DNA of 64,000 nucleotides from NCBI RefSeq assembly GCF_014174305.1, contig NZ_JABEQH010000002.1, positions 186,001-250,000 on the forward strand. Reading direction: 5' to 3'. Source of the DNA: Gluconacetobacter johannae (GTDB lineage: Bacteria > Pseudomonadota > Alphaproteobacteria > Acetobacterales > Acetobacteraceae). Shown here in pieces: positions 1 through 64,000 of the stretch. The notes under the pieces were generated by a model. That model was not told the origin of the DNA, searched no databases, and saw only the letters and a list, made by a program, of their open reading frames with translations. Position 1 is the first letter of the stretch; the number at the start of each line of letters is the position of its first letter. The position numbers and the translations under genes were made by a program.

Positions 1-982
1 GATGCTCCAGATGCATCATGATGTAGTCCTTGTGCGGACCACAGCCCCGGCCTTCGTTGATCTCGATGGTCATGGAACGTGACACCACGTCGCGCGATGC
101 CAGGTCCTTGGCGGTCGGCGCGTAGCGTTCCATGAAGCGCTCGCCCTCGGAATTGGTCAGGTATCCGCCCTCGCCACGGCAGCCCTCGGTCAGCAGGCAG
201 CCGGCCGGATAGATGCCCGTGGGGTGGAACTGCACGAATTCCATGTCCTGGGTGGGCACGCCCGCGCGCATCGCCATGCCGCCGCCGTCGCCCGTGCAGG
301 TATGGGCCGAGGTGCAGGACTGGTAGGCGCGGCCATATCCGCCGGTCGCCAGCACCACCGTCTGGGCGCGGAAGCGGTGCATGGTGCCGTCTTCCAGGCA
401 CCATGCCATCACGCCGCGGCATGCGCCTTCGTCGTCCATGATGAGGTCGATGGCGAAATATTCGACGAAGAATTCGACGTTATGCTTCAGGCATTGCTGG
501 TACAGCGTATGCAGGATGGCATGGCCGGTGCGGTCGGCGGCGGCGCAGGCGCGGGGCACCGGGGCCTCGCCGAAATTACGCATGTGGCCGCCGAACGGGC
601 GCTGGTAGATGCGGCCGTCCTCGGTGCGCGAGAACGGAACGCCGAGATGTTCCAGCTCCTGCACGGCGGGCACCGCCTCGCGGCACATATATTCGATGGC
701 GTCCTGGTCGCCCAGCCAGTCCGACCCCTTGACGGTGTCGTACATGTGCCAGCGCCAGTTGTCCTCGGCCATGTTGCCCAGCGACGCGCCGATGCCGCCC
801 TGGGCGGCGACGGTGTGGCTGCGCGTGGGGAAGACCTTGGTGACGCACGCGGTCTTCAGGCCGGCGGCGCCCATGCCCAGCGTGGCGCGCAGACCCGATC
901 CGCCGGCGCCGACGACGACCACGTCATAGGCGTGGTCGACGATCTTGTAGGCATTTGAAGAAGGGAGGGTGATCGCGTTCAT
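1..982 (-). CDS. sdhA: Succinate dehydrogenase flavoprotein subunit, partial (3' end beyond window)
   Basis: Catalytic subunit of complex II, which oxidises succinate to fumarate at the inner face of the cytoplasmic membrane and passes electrons to the iron-sulfur subunit. The frame opens at the ATG at 982 and runs off base 1, so about 327 codons are present and the C-terminal part is missing. The N-terminus carries the FAD dinucleotide-binding motif GAGGSG (residues 25-30) and TRSHT, whose His (about 56) is the covalent FAD attachment site in this family. The stretch [19 protein letters not shown] is the typical substrate-domain sequence. It follows sdhD by about 104 bp in a sdhC-sdhD-sdhA order. 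Identification is secure. Confidence 0.97.
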
Positions 983-1086
983 GTCTTGGACGTGTCCCGA
1001 TTCTCGTCCGGTCCGATGGGCGGCTGTACGACTGCCGCCGGGCCGGAACTGTCTCTGTCACGCGCCTGACGGCCGGGTGGGCCGGA

Positions 1087-1509
1087 TCAGGCGCTGGCCT
1101 TTCGCGAAGGGGCAAGCGCCAGCTTCAGGACGGCGATCACGGCGAACAGCCCGATCAGGAACGTCACGCCCTTCATCAGCAGGCTGGCCGGCAGGTGCGG
1201 CTTGCCATGCACGTAGTCATCGATGATGACCTGCAGGCCCAGCTGCATGTGGTAGAAGGTCAGTACCATCAGGGCCAGCAGCATCGAGGAATTGGTGGGC
1301 TTGCCGCCCCATTCCACGACGTCTTCCTGGCTGGATCCGGCCAGGCGCATGACCTGCAGCACGAACCAGCCGGACAGCGGCACCAGGGCGACGGCGGACA
1401 TCCGCTCCATCCACCAATGGTTTACCCCGGTCTTGGCCGAGCCCAGCCCCCGCGCGCGGGACAGTTGGGAGCGCATGACATCCATGCGCGGCATATGGGT
1501 CGCGTTCAT
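1087..1509 (-). CDS. sdhD: Succinate dehydrogenase membrane anchor subunit
   Basis: Small hydrophobic anchor that with SdhC holds complex II in the membrane and binds quinone and haem b. The 140-residue product shows three hydrophobic segments. The segment YHMQLGLQVIIDDYVHG (His about 87, Asp-Tyr about 98-99) matches the conserved haem-ligand and quinone-site region of SdhD. Length is normal for the family. It lies one base downstream of the sdhC stop, so the two are surely co-transcribed, and sdhA follows. Confidence 0.93.
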   Translation of the reverse strand: MNATHMPRMDVMRSQLSRARGLGSAKTGVNHWWMERMSAVALVPLSGWFVLQVMRLAGSSQEDVVEWGGKPTNSSMLLALMVLTFYHMQLGLQVIIDDYVHGKPHLPASLLMKGVTFLIGLFAVIAVLKLALAPSRKASA

Positions 1510-1510
1510 G

Positions 1511-1969
1511 TCAGGATGCCTTCTTTCTGGAACGGCAGGCCGCCAGGCCGAAGATCGTCGCGACCAGCACGAGCGTGGCGCCTACGGTCACGCCCACGGC
1601 GACGGGGCCGTCCTCGTTGATGTTCTTCTTCTCGAACCGGTAGCCGGCATCCCAGGCAAGATGGCGCAGGCCCGCGACGAAATGGTAGACCAGCGCCAGC
1701 GTCCAGCCCACCAGGGCCAGCTTGCCCAGCGGATGTCGGGTGACCTTCTGAACCTTCTTGAAGGACTCGGGGCCTTTCGCCGCCGCGTTCAGCCAGCAGA
1801 CGCCCAGCGCCGCACCCGCCGCCGCGGCGACGCCGGCCGCCCGGTTCGCGATCGAAAGAAACATGGAGAGTCGGAAGCGATAGACCTGGAGATGCGGGGA
1901 CATGGGTCGCCGGGTCAGTGTTCCGTCGCTTCGGTGCCCTATATAGAGCGCATCACGGACATCCTGCAT
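1511..1969 (-). CDS. sdhC: Succinate dehydrogenase cytochrome b556 subunit
   Basis: Haem-b-binding membrane subunit of complex II. The motif RPMSPHLQVYR (residues 21-31) followed by SIANRAAG is the family signature, and LVYHFVAGLRHLAWDAG (93-109) holds the expected haem ligand His about 96. Three transmembrane segments are visible in 152 residues. The ATG at 1969 is taken as the start. The internal Met before SPHLQ would give a shorter protein but would remove part of the conserved N-terminus. First gene of the sdhCDA run, separated from asd by about 187 bp that probably holds the sdh promoter. Confidence 0.93.
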   Translation of the reverse strand: MQDVRDALYIGHRSDGTLTRRPMSPHLQVYRFRLSMFLSIANRAAGVAAAAGAALGVCWLNAAAKGPESFKKVQKVTRHPLGKLALVGWTLALVYHFVAGLRHLAWDAGYRFEKKNINEDGPVAVGVTVGATLVLVATIFGLAACRSRKKAS

Positions 1970-2156
1970 GGTCGTCTCGTCGATTTCCCTGATTATGGCT
2001 CCGGTTTGTTCCGTTGCCTTGTGTCTGTTCGGTCCTACGCCGGGGAAAGGGCGCGGTCAACGCAGGGGGGAACACGAGGTCGCGAGACGTGCAAAAGCGG
2101 CGTGGGTGGCCGCAACCGGAACGGTTTTGCACCGTTCCGGTTTCCTGGTCCGTCGA

Positions 2157-3185
2157 TCAGGCCGCCTTGCGGCCGATCAGGTCGAGCGCAATCATCGCCT
2201 CGGCGATCTGCACGGCATTCAGGGCCGCGCCCTTGCGGAGGTTGTCGGCCACGCACCAGAAGGCCAGGCCGTTCGGAACCGTCGGGTCGACCCTGAGGCG
2301 CGAGACGTAAGTGGCGTCCTCGCCAACACAATCTATCGGCGTGACGTATCCGCCATCCTCGCGCTGGTCGTGCAGGATGACGCCGGGGGCCTCGCGCAGC
2401 ACGTCGCGCGCGCGCTCCAGATCCACCGGCTCCTCGAACTCCACCGTCACCGCCTCGGCATGGCCGATGAAGACGGGAACACGCACGCAGGTAGCGAAAA
2501 CCGAGATGTCAGGGTCGAGGATTTTGCGGGTCTCGACCGCCATCTTCCATTCCTCCTTGGTCGCGCCGTCATCCATGAAACGGTCGATGTGGGGAATGCA
2601 GTTGAAGGCGATCTGCTTGGTGAACTGCTCGGCCTTCAGCGGGTCGCCCACGAAGCTGGCGCGCGACTGGGCGAACAGCTCATCCATGCCTTCCTTGCCC
2701 GCGCCGGCGACGGCCTGGTACGTCGCCACGACGACGCGGCGGATGGAAAACAGGTCGTGCAGCGGCTTCAGCGCCACCACCATCTGGATGGTGGAGCAGT
2801 TGGGGTTGGCGATGATGCCGCGCCGCGCCTTCTTCAGCGCGTCGGGATTGACCTCGGGCACCACCAGCGGCACGTCGGGCTCCATGCGGAAATGCGACGT
2901 GTTGTCGATGACGATGCAGCCGGCCTTGGCCGCGCGCGGCGCATGAACTGCCGACACCGACGCCCCGGGCGAGAACAGGGCGATGTCCCAGCCGGTGAAG
3001 TCGAAATGTTCCAGGTTCTGGACCTTCAGAACCCTTTTGTCGCCGAACGAGACCTCCTGCCCCGCCGAGCGGGCCGAAGCCAGGGCCGCGATCTCGTCCA
3101 CCGGAAAATCGCGCTCGGCCAGCGTCTTCAGCATTTCGCGCCCGACTGCCCCCGTGGCGCCCACGACCGCAACGCGGTACCCCAT
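2157..3185 (-). CDS. asd: Aspartate-semialdehyde dehydrogenase
   Basis: NADP-dependent enzyme that reduces aspartyl-phosphate to aspartate semialdehyde, the branch point to lysine/diaminopimelate, threonine and methionine. The 342-residue product starts MGYRVAVVGATGAVG, a Rossmann phosphate-binding loop directly at the N-terminus. That is why the ATG at 3185 is chosen over an open extension reaching 3338. The catalytic Cys sits in NPNCST (Cys about 130) and a His is present in FIGHAEAV (about 242). It is transcribed toward sdhC on the same strand and is divergent from zwf; the 286 bp between the two starts should hold both promoters. Confidence 0.95.
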   Translation of the reverse strand: MGYRVAVVGATGAVGREMLKTLAERDFPVDEIAALASARSAGQEVSFGDKRVLKVQNLEHFDFTGWDIALFSPGASVSAVHAPRAAKAGCIVIDNTSHFRMEPDVPLVVPEVNPDALKKARRGIIANPNCSTIQMVVALKPLHDLFSIRRVVVATYQAVAGAGKEGMDELFAQSRASFVGDPLKAEQFTKQIAFNCIPHIDRFMDDGATKEEWKMAVETRKILDPDISVFATCVRVPVFIGHAEAVTVEFEEPVDLERARDVLREAPGVILHDQREDGGYVTPIDCVGEDATYVSRLRVDPTVPNGLAFWCVADNLRKGAALNAVQIAEAMIALDLIGRKAA

Positions 3186-3471
3186 CGATCCATTCCCCGA
3201 TCTGTGCGCCCGGCCCGTCCGGGCGACCCAATGCCTCTGATAAAGAGAGACGCAGAGAGGTAGTGCCTGCCCGGATGCTATGCAAGCCGAACCGGCGGGC
3301 GGGCGCGGCTCGGCGGCCGTGGCGCCTGCCTTTTTCACCTGGGCGGGATGCCGGGATTATGCCTTGCCGCGCCGGGGTGGGGGGTGTCACATGGCCGGAC
3401 GTGATCTGGCGCAATGTCCCTGCGCGCCCGGTGTCCTAAGGTCGGGCAGGGTGTTCAGGAGAGTTTCCGCC

Positions 3472-5016
3472 ATGTCCTTTTCTCGCGACATATCGTCGCC
3501 GGCGCGCAGCCGGCATGCCATTCCGCCCTCGGGCAGCCATCCGGCCCCGCCCTGCACGCTGGTGATCTTCGGTGCGCGCGGCGACCTGACCAAGCGGTTG
3601 CTGATCCCGGCCCTGTACAACCTGGCCGGCAGCGGCCTGCTGGACGCGCAGTTCCGCATCCTGGGGGTCGATCGCACGCCGGGCGACACCGCCGGCTGGC
3701 GCGACGGGCTGGCCGCGACGATGCAGGAGTTCACGCGCGACCGGAACGCCGAATTCTACACGCCGCAGATCGACCCCGGCGCCTGGTCGTGGATCGCCGA
3801 ACGCCTGGAGTACGTCCAGGCCGATTTCAGCGATCTGGAGCAGGTCCGCGCCCTGGGCGCGCGGCTGCCGGGCAGCGCGGTGTTCTATCTGGCGGTGCCC
3901 TCGCGCTTCTTCGGTTCGCTGGTGGCCATGCTGGGCCAGGCCGGCCTGACGAGCGAACAGGGCGACATGTTCCGCCGCGTGGTGATCGAAAAGCCCTTCG
4001 GCTCCGACCTCGCGACCGCCCGGGCGCTGAACCAGCAGGTGCTGTCGGTGCTGGACGAGCGCCAGATCTACCGGATCGACCATTTCCTGGGCAAGGAAAC
4101 GGTCCAGAACATCCTGGCCATGCGCTTCGGCAACCTGATCTTCGAGCCGCTGTGGCGCAACGAGTACGTCGATCATGTCCAGATCACCGCCGCCGAGACC
4201 ATCGGGGTGGAACAGCGCGGCGCGTTCTACGAACCCACCGGCGCGTTGCGCGACATGGTGCCGAACCATCTGTTCCAGCTGTTCGCCATGGTGGCGATGG
4301 AACCGCCGGCCTCGTTTTCCGCCGAGACCGTCCGTACCGCCAAGGAACAGCTGTTCGAATCCGTTCGCCCCATAGATCCGCGCGACGCGGTGCGCGGCCA
4401 GTATGGCACGGGCGTCGTCGCGGACCGGCCCGTCGCGGCCTATCGCGACAGTGCCGGCGTGGCGAAGGACAGCGTGACGGAAACCTATGTCGCGCTGAAA
4501 CTGCATGTCGATAACTGGCGCTGGTCGGGCGTGCCCTTCTACCTGCGGACCGGCAAGTCGCTGGGCGGCCGCCGCACCGAGGTGGTGGTGCAGTTCAAGA
4601 AACCGCCGGTGGCGATTTTCCGGGGCACCGAAACCGCCGCCCTGCCGCCGAACCGGATGATCGTGAACATCCAGCCCGCCCAGGGCCTGACGATCGAGAT
4701 GGGGGCCAAGCGCCCTGGCCCGGCGATGGATCTGGCCGACGTGCAGGTGCGCTTCCGGTACGAGGACGCGTTCGACCTGCAACCCAATGTGGGATACGAA
4801 ACCCTGCTGTATGACTGCCTGACCGGAGACGCGACGCTGTTCCAGCGCGCGGACAACATCAACGCCGCCTGGACGGCGGTCGATCCGGTCCTGCAAGCCT
4901 GGGCGCAGTCGGCGCAGGACCTGGAATTCTACCCCGCCGGCGCGACCGGACCCGCCGGGGCCGACGCGCTGCTGGCGCGGGACGGGCGGGCCTGGTACCC
5001 GCTGGACCAGACCTGA
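3472..5016 (+). CDS. zwf: Glucose-6-phosphate 1-dehydrogenase
   Basis: First enzyme of the oxidative pentose phosphate pathway, oxidising glucose 6-phosphate to 6-phosphogluconolactone with NAD(P). The 514-residue protein has the coenzyme loop GARGDLTKR (34-42) and the active-site signature RIDHFLGKE (201-209), with the substrate-binding His/Lys pair. The ATG at 3472 is preferred because it is preceded by AGGAG and gives the usual length; the frame stays open upstream to 3280. In acetic acid bacteria this pathway is a main route of sugar catabolism. It stands alone and ends at a strong hairpin terminator. Confidence 0.96.
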   Translation: MSFSRDISSPARSRHAIPPSGSHPAPPCTLVIFGARGDLTKRLLIPALYNLAGSGLLDAQFRILGVDRTPGDTAGWRDGLAATMQEFTRDRNAEFYTPQIDPGAWSWIAERLEYVQADFSDLEQVRALGARLPGSAVFYLAVPSRFFGSLVAMLGQAGLTSEQGDMFRRVVIEKPFGSDLATARALNQQVLSVLDERQIYRIDHFLGKETVQNILAMRFGNLIFEPLWRNEYVDHVQITAAETIGVEQRGAFYEPTGALRDMVPNHLFQLFAMVAMEPPASFSAETVRTAKEQLFESVRPIDPRDAVRGQYGTGVVADRPVAAYRDSAGVAKDSVTETYVALKLHVDNWRWSGVPFYLRTGKSLGGRRTEVVVQFKKPPVAIFRGTETAALPPNRMIVNIQPAQGLTIEMGAKRPGPAMDLADVQVRFRYEDAFDLQPNVGYETLLYDCLTGDATLFQRADNINAAWTAVDPVLQAWAQSAQDLEFYPAGATGPAGADALLARDGRAWYPLDQT

Positions 5017-5052
5017 CGCTGGCCCTGGGAAGGTCGGGTCCTGCCCGAGCCC

Positions 5053-5080
5053 GGCAAGGGCCTAGGCCCTTGCCTTTATT
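5053..5080 (+). terminator. Palindromic terminator after zwf, part of a dispersed repeat
   Basis: A perfect 22-base palindrome spans 5053-5074 (9-bp stem, CTAG loop) and is followed by TTTATTT on the plus strand. This fits a rho-independent terminator for zwf. It sits between two convergent genes and may serve both, though the T-run is on the zwf side. The flanking bases match, inverted, the right-hand part of the repeat at 16.5 kb. Confidence 0.75.
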
Positions 5081-5624
5081 TGGCCGGGGTCGCGGCGTGC
5101 TGGTCGGACTGGCGGAACAGCGTGTCGGCCTGTTTCTTCTGGATGTCCGTGAAGCCGTTGTACAGCGTGCGGAACGCCATGTTCAGCGCCTGCAGATCCT
5201 GCGCGCGCTGGGTCACCAGGTCGGCATAGGATTGCATGTTGTCCGCGGCGCTCATGCTGGAGAGCCGGTCCCGGCGCTGGGCGATGGAGTCGCGGAAACG
5301 TTCGGCATTGTCGCGCATCAGTTGCGCGAAGGCCCCCCAGGGCTGCTCCTGCGCCGGCGTGATGCCCAGTTGCTGGTGCAGGGTCGCGATATGCGTCTCC
5401 ACCTGATCGGGGGTCTGGTCGTGGGGTGTATGCGCGGGGACCGATGACGCGGGCGCCGATGGCGCTGGGACCGGGGCCGGCGTGGCGGGAGCAGGCGCGG
5501 CGGCGGCCGGCGCAGGGGCCGGCGGGGTGGCGGAAGCCGGGGCAGGCGCGTCGGCCGCCGCCGCGAGGGCGGGCGACGAGAGCAGGGCGAGGGCGGCGAG
5601 GATCGGGAACCGGCGAACGGTCAT
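5076..5624 (-). CDS. Periplasmic LTXXQ/Spy-CpxP-like protein with Ala-Pro linker
   Basis: Probable periplasmic protein of the Spy/CpxP (LTXXQ) type, which in other bacteria acts as a small helical chaperone in envelope stress. From the ATG at 5624 it has a clear signal peptide (MTVRRFPILAALALLSSPALA), then about 45 residues of Ala-Pro-rich linker. A helical region of about 110 residues follows, containing VETHIATLHQQLGITPAQEQPW, the LTxxQ-like segment. An in-frame Met at 5654 would lengthen the N-terminus without improving the signal sequence. The family call is by motif and general shape, so function is inferred. The 3' end abuts the zwf terminator palindrome. Confidence 0.7.
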   Translation of the reverse strand: MTVRRFPILAALALLSSPALAAAADAPAPASATPPAPAPAAAAPAPATPAPVPAPSAPASSVPAHTPHDQTPDQVETHIATLHQQLGITPAQEQPWGAFAQLMRDNAERFRDSIAQRRDRLSSMSAADNMQSYADLVTQRAQDLQALNMAFRTLYNGFTDIQKKQADTLFRQSDQHAATPAK

Positions 5625-5681
5625 GAACAGGGCAACTCCCGTGATTCGGGTCAAAAAGGGGACGTGGGCGGCGGGGCCAGA

Positions 5682-6077
5682 TCAGTACGGCGGCGGCCCG
5701 TAGGACGCCTGCGGATAATAAGCCGGCGGCGGCGGCGGGGGTTCCGGCTGCGGCGGATAGTAGGCGCCGGGCGGCGGCGCGGCCTGCGCGGCCAGCGCCC
5801 CGCCCAGCAGCGCGCCGACCGCCAGGCCGGCCACGCCGGCGCCGACGGCCATGCCGACACCGGAACCGTGATGGTAATAGCCACCGCCGCCACCGCCCCA
5901 TCCGGGGCCGCGCCGGTTGTCATATCCCCGGTGGCCGTGGTCCCAGTTGCCGCGACCGCCGCCACGCCAGTCATGGCCGTCGGGTCGGGCCATGGCGGGC
6001 GCGGGCACGTTCGTCGCCGCGATCGTGCCGGTCAGGCACAGCGTCGCCAGGAAGAAAGAAAGGGGTCGAACCCGCAT
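5682..6077 (-). CDS. Secreted Gly/His/Tyr/Pro-rich protein with glycine-zipper segment
   Basis: Small exported protein of 131 residues, function unknown. It begins MRVRPLSFFLATLCLTGTIAA, a signal peptide ending near AMA. Next comes a tract rich in Gly, His, Arg and Trp (HDWRGGGRGNWDHGHRGYD), then a glycine-zipper-like hydrophobic stretch (GMAVGAGVAGLAVGALLGG), then a Pro/Tyr-rich tail ending YGPPPY. The start at 6077 is set by AAAGGAG just upstream. Similar short proteins with a glycine zipper are common in alphaproteobacterial envelopes, but nothing here shows a specific role. Confidence 0.75.
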   Translation of the reverse strand: MRVRPLSFFLATLCLTGTIAATNVPAPAMARPDGHDWRGGGRGNWDHGHRGYDNRRGPGWGGGGGGYYHHGSGVGMAVGAGVAGLAVGALLGGALAAQAAPPPGAYYPPQPEPPPPPPAYYPQASYGPPPY

Positions 6078-6167
6078 GAGGGGCTCCTTTATCCAGAAAA
6101 ATCTTGGCATTGCCCTATCGGCCGCGATCATGTCCGAATCACGGCCGCTTCGGGGCAGGTGCACAGA

Positions 6168-6815
6168 TCAGGCCGCGCGAGACAGTCGCTTGGCAAGCGC
6201 CGACAGGCGGTGGCGCCGCATCTCGCTGCGGGCCTTGGCGTCGTTTTCCATGTAGTTCAACTGGATGGTATAGCGCCGGCCGACATATTGCCGGTGGCCG
6301 TGCCAGGTCGTCGGGCCGTTGGGAAAGATCAGCAGCGTGCCGTCGACAGGCGGGATTTCGGCGACGTAATCCTCGACATCGTCCGGCCCGCGCAGCAGGC
6401 GCAGGCACCCTTCCTGCCGTGCCCAGGATTCGCGGGCCGGGTTCAGGTACAGCAGCACCGTCACCCGCTTGGCCACGGAATCGCAATGGATGCGGCCGTC
6501 CTTTTCGCGCGTGCGGCCGCGCAGGGTCAGCATGGTCGGCGCGTCGTCCAGGTCCAGGCCGAATTTGCGCGCGATGGCGTCGCGCAGGCGCGGCCCCTCC
6601 ATTTCCGCCACCAGACCGCGCACCAGTGGCGCCAGGGTCAGCGATCCGGGGGGGAACGACCCGCCGGACGACAGGTCCGGCATCGACGCCACCAGCGCCG
6701 CCAGATCGTCCGGCCCGACGAAATGCGGGACCACGACATGCGCGAACGGGTCGGTGCTGACGGCGGCGGCCTCCAGCGCGGCATAGTTGGGGTGGATCGA
6801 GGTGGGGACGGTCAT
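6168..6815 (-). CDS. 2-oxoglutarate/Fe(II)-dependent dioxygenase, putative
   Basis: Putative non-haem iron oxygenase of 215 residues. The double-stranded beta-helix metal triad is visible: HCD (His110, Asp112) and a distal His in TTWHGHRQYVGRRYTIQLNY (His172 or His174), with an Arg eight or so residues later (about 180) placed to hold 2-oxoglutarate. The segment RVTVLLYLNP is typical of prolyl-4-hydroxylase-like oxygenases. Substrate is unknown. The promoter region is shared with the divergent AFG1 gene and contains a 40-base near-perfect hairpin. Confidence 0.8.
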   Translation of the reverse strand: MTVPTSIHPNYAALEAAAVSTDPFAHVVVPHFVGPDDLAALVASMPDLSSGGSFPPGSLTLAPLVRGLVAEMEGPRLRDAIARKFGLDLDDAPTMLTLRGRTREKDGRIHCDSVAKRVTVLLYLNPARESWARQEGCLRLLRGPDDVEDYVAEIPPVDGTLLIFPNGPTTWHGHRQYVGRRYTIQLNYMENDAKARSEMRRHRLSALAKRLSRAA

Positions 6816-6856
6816 GGAACCTGCGCGGGCAGTTGGGCCAGGGCCCGAATGCTAGT

Positions 6857-6896
6857 CCCCGTTTGCCGGCGCGCCAAGGGGCGCCGGCAAACGGGG
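6857..6896. repeat. Near-perfect 40-base inverted repeat in a divergent promoter region
   Basis: Two 19-base arms (6857-6875 and 6878-6896), starting CCCCGTTTGCCGGCGCGCC, are inverted copies with a single mismatch and a 2-base spacer. They lie between the divergent starts of the 2OG oxygenase (6815) and the AFG1-type ATPase (7033). No T-run follows on either side and neither flank is a gene end, so an operator, a cruciform or a transcript-leader hairpin is more likely than a terminator. Confidence 0.8.
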
Positions 6897-7032
6897 ATCA
6901 TTGCGAAATACTTCCATTTTCGGTCGATCGGACGGGTCTCGCGTTCACCAGATGGAGAGCAGGCCCGTCACGACACGGTTTGGCGAGCGCATGCCCTTGC
7001 TGGCATCCGTTGCTGGCGCTATCGGCGTTGTT

Positions 7033-8235
7033 ATGGAAACCGTTCTTTCGTCCTTCGCCTCCGACCTGCATCTGCCGCCCGGAACGGGACCGCTCGCCGC
7101 GTATCGGGCACGGGTGGATGCGGGCCTGCTGGCCCCGGACCCCGAACAGGCCAAGGCCGCCGCGCGGCTGGACCGGCTGTGGCGCGAACTTCCGGGCTAT
7201 CATCCCGTGGTGCGGCAGGCCGCCCCGCCCCACGGCAGGCTGGGCGGCCTGCTGGGCGGGCTGAAGGCGCGGCTGGGCCTGCAGGGCCAGCCCAGCCCGG
7301 CGCCCCGGCCGCGCGGCGTCTACATGGTCGGGCAGGTCGGCCGCGGCAAGACGATGCTGATGGACCTGTTCTTCGAGCTGGCGCCGGTCGAGCACAAGAA
7401 ACGCGTGCATTTCCATCGTTTCATGCAGGACGTGCACCAGCGCCTGCACGACATGAAGCGCGCGCATCCCGAACTGACCGACCCGATTCCGCCGCTGGCC
7501 CACGCCATCGCGGACGAGGCCTGGCTGCTGTGCTTCGACGAATTCCAGGTGAACGACATCGCCGATGCGATGATCCTGGGCCGGCTGTTCGAATATCTGT
7601 TCGCCGAGGGCGTGGTCGTGGTCGCGACGTCGAACACCCAGCCGCAGGATCTGTTCCAGAACCGGCCGGGCGCCGACGCCTTCCGCCCCTTCATCGCGGT
7701 GATCCAGCGCGAGGTGGACACGGTGGTGCTCGATTCCCCGCGCGACTACCGGCGCGGCGGCATGCGGGGCATGACGACGTGGATCGTCCCCCCCGGCCCC
7801 GATGCGTCGCAGGAACTGGATTCGATCTTCATGCGCCTGGCGGACGGCGCGCCGGTACGCCCCGTGACGCTGGACATCATGGGCCGGTCGCTGGCGGTTC
7901 CGGTCGCCGCCGGTCCCGTCGCGCGCTTCAGCTTTCCCGCGCTGTGCGGCCGGGCGCTGGGGGCCGGCGATTACCTGGCGCTGGCCACGCGCTTTCCGGC
8001 GCTGATCCTGGACGACATTCCCCGCCTGGGCCCCGATAATTTCGACGTCGCCCGCCGCTTCATCGTGCTGGTGGACACCTTGTACGAACAGAAGGTGAAA
8101 CTGTTCGCCTCGGCCGAGGACCAGCCCGATGCGATCTACCAGCGCGGCGAAGGCGCGCAGGCGTTCGAGCGCACGGCCTCGCGCCTCGAGGAAATGCAGA
8201 GCGTCGCCTATCTCGACCTCCCGCACCTGTCCTGA
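7033..8235 (+). CDS. zapE: AFG1/ZapE-family P-loop ATPase
   Basis: AAA-like ATPase of the AFG1/ZapE family, linked in bacteria to cell division under stress and in mitochondria to protein quality control. The 400-residue product has Walker A GQVGRGKT (100-107), then the family-typical FHRFMQDVH, and Walker B LLCFDEFQV (165-173). SNTQPQDLFQNR and the C-terminal SVAYLDLPHLS region are also characteristic. The start is uncertain: the frame is open from 6901 with in-frame Met codons at 6952 and 6991, none with a strong ribosome site. The ATG at 7033 gives the normal family length. Confidence 0.88.
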   Translation: METVLSSFASDLHLPPGTGPLAAYRARVDAGLLAPDPEQAKAAARLDRLWRELPGYHPVVRQAAPPHGRLGGLLGGLKARLGLQGQPSPAPRPRGVYMVGQVGRGKTMLMDLFFELAPVEHKKRVHFHRFMQDVHQRLHDMKRAHPELTDPIPPLAHAIADEAWLLCFDEFQVNDIADAMILGRLFEYLFAEGVVVVATSNTQPQDLFQNRPGADAFRPFIAVIQREVDTVVLDSPRDYRRGGMRGMTTWIVPPGPDASQELDSIFMRLADGAPVRPVTLDIMGRSLAVPVAAGPVARFSFPALCGRALGAGDYLALATRFPALILDDIPRLGPDNFDVARRFIVLVDTLYEQKVKLFASAEDQPDAIYQRGEGAQAFERTASRLEEMQSVAYLDLPHLS

Positions 8236-8697
8236 GCGGAGGCGGCGCATCGGCGGCCCGGTCGGGGCGAAAATCATGCCGGCGGAATGCCAAGGCAAAA
8301 AAAACATGCAGAATATGCCTGCATATTCACCATTTGCCTTCGGCCGCGCCCGGGCGCGGTTCGGGTCGCGGCCGAACGTTCCCAATGGTCACGGCATCGT
8401 GACGCTTATGGCGTGGCTGTGACTGGCGGGGCGGTAGGCAAGTGGTGCGCTCTTTGCTTGGGTATGGGCGGTCCCGTTTTGCGGTCCGCGGGACGCGCCA
8501 TGGTGAAAACATAAAGGTGAGTATGCGCGTGGAGCAATCCTGACCGTGGCGAAAGACGGCGGCGGACCGCAAAAGGTGACGCTAGGGTTGAGAGCACAAC
8601 CGGTTTGTGTCCCGAATTCCGTCATGATCGGCGGCTACGGGGCGCGATCGGACAATGACGCGGCCAGCAAGGCCGTCAGTGAGGAGATGTCTTCAAG
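8236..8697. other. 462-bp non-coding region upstream of sucA
   Basis: No convincing gene on either strand. It contains an A-rich tract around 8297-8304, an exact 18-bp palindrome at 8311-8328, and a ribosome-binding GGAG shortly before the sucA ATG. It is long for a simple promoter and probably holds regulatory sites for the 2-oxoglutarate dehydrogenase operon. I could not place a confident -35/-10 pair. Confidence 0.6.
8311..8328. promoter_or_regulatory. Candidate operator: exact palindrome upstream of sucA
   Basis: GAATATGC-CT-GCATATTC is a perfect inverted repeat with 8-base arms and a 2-base spacer. It is AT-rich against a GC-rich background, about 370 bp upstream of the sucA start and directly after an A-tract. 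This shape fits a dimeric regulator site. The regulator is unknown. Confidence 0.5.
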
Positions 8698-11574
<2,877 letters not shown>

Positions 11575-11745
11575 ACGGGCGCCCCGGCCGGAGGTCCGGG
11601 GCACGGCAAGTCCGCCGGGACGGCCAGCGTGCCGTTCCGGCATCAGTCTGGTATGAGAATGCACAAGCCGGCAGACGACGGGCGAGGGACACGCGGTCCA
11701 TGCCCCGCACGCGGATCTGTCCGGCAGGGGGATTGGGAAGAGAAG

Positions 11746-13017
11746 ATGTCTGCCGAGATCAAGGTGCCGACTTTGGGCGAGAGCGTGACGACCGCCACCA
11801 TTGCGAAATGGCTGAAGAAGCCCGGCGAGGCGGTAACGGCCGATGAACCGGTCGTGGAACTGGAAACCGACAAGGTCAGCGTCGAGGTCGCAGCGCCCGA
11901 GGCCGGCGTGATGGGCCAGCAGCTGGTCGCCGAAGGCGACGAGGTCGAGGTCGGCACCGTGCTGGCGTCGGTCGAGGCCGGCAGCGGCGTGGCCAAGCCC
12001 GCCGCCGCGGCCCCCGCGCCCAGGAAGGCGGCCGAGGCCCCGAAGGCCCCCGCCGGCGTCCAGGCCCAGCCGACGACCAGCGGCCCGGTCGCCCGCCCGG
12101 CGACGCCGCCGTCCGACGTCGTGGCGCAGGGCGCGGCCCACGCGCCGATGCCGTCGGCGCAGAAGATGCTGGTCGAAAAGGGCCTGTCCCCGGCCCAGGT
12201 CGGCACCGGCACCGGCAAGGACGGCCGTATCACCAAGGGCGATGTCCTGTCCTTCCTGGCGCAGCCGCCCGCAGCCACCCCGGCCGCGGCCCCGGTCGCC
12301 CCGCGCACCGACGACCCGCGCGAGGAACGGGTGAAGATGACGCGCCTGCGCCGCACCATCGCCCGCCGCCTGAAGGAGGCGCAGAACACCGCCGCCCTGC
12401 TGACCACCTTCAACGAGGTGGACATGAGCGCGGCCAAGGCCCTGCGTGCGGAATACCGCGAAGCGTTCGAGAAGAAGCATAACGGCGTGAAGCTCGGCTT
12501 CATGTCGATCTTCGCCAAGGCGGCGATCGCGGCGTTGAAGGAATTTCCGGCGATCAATGCGGAAATCCACGGTGACGACATCATCTATCGCGAATTCGTC
12601 AATCTGGGCATCGCGGTCGGCGGCCCCAACGGCCTGGTCGTCCCGGTCATCCGCGACGCCGACACGCTCAGCTTCGCGGGCATCGAGAGCGCGATCGCCG
12701 GTTTCGGCAAGCGCGCGCGCGACGGGTCGCTGAAGCTGGACGAGCTGTCGGGCGGCACGTTCTCGATCACCAATGGCGGCATCTACGGGTCGCTGATGTC
12801 GACGCCGATCGTCAACGCCCCGCAGTCGGGCATCCTGGGCATGCATGCCATCCAGGATCGTCCGGTCGCCGTCGGCGGCCAGGTGGTGATCCGGCCCATG
12901 ATGTATATCGCCCTGACCTACGATCACCGCATCGTTGACGGCAAGGAAGCCGTCAGCTTCCTGGTGCGCGTCAAGCAGAACGTGGAAGATCCGCGTCGTC
13001 TGCTGCTCGAGGTCTGA
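11746..13017 (+). CDS. sucB: Dihydrolipoyllysine succinyltransferase, E2 component of OGDH
   Basis: Core acyltransferase of the 2-oxoglutarate dehydrogenase complex. The 423-residue protein has one lipoyl domain with the lipoylated Lys in ETDKVSVEV (Lys43), an Ala/Pro linker, a subunit-binding domain near 140-177 ([17 protein letters not shown]...[11 protein letters not shown]), and the catalytic domain ending in [15 protein letters not shown] with catalytic His394 and Asp398. The start at 11746 places IKVPTLGES directly after the N-terminus; the longer open frame from 11629 has no domain content. The lipoyl domain is closely similar to that at the N-terminus of the next gene, lpd. Confidence 0.97.
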
Positions 13018-13089
13018 TGCGCCGCGCCGGGCCGGGCGCCCTTGCCTGGCCCGCCGATCCATCTGACGCATCGAATGCAGGACATGAAT

Positions 13090-14832
13090 ATGACTATTGA
13101 AATCAAGGTGCCGACGCTTGGCGAAAGCGTGGCCACCGCGACGATCGGCAAGTGGCTGAAGCAGCCGGGCGACAGCGTTGCTGCCGATGAACCGGTCGTT
13201 GAACTGGAAACCGACAAGGTGAGCGTCGAGGTCGCGGCCCCCGCGGCCGGCACGCTGGGCGCCCACGCGGTGGCCGAAGGGGCCGAGGTCGAGGTCGGCG
13301 CCGTGCTGACCACGCTGACCGAAGGCGCCGCCGGCGCCGCCCCGGCCAAGCCCGCGCCGAAGGCGGCGGCCCCGGCTGCCCCCACGGCTGCTGCTCCGGC
13401 CCCCGCCGCTGCGGCGGCGGCGCCCGCCGTGGCCCCGCCTGCCGAAACCGATTACGACGTCATCGTCATCGGCGCCGGTCCCGGCGGCTATGTCTGCGCT
13501 ATCCGCGCGGCGCAGCTCGGCTTCAAGGTGGCCTGCGTGGAAAAGCGCGCGACCCTGGGCGGCACCTGCCTGAATGTCGGCTGCATCCCGTCCAAGGCGC
13601 TGCTGCAATCGTCCGAGAACTATCATGCCGCGACGCATGATTATGCCGGGCATGGCATCCTGATCGACGGCGTCAAGCTGGACCTGGCCCGCATGATGGC
13701 CCGCAAGGGCGAGGTGGTCGAGGCCAACGTCAAGGGCGTCGAGTTCCTGTTCAAGAAGAACAAGGTCACCTGGCTGAAGGGCACCGGCAAGATCGAAGGC
13801 ACCGGCCGGATCACCGTCGATGGCAAGCCGGTGACGGCCAAGCACATCGTCATCGCCAGCGGCAGCGACAGCGCCGGCCTGCCGGGGGTCGAGGTCGACG
13901 AGAAGACGATCGTGACCTCGACCGGCGCGCTGGAACTGTCGTCCGTGCCGAAGAAGCTGGTGGTGATCGGCGGCGGCGTGATCGGGCTGGAACTGGGCAG
14001 CGTCTGGCATCGCCTGGGCGCCGAGGTCACGGTGATCGAATATTGCGATCGCCTGGTGCCGGGAACGGATGACGAGATCGCCAAGCAGTTCCAGCGCATC
14101 CTGACCAGGCAGGGCCTGCAGATGAAGCTGGGCCAGAAGGTCACCAAGGCCGAGAAGACCGGCAAGGGCGTCATCCTGACGGTCGAACCCGCCGCCGGCG
14201 GCAAGGCCGAGACGCTGGAGGCCGACATCGTCCTGCTGGCCATCGGCCGCACGGCGGCCAGTGGCGGCATGGGCCTGGCCGAGGCCGGCGTCGCGCTGGA
14301 CAAGCGCGGCCGGATCGTCACCGACGCCCATTTCGCGACCAGCGTGCCCGGCATCTATGCCATCGGCGACGTGATCGCCGGCCCGATGCTGGCGCACAAG
14401 GCCGAGGACGAAGGCGTCGCGGTGGCGGAAATCCTGGCCGGCCAGGCCGGGCATGTGAATTATGACGCCATCCCCGGCGTGATCTACACATGGCCCGAGG
14501 TCGCGACCGTCGGACAAACCGAGGAAAATCTGAAAGACGCCGGCGTGGCCTACAAGGTCGGCAAGTTCCCCTTCATGGCCAACGGCCGCGCGCGCGCCAT
14601 GGGCATGACCGACGGGTTCGTGAAGGTTCTGGCCGACGCCACGACCGATCGCGTTCTGGGCGTGCACATCATCGGGCCGGGTGCGGGCGAACTGATCGCC
14701 GAGGCTACCCTGGCGATGGAATTCGGCGCGTCGTCGGAAGATGTCGCCCGGACCTGCCACGCTCACCCGACCCTGAGCGAAGCGGTGAAGGAAGCCGCCC
14801 TGGACGTGGAAAAGCGCGCGATCCACATCTGA
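13090..14832 (+). CDS. lpd: Dihydrolipoyl dehydrogenase (E3) with N-terminal lipoyl domain
   Basis: Flavoprotein that reoxidises dihydrolipoyl groups of the dehydrogenase complexes with NAD. The 580-residue product is longer than a plain E3. Residues 1-77 form a lipoyl domain with Lys43 in ETDKVSVEV, then an Ala/Pro linker to about 120, then the E3 core. The core shows FAD motif GAGPGG (128-133), redox disulfide GGTCLNVGC (Cys160, Cys165), and HAHPTLSE (catalytic His559, Glu564). The start at 13090 follows GCAGGA at good spacing; ATG codons at 13084 and 13075 are in frame and possible. The gap to sucB is 72 bp, so one operon is likely. Confidence 0.96.
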
Positions 14833-14844
14833 TACGGCCTGCCT

Positions 14845-14955
14845 CAGGGCGCTGCCCTGAACCCGCCAAAAGGCTTAGTCCTTTGGAAACCCATTCGTAT
14901 CCATGATGGGGGTCCAGGGCCTCAGGCCCTGGTGGGTTCGGGCAACGCCCGGCCT
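14845..14955. repeat. Composite hairpin repeat, copy after lpd
   Basis: Three adjacent hairpins: CAGGGC-GCT-GCCCTG at 14845-14859, an imperfect CCAAAAGG...CCTTTGG near 14866-14886, and CCAGGGCC-TCA-GGCCCTGG at 14914-14932, followed by GGGTTCGGGCAACGCCC. The order and the connecting words (AACCCGCCAAA, TTTGGAAACCCA, GGTGGGTTCGGGC) match the copy at 16.5 kb and, inverted, the copy at 31.4 kb. It probably terminates the suc-lpd transcript. It looks like a REP/BIME-type dispersed element. Confidence 0.75.
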
Positions 14956-15018
14956 GTCGGCGGGAACGCGGCCGCGCGTTCTGCGTCATGACAGAGGGCC
15001 AATCGGGGCGAGGGGCGC

Positions 15019-15924
15019 ATGCGGATTGTCTATCCGGTGGCGGGGGCCATCATGGCCGCCGGTCTGGGGGGCTGCGCGCCACCCGTTCACGCCGGATCGC
15101 CGGCCATGCCAGGGGGCGGGCCAGCACCTGGTCCCGTCGCCATCGCCTTGCCCGCCGAACAGAATCCCGCCATCGACATCCCACCGCTGCCATCGCTGGA
15201 TGACGACGCGGCACGGGCCGAGGCCGTCCGTCTGACGGCGGCGATGCAGCGCGACATTCCCCATTTCATGATCCCCCCACCCGACCGCGCGGCGGAGTGG
15301 GTCCGCCTGGCCCGGGACCAGCTTACGCGGGGGGATGCGATCGTCGATCGGGCACAGGTACTGATGGTCGTCGACCGCAACCCCCGTGTGCAGACGGTCT
15401 GCTTCATCCTGGCCCTGCCGGGGGAGGGGGCGTGGCAGGTGCTGGGCGGCACCCGCGTCTCGACCGGGCGGACAGGACGCAAATATTATTACCTCACCCC
15501 CACCGGCGTGTTCGTGAATTCGCCTGATCGCCTCGGCTATCGCGCGCTGGGTACCCGCAACGAAAACGGTATTCGCGGCATCGGCGCCAAAGGCATGCGG
15601 GTGTGGGACATGGGCTGGCAGTGGGCCGAGAAAGGCTGGCTGCCCAGTCGGGAAAGGGGGCAGATCCGGCTGGAAATCCATGCCACCGACCCGGATTTCC
15701 TGGAATCCCGCCTCGGCCACCCGGCATCCGAGGGCTGCGTGCGGATTCCCGCGGCGCTGAACGTCTTCATGGATCGTCACGGCCTGCTGGACGCGCTGTA
15801 CGAGCAGGCGGCCAGCTATGACGGCCGCTTCCGCGCGCTGCTGCCCCGTGGCCGCACGCCGACCCCGATTACCGGCGACAAGCTGGTGGTGGTCGATTCC
15901 GCACCCCAGGCCGGCAGCGGGTGA
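15019..15924 (+). CDS. L,D-transpeptidase-like lipoprotein
   Basis: Probable exported YkuD-type L,D-transpeptidase, which cross-links peptidoglycan or attaches proteins to it through an active-site Cys. The 301-residue product begins with a lipoprotein-like signal (AGAIMAAGLGGC, lipid Cys about 20). Its C-terminal half carries HATDP, then LGHPASEGCVRIP, giving His234 and nucleophile Cys240 in the HxxxxxGCxR arrangement of the family. The central region (KYYYLTPTGVFVN) fits the catalytic beta-sandwich. No separate LysM or peptidoglycan-binding domain is seen. Confidence 0.8.
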   Translation: MRIVYPVAGAIMAAGLGGCAPPVHAGSPAMPGGGPAPGPVAIALPAEQNPAIDIPPLPSLDDDAARAEAVRLTAAMQRDIPHFMIPPPDRAAEWVRLARDQLTRGDAIVDRAQVLMVVDRNPRVQTVCFILALPGEGAWQVLGGTRVSTGRTGRKYYYLTPTGVFVNSPDRLGYRALGTRNENGIRGIGAKGMRVWDMGWQWAEKGWLPSRERGQIRLEIHATDPDFLESRLGHPASEGCVRIPAALNVFMDRHGLLDALYEQAASYDGRFRALLPRGRTPTPITGDKLVVVDSAPQAGSG

Positions 15925-16006
15925 TCGGGCACCGCCCGATCTTTCGTTTCCCGGAACAATCCAGCCTTCGCTTCCCAAGCCCGTCCGCATCGCTCATGAT
16001 AATGTG

Positions 16007-16516
16007 ATGCGAAAGTTTGGACCGATCCTCTGCCTGACCCTGTCGGCCCTGCTGGCCGCCCCTGCCGTGCCGGGGTGGGCGGCTCCCCCGGATTCCGGCG
16101 ACCCGACCCCGGTCGGGGTGGCGGCGGCGATCCAGGCCCAGGGTGCGGCGCAGGCTATAGGAAATCTGAACGATTCCAACGACTTCGATACGGTCACCGC
16201 CGGGATCGCGGCGGCCGATCCGGCCTGGATGGCGCTGGTGCCTCAGATGGCGCCGGGCCTGGATTCCGACAGCGGCCCCCAGGTGACGACGGCGCTGGCG
16301 CTGGCGTTACCGCAGGACGCGCGGCTGGTGCTGCGGACGCTGGATGCCCGCTATCCGGCGCTGGACCCGCAATCGGTCTGCGCCCGTCCGTTCGGGCATG
16401 ACGAAGTGCCCGACATCAAGGGATATGCCCGCCGCGCCCGCGCCGCCCTGCGCCGCGTACGCGACAGCGGGCTTCGGAGCCTGCGCGACCGCTGCCTGTC
16501 GGTCTTGGGCCGGTGA
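16007..16516 (+). CDS. Secreted hypothetical protein
   Basis: Unrecognised 169-residue protein with a clear signal peptide (MRKFGPILCLTLSALLAAPAVPGWA). The mature part is mostly helical in look, Ala/Asp-rich, and ends in a basic region (ARRARAALRRVRDSGLRSLRDRCL). Two Cys residues (in SVCARPF and DRCLSVL) may form a disulfide in the periplasm. The start at 16007 is chosen because the signal peptide begins there; the ribosome site is weak and an in-frame GTG at 16004 is possible. It follows the L,D-transpeptidase gene by 82 bp on the same strand, so the two may be co-transcribed. Confidence 0.6.
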   Translation: MRKFGPILCLTLSALLAAPAVPGWAAPPDSGDPTPVGVAAAIQAQGAAQAIGNLNDSNDFDTVTAGIAAADPAWMALVPQMAPGLDSDSGPQVTTALALALPQDARLVLRTLDARYPALDPQSVCARPFGHDEVPDIKGYARRARAALRRVRDSGLRSLRDRCLSVLGR

Positions 16517-16522
16517 AGCGAA

Positions 16523-16640
16523 GGCAAGGGCGTTGCCCTTGACCCACCAAAGGGCATAGCCCTTTGGAAACCCAGGACTTTACAAAACGAATGGGATGCA
16601 AGGGCCGAGGCCCTTGCCGGGTTCGGGCAGAGCCCGATCC
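16523..16640. repeat. Composite hairpin repeat, most complete copy
   Basis: Four successive hairpins: CAAGGGC-GTT-GCCCTTG (16525-16541), CCAAAGGGC-ATA-GCCCTTTGG (16547-16567), GCAAGGGCC-GA-GGCCCTTGC (16598-16617), and CGGGC-AGA-GCCCG (16624-16636 region). It fills the space between two convergent gene ends (16516 and 16656). Related copies are at 5.05, 14.85 and 31.4 kb. The likely role is bidirectional termination by a mobile or REP-like repeat. Confidence 0.8.
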
Positions 16641-16655
16641 TGCCAGGTGCCGGGC

Positions 16656-17243
16656 TCAGTTTGCCCCGGCTGTCTTCTTCCACTCCCGCAGCGCCGCCAG
16701 GGTGCCGGTGATGTGCCCCGCCGGCGCCATGGCGCTGTAGGCGAACAGGATGTGCCCGTCGGGCGCGATGACGTAGGATGTCCGGCTGGCGTAACGGACC
16801 AGCGGCATCTTGGAATCATAGGCCGTCGCGATCTTGCCTGTGGCGTCGGAGGCGACCGCGAAACGGCTGCGGCATTCGCTGACCGAAAATTTGTCCAGCG
16901 TTTCGATCTTGTCCATCGACACGCCGATGACGGTGGCGCCCAGCGCCTTGAACGCGTCCATGGCGTCGGCGAAATCATGCGCTTCGATGGTGCAGCCCCG
17001 GGTGAAGGCGGCGGGGTAGAAATACAGCACCACCGGCCCGCGATGCAGGGCGTCGGCCAGCGTGAAATGGAATTCCTTGCCGCCCAGGCTGGCCTGGGTG
17101 TCGAACAGCGGCGCGGTGCTGCCGGTGGGCAGGGCGGCCCGTGCCGGGGTGAACGACGTCGCCGCCACGAAGGCCATCGCCATTGTGGCCGGCAGTGCCA
17201 TGCCCAGTCGGGTCCAGCGTCTCAGAAACGGGGAACGAAGCAT
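16656..17243 (-). CDS. Exported peroxiredoxin (AhpC/TSA, BCP-like)
   Basis: Thiol peroxidase probably acting in the periplasm. From the ATG at 17243 the 195-residue protein has a basic N-terminus (MLRSPFLRRWTR) and a hydrophobic segment to ATSFTPARA, consistent with a signal peptide. The peroxidase motif FYPAAFTRGCTIEAHDF holds the peroxidatic Cys84. The position five residues later, Cys in classic BCP, is His here, so the resolving thiol must be elsewhere (Cys124 in SVSECRSRF is a candidate) or the enzyme is 1-Cys. An upstream in-frame start at 17312 would overlap the preceding transglycosylase gene and is less likely. Confidence 0.85.
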   Translation of the reverse strand: MLRSPFLRRWTRLGMALPATMAMAFVAATSFTPARAALPTGSTAPLFDTQASLGGKEFHFTLADALHRGPVVLYFYPAAFTRGCTIEAHDFADAMDAFKALGATVIGVSMDKIETLDKFSVSECRSRFAVASDATGKIATAYDSKMPLVRYASRTSYVIAPDGHILFAYSAMAPAGHITGTLAALREWKKTAGAN

Positions 17244-17278
17244 CAGGCGCCCTCCGGGGCGGGGTGACGACACGGCGA

Positions 17279-18634
17279 TCAGGACCGTGAATCGGGGGAA
17301 ATGACAACGCAATTGTCCGCGCCCTGCGCCAGGCGGCGGCAGGCCGCGACCGCCGCGTCATGCGACAGGCCGGTCAGCCGCGCGCGGTACAGATGCCCGT
17401 GCGTCACCTGCACGCTGGCGACCTGCGGGCGCGCCGCGCCCAGCAGCGACGCTGCGCGCGTGCGCGCATGGCCCGCGGCCTGCGACGCCATGGCCGAGGT
17501 GCCGAAGGCCCCGACCTGGATCGCCCAGTCGCTGGGCGCCGGGGCCATGCTGCCGTGGCGCAGCAGCGGCGCGGGCTCGGCCATCGCCGGATTTACCAGA
17601 TGGAACCCCCGGTCGGCGGGCATGGGGGCGGGGGGCGGGGCGGCGGCGATTTCGGTCGGCGGCGCGGCGGCGGGGGCTTCGGCTCCGCCGTCCTGCTTCG
17701 TCCGCGCGGCCCAGGCGGCGCGCACGTCGTCGGCCGGCGACCCGTCGCGGGCGGGGGTCATGCCCTTCCATCCGGTGTAGGCGGGGGCGGGCACGCGGTC
17801 GGTTTCGGGGGGGGCTTCGGCGACCTGGATGGGCTGGCTGTCGTCGCCCGCCCCATGGTCGTTGCGCCGCGCCCAGGCCATGCGGACCGAGCGGGTCTGG
17901 CTGCTGGTCTGCGCCGCCAGGTAGACGTGGCCGCGCGCCGCGTCATGGGCCTCGACCATCAGGTCGGCCTGTGAGCGGACGTTGGGCGTGATGCCGGCGA
18001 TCTGCGGGCCGATCGCCGCGACGTAGTTGCGGGTCTCGCGCGGCAGGGTGCGGTTGTGGACCAGGAAGTCGTCCAGTCGCCCCGGCCCGGTATTGTAGGC
18101 CGCCAGGAAGCCGGGCGACCCGTAGATGTCGTACATCTGCCGGATATAGGCGGTGCCGGCCAGGATGTTGTCGTGCGGGTTGAACGGATCGTCGCCCAGG
18201 CCGTACTCGCCCTTCAACTCGTCATAGGTCGGGGGCATCAACTGCATCAGCCCCATGGCGCCGGGGGCCGAGGTCACGAACTGCCCGTTGCGGAACAACT
18301 GCCCGCCGGATTCACGTTGCATGACCGACCGGATCCAGGTGTCGGGCACGTCGAAGCGTCTGGACGCTTCCTCGATATACGGGCCCCACGGGTCGTCCGG
18401 CGGACCCGGCGGGGCGTAGTAGGATTTCGCATGGGCGCGATAATTCGCGGCCTCCTGCGTGACCGGCAGGCCGGGCCCAGGCGCCGTCGCGCAGGCCGCC
18501 AGCAGGCCGGCCAGCCCGATGGCCCCGCATGCCCGGGCCGCCGTTCCGACCGCTGTTTCGACCGCTGTTTCCCTGGGGCGCCGGGGGGGACGAGGGGCGG
18601 AACCGGGTGCGGATCGGGTCATCAGGATGCTCAT
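17279..18634 (-). CDS. Lytic transglycosylase lipoprotein with SLT and SPOR domains
   Basis: Peptidoglycan-cleaving enzyme anchored in the outer membrane. The 451-residue protein has a lipobox LLAAC (lipid Cys about 48), then the SLT catalytic domain at about 85-200 with catalytic Glu108 in MQRESGGQ and the motifs GAMGLMQLMPPTY and NILAGTAYIRQM...AAYNTGPG. A Pro/Ala-rich linker follows, and a C-terminal SPOR domain (about 364-451, DWAIQVGAFGTS...YRARLTGL) that in this family binds denuded glycan strands at the septum. The N-terminus contains a short direct repeat (ETAVETAVGTAA). It is 35 bp upstream of the peroxiredoxin gene, probably the same operon. Confidence 0.92.
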   Translation of the reverse strand: MSILMTRSAPGSAPRPPRRPRETAVETAVGTAARACGAIGLAGLLAACATAPGPGLPVTQEAANYRAHAKSYYAPPGPPDDPWGPYIEEASRRFDVPDTWIRSVMQRESGGQLFRNGQFVTSAPGAMGLMQLMPPTYDELKGEYGLGDDPFNPHDNILAGTAYIRQMYDIYGSPGFLAAYNTGPGRLDDFLVHNRTLPRETRNYVAAIGPQIAGITPNVRSQADLMVEAHDAARGHVYLAAQTSSQTRSVRMAWARRNDHGAGDDSQPIQVAEAPPETDRVPAPAYTGWKGMTPARDGSPADDVRAAWAARTKQDGGAEAPAAAPPTEIAAAPPPAPMPADRGFHLVNPAMAEPAPLLRHGSMAPAPSDWAIQVGAFGTSAMASQAAGHARTRAASLLGAARPQVASVQVTHGHLYRARLTGLSHDAAVAACRRLAQGADNCVVISPDSRS

Positions 18635-18928
18635 CTGGAACGGGCGCGGGAGCCACGCCGTGAAGAGGGCAGACGTTCGGGACCGATTATGGCGAAAGTC
18701 GGGATCTGGCGCGGAGAGCCGGTCTGCATCGCGGTTGCGCCTCGGATTCCGTCCGGAAGTTCAGGCCGATGGAAAGGAACACTTCCTAAGTCTTTACATA
18801 AGGACGAAGTTTGGCGCAACAACGTCACGTTCATGCATCGGCTGGCGCGCGGCGCGTTCGGGGGCCGCCAATCCGGCCCGTTCCGCGGCGGTTGCGGGCG
18901 GGCGGGCGATCGGCTAACGCCAACGGGC

Positions 18929-19795
18929 ATGAGCATCCTGCCAGAGATCCCCGCGCCGGATGGCATGTGTCGTCCGCCCACCGCCCCCTCGGCGCCCCGG
19001 CCGGTCCGGCCGGTCGTCGCCGCCCTGCGGGATATCGGGGCGGGCCTGGCGATGTGGCGTCTGGCGCTGTCGCTGGGCTGGCTGGACATTCGCCTGCGCT
19101 ATCGCGGCTCGGCCCTGGGGCCGTTCTGGCTGACCCTGTCCTCGGCGGTCATGATCGGGGCGATGGGGGTGATCTACGGCCGGCTGTTCCACATGGACCT
19201 GCGCGGCTACCTGCCCTACCTGGCCCTGTCGATGATCCTGTGGCAGGTCGGCGTGGGCGCCGTCCTGGCCGAAGCCTGCACCTGCTTCACGGATGCCGAA
19301 CGGACGATCCGCTCGGTGCGCCTGCCGTTCTTCCTGCAGGCGATGCGCCTGATGGTCCGCAACGCCATCGTCTTCGGCCACAATATCGTCGTGCCGCTGG
19401 GCGTCTTCCTGCTGTTCGGGATCTGGCATGGCGCGGCGATGCTGCTGGCGGCGCCGGGGGTGGCGCTGTGGCTGGTGGACGGGCTGGCGTCGGCCCTGCT
19501 GCTGGGCAGCATCTGCGCGCGTTTCCGCGACATTCCCCCCATCGTCGGCAGCGTGGTGCAGGTCGCGTTCTACGTGACCCCGGTGATGTGGTCGGCCTCC
19601 CAGTTGAAGGGCCGCGACTGGTGGTTCGAGCTCAACCCCTTCTACCCGCTGCTGGAGGTCGTGCGCGGCCCGCTGCTGGGCCAGGTGCCGGCGCCGCGCA
19701 TCTGGGCCGAGGCCGGGGTGAGCAGCGCGCTGCTGTGCCTGGTGGCCCTGTACGTGTTTTCCCGCAGCCGGTCGCAACTGGCGTTCTGGGTGTAG
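18929..19795 (+). CDS. ABC-2 type transporter permease (polysaccharide/polyol export)
   Basis: Membrane subunit of an exporter for surface polysaccharide or a related glycan. The 288-residue protein has about six hydrophobic segments. The sequences LRYRGSALGPFWLTLSSAVMIGAMGVIYGRLF and YVTPVMWSASQL...LNPFYPLLEVVRGPLL are hallmarks of the Wzm/KpsM-like ABC-2 permease family. The ATG at 18929 gives the family-typical N-terminus; an open frame extends far upstream but overlaps the transglycosylase promoter region. The ATPase gene begins 4 bp after its stop. Confidence 0.9.
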   Translation: MSILPEIPAPDGMCRPPTAPSAPRPVRPVVAALRDIGAGLAMWRLALSLGWLDIRLRYRGSALGPFWLTLSSAVMIGAMGVIYGRLFHMDLRGYLPYLALSMILWQVGVGAVLAEACTCFTDAERTIRSVRLPFFLQAMRLMVRNAIVFGHNIVVPLGVFLLFGIWHGAAMLLAAPGVALWLVDGLASALLLGSICARFRDIPPIVGSVVQVAFYVTPVMWSASQLKGRDWWFELNPFYPLLEVVRGPLLGQVPAPRIWAEAGVSSALLCLVALYVFSRSRSQLAFWV

Positions 19796-19799
19796 CGCC

Positions 19800-20621
19800 G
19801 TGTCCCAACGCCCCGCACATCCGCGCCCCGAGGCCTCGATCACGGCCCGGAACCTGTCGCTGTCGTTCCCGGTCTTTCATGGCGGGGCCAGGTCGCTGAA
19901 GAAGACGCTGTTCGCCCGCGCCCGGCGGCCGCTGGCCGCCCTGCGGTCGCCTGGCCTGCGTACGGGGGGCGAGATCCAGGCCGACACCCCGTCGCGCATT
20001 CTGGTCCACGCGCTGCGCGATGTCAGCTTCGCCGTCCGGCCCGGCGAGCGCATCGGCCTGGTCGGGCACAACGGTGCCGGGAAATCGACCCTGCTGCGCG
20101 CCCTGGCCGGGATCTACGAGGCCGGGGACGGCTGGGTGTCGGTCACCGGATCGGTCAGCGCGCTGCTGGAACCTTCGGCCGGCATGAACCCGGAACTGAC
20201 GGGGCGCGAGAACATCGTCCTGCGCGCGCGCCAGATGGGGCTGGACAACGCCGCCCTGCGCCGGCTGGAACAGGATGTGGAGGGGTTCGCCGAACTCGGT
20301 CCGTTCCTTGACCTGCCGATCCGCCTCTATTCCTCGGGCATGTCGGTACGCCTCAGCTTCGGCCTGGCCACCGCCATCGCGCCGCAGGTGCTGCTGATGG
20401 ACGAATGGTTCCTGGCCGGCGACGCGCTGTTCCGCGACAAGGCGCGGGCGCGGCTGACCGGCGTGATCCGCGGGGCGGACATCCTGGTCCTGACCTCGCA
20501 CGCTCTGCCCATCCTGCGGGAATGGTGCACGCGCGTGCTGTGGATGGAACATGGACGCATCCGCATGGACGGCCCGGCGGGCGCCGTCCTGGACGCCTAC
20601 ACCGCTGAAATCCCCTCGTAG
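19800..20621 (+). CDS. ABC transporter ATP-binding protein (polysaccharide/polyol export)
   Basis: Nucleotide-binding partner of the preceding permease, of the Wzt/TagH-like group. The 273-residue protein has Walker A GHNGAGKST (89-97 region), a signature segment SSGMSVRLSFGLATA, and Walker B VLLMDEWFLAGD. It starts with GTG at 19800, four bases after the permease stop, so translation is likely coupled. It lacks the C-terminal carbohydrate-binding extension of O-antigen Wzt proteins. No glycosyltransferases lie beside it, so the exported glycan cannot be named. Confidence 0.9.
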   Translation: MSQRPAHPRPEASITARNLSLSFPVFHGGARSLKKTLFARARRPLAALRSPGLRTGGEIQADTPSRILVHALRDVSFAVRPGERIGLVGHNGAGKSTLLRALAGIYEAGDGWVSVTGSVSALLEPSAGMNPELTGRENIVLRARQMGLDNAALRRLEQDVEGFAELGPFLDLPIRLYSSGMSVRLSFGLATAIAPQVLLMDEWFLAGDALFRDKARARLTGVIRGADILVLTSHALPILREWCTRVLWMEHGRIRMDGPAGAVLDAYTAEIPS

Positions 20622-20666
20622 ACGCATGCCGGGCGTGGCGGTGCGCGCCACGCCCGAAATGGGCCG

Positions 20667-22859
20667 TCAGGTGGCGATCTGCACCCGGATCGTTTCGGTC
20701 CGCTCCACGACGTTGATCGCGACCTCGTCGCCTACGCGCACCAGGCGCACGGTCACCCGGTCGCCCCCGACCTCCAGATTGTACAGGGTCATCTCGTCCA
20801 GGAAATCGGGCAGGCGCGGGTGTTCGAAATGCACCGCCACCGTGGCGGGGTCGAAGGACAGCCCAAGGGTGGACTGGACCAGCGCCGGCAGGGTCGCCGC
20901 CGCCCAGGCCTGCGGCGAGCAGGCGACCGGATAGCGGACGGGGCCTTCCGCCCGGTTGCGGGTGAAGCCGCAGAACAGTTCGGGCAGGCGGCGCAGGTCG
21001 GTATAGAAGGCGGCGTCGAACATGCCGCGAAACAGGCGCGCGGCCTCGTCGCGATAGCCGTGGCGGGCCAGGCCCAGTCCGATCAGCGCGTTGTCGTGCG
21101 GCCAGACCGAGCCGTTGTGGTAGGCCATCGGGTTATAGCGCGCCTCGCCCTCGGGGATGGTGCGGATGCCCCAGCCGGTGAAGGACGACCGGTTCATCAG
21201 CCCCGCCACCAGCCGGGGGATGCGGTCGGGCGTCGCGATATCGGTCAGCAGGATATGCCCGGCATTGGACGAGCGGACGCGGCAGGGCTGCTTGCGGCCG
21301 TCCAGCGCCAGGGCGAAAGTGCCCAGATCCTCGATCCAGAAGCGCGCGTTGAAGGCGACGCGCAGGCTTTCGGCCAGATGGTCCTGCCGTTCGGCATAGG
21401 CGGTCTTGCCCAGGCGGCGGCCGATGGCGGCGGCGGCGCGGCGCGCGGCATAGACATAGGCCTGCACCTCGCACAACGCGATCGGCCCTTCGGCCAGGGT
21501 GCCGTCGGCGTGGAAGATGCTGTCGTAGCTGTCTTTCCAGCCCTGGTTAATCAGCCCGTCCTTGTTGCGGCGGCCATATTCGACGAAGCCGTCGTCGTCG
21601 CGGTCGCCGTACTGCTCGATCCAGTCGATCGCGCGCTCGATGTTCGGCCAGATCGAGGTCAGCAGCGCGACGTCGCCGGTACGGTCCAGGTACTGGCCCG
21701 CCAGCATGACGAACAGGGGCGTGGAATCGATGGAGCCGTAATAATGGCGGAACGGCACCTCGCCCAGTTCCGCCATCTCGCCGTGCCGGACCTCGTGCAG
21801 GATCTTGCCCGGTTCGGCGTCGGCGGCCGGGTCTTCGGTGCGGGCCTGGTGCCGGGCCAGGTAGTTCAGGACCCCCCGCGCGATCTCCGGGTCCAGCCAC
21901 AGGGTCAGCATGGCGGTAATCAGCGCGTCGCGGCCGAAGGCGGTGCTGTACCACGGCACCCCGGCGTACGGGTAAGGCCCGGTCTTCTTGTCCGTCAGCA
22001 GCATGTAGATGTCGCAGATGCAGCGCCGGATGGCCTCGTTGAAGATCTCGTTCGAGGTCGCGATCGCCGCCGCGCGCGAGGACGACAGGCGCAGCGCCCG
22101 CCGTGCCTCGACCGCGCCGGTCAGGAAGCGCCGGTTGGGTTGCAGGGCCGGCGTGCCCTCGGGGTCGCACGCGACCTCGAAATGCACCAGCACCCGCTTG
22201 CCCGGCGGCAGGTCGAACCGGTAGGCGGCGTGGCGCGCGTCCAGCGACGCCGGCGGCGGCCAGAACCGCAGCACCGTCGTCCGCCGCCGGTCGTCCAGCC
22301 CGTCATAGGACAGCGTGACCTGGTTGTCCGCGACCTCGGGCGGGCATTGGGCGCCGCGCCGGGGGCGGGTGGAGCCCCGGGCCTCGAACAGGTCGGCGAA
22401 ATCGGCCAGGAAGCGGATATCCAGCACCGCCGTGCGCGGCTCGACGTCGAAATTGCGGATCTCGACCCGCTCGTAGCAGACATGGTTCCACAGGAAGCGC
22501 GACCGCCGGACATGCAGCAGGTCGTGGTCCATCCGTCCGTCGGGGCCGTCGATGTCGGTGTTGGTCAGATCCACCGACAGCAGCACGTTGTTCTCGCGCA
22601 CCGTGGACGACAGCAGGATCGGCCGCTCGCCCTGCAAGGTCATCGACAGGCAGGACAGATAGCGCGTGTCGTGGAAATACAGCCCGTCGGCGATGCCGTC
22701 GCCGAACAGGATGTCGCCGGTCTGGTCGAACACGCCGAACATGTCCCCCTGCTTCAGGGTATGCAGGCGTCGTTCGGACAGCAGCGATTTCGCCGCGACG
22801 GGAAAGCTGTCCAGTTCGTCGGGCGAGAGATGCTGCGCGGTGTCGGTCTGGCTGTCCAT
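20667..22859 (-). CDS. Amylo-alpha-1,6-glucosidase-like glycoside hydrolase
   Basis: Probable cytoplasmic glycogen-debranching-type enzyme of 730 residues. The N-terminal domain (residues about 20-230) begins FPVAAKSLLSERRLHTLKQGDMFGVFD and contains GLYFHDTRYLSCL, matching the debranching-enzyme N-terminal domain. The C-terminal part is an (alpha/alpha)6 toroid, with PYAGVPWYSTAFGRDALITA, KDSYDSIFHADG and NGSVWPHDNALI as the conserved catalytic-side loops. The ATG at 22859 is chosen because the conserved N-terminus starts soon after; the frame upstream is open but overlaps the CorA-like gene. Physiological substrate (glycogen, trehalose or sucrose-derived glucan) is not evident. Confidence 0.85.
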   Translation of the reverse strand: MDSQTDTAQHLSPDELDSFPVAAKSLLSERRLHTLKQGDMFGVFDQTGDILFGDGIADGLYFHDTRYLSCLSMTLQGERPILLSSTVRENNVLLSVDLTNTDIDGPDGRMDHDLLHVRRSRFLWNHVCYERVEIRNFDVEPRTAVLDIRFLADFADLFEARGSTRPRRGAQCPPEVADNQVTLSYDGLDDRRRTTVLRFWPPPASLDARHAAYRFDLPPGKRVLVHFEVACDPEGTPALQPNRRFLTGAVEARRALRLSSSRAAAIATSNEIFNEAIRRCICDIYMLLTDKKTGPYPYAGVPWYSTAFGRDALITAMLTLWLDPEIARGVLNYLARHQARTEDPAADAEPGKILHEVRHGEMAELGEVPFRHYYGSIDSTPLFVMLAGQYLDRTGDVALLTSIWPNIERAIDWIEQYGDRDDDGFVEYGRRNKDGLINQGWKDSYDSIFHADGTLAEGPIALCEVQAYVYAARRAAAAIGRRLGKTAYAERQDHLAESLRVAFNARFWIEDLGTFALALDGRKQPCRVRSSNAGHILLTDIATPDRIPRLVAGLMNRSSFTGWGIRTIPEGEARYNPMAYHNGSVWPHDNALIGLGLARHGYRDEAARLFRGMFDAAFYTDLRRLPELFCGFTRNRAEGPVRYPVACSPQAWAAATLPALVQSTLGLSFDPATVAVHFEHPRLPDFLDEMTLYNLEVGGDRVTVRLVRVGDEVAINVVERTETIRVQIAT

Positions 22860-22978
22860 GTTGGTCTTCCCTTCACGGTTGCCGGGACAGGGCGCCCCGG
22901 GTTTCCGACTGTCGTTCGGGTTGGTCTGGATTGGGGCGGGTCCCCGGATGCCCGGCTGGGGCGATCGGGGCGCGGCGG

Positions 22979-24073
22979 TTACAGCAGCTTGGCGAATTTC
23001 AGCAGCAGCCAGGTGATGACCATGAACAGGAAGCACACGCCCCCGGCCTCGACGGTGCCCATCGCCCCGCTGGCGAGGAACATCCCCCCGGTATTCATGC
23101 CGAAGAAACCGGTCACGAATGTGGCCGGCAGCATCAGCGTGGTCACGACCGACACGGTATACAGGCGCCGGTTGGTTTCCTCCGCCTGGCCCGAGGCCAG
23201 TTCGTCCTGTAGCGAGCGCGCGCGGTCCTGCAACGCCAGCAGGTCGTCCAGGGCCGCGTGGATCTGGCGTTGCGACCGGTCGCGGATATCGTCCTCGGCC
23301 CATTCCGGCAATTCGAGATCCTCGCTGTGGAAAATCCGGTCGACCGGGGAAATGACGCGGCGCAGTTCCGTCGAACGGCGTCGCACCTTGCCGATCAGGC
23401 CGCTGATGCGGCCGAAATCGGTATGCTGGTCCAGTGTGAGCAGAAGATCTTCCGCCCGGTCAAGCTGATCGTCCAGCATCGCGATGTTCCGCCGCACGCT
23501 GTCGGCGAATTCCAGCAGCGTCCGGTCCACGATTTCAGCCGGCGTGCGGGGGGCCTCGTCGCGCTGCAACCAGCGATAGGCCGCGCCCAGCGCCGGGACG
23601 GGGTGCCGGCGGGTGGTAATCAGCAGGTCCGGCAGGACGGCGAAGCGCCAGGCCGACACGTTCGTGTCATCGTCGGACATGCTGTCGTCGAAGGCGGGCA
23701 GCGCGCCATAGACCAGGTCGTCCTCGGCTTCCAGCCGGGTGCCGCGATCGGTTCCGGTCAGGGTGGCGCGGGCTTCTTCGGACAGGCGGGCGATGGATTC
23801 GACACGGGCGCGGCTGGCGGTATGCACCACGTCGTAATGCAGCCAGGTCCATGCCCCGTCGGCCTCGGGGGCGGCCTCGCCGTCCAGCCGCTGGGCCGCC
23901 TGCCGGGACGACAACTGGACCGGCCGGCGGCCAGGCGTGCACGACACCGCCCAGACCAGGCCGTCGGCGGGGTCGGCCAGGGGGCCGTCGGCATAGGGGA
24001 CATCGGTCGGGGCAATCGTGTCGGGCATGGGGGACATCCGGGACCGCGCGGGACGCAACGGCACACTTGCCAT
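22979..24073 (-). CDS. CorA/ZntB-family divalent cation transporter
   Basis: Inner-membrane channel-like transporter for Mg2+ or transition metals. The 364-residue protein has a long soluble N-terminal domain, a helical stalk (FADSVRRNIAMLDDQLDRAEDLLL), and two C-terminal transmembrane segments joined by the family signature GMN (325-327). The wording FGMNTGGMF and the mid-domain resemble the ZntB branch, so zinc export is possible. The start at 24073 is provisional; in-frame Met codons at 24037 and 24028 would trim a non-conserved N-terminus. Confidence 0.88.
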   Translation of the reverse strand: MASVPLRPARSRMSPMPDTIAPTDVPYADGPLADPADGLVWAVSCTPGRRPVQLSSRQAAQRLDGEAAPEADGAWTWLHYDVVHTASRARVESIARLSEEARATLTGTDRGTRLEAEDDLVYGALPAFDDSMSDDDTNVSAWRFAVLPDLLITTRRHPVPALGAAYRWLQRDEAPRTPAEIVDRTLLEFADSVRRNIAMLDDQLDRAEDLLLTLDQHTDFGRISGLIGKVRRRSTELRRVISPVDRIFHSEDLELPEWAEDDIRDRSQRQIHAALDDLLALQDRARSLQDELASGQAEETNRRLYTVSVVTTLMLPATFVTGFFGMNTGGMFLASGAMGTVEAGGVCFLFMVITWLLLKFAKLL

Positions 24074-24121
24074 GACCGCCTGCCTGTTGCAATCCCGCGC
24101 CGGGCGGGGAGGCGAGGGGCG

Positions 24122-24628
24122 TCAGCCCCCGGCCGGCCCGTCGCACCAGAAGCCGGCATGCGGGCGCGCGGCCTCGTCCTCGATCAGCGGACCCAGCACC
24201 TCGGTCGTGTGCTGCCCCCGGGCGAAGATCTCGCAGCAGGGCAGAGAAAAAGTCGGGTTTTCCGGATGCGCGCCCGTCAGCGCCAGCAGCCGGCGTTCCG
24301 ACAGCGCATAGACCACGCGGCGGATATTGCCCCAATAGACCGCGCCCGCGCACATGCAGCACGGTTCGGCGCTGGTGTACAGCGTGCAGCCCGCCAGTTC
24401 GTCCGGCGTCAGCATCCGCGCCGCCTGCGCCACCGCGCGCAGTTCGGCATGCTGCGTCGGGTCGCCCTCGGGCGGCAGGGAGTTGTTCAGGGCGGTGGTC
24501 ACCACCCGCCCCCGCGCGTCGGCGACCAGGGCGGCGAAGGGGTGCCGCCCCTGGGCGCGGGAGGTTTCCGACAGGGCGATGGCCTGCCGCAGCAGGTCCA
24601 GGTCGGCGGCGGAGGGGGCATTGGGCAT
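24122..24628 (-). CDS. Nucleobase/nucleoside deaminase (CMP/dCMP deaminase fold), guanine deaminase-like
   Basis: Zinc-dependent cytosolic deaminase of 168 residues. The motifs HAE (His60, Glu62) and PCCMC (Cys90, Cys93) supply the zinc site and catalytic Glu. The sequence SAEPCCMCAGAVYWGNIRRVVYAL and the acidic C-terminus resemble guanine deaminase GuaD of the cytidine-deaminase superfamily. Its stop-start position 13 bp after an NCS2 purine permease supports a purine substrate: the permease would import and the deaminase would convert guanine to xanthine. Exact substrate is inferred from context. Confidence 0.85.
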   Translation of the reverse strand: MPNAPSAADLDLLRQAIALSETSRAQGRHPFAALVADARGRVVTTALNNSLPPEGDPTQHAELRAVAQAARMLTPDELAGCTLYTSAEPCCMCAGAVYWGNIRRVVYALSERRLLALTGAHPENPTFSLPCCEIFARGQHTTEVLGPLIEDEAARPHAGFWCDGPAGG

Positions 24629-24641
24629 GGCGGGGCGGGCC

Positions 24642-26015
24642 TCAGGTCAGCGGGGTGGACAAGGTGGCGGGGTCGTCTCCGTCATCGGCCTCCACCTCCG
24701 CCGCCGTGCCGGACGACAGCAGCAGGTTCAGGCTCACGGCGCTGAAGGCCGCCAGGAACACGCCGCTGCCGGTCATGATCCGCAGCGGGCCGGGCAGATG
24801 CGCGAACAGGGTGGGGCAGGCCATCGGCAGGATGCCCGCGCCGATCGCCACCGCCGGCACCAGCGCGCCAGACCCGCCGCCAGACCCGCCGCCCAGGCGC
24901 ACGCGCGCCAGGTCCTGGATGCCCGCCATCGCGGTCATGCCGAACATCAGGATGGCCGACCCGCCCAGCACCGGCCGGGGCAGGCAGGCGATCGCCGCCC
25001 CCAGGCGGGGAAACAGGCCCATCGCGACCATCAGCCCGCCGGCCGTCGCGACGACGAAGCGGCTGCGGATACCCGTCAGGGCGATCAGGCCGGTATTCTG
25101 GGCGAAGGCGTTATAGGGCGTGCCGCCGAACAGCCCGCCCAGCAGGGTCGACAGCCCGTCGGCGGCATAGGTGCGCGTCAGGACGTCGCGGCCGGCGGCC
25201 CGGCCGGCCAGGCGGGACACGGCCAGGCAGTTGCCGGTCGTTTCCACCAGGATCACCATCATCGCCACGGTCATGATGAGGATCGGCGCGATATGGAAGG
25301 CCGGGCGGCCGAACGGCAGGATCGGCGGCAGGGCGACCCAGGCCACCTGGCGGACCGCGCCGAAATCGGCCTGCCCGGTCAGCACGCCGATGGCGGCGCC
25401 CCCGGCCAGGCCCAGCAGGATCGCCAGCGTGCGGCCGGTACCCGAGGCCCGCGCGGTAATCAGCAGGGTCAGCGCCAGGGTGGCGAAGCCCAGCAGCAGG
25501 TGCGCCGGCGCGCCGAACCCCGGATCGCCCGGCCGGCCGCCGCCCAGCCAGTTGGCCGCCGCCGGCATCAGTGACAGCCCGACCACGGTGATGACGCTGC
25601 CGATGACGACGGGCGGGAAGAAACGGGCCAGGCGGCTGGCGAACGGGGCCAGCACGCAGGTGGCCAGACCCGCCCCGATCACCGCGCCATAGGCGGTCGG
25701 CAGGTCGTAATCGCGGGCGATCATCATCATCGGCGGCAGGGCGATGAAGGACGACGCCTGGATCAGCGGCAGGCGCGCCCCGAACGGCCCCACGCCCAGC
25801 GTCTGGATCAGCGTGGCGACGCCCGAGGTCAGGATGCTGGCGTTGACCAGCAGGACCAGTTGTGCCGGACCCAGCCCCAGCGCCGCGCCGAAGATCAGCG
25901 GCACGCTGATGACCCCGGCATAGATGACCAGGACATGTTGCAGGCCGCAGACCAGCATCCGCCAGGGCGGCAGGCGTTCTTCCACGGGGTCGTGCCGCGC
26001 CGGCCGCCGGGTCAT
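24642..26015 (-). CDS. NCS2-family nucleobase (xanthine/uracil/purine) permease
   Basis: Inner-membrane proton symporter for nucleobases, 457 residues with 12 or so hydrophobic segments. Family landmarks are GLQHVLVIYAGVISVPLI near the N-terminus, VETTGNCLAVSRL in TM8 (substrate-binding Glu), and GGTPYNAFAQNTGLIALTGIRSRFVV in TM9-10. The VETTGN rather than TVESIGD wording favours the xanthine/urate branch over uracil. A short Gly-Ser repeat (GGGSGGGSG) lies in a loop. It is translated just before the deaminase, and the pair looks like a purine salvage unit. Confidence 0.9.
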   Translation of the reverse strand: MTRRPARHDPVEERLPPWRMLVCGLQHVLVIYAGVISVPLIFGAALGLGPAQLVLLVNASILTSGVATLIQTLGVGPFGARLPLIQASSFIALPPMMMIARDYDLPTAYGAVIGAGLATCVLAPFASRLARFFPPVVIGSVITVVGLSLMPAAANWLGGGRPGDPGFGAPAHLLLGFATLALTLLITARASGTGRTLAILLGLAGGAAIGVLTGQADFGAVRQVAWVALPPILPFGRPAFHIAPILIMTVAMMVILVETTGNCLAVSRLAGRAAGRDVLTRTYAADGLSTLLGGLFGGTPYNAFAQNTGLIALTGIRSRFVVATAGGLMVAMGLFPRLGAAIACLPRPVLGGSAILMFGMTAMAGIQDLARVRLGGGSGGGSGALVPAVAIGAGILPMACPTLFAHLPGPLRIMTGSGVFLAAFSAVSLNLLLSSGTAAEVEADDGDDPATLSTPLT

Positions 26016-26025
26016 GTCCGTCGGC

Positions 26026-26409
26026 TCATTTCAGATCGTCAGGGACCTTGCCGCCGTTTTCCGCCAGCTTCTGCATGACCTGCCTGTGCAGCCAGACATT
26101 CATCGCGGCGGAATCGCTGATGTCGCCGGTATAATGCAGCTCGCCCGCCAGTTCCTTGCGCGCGGCCAGCGAACTGTCCAGGCCCAGCAGCTTCAGCAGG
26201 TCGACGATGGACTGCCGCCAGTTCAGGGGCTGGCCGGCCTTGGCCGCCAGTTCGGTCAGGATGGCGGCGACATCGACGGGCTGGGCGGGGGCGGCGACGG
26301 GCGCCGGCGCGGTGGGGACCGGGCTGGGGGCGGCAGGAGCGGGGGCCGGGGTGGCCGCGGCTTCGGCATGGCCGAAGATCTTGGACATGATGGCGCCGAA
26401 AATGCTCAT
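26026..26409 (-). CDS. DUF3597-family protein
   Basis: Small protein of 127 residues matching the DUF3597 pattern: MSIFGAIMSKIFGHA at the N-terminus, an Ala/Pro linker (about 19-43), then the conserved domain with VDVAAILTELAAK, LNWRQSIVDLLKLLGLDSSLAARKELA and a C-terminal NVWLHRQVMQKLAENGGK. Similar proteins share a C-terminal region with LysM-like potassium-binding BON proteins, but the role is unknown. No signal peptide or membrane segment. It ends 10 bp before the permease start, so may be co-transcribed with the purine genes. Confidence 0.82.
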   Translation of the reverse strand: MSIFGAIMSKIFGHAEAAATPAPAPAAPSPVPTAPAPVAAPAQPVDVAAILTELAAKAGQPLNWRQSIVDLLKLLGLDSSLAARKELAGELHYTGDISDSAAMNVWLHRQVMQKLAENGGKVPDDLK

Positions 26410-26466
26410 GGTCGGCTCTCCCTTCTGGGCCGTCCGGCGGCGCGAGGCCGCCGGACGGGGTGTCGG

Positions 26467-27768
26467 TTAGTAGCGGTACAGGTCGTTCTTGAACGGCCCG
26501 TTGACCGGAACGCCGATGTACTCGGCCTGTTTCTGCGACATCTTCGTCAGTTCGGCGCCGACCTTGGCCAGGTGCAGGGCGGCGACCTTCTCGTCCAGAT
26601 GCTTGGGCAGGGTGTAGACCTTGCGCTCGTACTTGCCGGCGGGCGCGGTCCACAGCTCGATCTGCGCCAGGGTCTGGTTGGTGAAGGACGCCGACATCAC
26701 GAAGGACGGGTGGCCGGTCGCGTTGCCCAGGTTCACCAGGCGGCCTTCGGACAACACGATCAGGCGCTTGCCGTCGGGGAAGACGACCTCGTCGACCTGC
26801 GGCTTGATGTTGTCCCACGGGAAGTTGCGAAGGGCGTCGATCTGGATCTCGGAATCGAAATGGCCGATGTTGCAGACGATGGCGCGATGCTTCATCTCGC
26901 GCATGTGGTCGACGGTGATGATGTCCACATTGCCCGTGCAGGTGACGAAGATGTCGCCGCGCGGGGCGGCATTTTCCATCGTCACGACCTCGTAGCCTTC
27001 CATCGCGGCCTGCAGGGCGCAGATGGGGTCCGCCTCGGTCACCAGCACGCGGCAGCCGGCGTTACGCAGCGACGCCGCCGAGCCCTTGCCCACGTCGCCA
27101 TAGCCCGCGACGACGGCGATCTTGCCGGCCATCATCACGTCGGTGCCGCGACGGATCGCGTCCACCAGGCTTTCGCGGCAGCCGTACAGATTGTCGAATT
27201 TTGACTTGGTGACGCTGTCGTTGACGTTGATCGCCGGGACGGCCAGCGTGCCCTTCTTCGCCATTTCCCACAGGCGATGCACGCCGGTCGTCGTTTCCTC
27301 GGACAGGCCGCGCACGTCGGCCAGCATTTCGGGGTACTTGTCGTGCATCAGCACGGTCAGGTCGCCGCCGTCATCGAGGATCATGTTCGGCGTCCAGCCG
27401 TCCGGCCCCTTCACGGTCGCCTCGATGCACCACCAGAACTCCTCCTCCGTCAGGCCCTTCCAGGCGAAGACGGGCACGCCCGTGGCGGCGATGGCGGCGG
27501 CGGCGTGGTCCTGGGTCGAGAAGATGTTGCACGACGACCAGCGGACGGTGGCGCCCAGCGCGGTCAGCGTCTCGATCAGCACGGCGGTCTGGATGGTCAT
27601 GTGCAGGCAGCCGGCGATCCGCGCGCCCGCCAGCGGCTTGCTGGCGCCGAATTCCTCGCGCAGCGCCATCAGGCCGGGCATCTCGCCCTCGGCGATCGAG
27701 ATTTCCTTGCGGCCCCATTCCGCGAGGGAGATGTCCTTGACCTTGTAGTCGGTGCTGCTGGCGGTCAT
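26467..27768 (-). CDS. ahcY: Adenosylhomocysteinase
   Basis: NAD-dependent enzyme that hydrolyses S-adenosylhomocysteine to homocysteine and adenosine, keeping methylation cycles running. The 433-residue product has the substrate-domain motif [15 protein letters not shown], the catalytic region [20 protein letters not shown], the NAD loop [12 protein letters not shown], and the C-terminal end KNDLYRY, which is invariant in the family. The ATG at 27768 is preferred to one at 27786. The leader is only about 60 bp to the next upstream gene, with no room for an SAH riboswitch. Confidence 0.97.
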
Positions 27769-27828
27769 GTGCTGTCCTGTCTGCAAATGAATCTGGCCCG
27801 GGGATATAGCCGCTTGGCGGCCCGGGGG

Positions 27829-28851
27829 CTAGGCCGGCTGGCCGGCGACGGCCTCGGCACGGCGCAGGACGCGCAGGAAATTGCCGCCCCAGATCGCCGC
27901 GATCTGGGCGGGGTCATAGCCGCGCCGCACCAGTTCCGCCGTCAGGGCGGGCGATTGCGCCGCGTTGCGCCAGCCCTCGATGCTGCCGCCGCCGTCGAAA
28001 TCCGATGAAATGCCGACATGCCGCACGCCGATGCGCCGTGCCACGTAATCGACATGGTCCACGTAATCGGCCACCGTGACGGGGCGTTGCTGGCGGATGT
28101 CGCGCGGGCGCAGGAAGGCGTCGACGGCGGTGATGTGGATCACCCCGTCGCAATCGCGCAGTGCGTCGAGCTGTTCGTCATCAAGGTTGCGCGGGTGGTC
28201 GCACAGCGCGCGGACGCAGGAATGGGTGGCCAGGACCGGGCTGCGCGACAGGCGCAGGGCCTGCATCATGGTGCTGCGCGCGGTATGCGACACGTCGACC
28301 ATCAGGCCCAGCCGGTTCATCTCGGCGATGGCCTCGCGCCCCAGGCCCGACAGGCCGTCATGCCGCGCGGCGCTGTCGCCCAGCGCCGCCGACGGCCGGG
28401 CGGAATCGGCCAGCGCGTTGTGCCCGTTATGGGTCAGCGTCATGTAGCGTGCGCCCCTGGCGCGGAACTGCGCCAGCAGCGACAGGTCCTCGCCCATCGC
28501 GTAGCCGTTCTCGACCGCCGGGACGATGGCCGTCACGCCGTCGCGGCGCGCGGCCTCGATCTGGTCGGCCAGGGGGCAGATCCGCGCCATGCCGGTGTCG
28601 GCGGCCCGCCCGATCGCGTCCAGCATCTCCAGCGCCTGCCGCCCCACCGCCGCGTGGCGGACGTCGTCCGTCGGGCCCTGCCCGACATAGGCGACCAGGC
28701 AGGCCGCCGAGATGCCGCCGCGCCGCAGCTTCGGCAGATCGACATGCCGCGTGTCCGTGTCCTGCCCGATGTCGCCCTGGTCGGGCCAGGGAATGTCGAT
28801 ATGCGTATCGACCGTCAGGAGGGAATGATGAAGGGCGTCGGAATCCGTCAT
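27829..28851 (-). CDS. Membrane dipeptidase (M19 renal dipeptidase family)
   Basis: Zinc dipeptidase of 340 residues. The metal ligands are visible in order: VDTHIDIPW (His17, Asp19), VENGYAMGEDL (Glu), VSHTARSTM (His) and ATHSCVRAL (His), followed by GISSDFDGGG near the C-terminus. This order is specific to the M19 family, which cleaves dipeptides, including D-amino acid-containing ones, and some beta-lactams. No signal peptide is seen, so a cytoplasmic location is likely. The start at 28851 is uncertain; an in-frame Met at 28887 would add 12 residues. Confidence 0.9.
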   Translation of the reverse strand: MTDSDALHHSLLTVDTHIDIPWPDQGDIGQDTDTRHVDLPKLRRGGISAACLVAYVGQGPTDDVRHAAVGRQALEMLDAIGRAADTGMARICPLADQIEAARRDGVTAIVPAVENGYAMGEDLSLLAQFRARGARYMTLTHNGHNALADSARPSAALGDSAARHDGLSGLGREAIAEMNRLGLMVDVSHTARSTMMQALRLSRSPVLATHSCVRALCDHPRNLDDEQLDALRDCDGVIHITAVDAFLRPRDIRQQRPVTVADYVDHVDYVARRIGVRHVGISSDFDGGGSIEGWRNAAQSPALTAELVRRGYDPAQIAAIWGGNFLRVLRRAEAVAGQPA

Positions 28852-28961
28852 GCCGTCACTGTAGTCCCAATCCGCGCGCCCTGCCATGCCGCCGATGGCC
28901 CGCCGGCCGGGTGCGATGCGCCCGGGTGGGCGCATCGCACCGGACCTGTCGCGGGGTCGGT

Positions 28962-29456
28962 TCAGTGCTGGGTCTCGGCATTGATCGGGATCTGCCGCCC
29001 GTGGACGGCCTCGGCGCTGCGGGGCAGCGTCACCGTCAGCACGCCGTTGTTGAAGCGGGCGCTGGCCTCGTCCTCCTTCACGTCGTGGGGCAGGGTGAAG
29101 CGCCGCTCGAACCGGCCATAGCGCCGCTCGCTGTAGCCGCTGGCCTTGTCCTCGCTTTCCTGCCGGCGTTCGCCGCACAGGCACAGCACGCCGTTATCGA
29201 CGCTCAGCGTGATGTCCTTCTCGGTCAGGCCGGGCAGTTCGGCGGTCACGCGGATTTCGTTGTCGGTCTCGGCGACCTCGACGCTGGGCCAGGTGCCGCC
29301 GCGTGGGCCGCGCGGGTCCCAGGTCTGCATGAAATCGTCGAACAGCCGGTCGATTTCCCGGTGGAGGCTGAGAAACGGGCCGCCCTGCCGGTCCTGGATC
29401 GGGGCCGGGGCCCTGGACTCGTCCCGCCCCCAGGGCATGAGATTACGCATAGCCAT
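28962..29456 (-). CDS. Hsp20/alpha-crystallin small heat-shock protein
   Basis: ATP-independent holdase chaperone of 164 residues. The N-terminal region has LHREIDRLFDDFMQTWD, followed by the alpha-crystallin domain (about 55-150) with PSVEVAETDNEIRVTAELPGL, the GVLCLCGERR strand, and the closing motif FNNGVLTVTLPRS. The tail ends INAETQH, close to the usual I-x-I/V region (GRQIPIN). The ATG follows GAGGGGAACGATCCA. About 150 bp upstream is a sequence matching the sigma-32 consensus, so heat induction is likely. Confidence 0.93.
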   Translation of the reverse strand: MAMRNLMPWGRDESRAPAPIQDRQGGPFLSLHREIDRLFDDFMQTWDPRGPRGGTWPSVEVAETDNEIRVTAELPGLTEKDITLSVDNGVLCLCGERRQESEDKASGYSERRYGRFERRFTLPHDVKEDEASARFNNGVLTVTLPRSAEAVHGRQIPINAETQH

Positions 29457-29602
29457 TGGATCGTTCCCCTCGGTTAGGGCCGGGACCAGCGACCGCCGCC
29501 AGGGTGGTCGCCGACGTCCAGGCCCGTCGGCCTGTCGGGGCAGGAAGCGATCAGAGAGCGCGCCCCCTGTCCGCCGGGCCGCAGTGGCGGTCCGGTTTCA
29601 GG

Positions 29603-29631
29603 AAGCTGGGGTGGGAATGAAGCGTGTCAAG
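29603..29631 (-). promoter_or_regulatory. Sigma-32 (RpoH)-like heat-shock promoter for hsp20
   Basis: Read on the minus strand: CTTGACA (29631-29625), a 13-base spacer, then CCCCAGCTT (29611-29603). The RpoH consensus is CTTGAAA, 11-14 bases, CCCCATNT. Position and direction fit transcription of hsp20, leaving a leader of roughly 140 nt. The leader contains a GC-rich stem (GCGACC...GGTCGC), but I see no clear ROSE-type anti-Shine-Dalgarno. Confidence 0.65.
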
Positions 29632-29747
29632 AGGCGGGGTTTTTCCTTTCCCCCGACTGTCGCCGGCATGATTTCGTTTATTCTGGAAGCGTAATATGAC
29701 ATCGTGCGGCGACGGAAGCCCCCGGGGAACCGAGCGATGGATCAGCA

Positions 29748-30674
29748 ATGACAGACACACGCGATACGCCCTTCGCGGACGGCGCGGCCTATATCGACGG
29801 CGCGTTCATGCCGGTGCGCGACGCGCGCATTCCGATCACCGACTGGGGCTACCGGCGGTCGGATGTCACCTATGACGTGGTCGGCGTCTGGAACGGCAGT
29901 TTCTTCAGGCTGGACGATCACATCGCGCGGTTTCGCCGCTCCATGCAGGCCCTGCGCCTGGACCCCGTCGAGGACGACGCGCGGATCGGGGCCATCCTCA
30001 ACACATGTGTCCGCCTCAGCGGACTGCGGAACGCCTATGTCGCCATGGATTGCCTGCGCGGGCGGCCGCTGCCGGGCCAGCGTTTTCATCCGGCGTCCTG
30101 CCGCAACTACATCGCGGCCTTCGCCATTCCGTGGGTCTGGGTCATTTCGCCCGAGGTCCAGGCGCGCGGCGCGCATCTGATTATTGCGTCCCCCCTGCGA
30201 ATCCCCGACCGGTCGGTGGACCCGACCGTCAAGAATTTCCATTGGGGCGACCTGACGCAGGGATTGTTCGAGGCCGGGGATCGGGGGGCCGATACCTGCG
30301 TGCTGCTGGATGCCGACGGCCATGTCACCGAGGGCGCGGGGTTCAACGTCTTCGCCGTGATCGCCGGGGCGGTGGTGACGCCCGACCGGGGCGCGCTGGA
30401 AGGGATCACGCGCGCGTCGGTCGCCGAACTGTGCGGCGACCTGGGCCTGGAGTACTGCGAACGGCCGGTGACGGCGCAGGAACTGCGCGGCGCGGAGGAA
30501 ATCTTCCTCTCCACCACCGCCGGCGGAATCATGCCGGTATCGCGTATCGACGACATCGTGCTGAGTGACGACCGGCCGGGGCCGGTCTCGATGCGGCTGC
30601 GCGACCTGTTCTGGGCGAAGCGCGCGCAAGGCTGGCACGCGACCCCGGTCGATTACGGCGACGCGGCGCCCTGA
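29748..30674 (+). CDS. Class IV (BCAT/D-AAT/R-transaminase-like) PLP aminotransferase
   Basis: PLP-dependent fold-type IV aminotransferase of 308 residues. The catalytic Lys is in DPTVKNFHWGDL (Lys162) and the cofactor Glu in VTEGAGFNVF (Glu195). The N-terminal stretch SDVTYDVVGVWNGSFFRLDDHIARF closely resembles the (R)-selective amine transaminase/D-amino acid transaminase branch rather than canonical branched-chain aminotransferases. It has no biosynthetic neighbours, so the substrate cannot be assigned. Divergent from hsp20. Confidence 0.85.
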   Translation: MTDTRDTPFADGAAYIDGAFMPVRDARIPITDWGYRRSDVTYDVVGVWNGSFFRLDDHIARFRRSMQALRLDPVEDDARIGAILNTCVRLSGLRNAYVAMDCLRGRPLPGQRFHPASCRNYIAAFAIPWVWVISPEVQARGAHLIIASPLRIPDRSVDPTVKNFHWGDLTQGLFEAGDRGADTCVLLDADGHVTEGAGFNVFAVIAGAVVTPDRGALEGITRASVAELCGDLGLEYCERPVTAQELRGAEEIFLSTTAGGIMPVSRIDDIVLSDDRPGPVSMRLRDLFWAKRAQGWHATPVDYGDAAP

Positions 30675-30777
30675 GGCGGCCGGCCCAGGTGGTCTGGCGG
30701 AAATCGGACAACCGGCTCTGTCCGTCAGGCCGCAATGTCCTAGGATCGCCGGGATTCCCTTTTCCGGAGCCGCTTCC

Positions 30778-31377
30778 GTGTCCGACTGCCTGCCGCGCCG
30801 CCTGTCCCCCGTCACCCTGACCGGGACACATGTCCAGCTTGTTCCGCTGTCGCCCGCCCATCATGACGGGCTGGTCGAGGCCACACGGGACGGGTCGCTG
30901 TGGGAGCTGTGGTTCACGAGCGTGCCCGACCCCGACGGCATGGCGGCGGAAATCGCCCGGCGTCTGCGCCTGGCGGACGTGGGCACGATGCTGCCCTTCA
31001 CCGTCGTCAGCCTGCCCGACCGGCGCATCGTCGGCATGACCACCTTCATGAATATCGACATCGCGGGGCCGCGCGTGGAAATCGGCTCCACCTGGTACGC
31101 TCGCGCGGTGCAGCGCACGGCCCTGAATACCGAGGCCAAGCTGCTGCTGCTGGGCCATGCGTTCGACCATCTGGACTGCCTGGCCGTCGAACTGCGGACC
31201 CATGTCCTGAACCAGCGCAGCCGCCGCGCCATCGAACGCATCGGCGCCCGGCTGGACGGCATTCTGCGCCGTCATACACGGGCCCAGGACGGCACGGTGC
31301 GCGATACCTGCGTGTACAGCATCACCGCGCCGGACTGGCCGGCGGTGCGTTCGCACCTGCGGTCGCTGCTGGCCTGA
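30778..31377 (+). CDS. GNAT-family N-acetyltransferase (RimJ/RimL-like)
   Basis: Acetyl-CoA-dependent acetyltransferase of 199 residues. LTGTHVQLVPLSPAHHDGLVEA and the C-terminal ELRTHVLNQRSRRAIERIGARLDG match the RimJ/RimL-type GNAT group, the latter holding the usual NxxSRxAxE-like helix. A GTG start at 30778 follows CCGGAG; an ATG start is not available in frame near the conserved N-terminus. Acceptor substrate unknown. It follows the transaminase by about 100 bp on the same strand. Confidence 0.85.
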   Translation: MSDCLPRRLSPVTLTGTHVQLVPLSPAHHDGLVEATRDGSLWELWFTSVPDPDGMAAEIARRLRLADVGTMLPFTVVSLPDRRIVGMTTFMNIDIAGPRVEIGSTWYARAVQRTALNTEAKLLLLGHAFDHLDCLAVELRTHVLNQRSRRAIERIGARLDGILRRHTRAQDGTVRDTCVYSITAPDWPAVRSHLRSLLA

Positions 31378-31402
31378 GGCCCCGGACCCAGATCATAAAA
31401 CG

Positions 31403-31454
31403 ACTGGGTTTCCAAAGGGCGATGCCCTTTGGCGGGTTTCAGGGCAGCGCCCTG
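31403..31454. repeat. Composite hairpin repeat, copy between convergent genes
   Basis: Two hairpins, CCAAAGGGC-GAT-GCCCTTTGG (31412-31432) and CAGGGC-AGC-GCCCTG (31440-31454), joined by CGGGTTT and preceded by ACTGGGTTT. This is the inverted form of the left half of the copies at 14.85 and 16.5 kb. It lies between the ends of a plus-strand and a minus-strand gene and probably terminates both. Confidence 0.75.
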
Positions 31455-31471
31455 AGGCTGGCGCATATCCC

Positions 31472-33565
31472 CTAGCGGCCCTGCCGCTGTCGGGCCTCCC
31501 AGACGGCGCGGATGTGGGCGGGGTCGATCTTCCGGGCGCCGCCTTGCCCCGTAGGGGCGGCACGCGGGCCGGCCGGCCGGCGTCCGCCGCGCGGGTGGCT
31601 GAGCGCACCGGGCGCGATGCCGGCGGCGGGATTTTCGTTGGCCGCGCGGACGGCGCGGGCGCAGATGGACGTGTCGCCGACCCCGAACTGGATCGTCGGC
31701 AGCAGCGCCAGCGGCGGCAGGATAAAGCCCAGCCCGGCGGCGGCCGCCGCGCGGCCGACGATCTCGGCCCCCGGCAGGACCGACGGGTTTTTCAGCGGGC
31801 CGGTGATATGGAACGGCCCCGGCAGGGAGGCGACCGAGAAATGGACCGAGCGTGTGGTCAGCGCATAGTCGATGGTGTTGCGGCGCAGGTCGATGGTGCC
31901 ACGACCCAGCGTGCGGCCCTCGCCGGTTTCCAGCAGCAGCGTCCTGGTCGATACCACGCCGTCGCGCAGCGGCAGGTCGGCGATGAAGCACTGCACGTCC
32001 GTCCGCTTGGGGAAGCCCAGCGCGGACAGGACCGCGTTGCCGACCTGCAGGCCCAGCACGTCGGGCACCAGGGCGGAGATGTCGCCGCCCTGGTCCAGCA
32101 CCAGCGTCAGCCCGCCATTGCCGCGCGCCAGCAGGCTGGCCACCGAATTGCCCGTGGCCTCGAGGGTCGCATGACCGCCGATGATGCCCTTCGCGCCCGA
32201 CCCCGTGGCGGCCTGCATGATGCGTGAAAGGTCGATATGCGCGAAATCCATGCGCATCCGGGTGGCGAAGCCGGCGTCGGTCGGGGTCAGGGTGATGACG
32301 CTGGCCAATGTGCCGGCGCCGACGGCGAAATTCAGCCGGCGGACGTCGATCGCGCCGTCCTGGATGATGATGTCGGCGTCGATATTGTCCAGCGGCGTGC
32401 GGCGGTTTTCGATATGGTCGCCGCGATAGAGCAGATGCGCGTTGATTGCGCGCAGCTTGGGGATGTTGATCGGCGTGTCGGGCAGCACGTTCGGGTCGGC
32501 CTCGGCGGCTTTCTTCTCCGCCGCCGTGGGCGTCCTGTCGGGGTTGGCCCCGATGAACCCGCCCAGATCCACCAGATCGACGCGCCGGGAATGCAGGGTG
32601 GCCTGCACGAAGGGCACGGCGGGCCGGGGATCGACGGTGAGGGCGCCGTCCAGGTCGCTCGACCCCATTTTTCCGCGCAGGTTGCCGAAGCGGATGGTCT
32701 TGCGGTCGTAATCGAGGGTGCCGGTGACCGAATAATCGGGCGTCCGGGGGATGGGGATGCCGGTCAGCGGGTAGAGCAGGGACATGTCGGGGCCGGAAAA
32801 ATGAAGGGAGAGCTGCGCGCCTTCGAATTTCAGCGGATTGACGATGCTGCCCTTCAGCGTGGCCAGGGTCGGTCCGTTATGCACGGTGAGGTCGACGGGG
32901 TAGGGATGCGCGGTATCGAGCAGCGTGAGCAGCGCGCCGCCGACGAAATGTCCGTCGATCGGCTGCGCGGCATAGCGGCCGCGCGCGTCGGCGACGATCT
33001 GGCCCCGTTCGCCATCGTGCGGCGGCGTGGTGTGCACCGCCAGCATCATGTCCGCGCGCAGCCGGGCATCGGCGACCCGCGCCTGGCCGTCGGTGATGCG
33101 TAATTCCCCGATATCGGGAAGGGCGGGCGCCCCGCCGGGGCCTTTCGATGCGCCGAATGCGACGTTGGTGCTGCCGTCGGCGCGGCGGACGACGTCCAGC
33201 CTGGGGGCGTCGAACGCGACCAGGGGCAGCGTGACCGCGCGATGGCGGATATAGCGCCAGACGTCGAACGAAACGCTGGCATGGCGCGCGGTGGCGAAGG
33301 GCTGCTTCTCGTCCTCGAACCCCGTGGGCTGGGCAATGGTCAGGTCGTCGACCGTGGCCGTGACGACGCGCCCCAGCCGGACATGCAGATGGGAAATCGT
33401 GGTCGGGCGGCCCAGCGCGGCGCTGGCGCGGGAATTGACCATCGGCACGAACCAGTCCCACGACCACAGCAGCACGACCAGGACGCCGATCAGGAGCAGC
33501 GCGCCGAGGCCGATGCCAAGGATCCTGCCTGTGCGAAATCGGGAGGAGGGGTGGACATCGGCCAT
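31472..33565 (-). CDS. AsmA-family envelope protein
   Basis: Large membrane-anchored periplasmic protein of 697 residues. It has one N-terminal transmembrane helix (ILGIGLGALLLIGVLVVLLW, about residues 13-35) and then the AsmA pattern: GRPTTISHLHVRLGRVVTATVDDLTI, LVAFDAPRLDVVRRADGSTNVAF, and a C-terminal ALTTRSVHFSVASLPGPFHITGPLKNPSV. AsmA-like proteins are thought to bridge or shield lipids between membranes. The ATG at 33565 has GGAAGG upstream and is preferred to one at 33583. The C-terminus is basic and Pro/Gly-rich beyond the conserved domain. Confidence 0.88.
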   Translation of the reverse strand: MADVHPSSRFRTGRILGIGLGALLLIGVLVVLLWSWDWFVPMVNSRASAALGRPTTISHLHVRLGRVVTATVDDLTIAQPTGFEDEKQPFATARHASVSFDVWRYIRHRAVTLPLVAFDAPRLDVVRRADGSTNVAFGASKGPGGAPALPDIGELRITDGQARVADARLRADMMLAVHTTPPHDGERGQIVADARGRYAAQPIDGHFVGGALLTLLDTAHPYPVDLTVHNGPTLATLKGSIVNPLKFEGAQLSLHFSGPDMSLLYPLTGIPIPRTPDYSVTGTLDYDRKTIRFGNLRGKMGSSDLDGALTVDPRPAVPFVQATLHSRRVDLVDLGGFIGANPDRTPTAAEKKAAEADPNVLPDTPINIPKLRAINAHLLYRGDHIENRRTPLDNIDADIIIQDGAIDVRRLNFAVGAGTLASVITLTPTDAGFATRMRMDFAHIDLSRIMQAATGSGAKGIIGGHATLEATGNSVASLLARGNGGLTLVLDQGGDISALVPDVLGLQVGNAVLSALGFPKRTDVQCFIADLPLRDGVVSTRTLLLETGEGRTLGRGTIDLRRNTIDYALTTRSVHFSVASLPGPFHITGPLKNPSVLPGAEIVGRAAAAAGLGFILPPLALLPTIQFGVGDTSICARAVRAANENPAAGIAPGALSHPRGGRRPAGPRAAPTGQGGARKIDPAHIRAVWEARQRQGR

Positions 33566-33970
33566 GGCGGGACCGCCTTCCATCTGCGTCGGGGCCCGTC
33601 ATGCGTCGCGTGCCGCCTGTCTCGCGGGACGGAAGGATGGCGGGCCGGGCCGTAGGGCGGCCGGTGTTGCATGTGCGTCCCATGTCTAACGCATTGGGAT
33701 CGCAACGGGTTGCGTCTCGCGGCGCGGGCCCGGCCATCCGATGACAGCAAAGACACAGGTGCGCCGGAGGGCGGAAACGCCGCATTGTGATCGCGATCCC
33801 CGATGCGGGGCAGGGGATATCGGTGCTAAGCTTTGCCGGCGAGGCATGATAGCGCGTAACGCGATGTCCGCCCGAGGCGTGGATTGTTCATGCGAACCGC
33901 ACGCCAGCCAGCGTCCGGCCCACTTTATAAAACAGCCTCTTGCTTCGCGCGCTCATGATGGAGGCAGGAC
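33566..33970. other. 405-bp divergent intergenic region
   Basis: Lies between the starts of the AsmA gene (minus) and the GH63-like gene (plus). No supportable coding sequence. It marks the point where GC-saturated third positions give way to softer composition. A TTATAAAA stretch near 33923 could be part of a promoter for the glycosidase, and GGAGGCAGGAC precedes its ATG. Confidence 0.5.
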
Positions 33971-36709
33971 ATGGTTTCCGCTACCGGGAGTCTGTTGGAA
34001 CAACAGCGACTGAACGATGCGCGCGCGTTCAAAATCCCCTGGAAAAAATGGGGCCCTTATCTGAGTGAAAGGCAATGGGGCACGGTCCGCGAGGACTACA
34101 GCGAGAACGGCGATGCCTGGGGGTACTTCACGCACGATCAGGCGCGATCCCGTGCTTACAAGTGGGGCGAAGACGGGATCGGCGGGATTTGCGACGACAG
34201 GCAGCATCTGTGTTTTGCGTTGGCCCTGTGGAACGAGCATGACCCGATCCTGAAGGAGCGCATGTTCGGGCTTACCAACAGTGAAGCGAATCATGGCGAG
34301 GATGTTAAGGAATATTACTTTTACCTCGACAGCACGCCGACGCATTCATACATGAATTATCTTTATAAGTACCCGCAAGGCGAATATCCATACCGCGACA
34401 TTGTCGAGACGAACAGAAGACGCTCCCGGGAGGAGCCGGAATACGAGCTTCTCGATACCGGAGTTTTCGACAATGACCGGTACTTCGACGTGTTCGTGGA
34501 ATACGCCAAGGAAGGCCCGGAGGACGTGCTGATCCGGATCACCGTGCATAATCGCGGGCCGGAGGTCGCCCGGTTGCGGGTGTTGCCGACCCTGTGGTTT
34601 CGCAACACCTGGGCGTGGGATAACGATCGTTGCAAGCCATCCCTGCAGGGAATGACGCCGGGCGCCATTCGCGCCACCCATCCCGAACTGGGCGAATACT
34701 GGCTCGACTGCGATGGCGCGCCGGAGTTGCTGTTTACCGAAAATGAAAGCAATACACAGCGTCTGTGGGGTCAGGAAAACAGCACGGCCCATGTCAAGGA
34801 TGCATTCCACGCCTACGTCATTGCGGGTCAGGTTGATGCGATCAACCCGGCGCGGACGGGGACCAAGGCCGCCGCCCACTATGTCCTTGAACTGCCCGGC
34901 GGTGGACAGGAAACGATACGGCTGCGCCTGGCCGCCCCGAGGGCAAGGAATCCCTTCGGCGATTTCGAGAAAATCTTCACCAGCCGCATCGCCGACGCCG
35001 ACGCGTTTTACGAGCGCATTGCCCCCAAGGCGCTGACCGTGGATCAGCGCCGGGTGCATCGCCAGGCGCTTGCGGGAATGCTGTGGAGCAAACAGTATTA
35101 TTACTTCGACGTGGACCGCTGGCTGCGTGAACACAAGGGCCATCCGATGACCGACTCCCCTCGGCCCGGCGTCAGGAACGCCGAATGGTTCCATATGCTG
35201 AACGCCGACGTGATCTCCATGCCGGACAAATGGGAGTACCCGTGGTACGCGGCCTGGGATCTGGCATTCCACACGATTTCCCTGGCGATGGTGGATTTCG
35301 ATTTCGCCAAGGACCAGCTGATGCTGATGTTGCGTGGCCTGTATTTCCACCCCGGCGGCCAGATTCCGGCCTACGAGTGGAATTTCAGCGACGTGAATCC
35401 GCCGGTACATGCCTTTGCCACGCTCTGGCTCTACAAATATGAGAAGCAGTTGGGGCGTGCCGATCTGCGATTCCTGGAGCGCTCGTTCCAGGGGTTGATG
35501 CTGAACTTCAACTGGTGGGTCAATCGCAAGGATCCGGCAGGACGCAGCATTTTCGCAGGGGGGTTTCTGGGGCTCGACAATATCGGTGTCTTCGACCGAA
35601 GCGCGCCGCTGCCGACCGGCGGTTCGCTGGATCAGGCGGACGGGACGGCATGGATGGCGTTCTACTGCCAGAACATGCTGGAGATTGCCCTCATCCTGAG
35701 CGAGACCGATCCGGTCTACGAGGAAACCGCCTTCAAGTTCCTTCAGAATTTCATGTGGATTTCATATGCGATGGATCGCATAGGGGAGCATCATGACGAA
35801 ATGTGGGATGAGGAGGATGGCTTTTTCTACGATCTGCTGCGGCTTCCCGATGGCCAGGCCATACGGTTGAAGGTCAGGTCGCTGGTGGGGCTTCTGCCCC
35901 TGTGCGCGTCCACGGTGTTCGAAGCGGATTCTGTGGCGCGATATCCGGCACTGATGGAATTGATCGCGCTGTTCAGAAAGCGCCATCCTGAGCTGGTTGC
36001 CCAGGTGGCCCCGACCGATGCGGGCTTCAGCGGCTACAAGGGACGAAAGCTGCTATCGATCCTCAACAGGAAAAAACTGGAGCGTGTGCTGGGGTACCTG
36101 CTGGACGAAAACGAGTTTCTGGGGCCGTGCGGCATTCGTTCGCTGTCCCGCCATTATCAGGAGCATCCGTTTGTCTTTCAGACCGGCGGGCAGGAATACA
36201 AGGTGCAGTATCTGCCCGCCGAATCCAACACAGCTATGTTCGGCGGCAACTCCAACTGGCGCGGTCCGGTGTGGATGCCGATCAATACGCTGATTGTCCG
36301 TGCGCTGGTCAATCTCTATGGATTTTACGGCGATGAGTTGAAAGTCCAATGTCCGACGGGTTCAGGCCAGTACATGACATTGTTCGAGGTCGCTCAGGAG
36401 ATCGTCCGCCGGCTTACGAGCATCTTCCTGCGCGACGCCACTGGACAACGGGCGGTATATGGCAGCATGGCCAAGTTTCAGAACGATCCACATTGGCGCG
36501 ACCTGATCCTGTTTTACGAGTATTTCCATGGCGACAATGGCGCGGGCCTGGGGGCCAGTCACCAGACGGGATGGAGCGGCCTCGTCGCCCCGCTGATGGA
36601 TCTGTTTGGTCGCGTCGACGCCAAAGCCCTGTTGGAGAGCGGACGTGACAACCTGCTCGCCAGGGCCATCAATGAGCAGGTCGGCGGTGACAGGACGGAA
36701 ACGCGTTAG
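33971..36709 (+). CDS. GH63/MGH1-like glycoside hydrolase (glucosidase)
   Basis: Large cytoplasmic alpha-glycosidase of 912 residues. The N-terminus LNDARAFKIPWKKWGPYLSERQWGTVREDYS and the following ALALWNEHDPILKERMFGLTN are typical of the bacterial GH63-like glucosidase/mannosylglycerate hydrolase group. The C-terminal (alpha/alpha)6 part has WYAAWDLAFHTI, GGFLGLDNIGVFDRS and NSNWRGPVWMPIN, where catalytic acids are expected (Asp in the GLDN loop and Glu nearby). No signal peptide. The start has GGAGGCAGGAC before it. Codon use is less GC-extreme than in the genes to the left, which hints at a different history. Confidence 0.88.
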   Translation: MVSATGSLLEQQRLNDARAFKIPWKKWGPYLSERQWGTVREDYSENGDAWGYFTHDQARSRAYKWGEDGIGGICDDRQHLCFALALWNEHDPILKERMFGLTNSEANHGEDVKEYYFYLDSTPTHSYMNYLYKYPQGEYPYRDIVETNRRRSREEPEYELLDTGVFDNDRYFDVFVEYAKEGPEDVLIRITVHNRGPEVARLRVLPTLWFRNTWAWDNDRCKPSLQGMTPGAIRATHPELGEYWLDCDGAPELLFTENESNTQRLWGQENSTAHVKDAFHAYVIAGQVDAINPARTGTKAAAHYVLELPGGGQETIRLRLAAPRARNPFGDFEKIFTSRIADADAFYERIAPKALTVDQRRVHRQALAGMLWSKQYYYFDVDRWLREHKGHPMTDSPRPGVRNAEWFHMLNADVISMPDKWEYPWYAAWDLAFHTISLAMVDFDFAKDQLMLMLRGLYFHPGGQIPAYEWNFSDVNPPVHAFATLWLYKYEKQLGRADLRFLERSFQGLMLNFNWWVNRKDPAGRSIFAGGFLGLDNIGVFDRSAPLPTGGSLDQADGTAWMAFYCQNMLEIALILSETDPVYEETAFKFLQNFMWISYAMDRIGEHHDEMWDEEDGFFYDLLRLPDGQAIRLKVRSLVGLLPLCASTVFEADSVARYPALMELIALFRKRHPELVAQVAPTDAGFSGYKGRKLLSILNRKKLERVLGYLLDENEFLGPCGIRSLSRHYQEHPFVFQTGGQEYKVQYLPAESNTAMFGGNSNWRGPVWMPINTLIVRALVNLYGFYGDELKVQCPTGSGQYMTLFEVAQEIVRRLTSIFLRDATGQRAVYGSMAKFQNDPHWRDLILFYEYFHGDNGAGLGASHQTGWSGLVAPLMDLFGRVDAKALLESGRDNLLARAINEQVGGDRTETR

Positions 36710-36837
36710 CAGCCTGTTTGAAAATGTGGGCTGGCGGCGACCCGACGCGCCCTTGTCAGGGCGCTCGCGGTACCGGGCCAGATCATGGATGCCGCCATTT
36801 GCGGTATGGTCCGATAGATGAAACTTATGGAGAAATA

Positions 36838-37308
36838 TTACTTCATGGATATCACCAGGGCGTCGCCGCCCATGCTGAGCATGAGGCCCGCGCGCTTGGC
36901 ACGCAGGTGCATGATGACGCCAGCCTCGTTCTGTAACCACATTTCGCCGGAACTTGCCGTTCCAACGGCGAAGCCGTAACGCGCACGGCCGTAAGTTCCT
37001 GGAAATTTCCGAATATCGTGAAGGTTGAAAACCTCTCCGGTGGCGTCGACAGACGAAACCCCGAATCCGCCAATGCCAAGGCCACCGAATTTGAGAGGAT
37101 AGGTTTTCCCCCGGAAGGTAATGGTGCCATTTCCACCGCCACCACTGCCGACGAACGCGACCTGAAACTCCCGCAACTTGACGTAAGCATCCGGGATGCG
37201 CCCGGATTGGCCGGTATGTTTTTCCTTCGGATCGTCCGCGCACCCCCCAAGCGAAACTGCCGTGGTGGTGAGGAGTGCTACGATTACGAACCATTTTCTG
37301 ACGCGCAT
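36838..37308 (-). CDS. Putative lipoprotein, unknown function
   Basis: Unrecognised exported protein of 156 residues. The N-terminus MRVRKWFVIVALLTTTAVSLGGC is a lipoprotein signal with lipid Cys about 23. The mature part carries a Gly-rich turn (VGSGGGGNGTITFRGKTYPLKFGGLGIGGFG), then SVDATGEVFNLHDIRKFPGTYGRARYGFAVG and a C-terminal beta-like segment ending GDALVISMK. The pattern suggests a small beta-barrel or beta-sandwich. A GTG two codons upstream is an alternative start. It stands alone between the glycosidase and a membrane protein. Confidence 0.7.
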   Translation of the reverse strand: MRVRKWFVIVALLTTTAVSLGGCADDPKEKHTGQSGRIPDAYVKLREFQVAFVGSGGGGNGTITFRGKTYPLKFGGLGIGGFGVSSVDATGEVFNLHDIRKFPGTYGRARYGFAVGTASSGEMWLQNEAGVIMHLRAKRAGLMLSMGGDALVISMK

Positions 37309-37448
37309 TGACACAACACGATCCTTACAGCGTTCATGTCCCTGGTCGAACTGGACACGCTTGACGCTACCCGGTCAAAACGCTGCGGGTAAACGCGTTC
37401 AGGTCTTCGATGGTTGAAGTGTTCACACACATATGACCCGCACCGCGA

Positions 37449-38144
37449 TCATAGTCTTCTGGTGTCGGGAGAGAACTGTCCGTGAGCCGCCGCCGCCGAG
37501 AGACCGCGGATCAGGGTATTCATCTCGCTGTGTACGGCCGTCTTCGGATCGAGCAGTTCATCGGCCGTGTGTGTGTCGATCAATCGTCCGAGCTTTGCCA
37601 GGGTTTTGAACCGCATTCGGTGCGCCTCCTTCAATCCGGTTGATCGTCTGGCGAACAGAATTCTGAACAGTTCTCCGTCACCGAACAGCGCGGAAAGTTC
37701 GGAAATATACGTGTAGATCAGAAACAGAACCGCGATCCAGATCTGGATCGCGAAAAAGCGGTTCCATGTAAAATGGGTCGCGACATACGCCAGAAGTCCG
37801 TCTGGCCGACCACCATGGAGCAGAAATTCGATCAACTTCTCCAGGAAGCGCGCTATGGCGACGACCGTGAAGTAGATTCCGCTTTTAAAAAGCACCGACT
37901 GAATCAAAGGCGCAGAGTTGAGATGATGGAAAAATGGCAAGGCGTTCGCCACCAACACCGCCTTCCCGACGACCAGGGCTGCTGTCGTCGCGATCACATA
38001 GCTGGATAGATGGATCTGATAGTCGCCCAGAAGTAGATTGGTTGTGAATAATATTAAATTGAATCCTATTCCAAAAAATATCGTGGGAGGCAGGATTTTC
38101 TTGAACTCTCTGAATATGAACGAAAATACCGCGGACATGGTCAT
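37449..38144 (-). CDS. Four-helix integral membrane protein, unknown function
   Basis: Hypothetical protein of 231 residues. Four hydrophobic stretches are visible: ILPPTIFFGIGFNLILFTTNLL, YVIATTAALVVGKAVLVANAL, VLFKSGIYFTVVAIARFLEKLIEFLLHG and FAIQIWIAVLFLIYTYISELS. A cytosolic tail of about 80 residues follows (LFRILFARRSTGLKEAHRMRFKTL). I do not recognise the family. An in-frame Met two residues in is an alternative start. Base composition is less GC-rich than neighbours on the left. Confidence 0.72.
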   Translation of the reverse strand: MTMSAVFSFIFREFKKILPPTIFFGIGFNLILFTTNLLLGDYQIHLSSYVIATTAALVVGKAVLVANALPFFHHLNSAPLIQSVLFKSGIYFTVVAIARFLEKLIEFLLHGGRPDGLLAYVATHFTWNRFFAIQIWIAVLFLIYTYISELSALFGDGELFRILFARRSTGLKEAHRMRFKTLAKLGRLIDTHTADELLDPKTAVHSEMNTLIRGLSAAAAHGQFSPDTRRL

Positions 38145-38414
38145 GGAATGTCGTCCTTGATACGAGATGTCATACTATCTGCTTCAGGTGAGATGAAAAG
38201 AAAAGGGGCGGTGCGTCGTCAAGTCGCGTGTGGACCCGTCATGACAAATATGTGCTTCATCTGAATTTGTAAGTGGTGGTGATTTTTCCATCGGTATCTT
38301 TTGTGAGAACATCCATGAATCATTTGAAATATCCAGCCCCGACAAGGTAAGATGTTCTGATCTTGTTCTGACTAGGCCGCGCTGCCACAAGGCCCCTGTA
38401 ACTGGAGAGATCGG

Positions 38415-39224
38415 ATGATCCTGCTGTTTTTTCGGCACCTGTTCGCACAGGGGTTCGTTGTGGCAGGTATTTTTCTATTCCTGTCGTTCACGCTTGCTGC
38501 GGAAATCGGCTACCGTCTCGGGCGTTACGTCACTGCGTCGAAGTCGGAGAATAGCGCGGATATCACGATAAGTTCTACACTGACGTCCGGAATGGTCGGT
38601 TTGCTTGCATTCACCCTGGGCTTGTCCATCAATTTTGCACAGAACCGTTTCGAGGCGCGTCGCGACCTGGTGCTGGCGGAGGCAAATGCCATCGGGACGG
38701 CATGGCTGCGGACGCAGTTGTTCGATGATGCGGCAGCACGCACGCTTGCTGACAGAATCGAAGAGTATGCCCACGTCAGGCTGGCCTTCACGACCGCCGA
38801 TTCGGATGCTGACATCCCGGGTCTGATCGCGCAGACGAATGCACTGCAGGCGGATATATGGCAATCGGCGCGAGCGATTGCAGACCACGCGCCAAACCCG
38901 GCTACGCCGGCATTGATCGCGGCACTGAATGGCATGTTCGACGTTTCGGTTTCTCAGCAGTTTGCGTATGAGAGCCGGGTGCCGCCGGATATCCTTCTGA
39001 TGCTCTATGTCGGGTCGATCGTGACGATGGGCGCCCTGGGTTACGAGCAGGGTCTTGCCGGCAATCGTCAGGTCGTACTGACCACGCTTTTATTGATGAT
39101 GTGGTCAAGTGGCATGCTCCTGATCGCGGACTTGAATCAGCCGCGTCTGGGAAGCATCCGGGCAGATGCCGCGCCGCTCATATGGACCATCCGGGGATTC
39201 GGCGCCAAGCCGCAGGTGCGTTGA
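38415..39224 (+). CDS. DUF4239 (bestrophin-like) membrane protein
   Basis: Integral membrane protein of 269 residues. It has two N-terminal hydrophobic segments (about 10-30 and 56-76), a soluble middle, and two C-terminal segments. The run FEARRDLVLAEANAIGTAWLRTQLF is the conserved core of the DUF4239/bestrophin-like family, proposed but not shown to be anion channels. The start is the ATG at 38415 after GGAGAGATCGG. Divergent from the four-helix membrane protein across about 270 bp of AT-richer sequence. Confidence 0.82.
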   Translation: MILLFFRHLFAQGFVVAGIFLFLSFTLAAEIGYRLGRYVTASKSENSADITISSTLTSGMVGLLAFTLGLSINFAQNRFEARRDLVLAEANAIGTAWLRTQLFDDAAARTLADRIEEYAHVRLAFTTADSDADIPGLIAQTNALQADIWQSARAIADHAPNPATPALIAALNGMFDVSVSQQFAYESRVPPDILLMLYVGSIVTMGALGYEQGLAGNRQVVLTTLLLMMWSSGMLLIADLNQPRLGSIRADAAPLIWTIRGFGAKPQVR

Positions 39225-39284
39225 TCGGATAACGCTCGGCGGGAAGATGGTTTCAGCTTATGGTGGTCTTGTGAAGATGATTCA

Positions 39285-40517
39285 TTAAATCGGTGGGGCT
39301 TTGGCCCATGGGTACCCGGCGCGACCGCGCCGGTAGCCGTAATCGAACAGTGCTCGCATGTACTTCTGGTCGAACGGCTTGGGCGGCTTCAGGTCGAAAT
39401 CGGAACCGATATAAGCGAGATTGTAGCCGATATCGTCGTGCCGGGTCGTGTTATAGAGGCGAATCACGTCATTGATGCCGCTTGCCGTAATCATCGTGGC
39501 GATCGCGCGTCCGGCGATTCCCAGTGTGCGTCGTTCCGTGGTGGCCCATTCGGGGTCGAGGCGGCCGTTACGGATAATATAGGCGTTCGCGGAAAGGACA
39601 TGCTGGCCGGATGCCATGCGCAAACGCCGCTGCCGCGTCAGTGCCGCCGGGTACAGGAATGCCTGTGCGAAGGCGCCACCGTCCACATGCATTTCCTGAT
39701 ATGGCTTTCCATTCAGAACGACGTCGAACATGGTGGGTGGAAACGCGCCAGGAATGGCGGACGAGGCCAGCAGGATGCGACGGATGGTCTCCAGGGCCCG
39801 TGGATGTCCGCTTCCGGCAATCGCGCCGATATTCCAGATCACCGGCTGTTGGGCGTCGAGGTTGGTGGTCCCGACGAAGAGCAGTCGGCCGTCGGCATAG
39901 GCCCTTGCCAATGCGTCCAGCATGTTTTTGTCCAGGTAGGTGGAGATGGTCTTGAACAGCGGGGCATTGTCGCTCATCGCGTCGTCAAACAGCGCCGCGG
40001 TGAAAAAGCGTTTCAACCGCACATGGGCCGGGGTGAGTTCAGTGTAGACGGTGCGCAACGGCCCATCGTAGCTGGGGCCCAGATAGGCGAAGGGCGCGGT
40101 CAGCGCACCGGTGCTCACGCCCGTAACAAGTTCGAACGTCGGTCGTGTACCCCGCTCGGACCAGCCGCACAGCAGGCCTGCGCCAAAGGCGCCATTTTCT
40201 CCGCCACCGGACACCGCCAGAAGTTGCAGTTCCGGCAGCGATGCGGTCGAGGCCAGATTTTGTGCCCGCCGCATGCGCTCCAGGGCGGCCATGAACTCAG
40301 TTTCCAGTGGCGCCGTTCCGTAAAAAGGGAAGAAGCGTTCGTTCGGCAATCCGAGTACGCTGGCCTGGAGGGTCCGGGCCAGCGGCACGGCGGTCCCGCG
40401 CATCGGAAAGGCGCACCCTGGCAACAGGGCAGCGGCCGCGCCTCCTCCGGCAAGGCCGAAAAGGCTTCGACGTGACCGTACTGCATGCATGCCGCCGGGA
40501 TGCTGTCCTATGACCAT
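39285..40517 (-). CDS. Patatin-like phospholipase lipoprotein
   Basis: Probable exported lipid acyl hydrolase of 410 residues. The N-terminus has twin arginines (SRRSLFGLAGGGAAAALLPGC), suggesting Tat export and lipidation at Cys35. The patatin catalytic elements are present: oxyanion loop SGGGENGAFGAG (103-114), nucleophile GVSTG (Ser135), and HVDGG (Asp279). The ATG at 40517 follows GAGGTTGAGC; a second ATG at 40490 is possible and would still retain the export signal. Substrate is unknown; membrane remodelling or effector-type roles are known in the family. Confidence 0.87.
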   Translation of the reverse strand: MVIGQHPGGMHAVRSRRSLFGLAGGGAAAALLPGCAFPMRGTAVPLARTLQASVLGLPNERFFPFYGTAPLETEFMAALERMRRAQNLASTASLPELQLLAVSGGGENGAFGAGLLCGWSERGTRPTFELVTGVSTGALTAPFAYLGPSYDGPLRTVYTELTPAHVRLKRFFTAALFDDAMSDNAPLFKTISTYLDKNMLDALARAYADGRLLFVGTTNLDAQQPVIWNIGAIAGSGHPRALETIRRILLASSAIPGAFPPTMFDVVLNGKPYQEMHVDGGAFAQAFLYPAALTRQRRLRMASGQHVLSANAYIIRNGRLDPEWATTERRTLGIAGRAIATMITASGINDVIRLYNTTRHDDIGYNLAYIGSDFDLKPPKPFDQKYMRALFDYGYRRGRAGYPWAKAPPI

Positions 40518-41139
40518 GCTCAACCTCGTGCCGGCGTGGCGTTTCTGGTCATCTCCGTCAGCAAAGCTGCGGATGGCGGCGCACCATCCGCTGTTGCGAT
40601 AGGCCTGAGACAATCGTGCTGCAAGCGCGGACCGCATCCGGGAAGTTTCCTGAAGGTTTGGTATGTCATGTCACGATGCCTCGATAACGCGCGGGTATTG
40701 GTTTGGCCTGGCTTTTGGGAGTGGGGCGGGCGGATCAGGAAATCGAAGGCGGACAGGGCCGATTTCGCCCGTCGCCGGCGGCTGCTGGTCGGGGCGTGCG
40801 CCATCCTGGCCATGGGCAGGATGGCGGCGACCGTGTCGCGGTGTCATCGAACCTTCACGCGCATGGTGCCCGATTTCGTCTATCAGGCTGCGAATTTTAA
40901 TCTTTCTCCCGGGGTCGACTGTCGAGCATGACGTCCTGCGATCGGATGCGCGCATTCCGCGTTGCGGCTGTTCCGCGCGCTGCCGGCCCTGGCGACGGCA
41001 TGAAGACGGTTTCGTGCCGTCCCGGATTGCGGGTGGCCCAGCTTGAATATCCGTCAGGATTCCGGACAATATATCATTTTTTCAATTGCGCCGGGCATGG
41101 TCTTGCTGGCGCCTGGCGCGACGTTCCAAGGATTGGTTG
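40518..41139. other. 622-bp region without a supportable gene
   Basis: Between the divergent starts of the patatin and glycerophosphodiesterase genes. The only candidate is a plus-strand frame from an ATG at 40668 (about 87 codons) with a basic patch before a hydrophobic stretch (DFARRRRLLVGACAILAMG), but codon use is not convincing. No repeat or RNA structure stood out. AAGGATTGGTTG at the right end is the ribosome site of the next gene. Confidence 0.45.
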
Positions 41140-42264
41140 ATGTTGACACGCAGGCATATTCTCGGGGCCATGGGCGCGGCGGGCGTGGGCGCGGCCTGGG
41201 GGGCGATCCCAGGGGCGACCATGGCGCGGGCCGCCGCGTCGCTTGCCCCCCGGCCGCTGGTGTTCGGCCATCGCGGCGCGTCGGCGCTGCGGCCGGAACA
41301 TACGCTGGCGTCCTATGCCAAGGCGATCGCCGATGGCGCCGACTATGTCGAGCCCGATCTGGTGCCGACCCGCGACGGGGTTCTGGTCGCGCGCCATGAA
41401 AGCGACATCACCGGCACCACCGACGTTGCGGACCGGCCCGAATTCGCTGCGCGCCGCCGCACGCTGGTCATCGACGGCGCGCGCAAGACCGGGTGGTTCA
41501 CCACCGATTTCACGCTGGCGGAACTCAAGACCCTGCGGGCGCGCGAGCGCCTGCCCGACATGCGGCCGCAGAACACGCGCTATGACGGCCATTTCGATAT
41601 CCCGACCTTCGAGGAGATCATTGATTTCGTCGCCGCGGAGTCCGCGGCGCGCGGCCGGGTGGTCGGGCTGATTCCCGAAATCAAGAATTCGACCCATTTC
41701 CATGCGCTGGGCCATACGCCCGAGGAGACGTTCCTGCGCGTGATCGCCGCCCATGACTACACGCGCTTCGCCCCGCTGGAAGTCCAGTCGTTCGAGACCG
41801 CGAATTTACGCATGCTGCGCGATCGGGTCCAGGCGATCAATCCGCAGGCGCGGCTGATGCTGCTGATGGGCGACCGTCAGGAGGTTCCGCCCGACCTCGC
41901 GGCGCGGGGCGAGCGGACCTCGTTCGGCGACCTGATGACACCCGGCGGGCTGCGTGAGGTCAGACGCTATGCCGACGTCATCGGGCCGTCCAATATCGAC
42001 CTGATACCGCGCGACGCCACCGGTGCGTGGCAGGCGCCCTCGACACTGGTCGCCGACGCGCACCGGGCGGGCCTGCTGGTCCATTCCTATACCTCCCGGC
42101 CGGAGAATCATTTCCTGCCGCGGCAACTACGCAATGACGCCGCGGAGAATGCCCGCAACCCCGCAGGCGCGATTGCCGAGATCAGGCGGTACCTCGACCT
42201 GGGCCTGGACGGGTTCTTTACCGACGATCCGGCGATCGGACGGTTGGCGGTCGACGGGCCGTAG
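41140..42264 (+). CDS. Glycerophosphodiester phosphodiesterase, Tat-exported
   Basis: Periplasmic enzyme of 374 residues that splits glycerophosphodiesters into glycerol 3-phosphate and an alcohol, GlpQ-like. The N-terminus TRRHILGAMGAAGVGAAWGA is a twin-arginine-type signal. The catalytic TIM-barrel residues are plain: GHRGAS (His44, Arg45), YVEPDL (Glu71, Asp73) and VARHESDITGTTD (His86). The C-terminal GLDGFFTDDPAI closes the barrel as in the family. Start at 41140 follows AAGGATTGG. Confidence 0.93.
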   Translation: MLTRRHILGAMGAAGVGAAWGAIPGATMARAAASLAPRPLVFGHRGASALRPEHTLASYAKAIADGADYVEPDLVPTRDGVLVARHESDITGTTDVADRPEFAARRRTLVIDGARKTGWFTTDFTLAELKTLRARERLPDMRPQNTRYDGHFDIPTFEEIIDFVAAESAARGRVVGLIPEIKNSTHFHALGHTPEETFLRVIAAHDYTRFAPLEVQSFETANLRMLRDRVQAINPQARLMLLMGDRQEVPPDLAARGERTSFGDLMTPGGLREVRRYADVIGPSNIDLIPRDATGAWQAPSTLVADAHRAGLLVHSYTSRPENHFLPRQLRNDAAENARNPAGAIAEIRRYLDLGLDGFFTDDPAIGRLAVDGP

Positions 42265-42347
42265 GGCGGGAACCATTCGTCTCGCGGGGCGATAGGGGCT
42301 GGATAGCGGGTCGTCCACGACGCCCCGTCATTCCGGAGAACACGATC

Positions 42348-42629
42348 ATGCCCGATCTGACGTCCATCGAGATCCTGTCGCACCTGACCGCGCTGCGCGC
42401 GCAGGTTTCGGGCCTGCATTCGGCCCTGATCGCCCAACCCGCCCAGACGCCGTCCCCCGCCACCGAAACGCTCAGCGTCCGCCTTGGGGAGCCGGTCCTG
42501 GACCTGGTCGATTCCTGGCGGACCCGGCAGTTGGACGTGCCGACCCGTTCGGTCGCGGTAGAACGCATGGTCGAGGCCTTCCTGGATCTGGACGCCTGGA
42601 CCCGCGAGCGGGATGAGGATCTGCCCTGA
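42348..42629 (+). CDS. Small protein with ribbon-helix-helix-like C-terminus
   Basis: Short protein of 93 residues. The C-terminal half, LSVRLGEPVLDLVDSWRTRQLDVPTRSVAVERMVEAFLDLD (about 42-82), has the strand-helix-helix spacing of a CopG/MetJ-type DNA-binding fold, with SV(R)L as strand, LDLVDSW as the first helix and the P-T-R-S turn before the second. This assignment is by pattern only. No toxin or operon partner is adjacent. It ends 83 bp after the phosphodiesterase on the same strand and precedes a 449-bp gap. Confidence 0.6.
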   Translation: MPDLTSIEILSHLTALRAQVSGLHSALIAQPAQTPSPATETLSVRLGEPVLDLVDSWRTRQLDVPTRSVAVERMVEAFLDLDAWTRERDEDLP

Positions 42630-43078
42630 CCCGCCTGCGGAGGGCGGCGCGGCGCGGGTGCGTTCCCGACCGAATATCCTGGCGACGATTGTCGGATTGA
42701 TCCCGGCGCGCGATGGCGCGGCCAGGTCGCGGGCCTGGCCGCGCTGATCGTGGAAGCGGGGCCTTTCCGTGCCGAGGTATGGCGTCGTGATCCAGGAATG
42801 ACGGAAAAATAACGTACTACGCAATAAATTTCAGGATATGGACGGTGCGCGGTCTTGAAGCCGTCGCCAGACCGGCGGCGATGTCGCGGGCGTGCGGGCC
42901 TAGGACGCTTCGATGACGTCACGATCAGGGAGAGGTAAATATACGATTAACATTTTCTATCTCATTGTCGATTTCATGAGTTAAATAATGACGATATTCG
43001 GATTGAATCATTTGACTCCGGGCGTTGTTTGTATTTTTCTACCAATGCGGCGACCCCCAGAATCCGAGGAAGAACTCC
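42630..43078. other. 449-bp intergenic region with AT-rich promoter-proximal patch
   Basis: No gene seen. A TGACGTCA palindrome lies near 42914. From about 42935 to 43030 the sequence becomes strongly AT-rich (TAAATATACGATTAACATTTTC, TTAAATAATGACGATATTC), unlike the surroundings, and should hold the promoter of the Hint-domain gene. GAGGAAGAACTCC precedes that gene's ATG. Confidence 0.5.
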
Positions 43079-44812
43079 ATGACGGCTTTGGTCAGCATTA
43101 ATGCCGGCACCGCGACCATATACGGCTCCGGTGACCTGTCCGGCGTGATCGGGATAAGCGCGGTCAGCGCCATTGTCGTTACGAAAAATGCCGGCACGCC
43201 GGAAGGGGATCCTGTCGTCGTCAATCTGACGAGTCTCACCGGCATCAACGCACTGTCATCGGTTACCGTCGAAAACGGCGCCACGGCCCAGGTCGGTGGC
43301 GGCCTGATCGGCGTGGGCGCGGCAACCAACCTGACCGTGGATGGCGGCGTCCTGGAAATCGAGGGCAACCTGATCGGCACGGGCACCCTCAATACCGTCA
43401 CCGTCGGGCCCGCCGGAGGGGAGATCAAGGTCGACCCGACCGGATTGTCTGCGAACATCCTGAATATTCCTGTTGATTTCGTGGATTCGAGCGGAAATCC
43501 GACCGATGCGATTCCCAAGAATTTCGTGATGGACTTTCCAAGCGCGACGACCATCCCCGCCACCTACGATCCGTCGACCGACACGACGACGATTGGGGAT
43601 GGTGTCAGTGTTCTGGGCATTCTGGGCGTCGGGCGGACAATTACCTTGCAAGGCGATCCGTTCAATCTGAAGACGACGGGCCAGGCTCAATATGGCGTCC
43701 TTGATCCCATGCATTTTGGTCCTATCGTCGCTTATTCGAAAAATTTCACTCAATCTGACAAGGAGGGCGGTGTCATTACCTGTTTCCTGCCCGGCACGCT
43801 GGTGGGTACGCCGGACGGGACATGCGCCGTCGAGGACATGCGGGCCGGCGATGCGGTTCTGGCCCATGTCGAGGGGCGGGATATCGTTCGGACGATTGTC
43901 TGGGTCGGCGCGCGGCATGTGACGGCGAACGGACGGGACGATTATCCGGTGCGTATTCGCAAGGACGCTTTCGCCGAGGGGGCGCCGTTCATGGACCTTC
44001 TGGTGACGCCGGAGCATTGCCTGTATGTCGATGGCCGGCTGATCCCGGCCCGCATGCTGGTCAACGGGCGCTCGATCACTGTCGAGGCATCCATGGACAG
44101 TTTCGATGTCTACCATATCGAGACCGAGGACCATTCCATCGTCACGGCCAACGGCATGCCGACCGAAAGCTATCTCGACACCGGTAATCGCCGGTCCTTC
44201 CGTCCCGTCCAGGATGGTCGCGTGGTTGTCGGCCTGTTCGGCCCGCGCAAGACGTGGGCGCATGACGCGGCGGCCCCTTTCTGCGTCGCGCGCGAGACGG
44301 TGGAGCCGCTGTTCCGCCGGATCGAGGACCGTGCGGTGGCCCTGGGCCTTCCCGCCGTGACGGACGTGCCGGAAACGACGTCGGAGGCCGGCCTGCATCT
44401 GGTGACGGAAACCGGCCGGATCATCCGCCAGACGCGCGAAGCCAACGGCCGCGCCGTGTTCATGATCCCGCCCGAGGTCGGGCACGTCCGCATCGTTTCG
44501 CGGACCAGCAGGCCGTCGGACGTCGTGGGGCCGTTCCTCGATGATCGTCGGGAACTGGGGGTGTTGGTGGGAGAGGTCACGTTGTTCGACGCCGATATCA
44601 CCCGTCGGCTGGACGCCCACCTGACGACCGGCGATCTGGCCGGATGGGACGTGCAGGAAAGCGCGCCCTGCCGCTGGACGAACGGCAATGCACTGCTGCC
44701 GCTGGGTACGCGCCGGCCCAGCACCATCGGGCTGCTGGCGGTGGATATCCTGGCGGCGGGTCCATATATCGTCCGGGACGGCGAGGGCCTGCCCACCGTC
44801 CGGCACGGCTGA
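43079..44812 (+). CDS. Hint-domain (Hedgehog/intein-like) secreted protein
   Basis: Protein of 577 residues in two parts. Residues 1-230 are rich in Gly, Thr, Val and Asn with short repeats of NLTVDGG/TVTVGPAGG type, like a passenger beta-helix. From Cys235 a Hint domain begins: CFLPGTLVGTPDGTCAVEDMRAGD, then TPEHCLYVDGRLIPARMLVNG (His313), then VYHIETEDHSIVTANGMPTESY (346-364). These are the Hint_2-type blocks in which Cys is the self-processing nucleophile. A further 200-residue C-terminal region follows. No classical signal peptide is present, so export would be by another route. Such proteins are frequent in Acetobacteraceae; function is unproven. Confidence 0.85.
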   Translation: MTALVSINAGTATIYGSGDLSGVIGISAVSAIVVTKNAGTPEGDPVVVNLTSLTGINALSSVTVENGATAQVGGGLIGVGAATNLTVDGGVLEIEGNLIGTGTLNTVTVGPAGGEIKVDPTGLSANILNIPVDFVDSSGNPTDAIPKNFVMDFPSATTIPATYDPSTDTTTIGDGVSVLGILGVGRTITLQGDPFNLKTTGQAQYGVLDPMHFGPIVAYSKNFTQSDKEGGVITCFLPGTLVGTPDGTCAVEDMRAGDAVLAHVEGRDIVRTIVWVGARHVTANGRDDYPVRIRKDAFAEGAPFMDLLVTPEHCLYVDGRLIPARMLVNGRSITVEASMDSFDVYHIETEDHSIVTANGMPTESYLDTGNRRSFRPVQDGRVVVGLFGPRKTWAHDAAAPFCVARETVEPLFRRIEDRAVALGLPAVTDVPETTSEAGLHLVTETGRIIRQTREANGRAVFMIPPEVGHVRIVSRTSRPSDVVGPFLDDRRELGVLVGEVTLFDADITRRLDAHLTTGDLAGWDVQESAPCRWTNGNALLPLGTRRPSTIGLLAVDILAAGPYIVRDGEGLPTVRHG

Positions 44813-44881
44813 CCGGCGCGCGGACAGGCGTCAGGGAGCGGTCCGCCGATCGGGGCCGGCTCCTGAAAATCGCTTCGGCCA

Positions 44882-45469
44882 ATGCATTATTTCATTCTCC
44901 AGCCCGGTCAGATCTGGGGGCCTGCCGGCCCTGGTGCCCGGTCGCGTGTCGTCGTCGATGTGCTGCGCGACGGCGTGCTGTATCGCGAGCAGGGCGATGG
45001 GCCGGACAGGGGTCTGTCGCGGGTCAGCCAGGGCGGCTTCCGACAATGGATCAGGCGGGCCGAGGCCCGGTTGCAGGGTATTGATCCGGATGCCGGCCGG
45101 AAGGCTTCGCCCAGCGCCGAACTGGGCAAGCGCATCCGGATCCTGCGGAAAATCGCGGGACTCAGCCAGCAGCAACTGGCCGATGGGCTTGGTCTGTCGC
45201 GCTCGGCCATCGCGTTCTGGGAAACCGGGCGCGAGGGCGGCATCCAGAAACATCTTGCCGCATTGGCGCGGATTCTGGGCGTGGAGGCCGAGGCGCTGCT
45301 GACAGGCATGGCCGATGAGAAGATCCGGGCCGTTCTGTCGCCGGACGAGAACGACCTGGTGATGCTCTATCGACGGCTCGACCCGGCGGGAAAGATCAAC
45401 GCGCAGAAATGGATCGAACGTCAGACCCGGAACGCTGCGCCTGCCGTCGAACCCGGAGACACGTCATGA
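44882..45469 (+). CDS. XRE-family transcriptional regulator with N-terminal accessory domain
   Basis: DNA-binding regulator of 195 residues. Residues 81-140 form a standard helix-turn-helix: LGKRIRILRKIAGLSQQQLADGLGLSRSAIAFWETGRE with the C-terminal LAALARILGVEAEALLTG. The N-terminal 66 residues (FILQPGQIWGP...RVVVDVLRDGVLYRE...LSRVSQGGFRQWIRRAEARL) look like a compact beta-rich module, which I do not recognise. It starts 69 bp after the Hint gene on the same strand and is probably co-transcribed. Its 3' end overlaps the opposing NepR-like gene by 49 bp. Confidence 0.85.
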   Translation: MHYFILQPGQIWGPAGPGARSRVVVDVLRDGVLYREQGDGPDRGLSRVSQGGFRQWIRRAEARLQGIDPDAGRKASPSAELGKRIRILRKIAGLSQQQLADGLGLSRSAIAFWETGREGGIQKHLAALARILGVEAEALLTGMADEKIRAVLSPDENDLVMLYRRLDPAGKINAQKWIERQTRNAAPAVEPGDTS

Positions 45470-45654
45470 CCGTTCCTCTGTTGAACAAGGGTTCGCGCGC
45501 GCCAGTCCTCGGGTCCCTGTTCGACCAGGCGGACAAGGTCGGGCGGGATGGGTTCGTCGGCGACCGCGTCGAACAGCATATGGAGTTCTCGCCGTAGCCA
45601 GAGATCGAACGGCACATCGTCATCGTGCGTGTGCCGATGATGTGTGATTTGCAT
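45421..45654 (-). CDS. NepR-like anti-sigma factor candidate
   Basis: Small acidic protein of 77 residues. The segment LWLRRELHMLFDAVADEPIPPDLVRLVEQ (18-46) matches the two-helix NepR pattern (LR..L..LYDDV..EPVPDRFLDLL) of alphaproteobacterial general stress response, where NepR holds the EcfG sigma factor until PhyR titrates it. The N-terminus is His-rich (ITHHRHTHDDD). Neither PhyR nor EcfG lies in the window. It converges with and overlaps the XRE gene by 49 bp. Its small size and the overlap limit confidence. Confidence 0.55.
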   Translation of the reverse strand: MQITHHRHTHDDDVPFDLWLRRELHMLFDAVADEPIPPDLVRLVEQGPEDWRARTLVQQRNGHDVSPGSTAGAAFRV

Positions 45655-45816
45655 ATATCCACCGGTCCATGAAATTATGATGGATTGACGATGCCCTATG
45701 AACGAAGCGCACGGGTGAAAGTTGACGGACGCCGCCGACAAGGTTCTGTGACGGCGGTCGGGCGTCGTCCGGCCCGGTTGAGCGGCCCTGGACCCCGAGC
45801 ATGATGCGGACCGGGC

Positions 45817-46671
45817 TTACGCGGCGGGTGTGCCGCGCGCCATGCCGCGCAGGCGGCTGCCGGCGTGGGGGTTGGCGTAATGAAACAGCGCCGTTGCCCG
45901 GGTCTTGTCATGATCGCATGGCTCGTTTGCATGAACCGAGCGATAGCCCCAGAAGAAATAGACGTTCCCCGGAAGCATACGTACCCTGGTCGGGCGCAGA
46001 TATCCCGAGCGGACCAGGTGCTTCAATGCGACCTGCGTCAATGTGTTGTCGAGCAGGATCTTGTCGACCAGATTGCGGAAATAGGACGACCTGATCCTGC
46101 GGGTATTGGGCAGCATAATCAGGTCGCCGCGCTTGCCTTCCGTCGGCATGATGATCGGGACGAGGGCCGTGATGACGTAGGAATCGTAGTGAAAGAAAAA
46201 GGCGTGCTTTTCACCGGTCTTTCCCGAAAGGCATCGCAGGACCTGGTAGAAAGGCGCCGTGGGCGGGGCCGTGCCGGTGCCTTTCCGATAGATCGTCTGG
46301 CAGGCCTGCATGAATTCGGGCGACAGGCCCAGGGCATCGAGAAAGGTGCCGCTGACGCTGTCGCGGCCGGTGAAGGCGATATACTCGCCGCCGGCCGCCG
46401 CGACCTTCTGTTCGATGAAAGTGCGGAGCGCGGACAGGTCGTCGGGGTGGATGCAATCGGTTGCGACGCCGAACCCTTGCCGGTTCATGTCATCGGCAAT
46501 ACGGACCAGCGTATCGTACGGCAGCGATGGAAAGGCGGCCCTCGTCTCGATCGCCGTGGCAAGGTCGATATGGGCGTTTGCGTCCAGAGGGGCCGAAATA
46601 TTCGGCGACGCGACGGTGGAGAATGTCTGTGACGTATCGTCCCCTGTTATTTCGGAGAACTCCTTATTCAT
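45817..46671 (-). CDS. 2OG-Fe(II) oxygenase-like protein (phytanoyl-CoA dioxygenase-type)
   Basis: Protein of 284 residues with features of a cupin-fold iron oxygenase. HYDSYVI gives His161-x-Asp163, the distal His is in GYRSVHANEPC (His247), and Arg258 follows in TRATALFHYANP, as for 2-oxoglutarate binding. The rest (YQVLRCLSGKTGEKHAFFFHYD, LIMLPNTRRIRSSYFRN) does not match a family I can name. The start at 46671 follows GGGAG; the frame is open to 46773 without domain content. The upstream region is notably AT-rich, and an AAATTTT...AAAATTT inverted repeat sits at 46700-46720 in its leader. Confidence 0.68.
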   Translation of the reverse strand: MNKEFSEITGDDTSQTFSTVASPNISAPLDANAHIDLATAIETRAAFPSLPYDTLVRIADDMNRQGFGVATDCIHPDDLSALRTFIEQKVAAAGGEYIAFTGRDSVSGTFLDALGLSPEFMQACQTIYRKGTGTAPPTAPFYQVLRCLSGKTGEKHAFFFHYDSYVITALVPIIMPTEGKRGDLIMLPNTRRIRSSYFRNLVDKILLDNTLTQVALKHLVRSGYLRPTRVRMLPGNVYFFWGYRSVHANEPCDHDKTRATALFHYANPHAGSRLRGMARGTPAA

Positions 46672-47034
46672 GCTGCTAACTCCCGGTCGCGGGTCATTTA
46701 AATTTTGGGATGCAAAATTTTCAGGTAAAGCGCGGAAATTTCGGCGCGCTTCCTCATGGAGCCGAGAAATCATAAGTATTGAAATGGGGGGTAAATAAAT
46801 TTATATTAACTCTATTTTATGAAAATAAATTTCAGAAATATAAAGCAAACACTTCTTAACGGTAAATGACAACGCTTAAAAAGAGCAAGACAAAACATGT
46901 CCGCCGGTTACGCGATCACTTCGTGTTGATAGGGGGTGGTTTGGGCCTCCACCCCCTGCATTCCGGTCGGTGGATACCCACTTCCGGGAGGTGCTGCATG
47001 TACCTCGATATGCGGTCGGGGAAAGGGGCCCGTG
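46672..47034. other. 363-bp AT-rich divergent promoter region
   Basis: Between the 2OG-like gene (minus) and the erythromycin-esterase-like gene (plus). About 46770-46880 is strongly AT-rich (AATTTATATTAACTC, TTTTATGAAAATAAATTTC), in contrast to flanks. A perfect 9-bp-stem hairpin lies at 46931-46957 in the plus-strand leader. No coding potential. Confidence 0.55.
46931..46957 (+). promoter_or_regulatory. Leader hairpin upstream of the erythromycin-esterase-like gene
   Basis: AGGGGGTGG (46931-46939) and CCACCCCCT (46949-46957) form a perfect 9-bp stem with a 9-base loop. It ends 77 bases before the ATG at 47035. There is no T-run, so an attenuator or mRNA-stability element is possible. Confidence 0.45.
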
Positions 47035-48375
47035 ATGGCCGATACATCCTACCAGGACCGGGATCGCAAGGACGGTTTTTCCGGTCTGGTCGCGGCATTG
47101 CGCGACCATGGCGAACCGCTGCCGGGCCTGGATCGTGCAGAGGCGTTCGGCGCGGCGTTCGATCGCTTCGGCGATGCCCGGGTGGTCCTGCTGGGCGAGG
47201 CGACGCATGGCACGTCGGAATTCTATCGGGCGCGCGCCGCCATCACGCGCCGGCTGATCGAACATCATGGCTTTACCGTCGTCGCGGTCGAGGCCGACTG
47301 GCCGGACGGTGCGCGCATCGACGATTATGTCCGGCATCGGGCCCCCCGGCCGTGGCGCGGGCCGGCCTTTTCCCGTTTTCCGACCTGGATGTGGCGTAAC
47401 GAGGACGTGGCCGCCTTCGTGCATTGGCTGCATCGTCACAACGAAACCCGCGCCGAGGCCGAGCGTGTGTCGTTTCACGGGCTCGATCTGTACAGCCTGG
47501 GGGAATCGATCCACGCGGTGCTAGCCTATCTGGACCATGTCGACCCTGACGCGGCGGCGTCCGCCCGGCGGCGCTATGCCCGGCTGACGCCGTGGCAGGA
47601 CGACCCGGCCCGCTATGGACGAGCGGTGGCGGGACAGGGGCAGGACAGTTGCGAGGACGCGGTCGTGGCGCAATTGCGCGACCTGCTGGCCCATCGCCTG
47701 CGCTACCTGCACCGCGATGGCGAGGCCTGGTTCGACGCCGTGCAGAATGCACGCATCGTCCGCGCCGCCGAACTCTATTACCGGATCATGTATCGCGGCG
47801 CGACCGAAAGCTGGAACCTGCGCGACCGGCATATGTTCGGCACCATCCAGGCGCTGCTGGCCCATCGGGGCGATGCGGCGAAGGTGGTGATCTGGGCGCA
47901 TAATTCGCATGTCGGCAACGCGGCTGCGACCGCGATGGGATGGGAGGGCCAGTTCAACATCGGCGAGCTGTGCCGCATGGCCCACGGGGACGAGGCCGTC
48001 CTGATCGGCTTCGGCACCGACCGCGGCACCGTCGCGGCCGCCAGCGACTGGGACGGGGACATGGAGGTGAAGACCGTGCGCCCGGCGCGCTTCGACAGCT
48101 ATGAACATGCCTTCGCCCGCGCGGGCCATCCCCTGAGCCTGACGGACTGGCGGGACAGACGGGCGGCGCTGAGGGCGCATCTGCGCGGGCCGTTGCGCGA
48201 GCGGGCGATCGGCGTGATCTATCGCCCCGAAACCGAGCTGGCGAGCCATTATTTCGAAGCGTCGCTGGCCGAGCAGTTCGATGCCTGGGTCTGGTTCGAG
48301 GAAACGCGGGCCGTCATGCCGCTGGGGCACGCGCCTGTGCACGGCGCCCCTGAAACCTGGCCCTTCGGCCTGTGA
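47035..48375 (+). CDS. Erythromycin esterase-like family protein
   Basis: Protein of 446 residues in the EreA/ChaN-like (erythromycin esterase homolog) family. The active-site region LLGEATHGTSEFYRAR (53-68, Glu55, His58) and VVAVEADWPDG (Glu86) are clear, as is IWAHNSHVGNA later. The start at 47035 follows GGGGAAAGGGG. Most chromosomal members are not antibiotic-resistance genes; the linkage to a phosphoribosyltransferase 68 bp downstream is a recurring arrangement in soil and acid-tolerant bacteria. Substrate is unknown. Confidence 0.88.
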   Translation: MADTSYQDRDRKDGFSGLVAALRDHGEPLPGLDRAEAFGAAFDRFGDARVVLLGEATHGTSEFYRARAAITRRLIEHHGFTVVAVEADWPDGARIDDYVRHRAPRPWRGPAFSRFPTWMWRNEDVAAFVHWLHRHNETRAEAERVSFHGLDLYSLGESIHAVLAYLDHVDPDAAASARRRYARLTPWQDDPARYGRAVAGQGQDSCEDAVVAQLRDLLAHRLRYLHRDGEAWFDAVQNARIVRAAELYYRIMYRGATESWNLRDRHMFGTIQALLAHRGDAAKVVIWAHNSHVGNAAATAMGWEGQFNIGELCRMAHGDEAVLIGFGTDRGTVAAASDWDGDMEVKTVRPARFDSYEHAFARAGHPLSLTDWRDRRAALRAHLRGPLRERAIGVIYRPETELASHYFEASLAEQFDAWVWFEETRAVMPLGHAPVHGAPETWPFGL

Positions 48376-48443
48376 ACCGGCGCAGGCGCGTGACGTAAGA
48401 CGCCTGCCTGCCGACCGGCAGGAGCCAATGAGACAGGGATCAC

Positions 48444-49133
48444 ATGACGATGTCCGACCGTCGGGAGCCGTTTCGCGACAGGCAGGAGGCCGGGCATGCG
48501 CTGGCCGCCGTCCTTCTGCCCTATGCCGCGTCCCACCCCCTGGTCCTGGCGCTGCCGCGGGGCGGCGTGCCGGTTGCGTTCGAGGTCGCGCAAGCACTCG
48601 ATGCCGACCTGGACCTGCTGTTCGTCCGCAAGATCGGCCTGCCGGGGCACGAGGAATACGGCCTGGGGGCGGTGGTGGATGGCGCCGCGCCGCGCATCGT
48701 CCTGGATCGGGCGCGGGTGGCGGAATTCGGGATCGGGACCCCGGCGATCCGGGAGATCGTGCAGCGCCAGCTTGGCGAGATCGCCCGCCAGCGCAGGCTG
48801 TATCTGAAAGGACGCCCCGCGATGCCGGTGGCGGGACGGGTCGTGATCGTCGTCGATGACGGGATCGCGACCGGGGGCACCATGCGGGCGGCGTTGCAGG
48901 CCGTGCGCGGGGGACAGCCGGCGCGCCTGATCCTGGCGGTGCCGGTGGCGCCCCCCGACAGCATCGCGGACCTTGCCGGGGAATGCGACGAGATTGTCTG
49001 TCTGATGCGGCCGAGCCCGCTTTATGCCGTCGGCGCCTATTATCGCGATTTCGAGCAGGTGGAGGATCAGGAGGTGATCCGCCTGGTCGCCCAGGCCGAA
49101 CGGCCGGGGCCGGCCGAGGCAAGCGGAGAGTAG
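48444..49133 (+). CDS. Phosphoribosyltransferase-domain protein
   Basis: Type I PRTase fold protein of 229 residues. The PRPP-binding loop VVIVVDDGIATGGTMRAAL (133-150) is strong, and LVLALPRGGVPVAFEVAQAL (33-52) is the typical N-terminal part. LDLLFVRKIGLPGHEEYGLGAV is characteristic of the group found next to erythromycin-esterase or dienelactone-hydrolase homologues. A specific base substrate is not known. A second in-frame ATG at 48450 is possible. Probably co-transcribed with the gene before it. Confidence 0.9.
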   Translation: MTMSDRREPFRDRQEAGHALAAVLLPYAASHPLVLALPRGGVPVAFEVAQALDADLDLLFVRKIGLPGHEEYGLGAVVDGAAPRIVLDRARVAEFGIGTPAIREIVQRQLGEIARQRRLYLKGRPAMPVAGRVVIVVDDGIATGGTMRAALQAVRGGQPARLILAVPVAPPDSIADLAGECDEIVCLMRPSPLYAVGAYYRDFEQVEDQEVIRLVAQAERPGPAEASGE

Positions 49134-49203
49134 GCAGGGCGCCCGTTCGTCCGGGCCAGGCAGGCCGGGCGGCCACGCGGCCCCCCGGCCCGTGGGCATG
49201 GCG

Positions 49204-49461
49204 TCAGTGACCGCCGCCATGGCCATGCCGGCCGTGGGCGGTATGCGCCGCCTTGTCGCGGCCCTGCGCGGGAGTGTCGGCCATGTGCCCGGCAGCACTG
49301 CCCGCCTGGCCGGGCTTGCCACCCTGCGGCGCGGACGGCGCCGCCTTTTCCCGGTCCTGGGCGAATTTGCCGGGGTGATGCCGGGCCTTGCCCGCGCCAT
49401 GACCGCGTTCGGCCATGCGGGAGATCATATCATCGGAAAAATCGAGAAAAAAGCGAGTCAT
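49204..49461 (-). CDS. Small basic protein with His/Gly-rich tail
   Basis: Unrecognised protein of 85 residues. It begins MTRFFLDFSDDMISRMAERGHG and ends in a His/Gly tail (HTAHGRHGHGGGH); the middle is rich in Lys, Gln, Ala and Gly. The start at 49461 has a strong ribosome site (AGGAGG). No membrane or signal segment. The tail could bind metal, and the low-complexity basic nature resembles small stress proteins, but this is speculation. Confidence 0.55.
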   Translation of the reverse strand: MTRFFLDFSDDMISRMAERGHGAGKARHHPGKFAQDREKAAPSAPQGGKPGQAGSAAGHMADTPAQGRDKAAHTAHGRHGHGGGH

Positions 49462-49817
49462 GATCGAAATCCTCCTGCATTCGGGAGGGTGCATGCCGCC
49501 CGAGCATAGGGAGAGTTGAGGGCGTGTGTGGAATTTCAATACAGCCGGGCCGGATTTTTCCGGAACGGGGACATGAAAAAAATCGTGAAAATGAAAGATA
49601 TAACAACCAACAATCATAATTAACCATTTGAAACGGGGGGTTGCCGGAGGCGGTCGTCCCGCGGCCGGGCAGCCGCCTCGTTTCGTATTTCACGTGTTCG
49701 TCAAAAGGTCTTTACTTTCCTGTGCATCATGATGACCTTCCCGCCAGGGCACGCAGCATGCCCTGGTTGTCGCAAACGGAAGCCGCCAGGTATTCCGGCC
49801 AGACAGGAGGACGGACC
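49462..49817. other. 356-bp divergent intergenic region
   Basis: Between the His/Gly-rich small gene and the YciF-like gene. No gene seen. An AT-rich patch lies at about 49570-49630. On the plus strand GGAAC (about 49562) is followed after 17 bases by CGTG, a weak match to the EcfG stress promoter (GGAAC, about 17 bases, CGTT). Confidence 0.4.
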
Positions 49818-50321
49818 ATGGGACTCTTCACTCGGGATATTCATTCGATGAACGACTTGTTCATCCATCAGCTGAAGGATATCCTTTATGCTGAAAAGAG
49901 AATCGCGAACACGCTGCCGGCGATGATCGACAAGGCGTCGTCGATGGATCTCAAGACGGGGCTGCGCGATCATCTCGACCAGACGCGCACGCATATCGCG
50001 CGGCTGGAGCAGGTGTTCCAGATGCATGGCGTGGCGCCCTCGACCGTCAAATGTCCGGCGATCGACGGCATCCTCGACGAAGCCGACGAGGTATCGGGCG
50101 AGGTCGACGACAAGAGCGTCCTCGACGCGGCAATCGTCTCGTCCGCGCAGGCGGTCGAGCATTACGAGATTACGCGCTATGGGACGCTGGTCGCCTGGGC
50201 GAAGGAACTCGGCCGCCCGGATTGCGCGGCCATCCTCCATGAAACACTGGAGGAGGAGAAGGACGCCGACAGGAAACTGTCGACCATTTCCGAAGAACGG
50301 CTGACCCATATGGCCGCCTGA
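49818..50321 (+). CDS. YciE/YciF-type ferritin-like DUF892 protein
   Basis: Helical protein of 167 residues. MNDLFIHQLKDILYAEKRIANTLPAMIDKASS at the N-terminus, HLDQTRTHIARLEQVFQMHG in the middle, and DAAIVSSAQAVEHYEITRYGTLVAWAKELG with ILHETLEEEKDADRKL near the end give the E..HxxE ferritin-like residues of DUF892. Members are induced by osmotic, desiccation or general stress in other bacteria; some bind iron or manganese. The start at 49818 has CAGGAGGACGGACC before it. Confidence 0.92.
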   Translation: MGLFTRDIHSMNDLFIHQLKDILYAEKRIANTLPAMIDKASSMDLKTGLRDHLDQTRTHIARLEQVFQMHGVAPSTVKCPAIDGILDEADEVSGEVDDKSVLDAAIVSSAQAVEHYEITRYGTLVAWAKELGRPDCAAILHETLEEEKDADRKLSTISEERLTHMAA

Positions 50322-50477
50322 CGCGGCGTGGCGAACGGCGCCTGCCCGGCACGGTCCGGGCGGGCGTCGTCGTCGTTTTTGCGGCTTCGCCGCGTCCGGC
50401 GCCCGTTCGACCGGGCGCGGGCCGCAAGGGCCGCGATACCGGCCGGGTTCGGACGAAATCCGGCCTTCACGCCGGCA

Positions 50478-50837
50478 TTACTGTTGGGGCGGCATGGTGG
50501 TGCGCGGCTGGGCCGTCGTGCCCGGCACAGTGTTCGTGCCCGGGATAGGGTGGCGCGCGCGCCGTTTCGCCTGTTCGGCGGACAGCGGCTGCCGCTGGGT
50601 GCCGGGGGGTGCTGGTGTGGGGGAGACCTGTTCGCGCTTCTGGTTGGGCCAGGTGGGCAGCTTCTCCGACGGTGGGACGTCCGGCCGGCTCGTCCCGGAA
50701 GGAGAGGACGGGGCAGAGGGCGTGTGTGTGAAGGGGGACGTATCGGCGGGCTGCGCCGATGCGGGCACGACATTGGCCGCGCCGCCTGCGACGAGGCCCG
50801 CGACGATCAGGATTGCGATGGGATGGGAACGGGCCAT
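50478..50837 (-). CDS. Secreted Pro/Ser/Thr-rich small protein
   Basis: Exported protein of 119 residues, unknown function. The signal peptide is MARSHPIAILIVAGLVAGGAANVVPASA; the rest is low-complexity and disordered in look (PADTSPFTHTPSAPSSPSG..., ending TTMPPQQ). The start at 50837 is set by AAAAGGAGAACCGTC. An EcfG-like promoter lies at 50933-50909 in the correct direction. Such proteins often sit in the periplasm or cell surface as spacers. Confidence 0.65.
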   Translation of the reverse strand: MARSHPIAILIVAGLVAGGAANVVPASAQPADTSPFTHTPSAPSSPSGTSRPDVPPSEKLPTWPNQKREQVSPTPAPPGTQRQPLSAEQAKRRARHPIPGTNTVPGTTAQPRTTMPPQQ

Positions 50838-50908
50838 GACGGTTCTCCTTTTTTCGTAAGGACGCGGCCCGGCCGGAAGTGGCCGGACGACGCCGGACTC
50901 ATGACCCG

Positions 50909-50933
50909 AACCGGATGCGGATATCATGGTTCC
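50909..50933 (-). promoter_or_regulatory. EcfG-like stress promoter candidate
   Basis: On the minus strand GGAAC (50933-50929), a 16-base spacer, then GGTT (50912-50909). The general stress sigma EcfG consensus is GGAAC, 16-18 bases, CGTT. It lies about 70 bp upstream of the Pro-rich secreted gene. Confidence 0.35.
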
Positions 50934-51085
50934 GGAAGAACGAAGACGGTCACACATGCGTGACGGCAGAACCGGCGTGATGCCTGCGACAGGGCAACCC
51001 GCCCCGTCGCGTCACGTTATTCCCCGATGATGGGGCGCCAGGCGCGGCTCCGGCCCGCCAGCCCGACCGAACCGGAGAACCGTTC

Positions 51086-53212
51086 ATGACCGCGAAAACA
51101 CCGGATCACGGCCGCACGCGCGCGCGCATCGGGGCCGAAAACATCCTGCGTGGCGCGGGTGGGGAAACCCACCAGGGGGCCGGGGGGGAGGTTCCGGTCC
51201 TGACGACCCAGCAGGGCACGCCGGTGGCCGATGACCAGAATTCGCTGAAGGCGGGGCCGCGCGGGCCGACGCTTCTGGAAGATTTTCATTTCCGCGAAAA
51301 GATTTTCCATTTCGACCATGAACGCATCCCCGAGCGCGTGGTCCATGCGCGCGGGTATGGCGCGCATGGATTCTTCGAACTGACGGAGTCGCTTTCGGAT
51401 GTGACGCGCGCCGACGTCCTGCAACGGCCCGGCGAGCGGGTCCCGGCCTTCGTCCGGTTTTCCACCGTCGCAGGCAGCAAGGGATCGTTCGACCTGGCGC
51501 GCGACGTGCGGGGGTTCGCGGTCAAATTGTACACAAAGGAAGGAAACTGGGACATTGTCGGCAACAATATCCCGGTCTTCTTCATCCAGGACGCCATCAA
51601 ATTTCCCGATGTCATCCATTCGGTGAAGCCGGAGCCCGACCGGGAATTTCCGCAGGCGCAATCCGCGCATGATAATTTCTGGGATTTCATCTCGCTGTCC
51701 CCCGAAAGCATCAACATGGCGCTGTGGACGATGTCGGACCGTGCGTTGCCCCGGTCGTTCCGCTTCATGGAGGGGTTCGGCGTCCATACGTTCCGCCTGG
51801 TCAACGCGGCGGGGCAGTCGCGTTTCGTCAAGTTCCACTGGAAGCCGAAGATGGGGCTGCAATCGGTGGTCTGGAACGAGGCGGTGAAGATCAACGGCGC
51901 GGACCCGGATTTCCATCGCCGGGACCTGTGGAACGCGATCGGGAGCGGGAATTTTCCGGAATGGGAGCTGGGCGTCCAGCTGTTCGACGACGATTTCGCC
52001 GACAGTTTCGATTTCGACGTGCTGGACGCCACCAAGCTGATCCCCGAGGAGCTGGTTCCGGTGCGTCGTGTCGGACGCCTGGTGCTGGACCGCGTGGTCG
52101 ATAATTTCTTCGCCGAGACCGAACAGGTTGCGTTCTGCACGCAGAATATCGTGCCCGGCGTGGACTTCACCAACGATCTGCTGTTGCAGGGCCGGAATTT
52201 TTCCTACCTCGATACCCAGATCAAGCGGTTGGGCGGCCCGAACTTCACGCATATCCCGATCAACGCGCCGAAATGCCCGTTCCATCATTTTCAGCAGGAC
52301 GGGCACATGGCGATGCACAACCCGAAGGGCCGGGCGAATTACGAACCCAATTCCTGGGGTGGCGCGCAGGGCGGCCCGCGTGAGGATGCAGCCAGGGGAT
52401 TCACGACCTTTCCGGCGCAGGAGGGCGGTGCGAAGACGCGCGTGCGGTCCGAACTGTTCGGCGATCATTACAGCCAGGCCCGGCAATTCTACCTCAGCCA
52501 GACGACGATCGAGCAGGTCCATATCCAGCAGGCCTTCACCTTCGAACTGAGCAAGGTCGAGACCCTGGCCATCCGGCAGCGCATGGTGGGGCATCTGATC
52601 CATGTGGACCAGGGACTGGCGGCCGCGGTGGCGCAGGGGCTGGGCCTGGACGGCCTGCCGGAGGCCCCGGCCCCGGCCCGCCCGGTGCTGGATGGCCTGC
52701 CGCCATCGCCCGCGTTGAGCATCCTGAAGAACGGGCCGGCCGATTTCGCCGGACGCAAGTTCGGTGTCCTGGTGACGGACGGCGTCGATGCCGGCCTGCT
52801 GGATGCGGTCATGAAGGCGGCGAAAGACGAAGGGGCGGATGTGGAACTGGTCGCGCCACAGGTTGGCGGCGTCCGGACCAGCGCCGGCGTGCGGATCCCG
52901 GCGGGGCAGAAGATCAAGGGCGGGCCGTCGGTGTTGTATGACGCGGTGATCCTGCTGCCCTCCGCCGAGGGGGCCGCGGTGCTGTGCGAGGAAGCGACGG
53001 CGCGCGACTTTGTCGCCGATGCCTTCGCCCATGCGAAATTCATCGGCTATGGCGCCGCCGCCGTGGCGCTGATGAAACGGTCGGGTATCCGGACGCAGGA
53101 CATGGACGGCGGGATTCTGCCGCTGGCGAAGGCCGGGGATGTCGCGAGTTTCGTCGCGGCCTGCCGGGCGCTGCGGTTCTGGGAACGCGAAAGCCGGGTC
53201 CACGCGGTCTGA
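51086..53212 (+). CDS. katE: Large-subunit (clade 2, HPII-type) catalase
   Basis: Haem catalase of 708 residues that disproportionates hydrogen peroxide. Catalytic His87 in [13 protein letters not shown], Asn160 in [13 protein letters not shown], and haem-ligand Tyr374 in NFSYLDTQ are all present. Residues beyond about 550 form the C-terminal flavodoxin/DJ-1-like domain ([32 protein letters not shown]) found only in large catalases. The N-terminus is extended with [11 protein letters not shown], as usual for this clade. These catalases are typically stationary-phase or general-stress controlled. The small basic gene follows by 36 bp. Confidence 0.97.
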
Positions 53213-53248
53213 CCGGCGTGCGCCCGCAATCGGAGGGGAGCATGTGTC

Positions 53249-53503
53249 ATGCCACGTGGAGACAAATCGTCCTATACCGACAAGCAGAAGCGGCAGGCGG
53301 CCCATATCGAGGCCGGCTATGAACAGCGCGGCATAGGGAAGCAGGAAGCCGAGCGCCGCGCCTGGGCCACGGTGAACAAGGAAACCGGCGGCGGCAAGAA
53401 AAGCGGTTCGGGGCGCGGGCATGCGGTGTCGCACGCGCCGTCGCGCAAGGGCGGCGCGCTGGGCGGCGCGGCCTCGGCGGCCCGGCGCGGGAAGGCGGGA
53501 TAG
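53249..53503 (+). CDS. Small basic stress-type protein (often annotated plasmid-stabilisation protein)
   Basis: Protein of 84 residues, strongly basic. MPRGDKSSYTDKQKRQAAHIEAGYEQRGIGKQEAERRAWATVNKETGGGKKSG is a recognisable conserved pattern in proteobacterial genomes, usually labelled as plasmid stabilisation although no toxin partner is present. The C-terminal half is Gly/Ser/Arg-rich. Its place behind a catalase suggests a DNA-protection or stress role, which is inference only. GGAGGGGAGC precedes the start. Confidence 0.75.
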   Translation: MPRGDKSSYTDKQKRQAAHIEAGYEQRGIGKQEAERRAWATVNKETGGGKKSGSGRGHAVSHAPSRKGGALGGAASAARRGKAG

Positions 53504-53631
53504 GACAGACCGCCGGATGGCCCCCATAGCAGGAAGGGGCCGGACAGCACGACGCCATGCAGGCCGCGCATCGGCCCCCCATAACATTTTTCGTGTTTCC
53601 AAACGTAACGATTTGTGTTTTAGAAGCGCGA

Positions 53632-55872
53632 ATGAAAACGATTCGCAACGCAGCGCGCAGGACCCGCCGGTGCGCCCGCGGCTTCCTTCTTCTGGCTTCG
53701 GGTATCGCAGCAGTCGGTCTGGGTGGCGCGCACGCGGCCCCCGTCGCGCCCGGGGATCCCCTGCCGGCCACCCGGCAGCCGCATGCATCCGCGCGTCCAC
53801 AGACCCCTCCGCAGAAGGCAAAGGGCGCTGAAAAACGCGACATGCGCGCGCCCGAAGTCCTGCGCGTGATCGGGGAACGCAACTCCTACGCCGCACCCGA
53901 CAGCGGAATGGGCGACAAAAGGCCCACGGCCTTCCTGCAGCAGACGCAGACCACCCACGTCATCACCCACCAGACCCTCGCCGATTTCGCGCCGCAGACG
54001 ATGGACGACATGGCCAAATACGTCCCCGGCATCGCCAACGGCAACAGTTTCGGCGGCACGCAGGACGCGCTTATCAAACGCGGTTTCGGCGCCAACGATG
54101 ACGGCTCCATCCTGCGCGACGGCATCCGCATGCCCATCGGCCGCAACTACCAGGGCGCCACCGCCGAAAGGGTCGAGATCCTGAAAGGCCCCGCCTCGCT
54201 GTTCTATGGCATGCAGGAACCCGGCGGCGTCATCAACGTCATCACCAAGGCCCCCGACCACCGCCGCTGGGACGGCGGGTTCGGCACGCAATGGAGTTCC
54301 CTTGGTGGCGGTAACGGTCATTTCGACGTGTCGGGTCCCGTCACCCGGGACATCGCCTTCCGCCTGATCGGCGAATACCGCAACGAGAATTACTGGCGGA
54401 ATTTCGGCGCCAACCGCCAGACCCTCGTCGCCCCCACGCTGGACTGGAAACATGGCCGGTGGGATGCCTCCATCTCCTACGAATTCGCCAAATACGACAA
54501 TGTTCTCGATCGCGGTGCGGTCTTCGTCGGCAACAACCCCATCTCCGGCCCGCAGCAGCGCCTTGACGAATCATGGACCGCCTCCTTCGGCGACCGCCAC
54601 CTTCTGGCGTCGCAGGTCAATTTCCGCATGACGCCCCATGACCGTTTCCGCCTCTCGGGCGGCTACAACCATGACGACTACCACGACCGCCAGGCCGACC
54701 CGTCCAGCTACGACCCCGCGACCGGCATCCTCACCCGCCGCTATCGCTCCAATGGCGGCACGATCCGCGCCAATGGCAACATAGCGCTCGATTACATCGC
54801 CACACATGACCTGTGGGGTATGCGCCACGAGATCACGGCAGGCGTGGATTACGAGAACAGGCGTCAGGACCAGGGATTGTTCTACCAGTCATCCAATGTC
54901 GGGGGCTTCCTGCCCTCCGACCCGGTCTATGGCCTGCTCCAGCCGGTCGGCAAGCCCAACAACGCCAGCAGCAACCTGCAGCAGGATATCGACTGCGTCT
55001 CGGGCTATGTGAAGGATAATATCCATCTCACCCGGCAGGTCACCCTCAGCGGCGGCGTGCGCTATCAGTGGTTCCACATCCGCTACGGCAGCGGAATTCC
55101 GTTCGACCTGACGACGAACGCAGGCTACACCAAGCCGCTGCCCTTCGCCGCGATCGTCTGGCAGCCGCTCAAGACGGTCTCGTTCTATGGCGACTATTCG
55201 CAGTCGTTCGGGGCCAATCTGCTGTCGGCCGGCACGGTTCTGGAGGGCGGCTACAAACCCACGACGGGGCGTGAGTTCGAGGTTGGCGCCCGCTACGACA
55301 ACGGATGGCTCACCAGCGATCTCGCCCTGTACAATATTCACAAGAAAAATGTCCTGCAAAGCGCGGGACTTGATGAAAACGGAAACAATATCCAGCGTCT
55401 GACAGGTCTGGCAGGGTCGAAAGGACTCGAATTCAGCCTGACCGGCAACCTCTCCCGGCACTGGAGCACGATCGTCGCATACGCCTGGACCGACGCCCGA
55501 ACCCTGCGCGATACGCCCGAGGACCAGGGAAAGCAGCTTATCGGCGTGCCGAAAAACTCCGGCAGCATATATGCGACCTGGCATGGGATACTCCCGTGGA
55601 AGGACACGGGAATGCGGGCTGGTGGCGGCGTGCACCTGGTGGGAACGCGTTCCGCTACCCTCACGAACAGCTATCAGGTCCCCGGCTACGGTACCCTCGA
55701 CGCATTCGCGGCATGGAACTTTCCCCATCTTCTGGGCCGGCGCGTCAACCTTCAGGTGAATGCGATCAACCTTCTCAACCAGGGCTATATTATCGCCCCC
55801 ACCGGCTCGGCCTATCGCAACAGCTGGGGGCAGGGCCGCACGATCAATGTCGCGACCAGCGTCGTGTTCTGA
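53632..55872 (+). CDS. TonB-dependent siderophore receptor
   Basis: Outer-membrane receptor of 746 residues importing a ferric siderophore or similar chelate with energy from TonB. The N-terminus has a basic leader then a signal-like segment (GFLLLASGIAAVGLGGAHA). Next is a TonB-box candidate region before the plug domain: TTHVITHQTLADFAPQTMDDMAKYVPGI, FGANDDGSILRDGIRM, RVEILKGPASLFYGMQEPGGVINVITK. The C-terminal 22-strand barrel ends in a Phe (NVATSVVF), the usual sorting signal. The start at 53632 lies in an AT-rich leader with TTTTAGAA, a half-site reminiscent of iron regulators. Confidence 0.93.
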   Translation: MKTIRNAARRTRRCARGFLLLASGIAAVGLGGAHAAPVAPGDPLPATRQPHASARPQTPPQKAKGAEKRDMRAPEVLRVIGERNSYAAPDSGMGDKRPTAFLQQTQTTHVITHQTLADFAPQTMDDMAKYVPGIANGNSFGGTQDALIKRGFGANDDGSILRDGIRMPIGRNYQGATAERVEILKGPASLFYGMQEPGGVINVITKAPDHRRWDGGFGTQWSSLGGGNGHFDVSGPVTRDIAFRLIGEYRNENYWRNFGANRQTLVAPTLDWKHGRWDASISYEFAKYDNVLDRGAVFVGNNPISGPQQRLDESWTASFGDRHLLASQVNFRMTPHDRFRLSGGYNHDDYHDRQADPSSYDPATGILTRRYRSNGGTIRANGNIALDYIATHDLWGMRHEITAGVDYENRRQDQGLFYQSSNVGGFLPSDPVYGLLQPVGKPNNASSNLQQDIDCVSGYVKDNIHLTRQVTLSGGVRYQWFHIRYGSGIPFDLTTNAGYTKPLPFAAIVWQPLKTVSFYGDYSQSFGANLLSAGTVLEGGYKPTTGREFEVGARYDNGWLTSDLALYNIHKKNVLQSAGLDENGNNIQRLTGLAGSKGLEFSLTGNLSRHWSTIVAYAWTDARTLRDTPEDQGKQLIGVPKNSGSIYATWHGILPWKDTGMRAGGGVHLVGTRSATLTNSYQVPGYGTLDAFAAWNFPHLLGRRVNLQVNAINLLNQGYIIAPTGSAYRNSWGQGRTINVATSVVF

Positions 55873-55902
55873 GGCCCGGAGCCACCGTGGGAGCGGCTTG
55901 GA

Positions 55903-57273
55903 TTATGCGTCTTCCCGTGGCTCCTCCTGGTCCGAAAACAGCACGGCGGTGAAAACCGGAAAGGTAATCCGCGCCATGAAACCCGAGACCTGGTCGGGAA
56001 CAGGTGAGAGCAGCTCCATCTGGTAGCCCGACTGCGTGACGATATTATGCGCGATCGACAGTCCCAGGCCGCTCCCTTCGGCGGAAGATGCGCCCCTGAC
56101 GAAAGGCTCGGCAAGCCGGTCCAGAACGGACGCGGGAATGATCTCGCAGGCATTGACGATTTCGACCTGACCATTCGCCAGGATGCTGAGCTTGATGTCC
56201 GTGTTGGACATGCCGTGATGAATGGCGTTTTCAATGAGGTTTCTGAACAATATGCCGGCGGTATCGACGTCTCCCAGGATGTAGAGATGGTCCAGAGCGC
56301 CGCTGTCAACGACCAGGCGGCGGCCCGGCGGGATGATGTCCTGAAATTCGTCTGTCAGAACAAGAATGATCTCGACAAGATCGAACTGCATCCCTCGCGG
56401 CGATGCGCCCGAGGTCGCACGGGAGAGTTGCAGCAGTTTTTCCGTCGTCCGCGAGATCCGCCGCGTCTGTCCCACCACCGAATCCAGCCGGACGGCATAG
56501 CCGGAGTCCCGCAGGTCTTCATACAGCACCTGTGCCTGCGCCATCAGGGCGGCGATCGGGTTACGCAGTTCGTGGGCTGCATTGGTCGCGAACATCCGTT
56601 CGGTGGAGAGGGCCTTTCTCAGCCGGTCCAGCAGGGAATTGACCGCCTTGTGGATGGGCGCGGCCTCGTCGGGAAGATTCAGCGACGGAATCGGTTCGAG
56701 GTTGGCGCCGCCCCGGCTGCCGATTTCCCTCTGAAGATCGACCAGCGGTCGCAAGGCGCGACGCACGGTCCAGCGCACCAGCAGCCATATGGCCGGCATG
56801 ATGAGGATCATCGGCAAGACCGAAATCATGATCGCACGCCGTATGGCCTCCTGGCGATGCAGGACCGGCTCGGCCACGAGGATGTAATGCGTCCGCGCCG
56901 CCGACAGGGCGACGAAGACCCGGAAATGCGGCCGATCGAAAAATCCTGGCGTAAGGGGCGCCACCAGCACGGTCGGCGGCGCGTTTTGCGAGCGCAGGAC
57001 GATATGGCCCGCCAGATCCGTGATCTGATACCCCAGCGCGTCGCGGTCCAGCCCCGGCGGCAGCGCGACACCGCCCTGTACCTGATCCTGGCGGAACTGC
57101 ATCGATACGATGAAGCCGAGCCGTTCGGAGACCTCCTGCAACGAGTTGTCGAGCCGCTCCGTCACTTCGTGGCGCGTGAAGGCCGCGATCGAGACGCTCA
57201 GCAGCACCAGGCCGCCGAACACGATCGCCACGACACCGGCGACGATATGCGATGCAAGGCTCCAGCTTTTCAT
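55903..57273 (-). CDS. Sensor histidine kinase
   Basis: Membrane sensor kinase of 456 residues. Two transmembrane segments (about 9-32 and 147-167) flank a periplasmic sensor domain of about 115 residues. The HAMP-like region follows (RRALRPLVDLQREIG). The phosphoacceptor is His234 in NAAHELRNPIAAL; N-box NLIENAIHHG and G-box GSGLGLSIAHNIV are present. It overlaps the regulator gene by 4 bp (ATGA), so the two are translationally coupled. Linked to a metal pump, it probably senses a metal in the periplasm. The gene converges with the TonB receptor, 30 bp apart. Confidence 0.93.
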   Translation of the reverse strand: MKSWSLASHIVAGVVAIVFGGLVLLSVSIAAFTRHEVTERLDNSLQEVSERLGFIVSMQFRQDQVQGGVALPPGLDRDALGYQITDLAGHIVLRSQNAPPTVLVAPLTPGFFDRPHFRVFVALSAARTHYILVAEPVLHRQEAIRRAIMISVLPMILIMPAIWLLVRWTVRRALRPLVDLQREIGSRGGANLEPIPSLNLPDEAAPIHKAVNSLLDRLRKALSTERMFATNAAHELRNPIAALMAQAQVLYEDLRDSGYAVRLDSVVGQTRRISRTTEKLLQLSRATSGASPRGMQFDLVEIILVLTDEFQDIIPPGRRLVVDSGALDHLYILGDVDTAGILFRNLIENAIHHGMSNTDIKLSILANGQVEIVNACEIIPASVLDRLAEPFVRGASSAEGSGLGLSIAHNIVTQSGYQMELLSPVPDQVSGFMARITFPVFTAVLFSDQEEPREDA

Positions 57274-57938
57274 GACTGGCCATTCCCGGCGAGGCGGTAT
57301 CCGCGTCCTCGTACCGTATGGATCAGGCCGGGGCCGGTTTTCTTGCGAACGCGGCTGATGAAGACCTCGATCGCATTGCTCTCGATTTCCTCGCCGAATC
57401 CATAAAGCGCCTCCTCCATCCTCTCGCGCGAACAGATGGCGCCCGGCCGGCGCGCCAGCAGCTCGATCACCGCCCACTCCCGCGCCGTCAGTTCGATCTC
57501 GATGTCGTCGCGCCGCAGGGACTGGCGCGACAGGTCGATCTCCACCGCGCCGATCCGCACGCAAGGCCCCGGAAGCGGCGCGTACCGTCGCGCGACCGCC
57601 TCGATCCGCGCGATCAGTTCCCCAAGATCGAAGGGCTTGACGACGTAATCGTCGGCGCCTTCCGACAGCCCGGCGATACGGTCGCTGATCTGGTCCTGTG
57701 CCGTCATGATAAGGATCGCCATCGTGGAGCCGGACCGGCGGACGGCTTTCAGAAGCTGCCGCCCGCTTCCGTCGGGCAGACCCAGATCGAGCAGGAGAAT
57801 GTCGTACGTCGCGACCTCCAGCGCCGCCCGCGCCTCTTCGAGGGTCGTGAACCAGTCTGTCGCGTGGCCGACCTGGCGGACGCGGTCGCGCACGGCGGAG
57901 CCGAGCAGGGGCTCGTCCTCGACAATGAGCACCCTCAT
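57270..57938 (-). CDS. OmpR/PhoB-family response regulator
   Basis: Two-component regulator of 222 residues. The receiver domain has acidic residues in VEDEP, phosphoacceptor Asp51 in LLLDLGLPDG, and Lys101 in YVVKPFD. The C-terminal winged helix (about 125-220) includes ELTAREWAVIELLARRPGAICSRERM and SRVRKKTGPGLIHTVRGRGYRL. It starts 13 bp after the RND pump stop and is probably autoregulated with the pump operon. Confidence 0.95.
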   Translation of the reverse strand: MRVLIVEDEPLLGSAVRDRVRQVGHATDWFTTLEEARAALEVATYDILLLDLGLPDGSGRQLLKAVRRSGSTMAILIMTAQDQISDRIAGLSEGADDYVVKPFDLGELIARIEAVARRYAPLPGPCVRIGAVEIDLSRQSLRRDDIEIELTAREWAVIELLARRPGAICSRERMEEALYGFGEEIESNAIEVFISRVRKKTGPGLIHTVRGRGYRLAGNGQS

Positions 57939-57951
57939 GACGTGCTCCCCG

Positions 57952-60900
57952 TCATGACATGACTCCTGGCGCCGTGCCGTCCTCGCCGCGCGTCCGGGTG
58001 AAGCGGGCGTAGAGCGCGGGCAGCACCAGCAGGGTCAGCAGCGTCGAGGAGACCAGGCCGCCGATGACGACCGTCGCCAGCGGACGCTCGACCTCGGCCC
58101 CCGCGCTGGTGGAGAACGCCATCGGGAAAAACCCCAGGCTGGCGACCAGTGCGGTCGCGATCACCGGCCGAAACCGGTCCTCCACCGCGCTGAACGCCGC
58201 CTGCGCCGCGGTCAGCCCGGTGCGCCGCCGCTCCTGGGTGTAGCTGATGAGGACGACGCCGTTCAGGATCGCCACCCCGAACAGGGCGATGAAGCCGATG
58301 CCCGCCGAGATGCTGAACGGCAGGCCGCGCAGCACCAGCGCGAAGATGCCGCCGGTCGCCGCGATGGGCAGGTTGACGAACACCAGCAACGCCAGCAGCG
58401 GCGAGCCGAGCGCCATGACCAGCAAGCCAAAGATCAGGGCCAGCGCGATCGGCACCACGATGTCCAGCCGCTGCATCGCCGATTGCAGATTGCGGAATTG
58501 CCCCTCCCAGGTCATGCGATAGCCGGGTGGCAGACGCACGTCGCGCGCCACCGCCGCCTGTGCCGCCGCGACATACGAACCGAGGTCGCGGCCGCGTACA
58601 TTCGCCTGCACGATCATGCGGCGCTGGATGCGGTCGCGGCTGATGCGCGGCGGCCCGTCCTCGATCGTGACGCGCGCGACCTGCGACAGCAGCACCATGC
58701 CCGCGCCGTCCCCCCGACGGACGCGAAGCCCGGCAATGCGGTCGCGGCTGCCCACCTGATCGGGCTGGAAGCGTATCTGCGTGCCGATCAGGGCATTGTC
58801 GACCACGACGGGGCGACCGATATGGCCCCCCACGGCCTCGACCGTATCAAGTATGTCCTGCATGTTCACGTTGAGCCGGCCCGCGGCCTCGCGGTCGACA
58901 TCGACGTGCAGGAACGGGATCGTGCCGTCGCCCTGCGCGGCGACGTCGGCGGCGCCGGGAATGCCGTTCAATGCCGCCGTCACCTTGTCGCCCAGCCGGG
59001 AAAGCACATCCAGGTCGTCACCATAGATCGAGACGGCGATCTGTGTCCGTACCCCCGACAGCAGATCGTCCATGCGCATCTGCACCGGCTGGCTCCATGA
59101 AAACAGGGCATCCGGCACCTGGCCGCGCAGGGCGGCGTCCATCGCGGCCACCAGTCCCTCCTGCGTGCGCGCGGTCTTCCACTCGTCGGGATCCTTCAGG
59201 AAAATGAAGGTGTCGGTCTCGTTGATTCCCATCGGATCGGTTGGAATGGCCGACGTGCCGGTGTTGCTGACGACGGTCAGCACGTCGGGGAAGCCCTTGA
59301 GAATCTGCTCCTCCCGGTTGACCGAACGCAGCGACGTCGCCAGCGACGCGCTGGGCAGGCGCGTCGATGTGACGACCAGCGCGCCTTCCTGAAGCTGCGG
59401 GATGAATTCGCCGCCCAGCCGCGTCGCCAGGACGGCGGAGACCAGGAAAATACCGATCGTGGCGCCGAAGACGGGCCAGGAATGCGCCTCGCACCATGAG
59501 ACCGCCGGGCGATGGAAGCGGCGCAGGAACGCGACCGGCCGTGTCTCGTCATGCGGGACCGCGCGGCGCAGGGCGAGGGCGGCGATCACCGGCACGCACA
59601 GCAGGCTGTAGGCAAGCGAGGCCAGCAGCGCCATGATAACGGTCTGGGCCATCGGCCTGAACATCTTGCCCTCGATCCCCTCCAGGGTCAGGATCGGCAG
59701 ATAGACCATGACGATGACCATAATCGCGAAGCTCACCGGGCGGATCACCTGACGGACGGATGTCACCACCAGCGTGCGCAGATCCGTATCCGGGTCGGCA
59801 AGCCGGTGCGTCATCATGTTCTCGACCACCACGAGGGAACTGTCGACGATCATCCCGAAATCAATGGCCCCCAGGCTGAGCAGGTTGGCCGAGATGCCGA
59901 ACGCGCGCATCCCCACCATCGCGCAGATCAGGGCGAAGGGAATCACCGAGGCGATGACCAGCGACGCGCGCCAGTCGCCGATGACGACGACGAGCACCAG
60001 GATCACCAGCCCGGCCCCGATGACCAGGTTTTCCTTCACGGTGGCGATGGTCTTGTGCGTCAGCGTGGCGCGGCTGTAGTACGGATCGAGCGTCACGCCG
60101 GCCGGCAGGGCCCGCCTGATGGACGGCAACGCCGCCTCGATCGCCGCGATCGTCTTTTCCGAACTGGCGCCCATCTCCATCATCACGACGCCGTTGACGA
60201 TCTCGCCCCGCCCATCGCGCGTCACCGCCCCGAGCCGTGTGCGCGGCCCCAGTGCGACCTGCCCGAGATCGCGCAACCGGATCACCGCGCCATTCGCCCC
60301 CGGCTTGACCGCAATGGCGCCGAAGTCGGTCAGATCGCGCACCAGCCCGCGCCCGACCACGACCACCTGCTCGGCGTAATGCGCGATCCAGGCCCCGCCC
60401 GAGGCGGCGTTGTTCGCGTCCACCGCGCGGAACACGTCGCCGGCCGAAAGGCCGTAGGCGTTCAGGCGCCTCTCGTCGAGACGGACCTCGAATGTCTCCT
60501 CGGCGCCGCCATTGACGTTGACGTCCACGACCCCCGGCACCAGCTTGAGCTGCGGCACCACGATCCAGGTCATGATGCGGTTGAGTTCCATCGCGTCGAA
60601 GCCCCGGCCCGCGATCTCGAACTGCATGATCTCGCCCAGGCCGGTCGCCAGCGGCCCCATGTTCACCGACAGGCCCGCGACGGGAATGGCGGCCCGTGCC
60701 TGGGCCATGCGCTCGCCGACGCGCGTCCGGTCGAGGTCGATGTCCGTATCGTCCGCAAACTGCACATAGACGACCGAGACACCGGAGCGGGACACCGAGC
60801 GCAGATCGACCATGCCGGGGATGCCCGCCATGCTGGCCTCGACGGGGAAGGTGATGAGCTTCTCGACCTCCTCGGTCGCGAGCCCCGGGGCCACGACGGA

Positions 60901-61044
60901 AACCAGCACCTGCCTGGGCGAGATGTCGGGCACCGATTCCACGGGCAGGCCGGTCACGGTCGCGATGCCCAGCGTCACGATCGCGAACAGCACGCCGAGC
61001 ACCGCATAACGGTTCTGCTGCAGCAGAAACAGAAACCGCTCCAT
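57952..61044 (-). CDS. Heavy-metal efflux RND pump (CzcA/CusA family)
   Basis: Inner-membrane proton-driven metal exporter of 1030 residues. N-terminus MERFLFLLQQNRYAVLGVLF and VPDISPRQVLVSV fit the HME-RND family. The proton-relay motif in TM4, IDFGMIVDSSLVVVEN, keeps both Asp (395, 401) and Glu (408), as in CzcA-type divalent-cation pumps rather than the CusA copper type. The family's second half, with LTLEGIEGKMFRPMAQTV and AATGGIFALVLRGLPFSISAGIGFIALFGVAILNGVVLISY, is complete. Its start is one base from the fusion-protein stop. Confidence 0.94.
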   Translation of the reverse strand: MERFLFLLQQNRYAVLGVLFAIVTLGIATVTGLPVESVPDISPRQVLVSVVAPGLATEEVEKLITFPVEASMAGIPGMVDLRSVSRSGVSVVYVQFADDTDIDLDRTRVGERMAQARAAIPVAGLSVNMGPLATGLGEIMQFEIAGRGFDAMELNRIMTWIVVPQLKLVPGVVDVNVNGGAEETFEVRLDERRLNAYGLSAGDVFRAVDANNAASGGAWIAHYAEQVVVVGRGLVRDLTDFGAIAVKPGANGAVIRLRDLGQVALGPRTRLGAVTRDGRGEIVNGVVMMEMGASSEKTIAAIEAALPSIRRALPAGVTLDPYYSRATLTHKTIATVKENLVIGAGLVILVLVVVIGDWRASLVIASVIPFALICAMVGMRAFGISANLLSLGAIDFGMIVDSSLVVVENMMTHRLADPDTDLRTLVVTSVRQVIRPVSFAIMVIVMVYLPILTLEGIEGKMFRPMAQTVIMALLASLAYSLLCVPVIAALALRRAVPHDETRPVAFLRRFHRPAVSWCEAHSWPVFGATIGIFLVSAVLATRLGGEFIPQLQEGALVVTSTRLPSASLATSLRSVNREEQILKGFPDVLTVVSNTGTSAIPTDPMGINETDTFIFLKDPDEWKTARTQEGLVAAMDAALRGQVPDALFSWSQPVQMRMDDLLSGVRTQIAVSIYGDDLDVLSRLGDKVTAALNGIPGAADVAAQGDGTIPFLHVDVDREAAGRLNVNMQDILDTVEAVGGHIGRPVVVDNALIGTQIRFQPDQVGSRDRIAGLRVRRGDGAGMVLLSQVARVTIEDGPPRISRDRIQRRMIVQANVRGRDLGSYVAAAQAAVARDVRLPPGYRMTWEGQFRNLQSAMQRLDIVVPIALALIFGLLVMALGSPLLALLVFVNLPIAATGGIFALVLRGLPFSISAGIGFIALFGVAILNGVVLISYTQERRRTGLTAAQAAFSAVEDRFRPVIATALVASLGFFPMAFSTSAGAEVERPLATVVIGGLVSSTLLTLLVLPALYARFTRTRGEDGTAPGVMS

Positions 61045-61045
61045 G

Positions 61046-62221
61046 TCAGTCCCCGCCGCCCATCGCGGCCAGCAGCATCACGGATTTCAGCGCGAAACCG
61101 CCATGCGACACCACCATGTCGCCCGCCCTGAGCCCGGAGACGATCGCGGTCTCGTCGTCGCTGCCCAGGCCGGTGCGGACAGCAACCGGACGGAAACTTT
61201 CCTTGCCGGTGCGGAGAAACACCATGTCCCGCCCGTCGATCCGTTGCACCGCCTCGGTGGGCACGATCAGGCCGGATGCGCTTTCGGTCGTGGCGAGACG
61301 CGCATCGAGCAGTGTGCCGGGACGCAGGGCGCCGTCCGGGTTGGCGACGGTCGCAATCACCCGCACCAGTCCGGTCGCGGGACTGGCGGCGCCATCGATC
61401 GTGTCGATGCGCGTCACCGGCATGGATATGGGCGGGTTTCCGTCTTCTCCCGGCAGGACGGCGGTCACGCCGGCGCCTGGCGCGAGCCGCCGCGCATCGT
61501 CCGGTGTCACCTCGGAGACCAGCCAGACCCTGGAGAGATCGGCGACCGTCACCAGATCCTGACCCGAAACGATGTCGTCATCCACCCCGGCCGCGACCGT
61601 GAGCACGGTGCCTGTCAAGGGCGAGATGAGGCTGGACATCTCGCCCTGTCCGCCGCGTTCCGTGGTCGAGTTGAATTCCTCGGCGAAACGATGGTCCAGG
61701 GTGTCCACATCGGCCTGCCGCGACCTGACCAGGTCCGTGGCCTGCTGAAGCACGGACAAACGCCGCCGTGCCTCACCCGCCGACACGGTGCTGCCGGACA
61801 GGAGGCGCGCCCGCTCGTAGCCGGCGGCGGCCTCGCCGCGCGCGGCGATCGCCTCGGCCAGGGCCGCGCGCATCTGCACCGCCTGGAGGCGGGCGACGTG
61901 CAACGCGTGATCCTGATAGTCGATCAGACGATCGCCGCGCGCGACGTGGCTGCCGGGCATCACCGCGACGACGCGGATCTTGCCGGAGCCGGCCGAGCGC
62001 ACATGAACCACGCGGCGCCCGTCCGCCTCGACATGGGCCAGCGCCGTCAGCGTCCGCGAGACCGTTCCCCGGCGGACCGGCACGACCGTCAGATCCTCGC
62101 TGGCCTGCACGGCGGCCGCAAGGGTCACAACCGGCTCCTCGGCCCCCAGGGCGACGTGCGCGCGGACAAGCTGCATGGCCAGCAGGACGGGCGGAAGCCA
62201 GGAGAGGCGCGGTGCTGTCAT
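61046..62221 (-). CDS. Efflux RND periplasmic adaptor (HlyD/CzcB family)
   Basis: Membrane fusion protein of 391 residues joining the pump to the outer-membrane channel. Signal segment MTAPRLSWLPPVLLAMQLVRAHVALGA, then the barrel-sandwich half-motif GSGKIRVVAVMPGSHVARGDRLIDY. A coiled helical hairpin follows, then SPLTGTVLTVAAGVDDDIVSGQDLVTVADLSRVWLVSEV and the C-terminal beta-barrel. The start at 62221 overlaps the outer-membrane factor stop (ATGA). A longer open frame to 63409 is only a shadow of that gene. Confidence 0.92.
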   Translation of the reverse strand: MTAPRLSWLPPVLLAMQLVRAHVALGAEEPVVTLAAAVQASEDLTVVPVRRGTVSRTLTALAHVEADGRRVVHVRSAGSGKIRVVAVMPGSHVARGDRLIDYQDHALHVARLQAVQMRAALAEAIAARGEAAAGYERARLLSGSTVSAGEARRRLSVLQQATDLVRSRQADVDTLDHRFAEEFNSTTERGGQGEMSSLISPLTGTVLTVAAGVDDDIVSGQDLVTVADLSRVWLVSEVTPDDARRLAPGAGVTAVLPGEDGNPPISMPVTRIDTIDGAASPATGLVRVIATVANPDGALRPGTLLDARLATTESASGLIVPTEAVQRIDGRDMVFLRTGKESFRPVAVRTGLGSDDETAIVSGLRAGDMVVSHGGFALKSVMLLAAMGGGD

Positions 62222-63483
62222 GGAACGAATCCTGTCGCGATCATGGCGCGCAGGATGGCGGTGTGCCATGCGACCTCGGCCTGGTTGAACGTCAGAAGGG
62301 CGGTATAGGCGCCCTGTCGTGCCCGGAGGGCCTCGACCAGCGACGTCTCCTGCAGGCGCCACGACCGCTCCATGTCGTTCGCCCGCTTGTTGAGGGCGCC
62401 GGCCGCGACGCGTGCGTTGCCCAGGGCCTCGGCCGCCGCGTCCACGCGCGCGCGCACCTGCGCGAGTTCGAGCCGGACCATGCGTCGCGCCTGGCGCTCG
62501 TCGCTGTCGGCGGCGGCGACCTTGTTGCGCGCGTCGGCCATGATCGGCACATTGCGCGCCTCGCTGGGCAACGGGATCGTGACATTCACGCCCACACGGT
62601 TGTCCCAGGGGCTTCCATACTGTTTTTCGTGAATGGCCGCGATGCCCACCTCGGGGTTCGGCATGAAGGACGCGCGCGCCAGTTTCAGCCCTTCCTCGGC
62701 GGCCATGACCGCCCGGTGCGCCGCCCTGACCCGGGGGTCGTTGTCCTCGACCAGTTGCGGCGTTCCGATCCGGGTCCGCCCGAGAGAACGATCGTCGTAG
62801 AACATGATATCCGGCAGGCCGGGGCGGCCCAGCAATTCGGCGAGGAGGGACGCCGCCGTGATGCGCTGCTCCCGGGCGTTTTCGACTTCCGTCCGCGCGT
62901 TGGCCAGATCGGCGGCGGCCGCGTCGCGATCGGTCACGGCCGCTTCTCCCGCATGCACGGCGCCGCGCACGGCGCCTTCGATCCGCTGCATCGCGCCACG
63001 GAGGGAGAGCGCGATCGCCTCGCGCCGCTCGGCCACGATTTCCGCCGCGGCGGCGTCGAGAACCCGGACCGCCACCGCCATATGCTCGACATTCAGGCGC
63101 TCCTGCACCGTTGCGGATTCGGCCTGGGCGACACGAACGGTCGCGCTCCCTTGTCCGGGAAGCCAGAGAGGAACGGAAACGCCGCCCTGATACGTCGTAT
63201 AGCCTTCGTTGCTGCCCACGGCATGATCGTCGAAATATTGCCCGTTGACCGTAGGGCCGCCTGGAAACCACGATTTCGCCGCATCGGCCCGCGCATCGGC
63301 CGTACTCCGGTTGACCAGGAGAGCGGATCGTCCGGGGTCGATCGCCCAGGCCGCGCTGACCGCCTCGTGAAATGTCAGGGATTCCGCCCGTGCCGGAACG
63401 CGCTGCCACAGGAGCAGCGCAAGAAGGCCCGACGCTGCGGCCATGCGGAACATCAGCCGCGCCTGGATCGATTCCTGCCTCAT
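62218..63483 (-). CDS. Outer-membrane efflux factor (TolC/CzcC family)
   Basis: Outer-membrane channel of 421 residues. A signal peptide (MFRMAAASGLLALLLWQRVPARAES) precedes two repeats of the OEP helical domain: LTFHEAVSAAWAIDPGRSALL and the later VEDNDPRVRAAHRAVMAAEEGLKLARASFMPNPEVGI. The barrel strand regions are Tyr/Gly-rich (DDHAVGSNEGYTTYQGG). This is the usual third part of a tripartite metal efflux system. It starts 5 bp after the lipoprotein stop and overlaps the adaptor start. Confidence 0.92.
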   Translation of the reverse strand: MRQESIQARLMFRMAAASGLLALLLWQRVPARAESLTFHEAVSAAWAIDPGRSALLVNRSTADARADAAKSWFPGGPTVNGQYFDDHAVGSNEGYTTYQGGVSVPLWLPGQGSATVRVAQAESATVQERLNVEHMAVAVRVLDAAAAEIVAERREAIALSLRGAMQRIEGAVRGAVHAGEAAVTDRDAAAADLANARTEVENAREQRITAASLLAELLGRPGLPDIMFYDDRSLGRTRIGTPQLVEDNDPRVRAAHRAVMAAEEGLKLARASFMPNPEVGIAAIHEKQYGSPWDNRVGVNVTIPLPSEARNVPIMADARNKVAAADSDERQARRMVRLELAQVRARVDAAAEALGNARVAAGALNKRANDMERSWRLQETSLVEALRARQGAYTALLTFNQAEVAWHTAILRAMIATGFVP

Positions 63484-63487
63484 GACA

Positions 63488-63955
63488 TCACCGATCCGCT
63501 GGCACGGGCGTCAGATCCGGCAATGAATCAACCCAGAGTTTTTTGGACAGGGTTTGAATATCAGCCGTCAGCGCAGCCGGTCCCAGACGACCTGTGAGGT
63601 CCGACAGCATCATGCGTTCCGACGCAATCAGCCTCCCGTCCCGGGACAACGTCATCGAGATGTAGCCATCGACCCTCGAACGAACCACATGCACGTGAAG
63701 ATACGGCAATCCGGAGCGGTTTTGCGGAACAACCAGGGCATCCCCGCTTGCCGACCGACATGACAGCCCGGCAAGCACGATCCGCCTGTATTCGGAGGCC
63801 GGATAGTCGGAAGAGGAAACGAAGGCCGCGAAATTCACTTTCCCTATATCGGTGCAAATGACTTCCGGATCTTCGGACGAGACGTGACTGCACCCGGACA
63901 GGCCGGAAAGCAGCAGGAACAGAACGGACAAGGAAAAGCCAGGGTCTCGAGACAT
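63488..63955 (-). CDS. Putative lipoprotein at the head of the metal-efflux operon
   Basis: Unrecognised protein of 155 residues. The N-terminus FSLSVLFLLLSGLSGC is a lipoprotein signal with lipid Cys about 22. The mature part has two further Cys (VICTDIG, GLSCRSASG) and ends LWVDSLPDLTPVPADR; the middle resembles a small beta-rich domain. It precedes the outer-membrane factor by only 4 bp, so it belongs to the same transcript. A metal-sensing or chaperone role is possible but not shown. Its promoter would lie right of 63955. Confidence 0.75.
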   Translation of the reverse strand: MSRDPGFSLSVLFLLLSGLSGCSHVSSEDPEVICTDIGKVNFAAFVSSSDYPASEYRRIVLAGLSCRSASGDALVVPQNRSGLPYLHVHVVRSRVDGYISMTLSRDGRLIASERMMLSDLTGRLGPAALTADIQTLSKKLWVDSLPDLTPVPADR

Positions 63956-64000
63956 CGCGGCGTCCAGGATTCAGCGCGTCCACCATGCCCGGCCGACGTT

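What the first reader, a model, noticed from the sequence alone, without database searches (positions are those of the whole stretch)
5053..31454. A dispersed composite hairpin repeat marks four gene ends
Related multi-hairpin elements occur at 5053-5074 (inverted right part), 14845-14955, 16523-16640 (fullest) and 31403-31454 (inverted left part). They share the core hairpins CCAAAGGGC-GCCCTTTGG, CAGGGC-GCCCTG/CAAGGGC-GCCCTTG and GGCAAGGGCC-GGCCCTTGCC, joined by words such as TTTGGAAACCCA and GGGTTCGGGC. Three sit between convergent genes and one after an operon. Their modular order and both orientations suggest a mobile REP/BIME-like family reused as bidirectional terminators.
Basis: seen in the sequence. 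Interest (0 to 1): 0.7.

Follow-up and report, generated by a model that had tools for sequence, protein, structure and literature searches.

The report
Interchangeable hairpin repeats at gene ends
Many relatives of the acetic acid bacteria carry copies of a short DNA repeat that folds into four linked hairpins and tends to sit just after the ends of genes; copies are often swapped, flipped, shortened or lost between related species, which points to a mobile repeat that may shape where messages end.

Summary
All four copies are real, and the genome (a Gluconacetobacter relative) has 145 non-overlapping matches to a model of the element, 119 of them strong. It is ~118 nt: four hairpins, with an ACCC/GGGT stem closing over the middle. 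It lies just past stop codons (strong tandem copies: median 11 nt) and is depleted in divergent, promoter-bearing spacers. All 14 genus genomes searched have it, 85 of 249 sampled family genomes and, in sparse class-wide draws, one genus outside the family. Best copies from 13 genera keep the helices by compensatory Watson-Crick changes with little G-U, as if both strands must fold. Between two sister species, of 38 shared sites 9 hold another type or orientation, 6 a shortened copy, 5 none. It is not a classical REP: no GTAG/CGTC tag, and a REP-type transposase in 0 of 14 genomes. Some copies ride in longer elements with terminal repeats; one such set shares its ends with an IS4-family transposon found inside a hairpin of the repeat. 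What spreads the bare core is unknown. A transcript-end role is inferred: U-tracts are rare. No Rfam family matches. New variant of a known kind.

The parts
5030..5075 (-). Site 1: internally deleted copy, inverted (hairpin 4 at about 5034-5048 plus fused hairpin 3/1 at about 5052-5075)
   Evidence: (R1 5032-5098 -, E 6e-6) and 40: full inverted copies at the same site in G001, G002 and G010; same short form in G003; no core copy at this site in G011 or G013
14840..14954 (+). Site 2: full type B copy
   Evidence: 93.9 bits; same type in G003 and an inverted type A copy without hairpin 1 in G011
16521..16639 (+). Site 3: full type A copy (hairpins 1-4 and closing stem)
   Evidence: 141.4 bits; type B at the same site in G003, type A in G011, none in G004, G005 and G013
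31404..31459 (-). Site 4: left part of a type B copy, inverted (hairpins 2 and 1)
   Evidence: R1 31345-31459 -, E 1e-8, right part not conserved
16525..16541 (+). Hairpin 1 (CAAGGGC-GTT-GCCCTTG) of the full copy
   Evidence: 97.7% of cells paired in 19 copies from 13 genera
16547..16567 (+). Hairpin 2 (CCAAAGGGC-ATA-GCCCTTTGG)
   Evidence: 97.1% of cells paired
16598..16617 (+). Hairpin 3 (GCAAGGGCC-GA-GGCCCTTGC)
   Evidence: 97.0% of cells paired, 5 of 7 pairs with changes on both sides
16623..16637 (+). Hairpin 4 (TCGGGC-AGA-GCCCGA)
   Evidence: 98.9% of cells paired (5 pairs counted)

Best explanation
These are copies of a lineage-specific, dispersed, structured DNA repeat of Acetobacteraceae. 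The unit is about 118 nt: hairpin 1, a short closing stem (ACCC/GGGT) around hairpin 2, a weakly paired middle and hairpin 3, then hairpin 4. It amplifies within each genome, so copies in a lineage share its own version, and it is found mostly a few bases past stop codons. There it can fold on either strand and, by inference, forms a barrier in the 3' end of messages arriving from either side (protecting, processing or ending them). Shown here: copy number, architecture, compensatory change, position, exchange and loss between sister species, and longer forms that look like transposon derivatives. Inferred: the transcript-end role. Unknown: what spreads the bare core.
For: 145 non-overlapping model matches in 3.63 Mb. 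All 14 genus genomes searched, 9-145 matches each; 85 of 249 family genomes, own genus included, and 49 of 102 genera. On an alignment not fitted to the structure (19 copies, 13 genera) 96.0% of cells pair and 75 cells change on both sides against 26.8 in shuffles; RNAalifold finds five of the six helices on its own, all but the weak middle one. Outside the middle helix: 74 two-sided Watson-Crick changes, 3 G-U, 8 A-C and 7 other mismatches, as expected if both strands must fold. Spacers of at least 100 nt with a copy: convergent 40/52, tandem 45/115, divergent 5/59 (Fisher p 1.5e-9). Of copies with 55 bits or more, tandem ones lie a median 11 nt from the upstream stop and 132 nt from the next start, 29 of 33 nearer the stop. 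Sister-species comparison (my grouping): of 38 spacers 18 same, 6 shortened, 9 other type or orientation, 5 absent.
Against: No transcript data. U-tracts are rare (9 of 101 copies). The family copies were picked as best hits of a model that holds this structure, so the paired share and the scarcity of G-U are partly selection; in 103 copies of the own genome imperfect pairs are common (121 G-U, 85 A-C, 142 other, against 383 two-sided changes). No significant RNA-strand bias (tandem copies: 62 G-U versus 49 A-C in the transcript). 19 of 105 examined copies overlap a called gene by over 25 nt, 8 of 81 among the stronger (home-made gene caller). Stretches were chosen because they hold copies, and the element lengthens its own spacer. 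Of five core-less spacers folded, only two carry another hairpin better than shuffles (G011 site 1 z -3.0, G004 site 2 z -3.5; the others -1.5, 0.3, 0.0), so replacement by another terminator is not general.
Confidence: 0.55

Rival explanations
1. A selfish hairpin element with no host role. It inserts into, or survives only in, spacers past gene ends because insertion in genes and promoters is lethal or costly. The structure is kept because the mobilising enzyme needs it.
For: Strong depletion in divergent spacers, decay and truncation of many copies, lineage-specific versions, swaps and losses, longer forms with terminal repeats and target duplications, no RNA-strand bias, three of five core-less spacers without a strong hairpin.
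Against: Stronger copies sit within a few bases of stop codons (median 11 nt in tandem spacers, 4 nt from the nearer stop in convergent ones), tighter than mere tolerance needs. No mobilising enzyme for the bare core was found.
Confidence: 0.31
2. A DNA-level device at convergent gene ends: cruciform or protein-binding sites (for gyrase or a nucleoid protein) that absorb supercoils.
For: Dyad symmetry kept on both strands in the best copies, enrichment between convergent genes, DNA folding far better than shuffles (z -5.1 and -4.0 for the two full window copies).
Against: No binding motif was looked for; tandem spacers also hold many copies (45 of 115); many relatives have few copies or none found.
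Confidence: 0.1
3. Classical REP/BIME elements moved by a REP-associated tyrosine transposase (RAYT).
For: Palindromic, mostly extragenic, high copy, mosaic; 7 of 8 close pairs of hits are inverted.
Against: Y1_Tnp (PF01797) found in 0 of 14 genus genomes although all carry the repeat; the same search rings in 5 of 14 control genomes. No GTAG or CGTC tag: present in 5 of 80 and 8 of 80 of the best-scoring aligned rows, at scattered positions.
Confidence: 0.02
4. A conventional non-coding RNA or cis-regulatory RNA family with a ligand or target.
For: Conserved multi-helix structure with covariation.
Against: High copy number, both orientations, gene-end position, no widely shared neighbour gene in the loci compared, little G-U use, no Rfam match.
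Confidence: 0.02

Closest known systems
REP / BIME repeats (GTAG and CGTC families, Di Nocera et al. 2013, PMC3733652; passages read, parts of the abstract among them)
   Same: Palindromic, dispersed, mostly extragenic, between convergent and same-direction genes, often downstream of genes, inverted pairs, mosaic.
   Different: Unit is a fixed four-hairpin array of ~118 nt instead of a 20-40 bp palindrome; no GTAG/CGTC tag; no RAYT found in the genus. The paper says CGTC repeats are missing in Acetobacteraceae.
Rhizobium-specific intergenic mosaic elements (RIME; Osteras et al. 1995, seen only as cited in passages of PMC2573895)
   Same: Alphaproteobacterial intergenic mosaic repeats described as having conserved sequence and secondary structure and unknown function.
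   Different: Sequences not compared here. R1 and R2 found the present element in only one genus outside Acetobacteraceae among the class genomes sampled, with few candidates scored per genome.
Miniature inverted-repeat transposable elements (MITEs)
   Same: The long B form (~190 bp) has terminal repeats like those of an IS4-family IS in the same genome, and an 11-bp duplication in 2 of 4 copies with both ends; the long C form (roughly 160-185 bp) has terminal repeats and 3-bp TNA duplications in 3 of 4 readable copies.
   Different: The bare type A core has no convincing terminal repeat or duplication, and the core occurs in genera where these carriers were not seen.
Insertion sequences that target hairpins or terminators (REP-targeting IS, Tobes and Pareja 2006, PMC1525189, abstract read; IS1272/TnSha1, PMC4923244, passages read)
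   Same: Here an IS4-family IS and its derivatives sit in near-palindromic hairpins, and an IS110-family IS splits hairpin 4 at site 1 in G004 (same insertion length and ends in G005). IS1272 enters terminators in both orientations without duplication, a pattern like the A-type swaps.
   Different: Those papers describe whole IS entering hairpins; here the hairpin array itself is the repeat and is also carried inside some of the elements.

Membership tests
REP (GTAG/CGTC) | GTAG or CGTC tetranucleotide at one end of the palindrome | tested here: not met
   GTAG in 5 of 80 and CGTC in 8 of 80 of the best-scoring aligned rows, scattered; 1 of 19 each in the family alignment
REP (GTAG) | Associated RAYT / Y1 transposase | tested here: not met
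   PF01797: 0 in own genome, 0 of 14 genus genomes; rings in 5 of 14 control genomes. Not searched in the rest of the family
REP (GTAG/CGTC) | Extragenic, favouring convergent and same-direction spacers | tested here: met
   19 of 105 copies overlap a called gene by over 25 nt
REP (GTAG/CGTC) | Unit of 20-40 bp | tested here: not met
   Unit is ~118 nt with four hairpins conserved in order
MITE (long B form) | Terminal repeats shared with an autonomous transposon | tested here: met
   ends like CATARGCGCGAARGT shared with an IS4-family IS, L114 1557-2887; 4 of the 10 copies aligned have both ends
MITE (long B form) | Target site duplication | tested here: met
   GTGCGCTGCCC at C32:22549 and GGGCCCAGGCC at C2:4112; the IS has GGGCAAAGTCC. 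The other two both-ended copies, C25:24856 and C32:12259, show no matching duplication
MITE (type A core) | Terminal repeats and target site duplication | tested here: inconclusive
   weak GAAGG/CCTTC ends, no duplication seen by eye; few clean empty sites
Intrinsic terminator | GC-rich hairpin followed by a U-tract | tested here: not met
   none in the two elements in 14500-17000; 9 of 101 copies have 5 or more T within 8 nt of a GCCC stem end
Functional transcript-end element | RNA 3' ends map to it | not testable with these tools
   No transcript data held
Rfam families | Score above gathering threshold | tested here: not met
   0 matches in the window; best over the site 3 element 17.2 bits against a gathering score of 58.6
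RIME | Sequence or structure match to RIME | not tested
   No RIME sequence was fetched

The most novel reading that the evidence does not exclude
A set of interchangeable gene-end cassettes: one conserved four-hairpin chassis, selected to fold on both DNA strands, that has been carried by more than one unrelated transposase and is swapped or inverted in place at the same gene ends, so that terminator-like modules circulate among genes of a whole bacterial family.
Probability: 0.25. Interest if true: 0.75.

Novelty: new variant of a known kind. Interest (0 to 1): 0.6.

Why it matters
It describes an abundant structured repeat, absent from Rfam, found in about a third of the sampled genomes and half of the sampled genera of a bacterial family, that rewrites the ends of genes between close species. 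It gives a test system for two open questions: how REP-like repeats spread where no RAYT is found, and whether such repeats set mRNA 3' ends. The scarcity of G-U pairs in the best copies is a simple sign to test for selection on both strands.

Tried and rejected
REP/RAYT: rejected for this genus. Rfam family: none. Plasmid or phage element: no blastn match in either collection with one 141-base query; two IMG/VR contigs match a degenerate pattern. A common neighbour gene as mobiliser: an all-against-all blastp of 954 ORFs (shadow frames included) from 80 short loci gave only seven small groups, the largest of three distinct own-genome loci once duplicate loci are merged, and a few groups linking the own genome with a single other genome; their functions were not looked up. 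The IS4-family transposase as general mobiliser: intact only in G000, with a broken relative in G002, among 14 genomes. Its end pattern matches exactly only in G000 among five genomes scanned (10 exact, 4 with one mismatch); one-mismatch matches number 1 in G003 (reversed-pattern control 1 and 1), 0 in G009, 2 in G011 and 3 in G013 (control 0), which I take as chance. So it explains at most the long B form. An autonomous partner for the long C form: not found in the fetched sequence. RNA-strand bias as proof of an RNA role: not significant. Clean empty sites for type A: few and not precise.

Rows dropped: in the family alignment A3 I left out three of 22 printed copies (L159, L170, L175), which have long insertions or rearranged third hairpins, and two second copies from the same loci; L174, from the own genus, is among the 19 kept with the two window copies. 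Gene context covers 105 of 145 copies. The 41 matched G000/G003 sites are 38 spacers because three hold two G000 hits. They were chosen for having a copy in G000, so gains and losses cannot be compared. Of the eight core-less spacers seen I folded five; two of the other three are G005 twins of G004, and G013 site 2 was not folded. My first gene-caller training was misled by antisense frames and was redone.

An earlier count said '18+ genera' for the covariation alignment; the right figure is 13. After the fold check I lowered the main confidence from 0.60 to 0.55 and raised the parasite rival from 0.27 to 0.31.

Literature: the listings of searches showed no paper on this repeat; 80 and 100 matched far more papers than the 10-12 listed, and subscription journals are mostly not held. 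PMC8040213 (passages) was read for palindromic structured RNAs and has no Acetobacter mention.
Full report
What is there. The four places in the finding carry related multi-hairpin elements. I aligned 15 copies (A1) and built a covariance model with six helices (R1). In the window it finds the four stated places; the next separate site has E 0.087. The copy at 5 kb is larger than reported and includes hairpin 4. Two of the four copies were in the model's alignment; the other two are independent hits at E 1e-8 and 6e-6.

Genome census. The window is part of contig 2 of a 3.63-Mb genome. One 141-base query gives 53 BLAST matches, with only 40 of 180 candidates scored. R1 gives 150 matches at E<=1 with 150 of 3285 candidates scored, which reduce to 145 non-overlapping ones, 119 of them with 40 bits or more. 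The cap means the true number may be higher. Eight neighbouring pairs lie within 600 bases of each other or overlap, seven of them inverted.

Who has it. An exact pattern scan of named genomes hits only Gluconacetobacter azotocaptans LMG 21311, whose contigs match genome G003 by length. All 14 genomes of the genus searched have matches, from 9 to 145 each at E<=1e-3. In the family 85 of 249 genomes (six of the own genus included) and 49 of 102 genera match at E<=1e-6, with only 14 candidates scored per genome. A draw at order level showed only members of the same family among the rows listed: 49 of 150 matched. At class level 2 of 190 matched with R1, the own genome and G465. With the broader model R2 4 of 385 matched: the own genome, one family member and two genomes, G465 and G562, of one genus in another family. 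G465's copies, four of which I read, show the same order of hairpins; two of them went into R2. Few candidates were scored per genome, so absences are weak.

Architecture. Nineteen copies from 13 genera were aligned without regard to structure (A3). The proposed pairs hold in 96.0% of cells; 75 cells change on both sides against a shuffled mean of 26.8, and sliding the partner by one to three columns destroys the signal. Two weaker measures also exceed most shuffles: pairs with a two-sided change (12 against 9.2, reached by 3 of 500) and further pair types (24 against 20.6, reached by 21 of 500). RNAalifold independently predicts hairpins 1 to 4 and the closing ACCC/GGGT stem, but not the weak middle helix, which is paired in 80% of cells. 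In the other helices there are 74 two-sided Watson-Crick changes, 3 G-U cells, 8 A-C cells and 7 other mismatches. One RNA strand under selection would tolerate G-U, so this fits a structure needed on both strands: as DNA, or as RNA made from either side. A caution: these copies are best hits of a model that holds the structure. In 103 copies of the own genome imperfect pairs are common (121 G-U, 85 A-C, 142 other, 383 two-sided changes), so single copies decay; imperfect pairs in tandem settings are 62 G-U against 49 A-C in the transcript, not a significant bias. The full window copies fold far better than shuffles as RNA or DNA.

Position. I wrote a simple gene caller and examined 105 of 145 copies. 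Of spacers of at least 100 nt in the fetched stretches, 40 of 52 convergent, 45 of 115 tandem and 5 of 59 divergent ones hold a copy (Fisher p 1.5e-9 for divergent against the rest; with 150 nt as the limit p is 5e-7). The stretches were chosen around copies and the element lengthens its own spacer, so only the contrast between classes should be trusted. 19 of 105 copies overlap a called gene by more than 25 nt, 8 of 81 with 55 bits or more. Among the 72 remaining stronger copies with two called neighbours, 35 are convergent, 33 tandem and 4 divergent. In tandem spacers the median distance is 11 nt to the upstream stop and 132 nt to the next start, with 29 of 33 nearer the stop; in convergent spacers the nearer stop is a median 4 nt away. 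Orientation is mixed: 19 with and 14 against the gene in tandem, 16 plus and 19 minus in convergent.

Turnover. Stretches syntenic with the window were taken from 12 genus genomes. Site 1 could be compared in all 12: full inverted copies in G001, G002 and G010; the other orientation in G009; the short form in G003; a copy split by an IS in G004 and G005; a right part only in G006 and G007; a rearranged pair of hairpins in G008; no core in G011 and G013. Sites 2 and 3 could be compared in five. Site 2 holds type B in the own genome and G003, an inverted type A without hairpin 1 in G011, and no core in G004, G005 and G013. Site 3 holds type A in the own genome and G011 but type B in G003, and none in G004, G005 and G013. 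Across 41 matched sites in G003, which are 38 spacers, I count 18 with the same type and orientation, 6 with a shortened copy, 9 with another type or orientation, and 5 without it. The grouping was by eye from the scores. Of five core-less spacers folded, two carry another hairpin that beats shuffles (site 1 in G011, site 2 in G004) and three do not.

Mobile longer forms. Ten aligned copies belong to a ~190-bp form with ends like CATARGCGCGAARGT; four have both ends. Similar ends flank a 1331-bp IS in the own genome whose 357-aa transposase is IS4 family. The IS sits in a hairpin 1 and is flanked by GGGCAAAGTCC on both sides. Two of the four both-ended copies show 11-bp near-palindromic duplications; the other two do not and look recombined. 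Ten copies group with another long form with ends TACCAAC and, in three of the four I could read, a TNA duplication. In G004 an IS110-family transposase gene lies in an insertion that splits hairpin 4 of the site 1 element, and G005 has an insertion of the same length with the same ends. So the core is both cargo and target of unrelated transposases. None of these explains the bare core in all 14 genomes: the IS4 transposase is intact in the own genome only, exact matches to its ends are seen there only among five genomes, and no Y1 transposase was found in the genus.

How it most likely works. The element amplifies in each lineage by an unknown route. Copies persist where hairpins past a stop codon do no harm or some good, and exchange with other copies by recombination or re-insertion. 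When transcribed from either side the hairpins should form a barrier at the message's 3' end. That last step is inference: U-tracts are rare (9 of 101 copies) and no transcript data exist here. The published behaviour of IS1272, which enters terminators in both orientations without duplication (PMC4923244, passages read), is a lead for how type A could replace hairpins in place.

Comparison with known kinds. It works like REP/BIME repeats but fails their tag, unit-size and transposase tests (PMC3733652, passages read). Rfam has no match. IS that target REP are established (PMC1525189, abstract read). RIME is the nearest alphaproteobacterial precedent by description (PMC2573895, passages read) and was not compared by sequence. 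The G. oxydans transcriptome paper (PMC5756330, passages read) has no occurrence of 'palindrom', 'repeat' or 'hairpin' in its main text.

Noticed in passing
L114:1557-2887 (G000 contig 4, about 167568-168898): An intact IS4-family insertion sequence, the only match to its transposase in this genome, with an 11-bp target duplication inside a hairpin of one of these repeats.
   Followed up: yes
L067:3553-4539 (G004); G005 has an insertion of the same length at the same site: An IS110-family transposase gene in an insertion that splits hairpin 4 of the site 1 element.
   Followed up: partly
L157:1223-1620 and 2202-2459; L171:1501-1756: Head-to-tail arrays of the element with a period of about 136-139 bases in genomes of genus g73.
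   Followed up: no
L178-L181 (G465), L185, L188, L191 (G562): The same four-hairpin architecture in one genus outside Acetobacteraceae (read in G465; model hits only in G562), suggesting transfer or a wider family.
   Followed up: partly
L182:12062-12093 and L183:3023-3054: Two contigs of the viral collection match the element's pattern; whether they are phage or host DNA was not checked.
   Followed up: no
window 15923-15941: A conventional intrinsic-terminator-like hairpin with a T-rich tail between sites 2 and 3.
   Followed up: no
window 8635-14826, minus strand: A 2063-aa open frame antisense to a gene run; almost certainly spurious in this GC-rich genome, and it misled my first gene caller.
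   Followed up: yes
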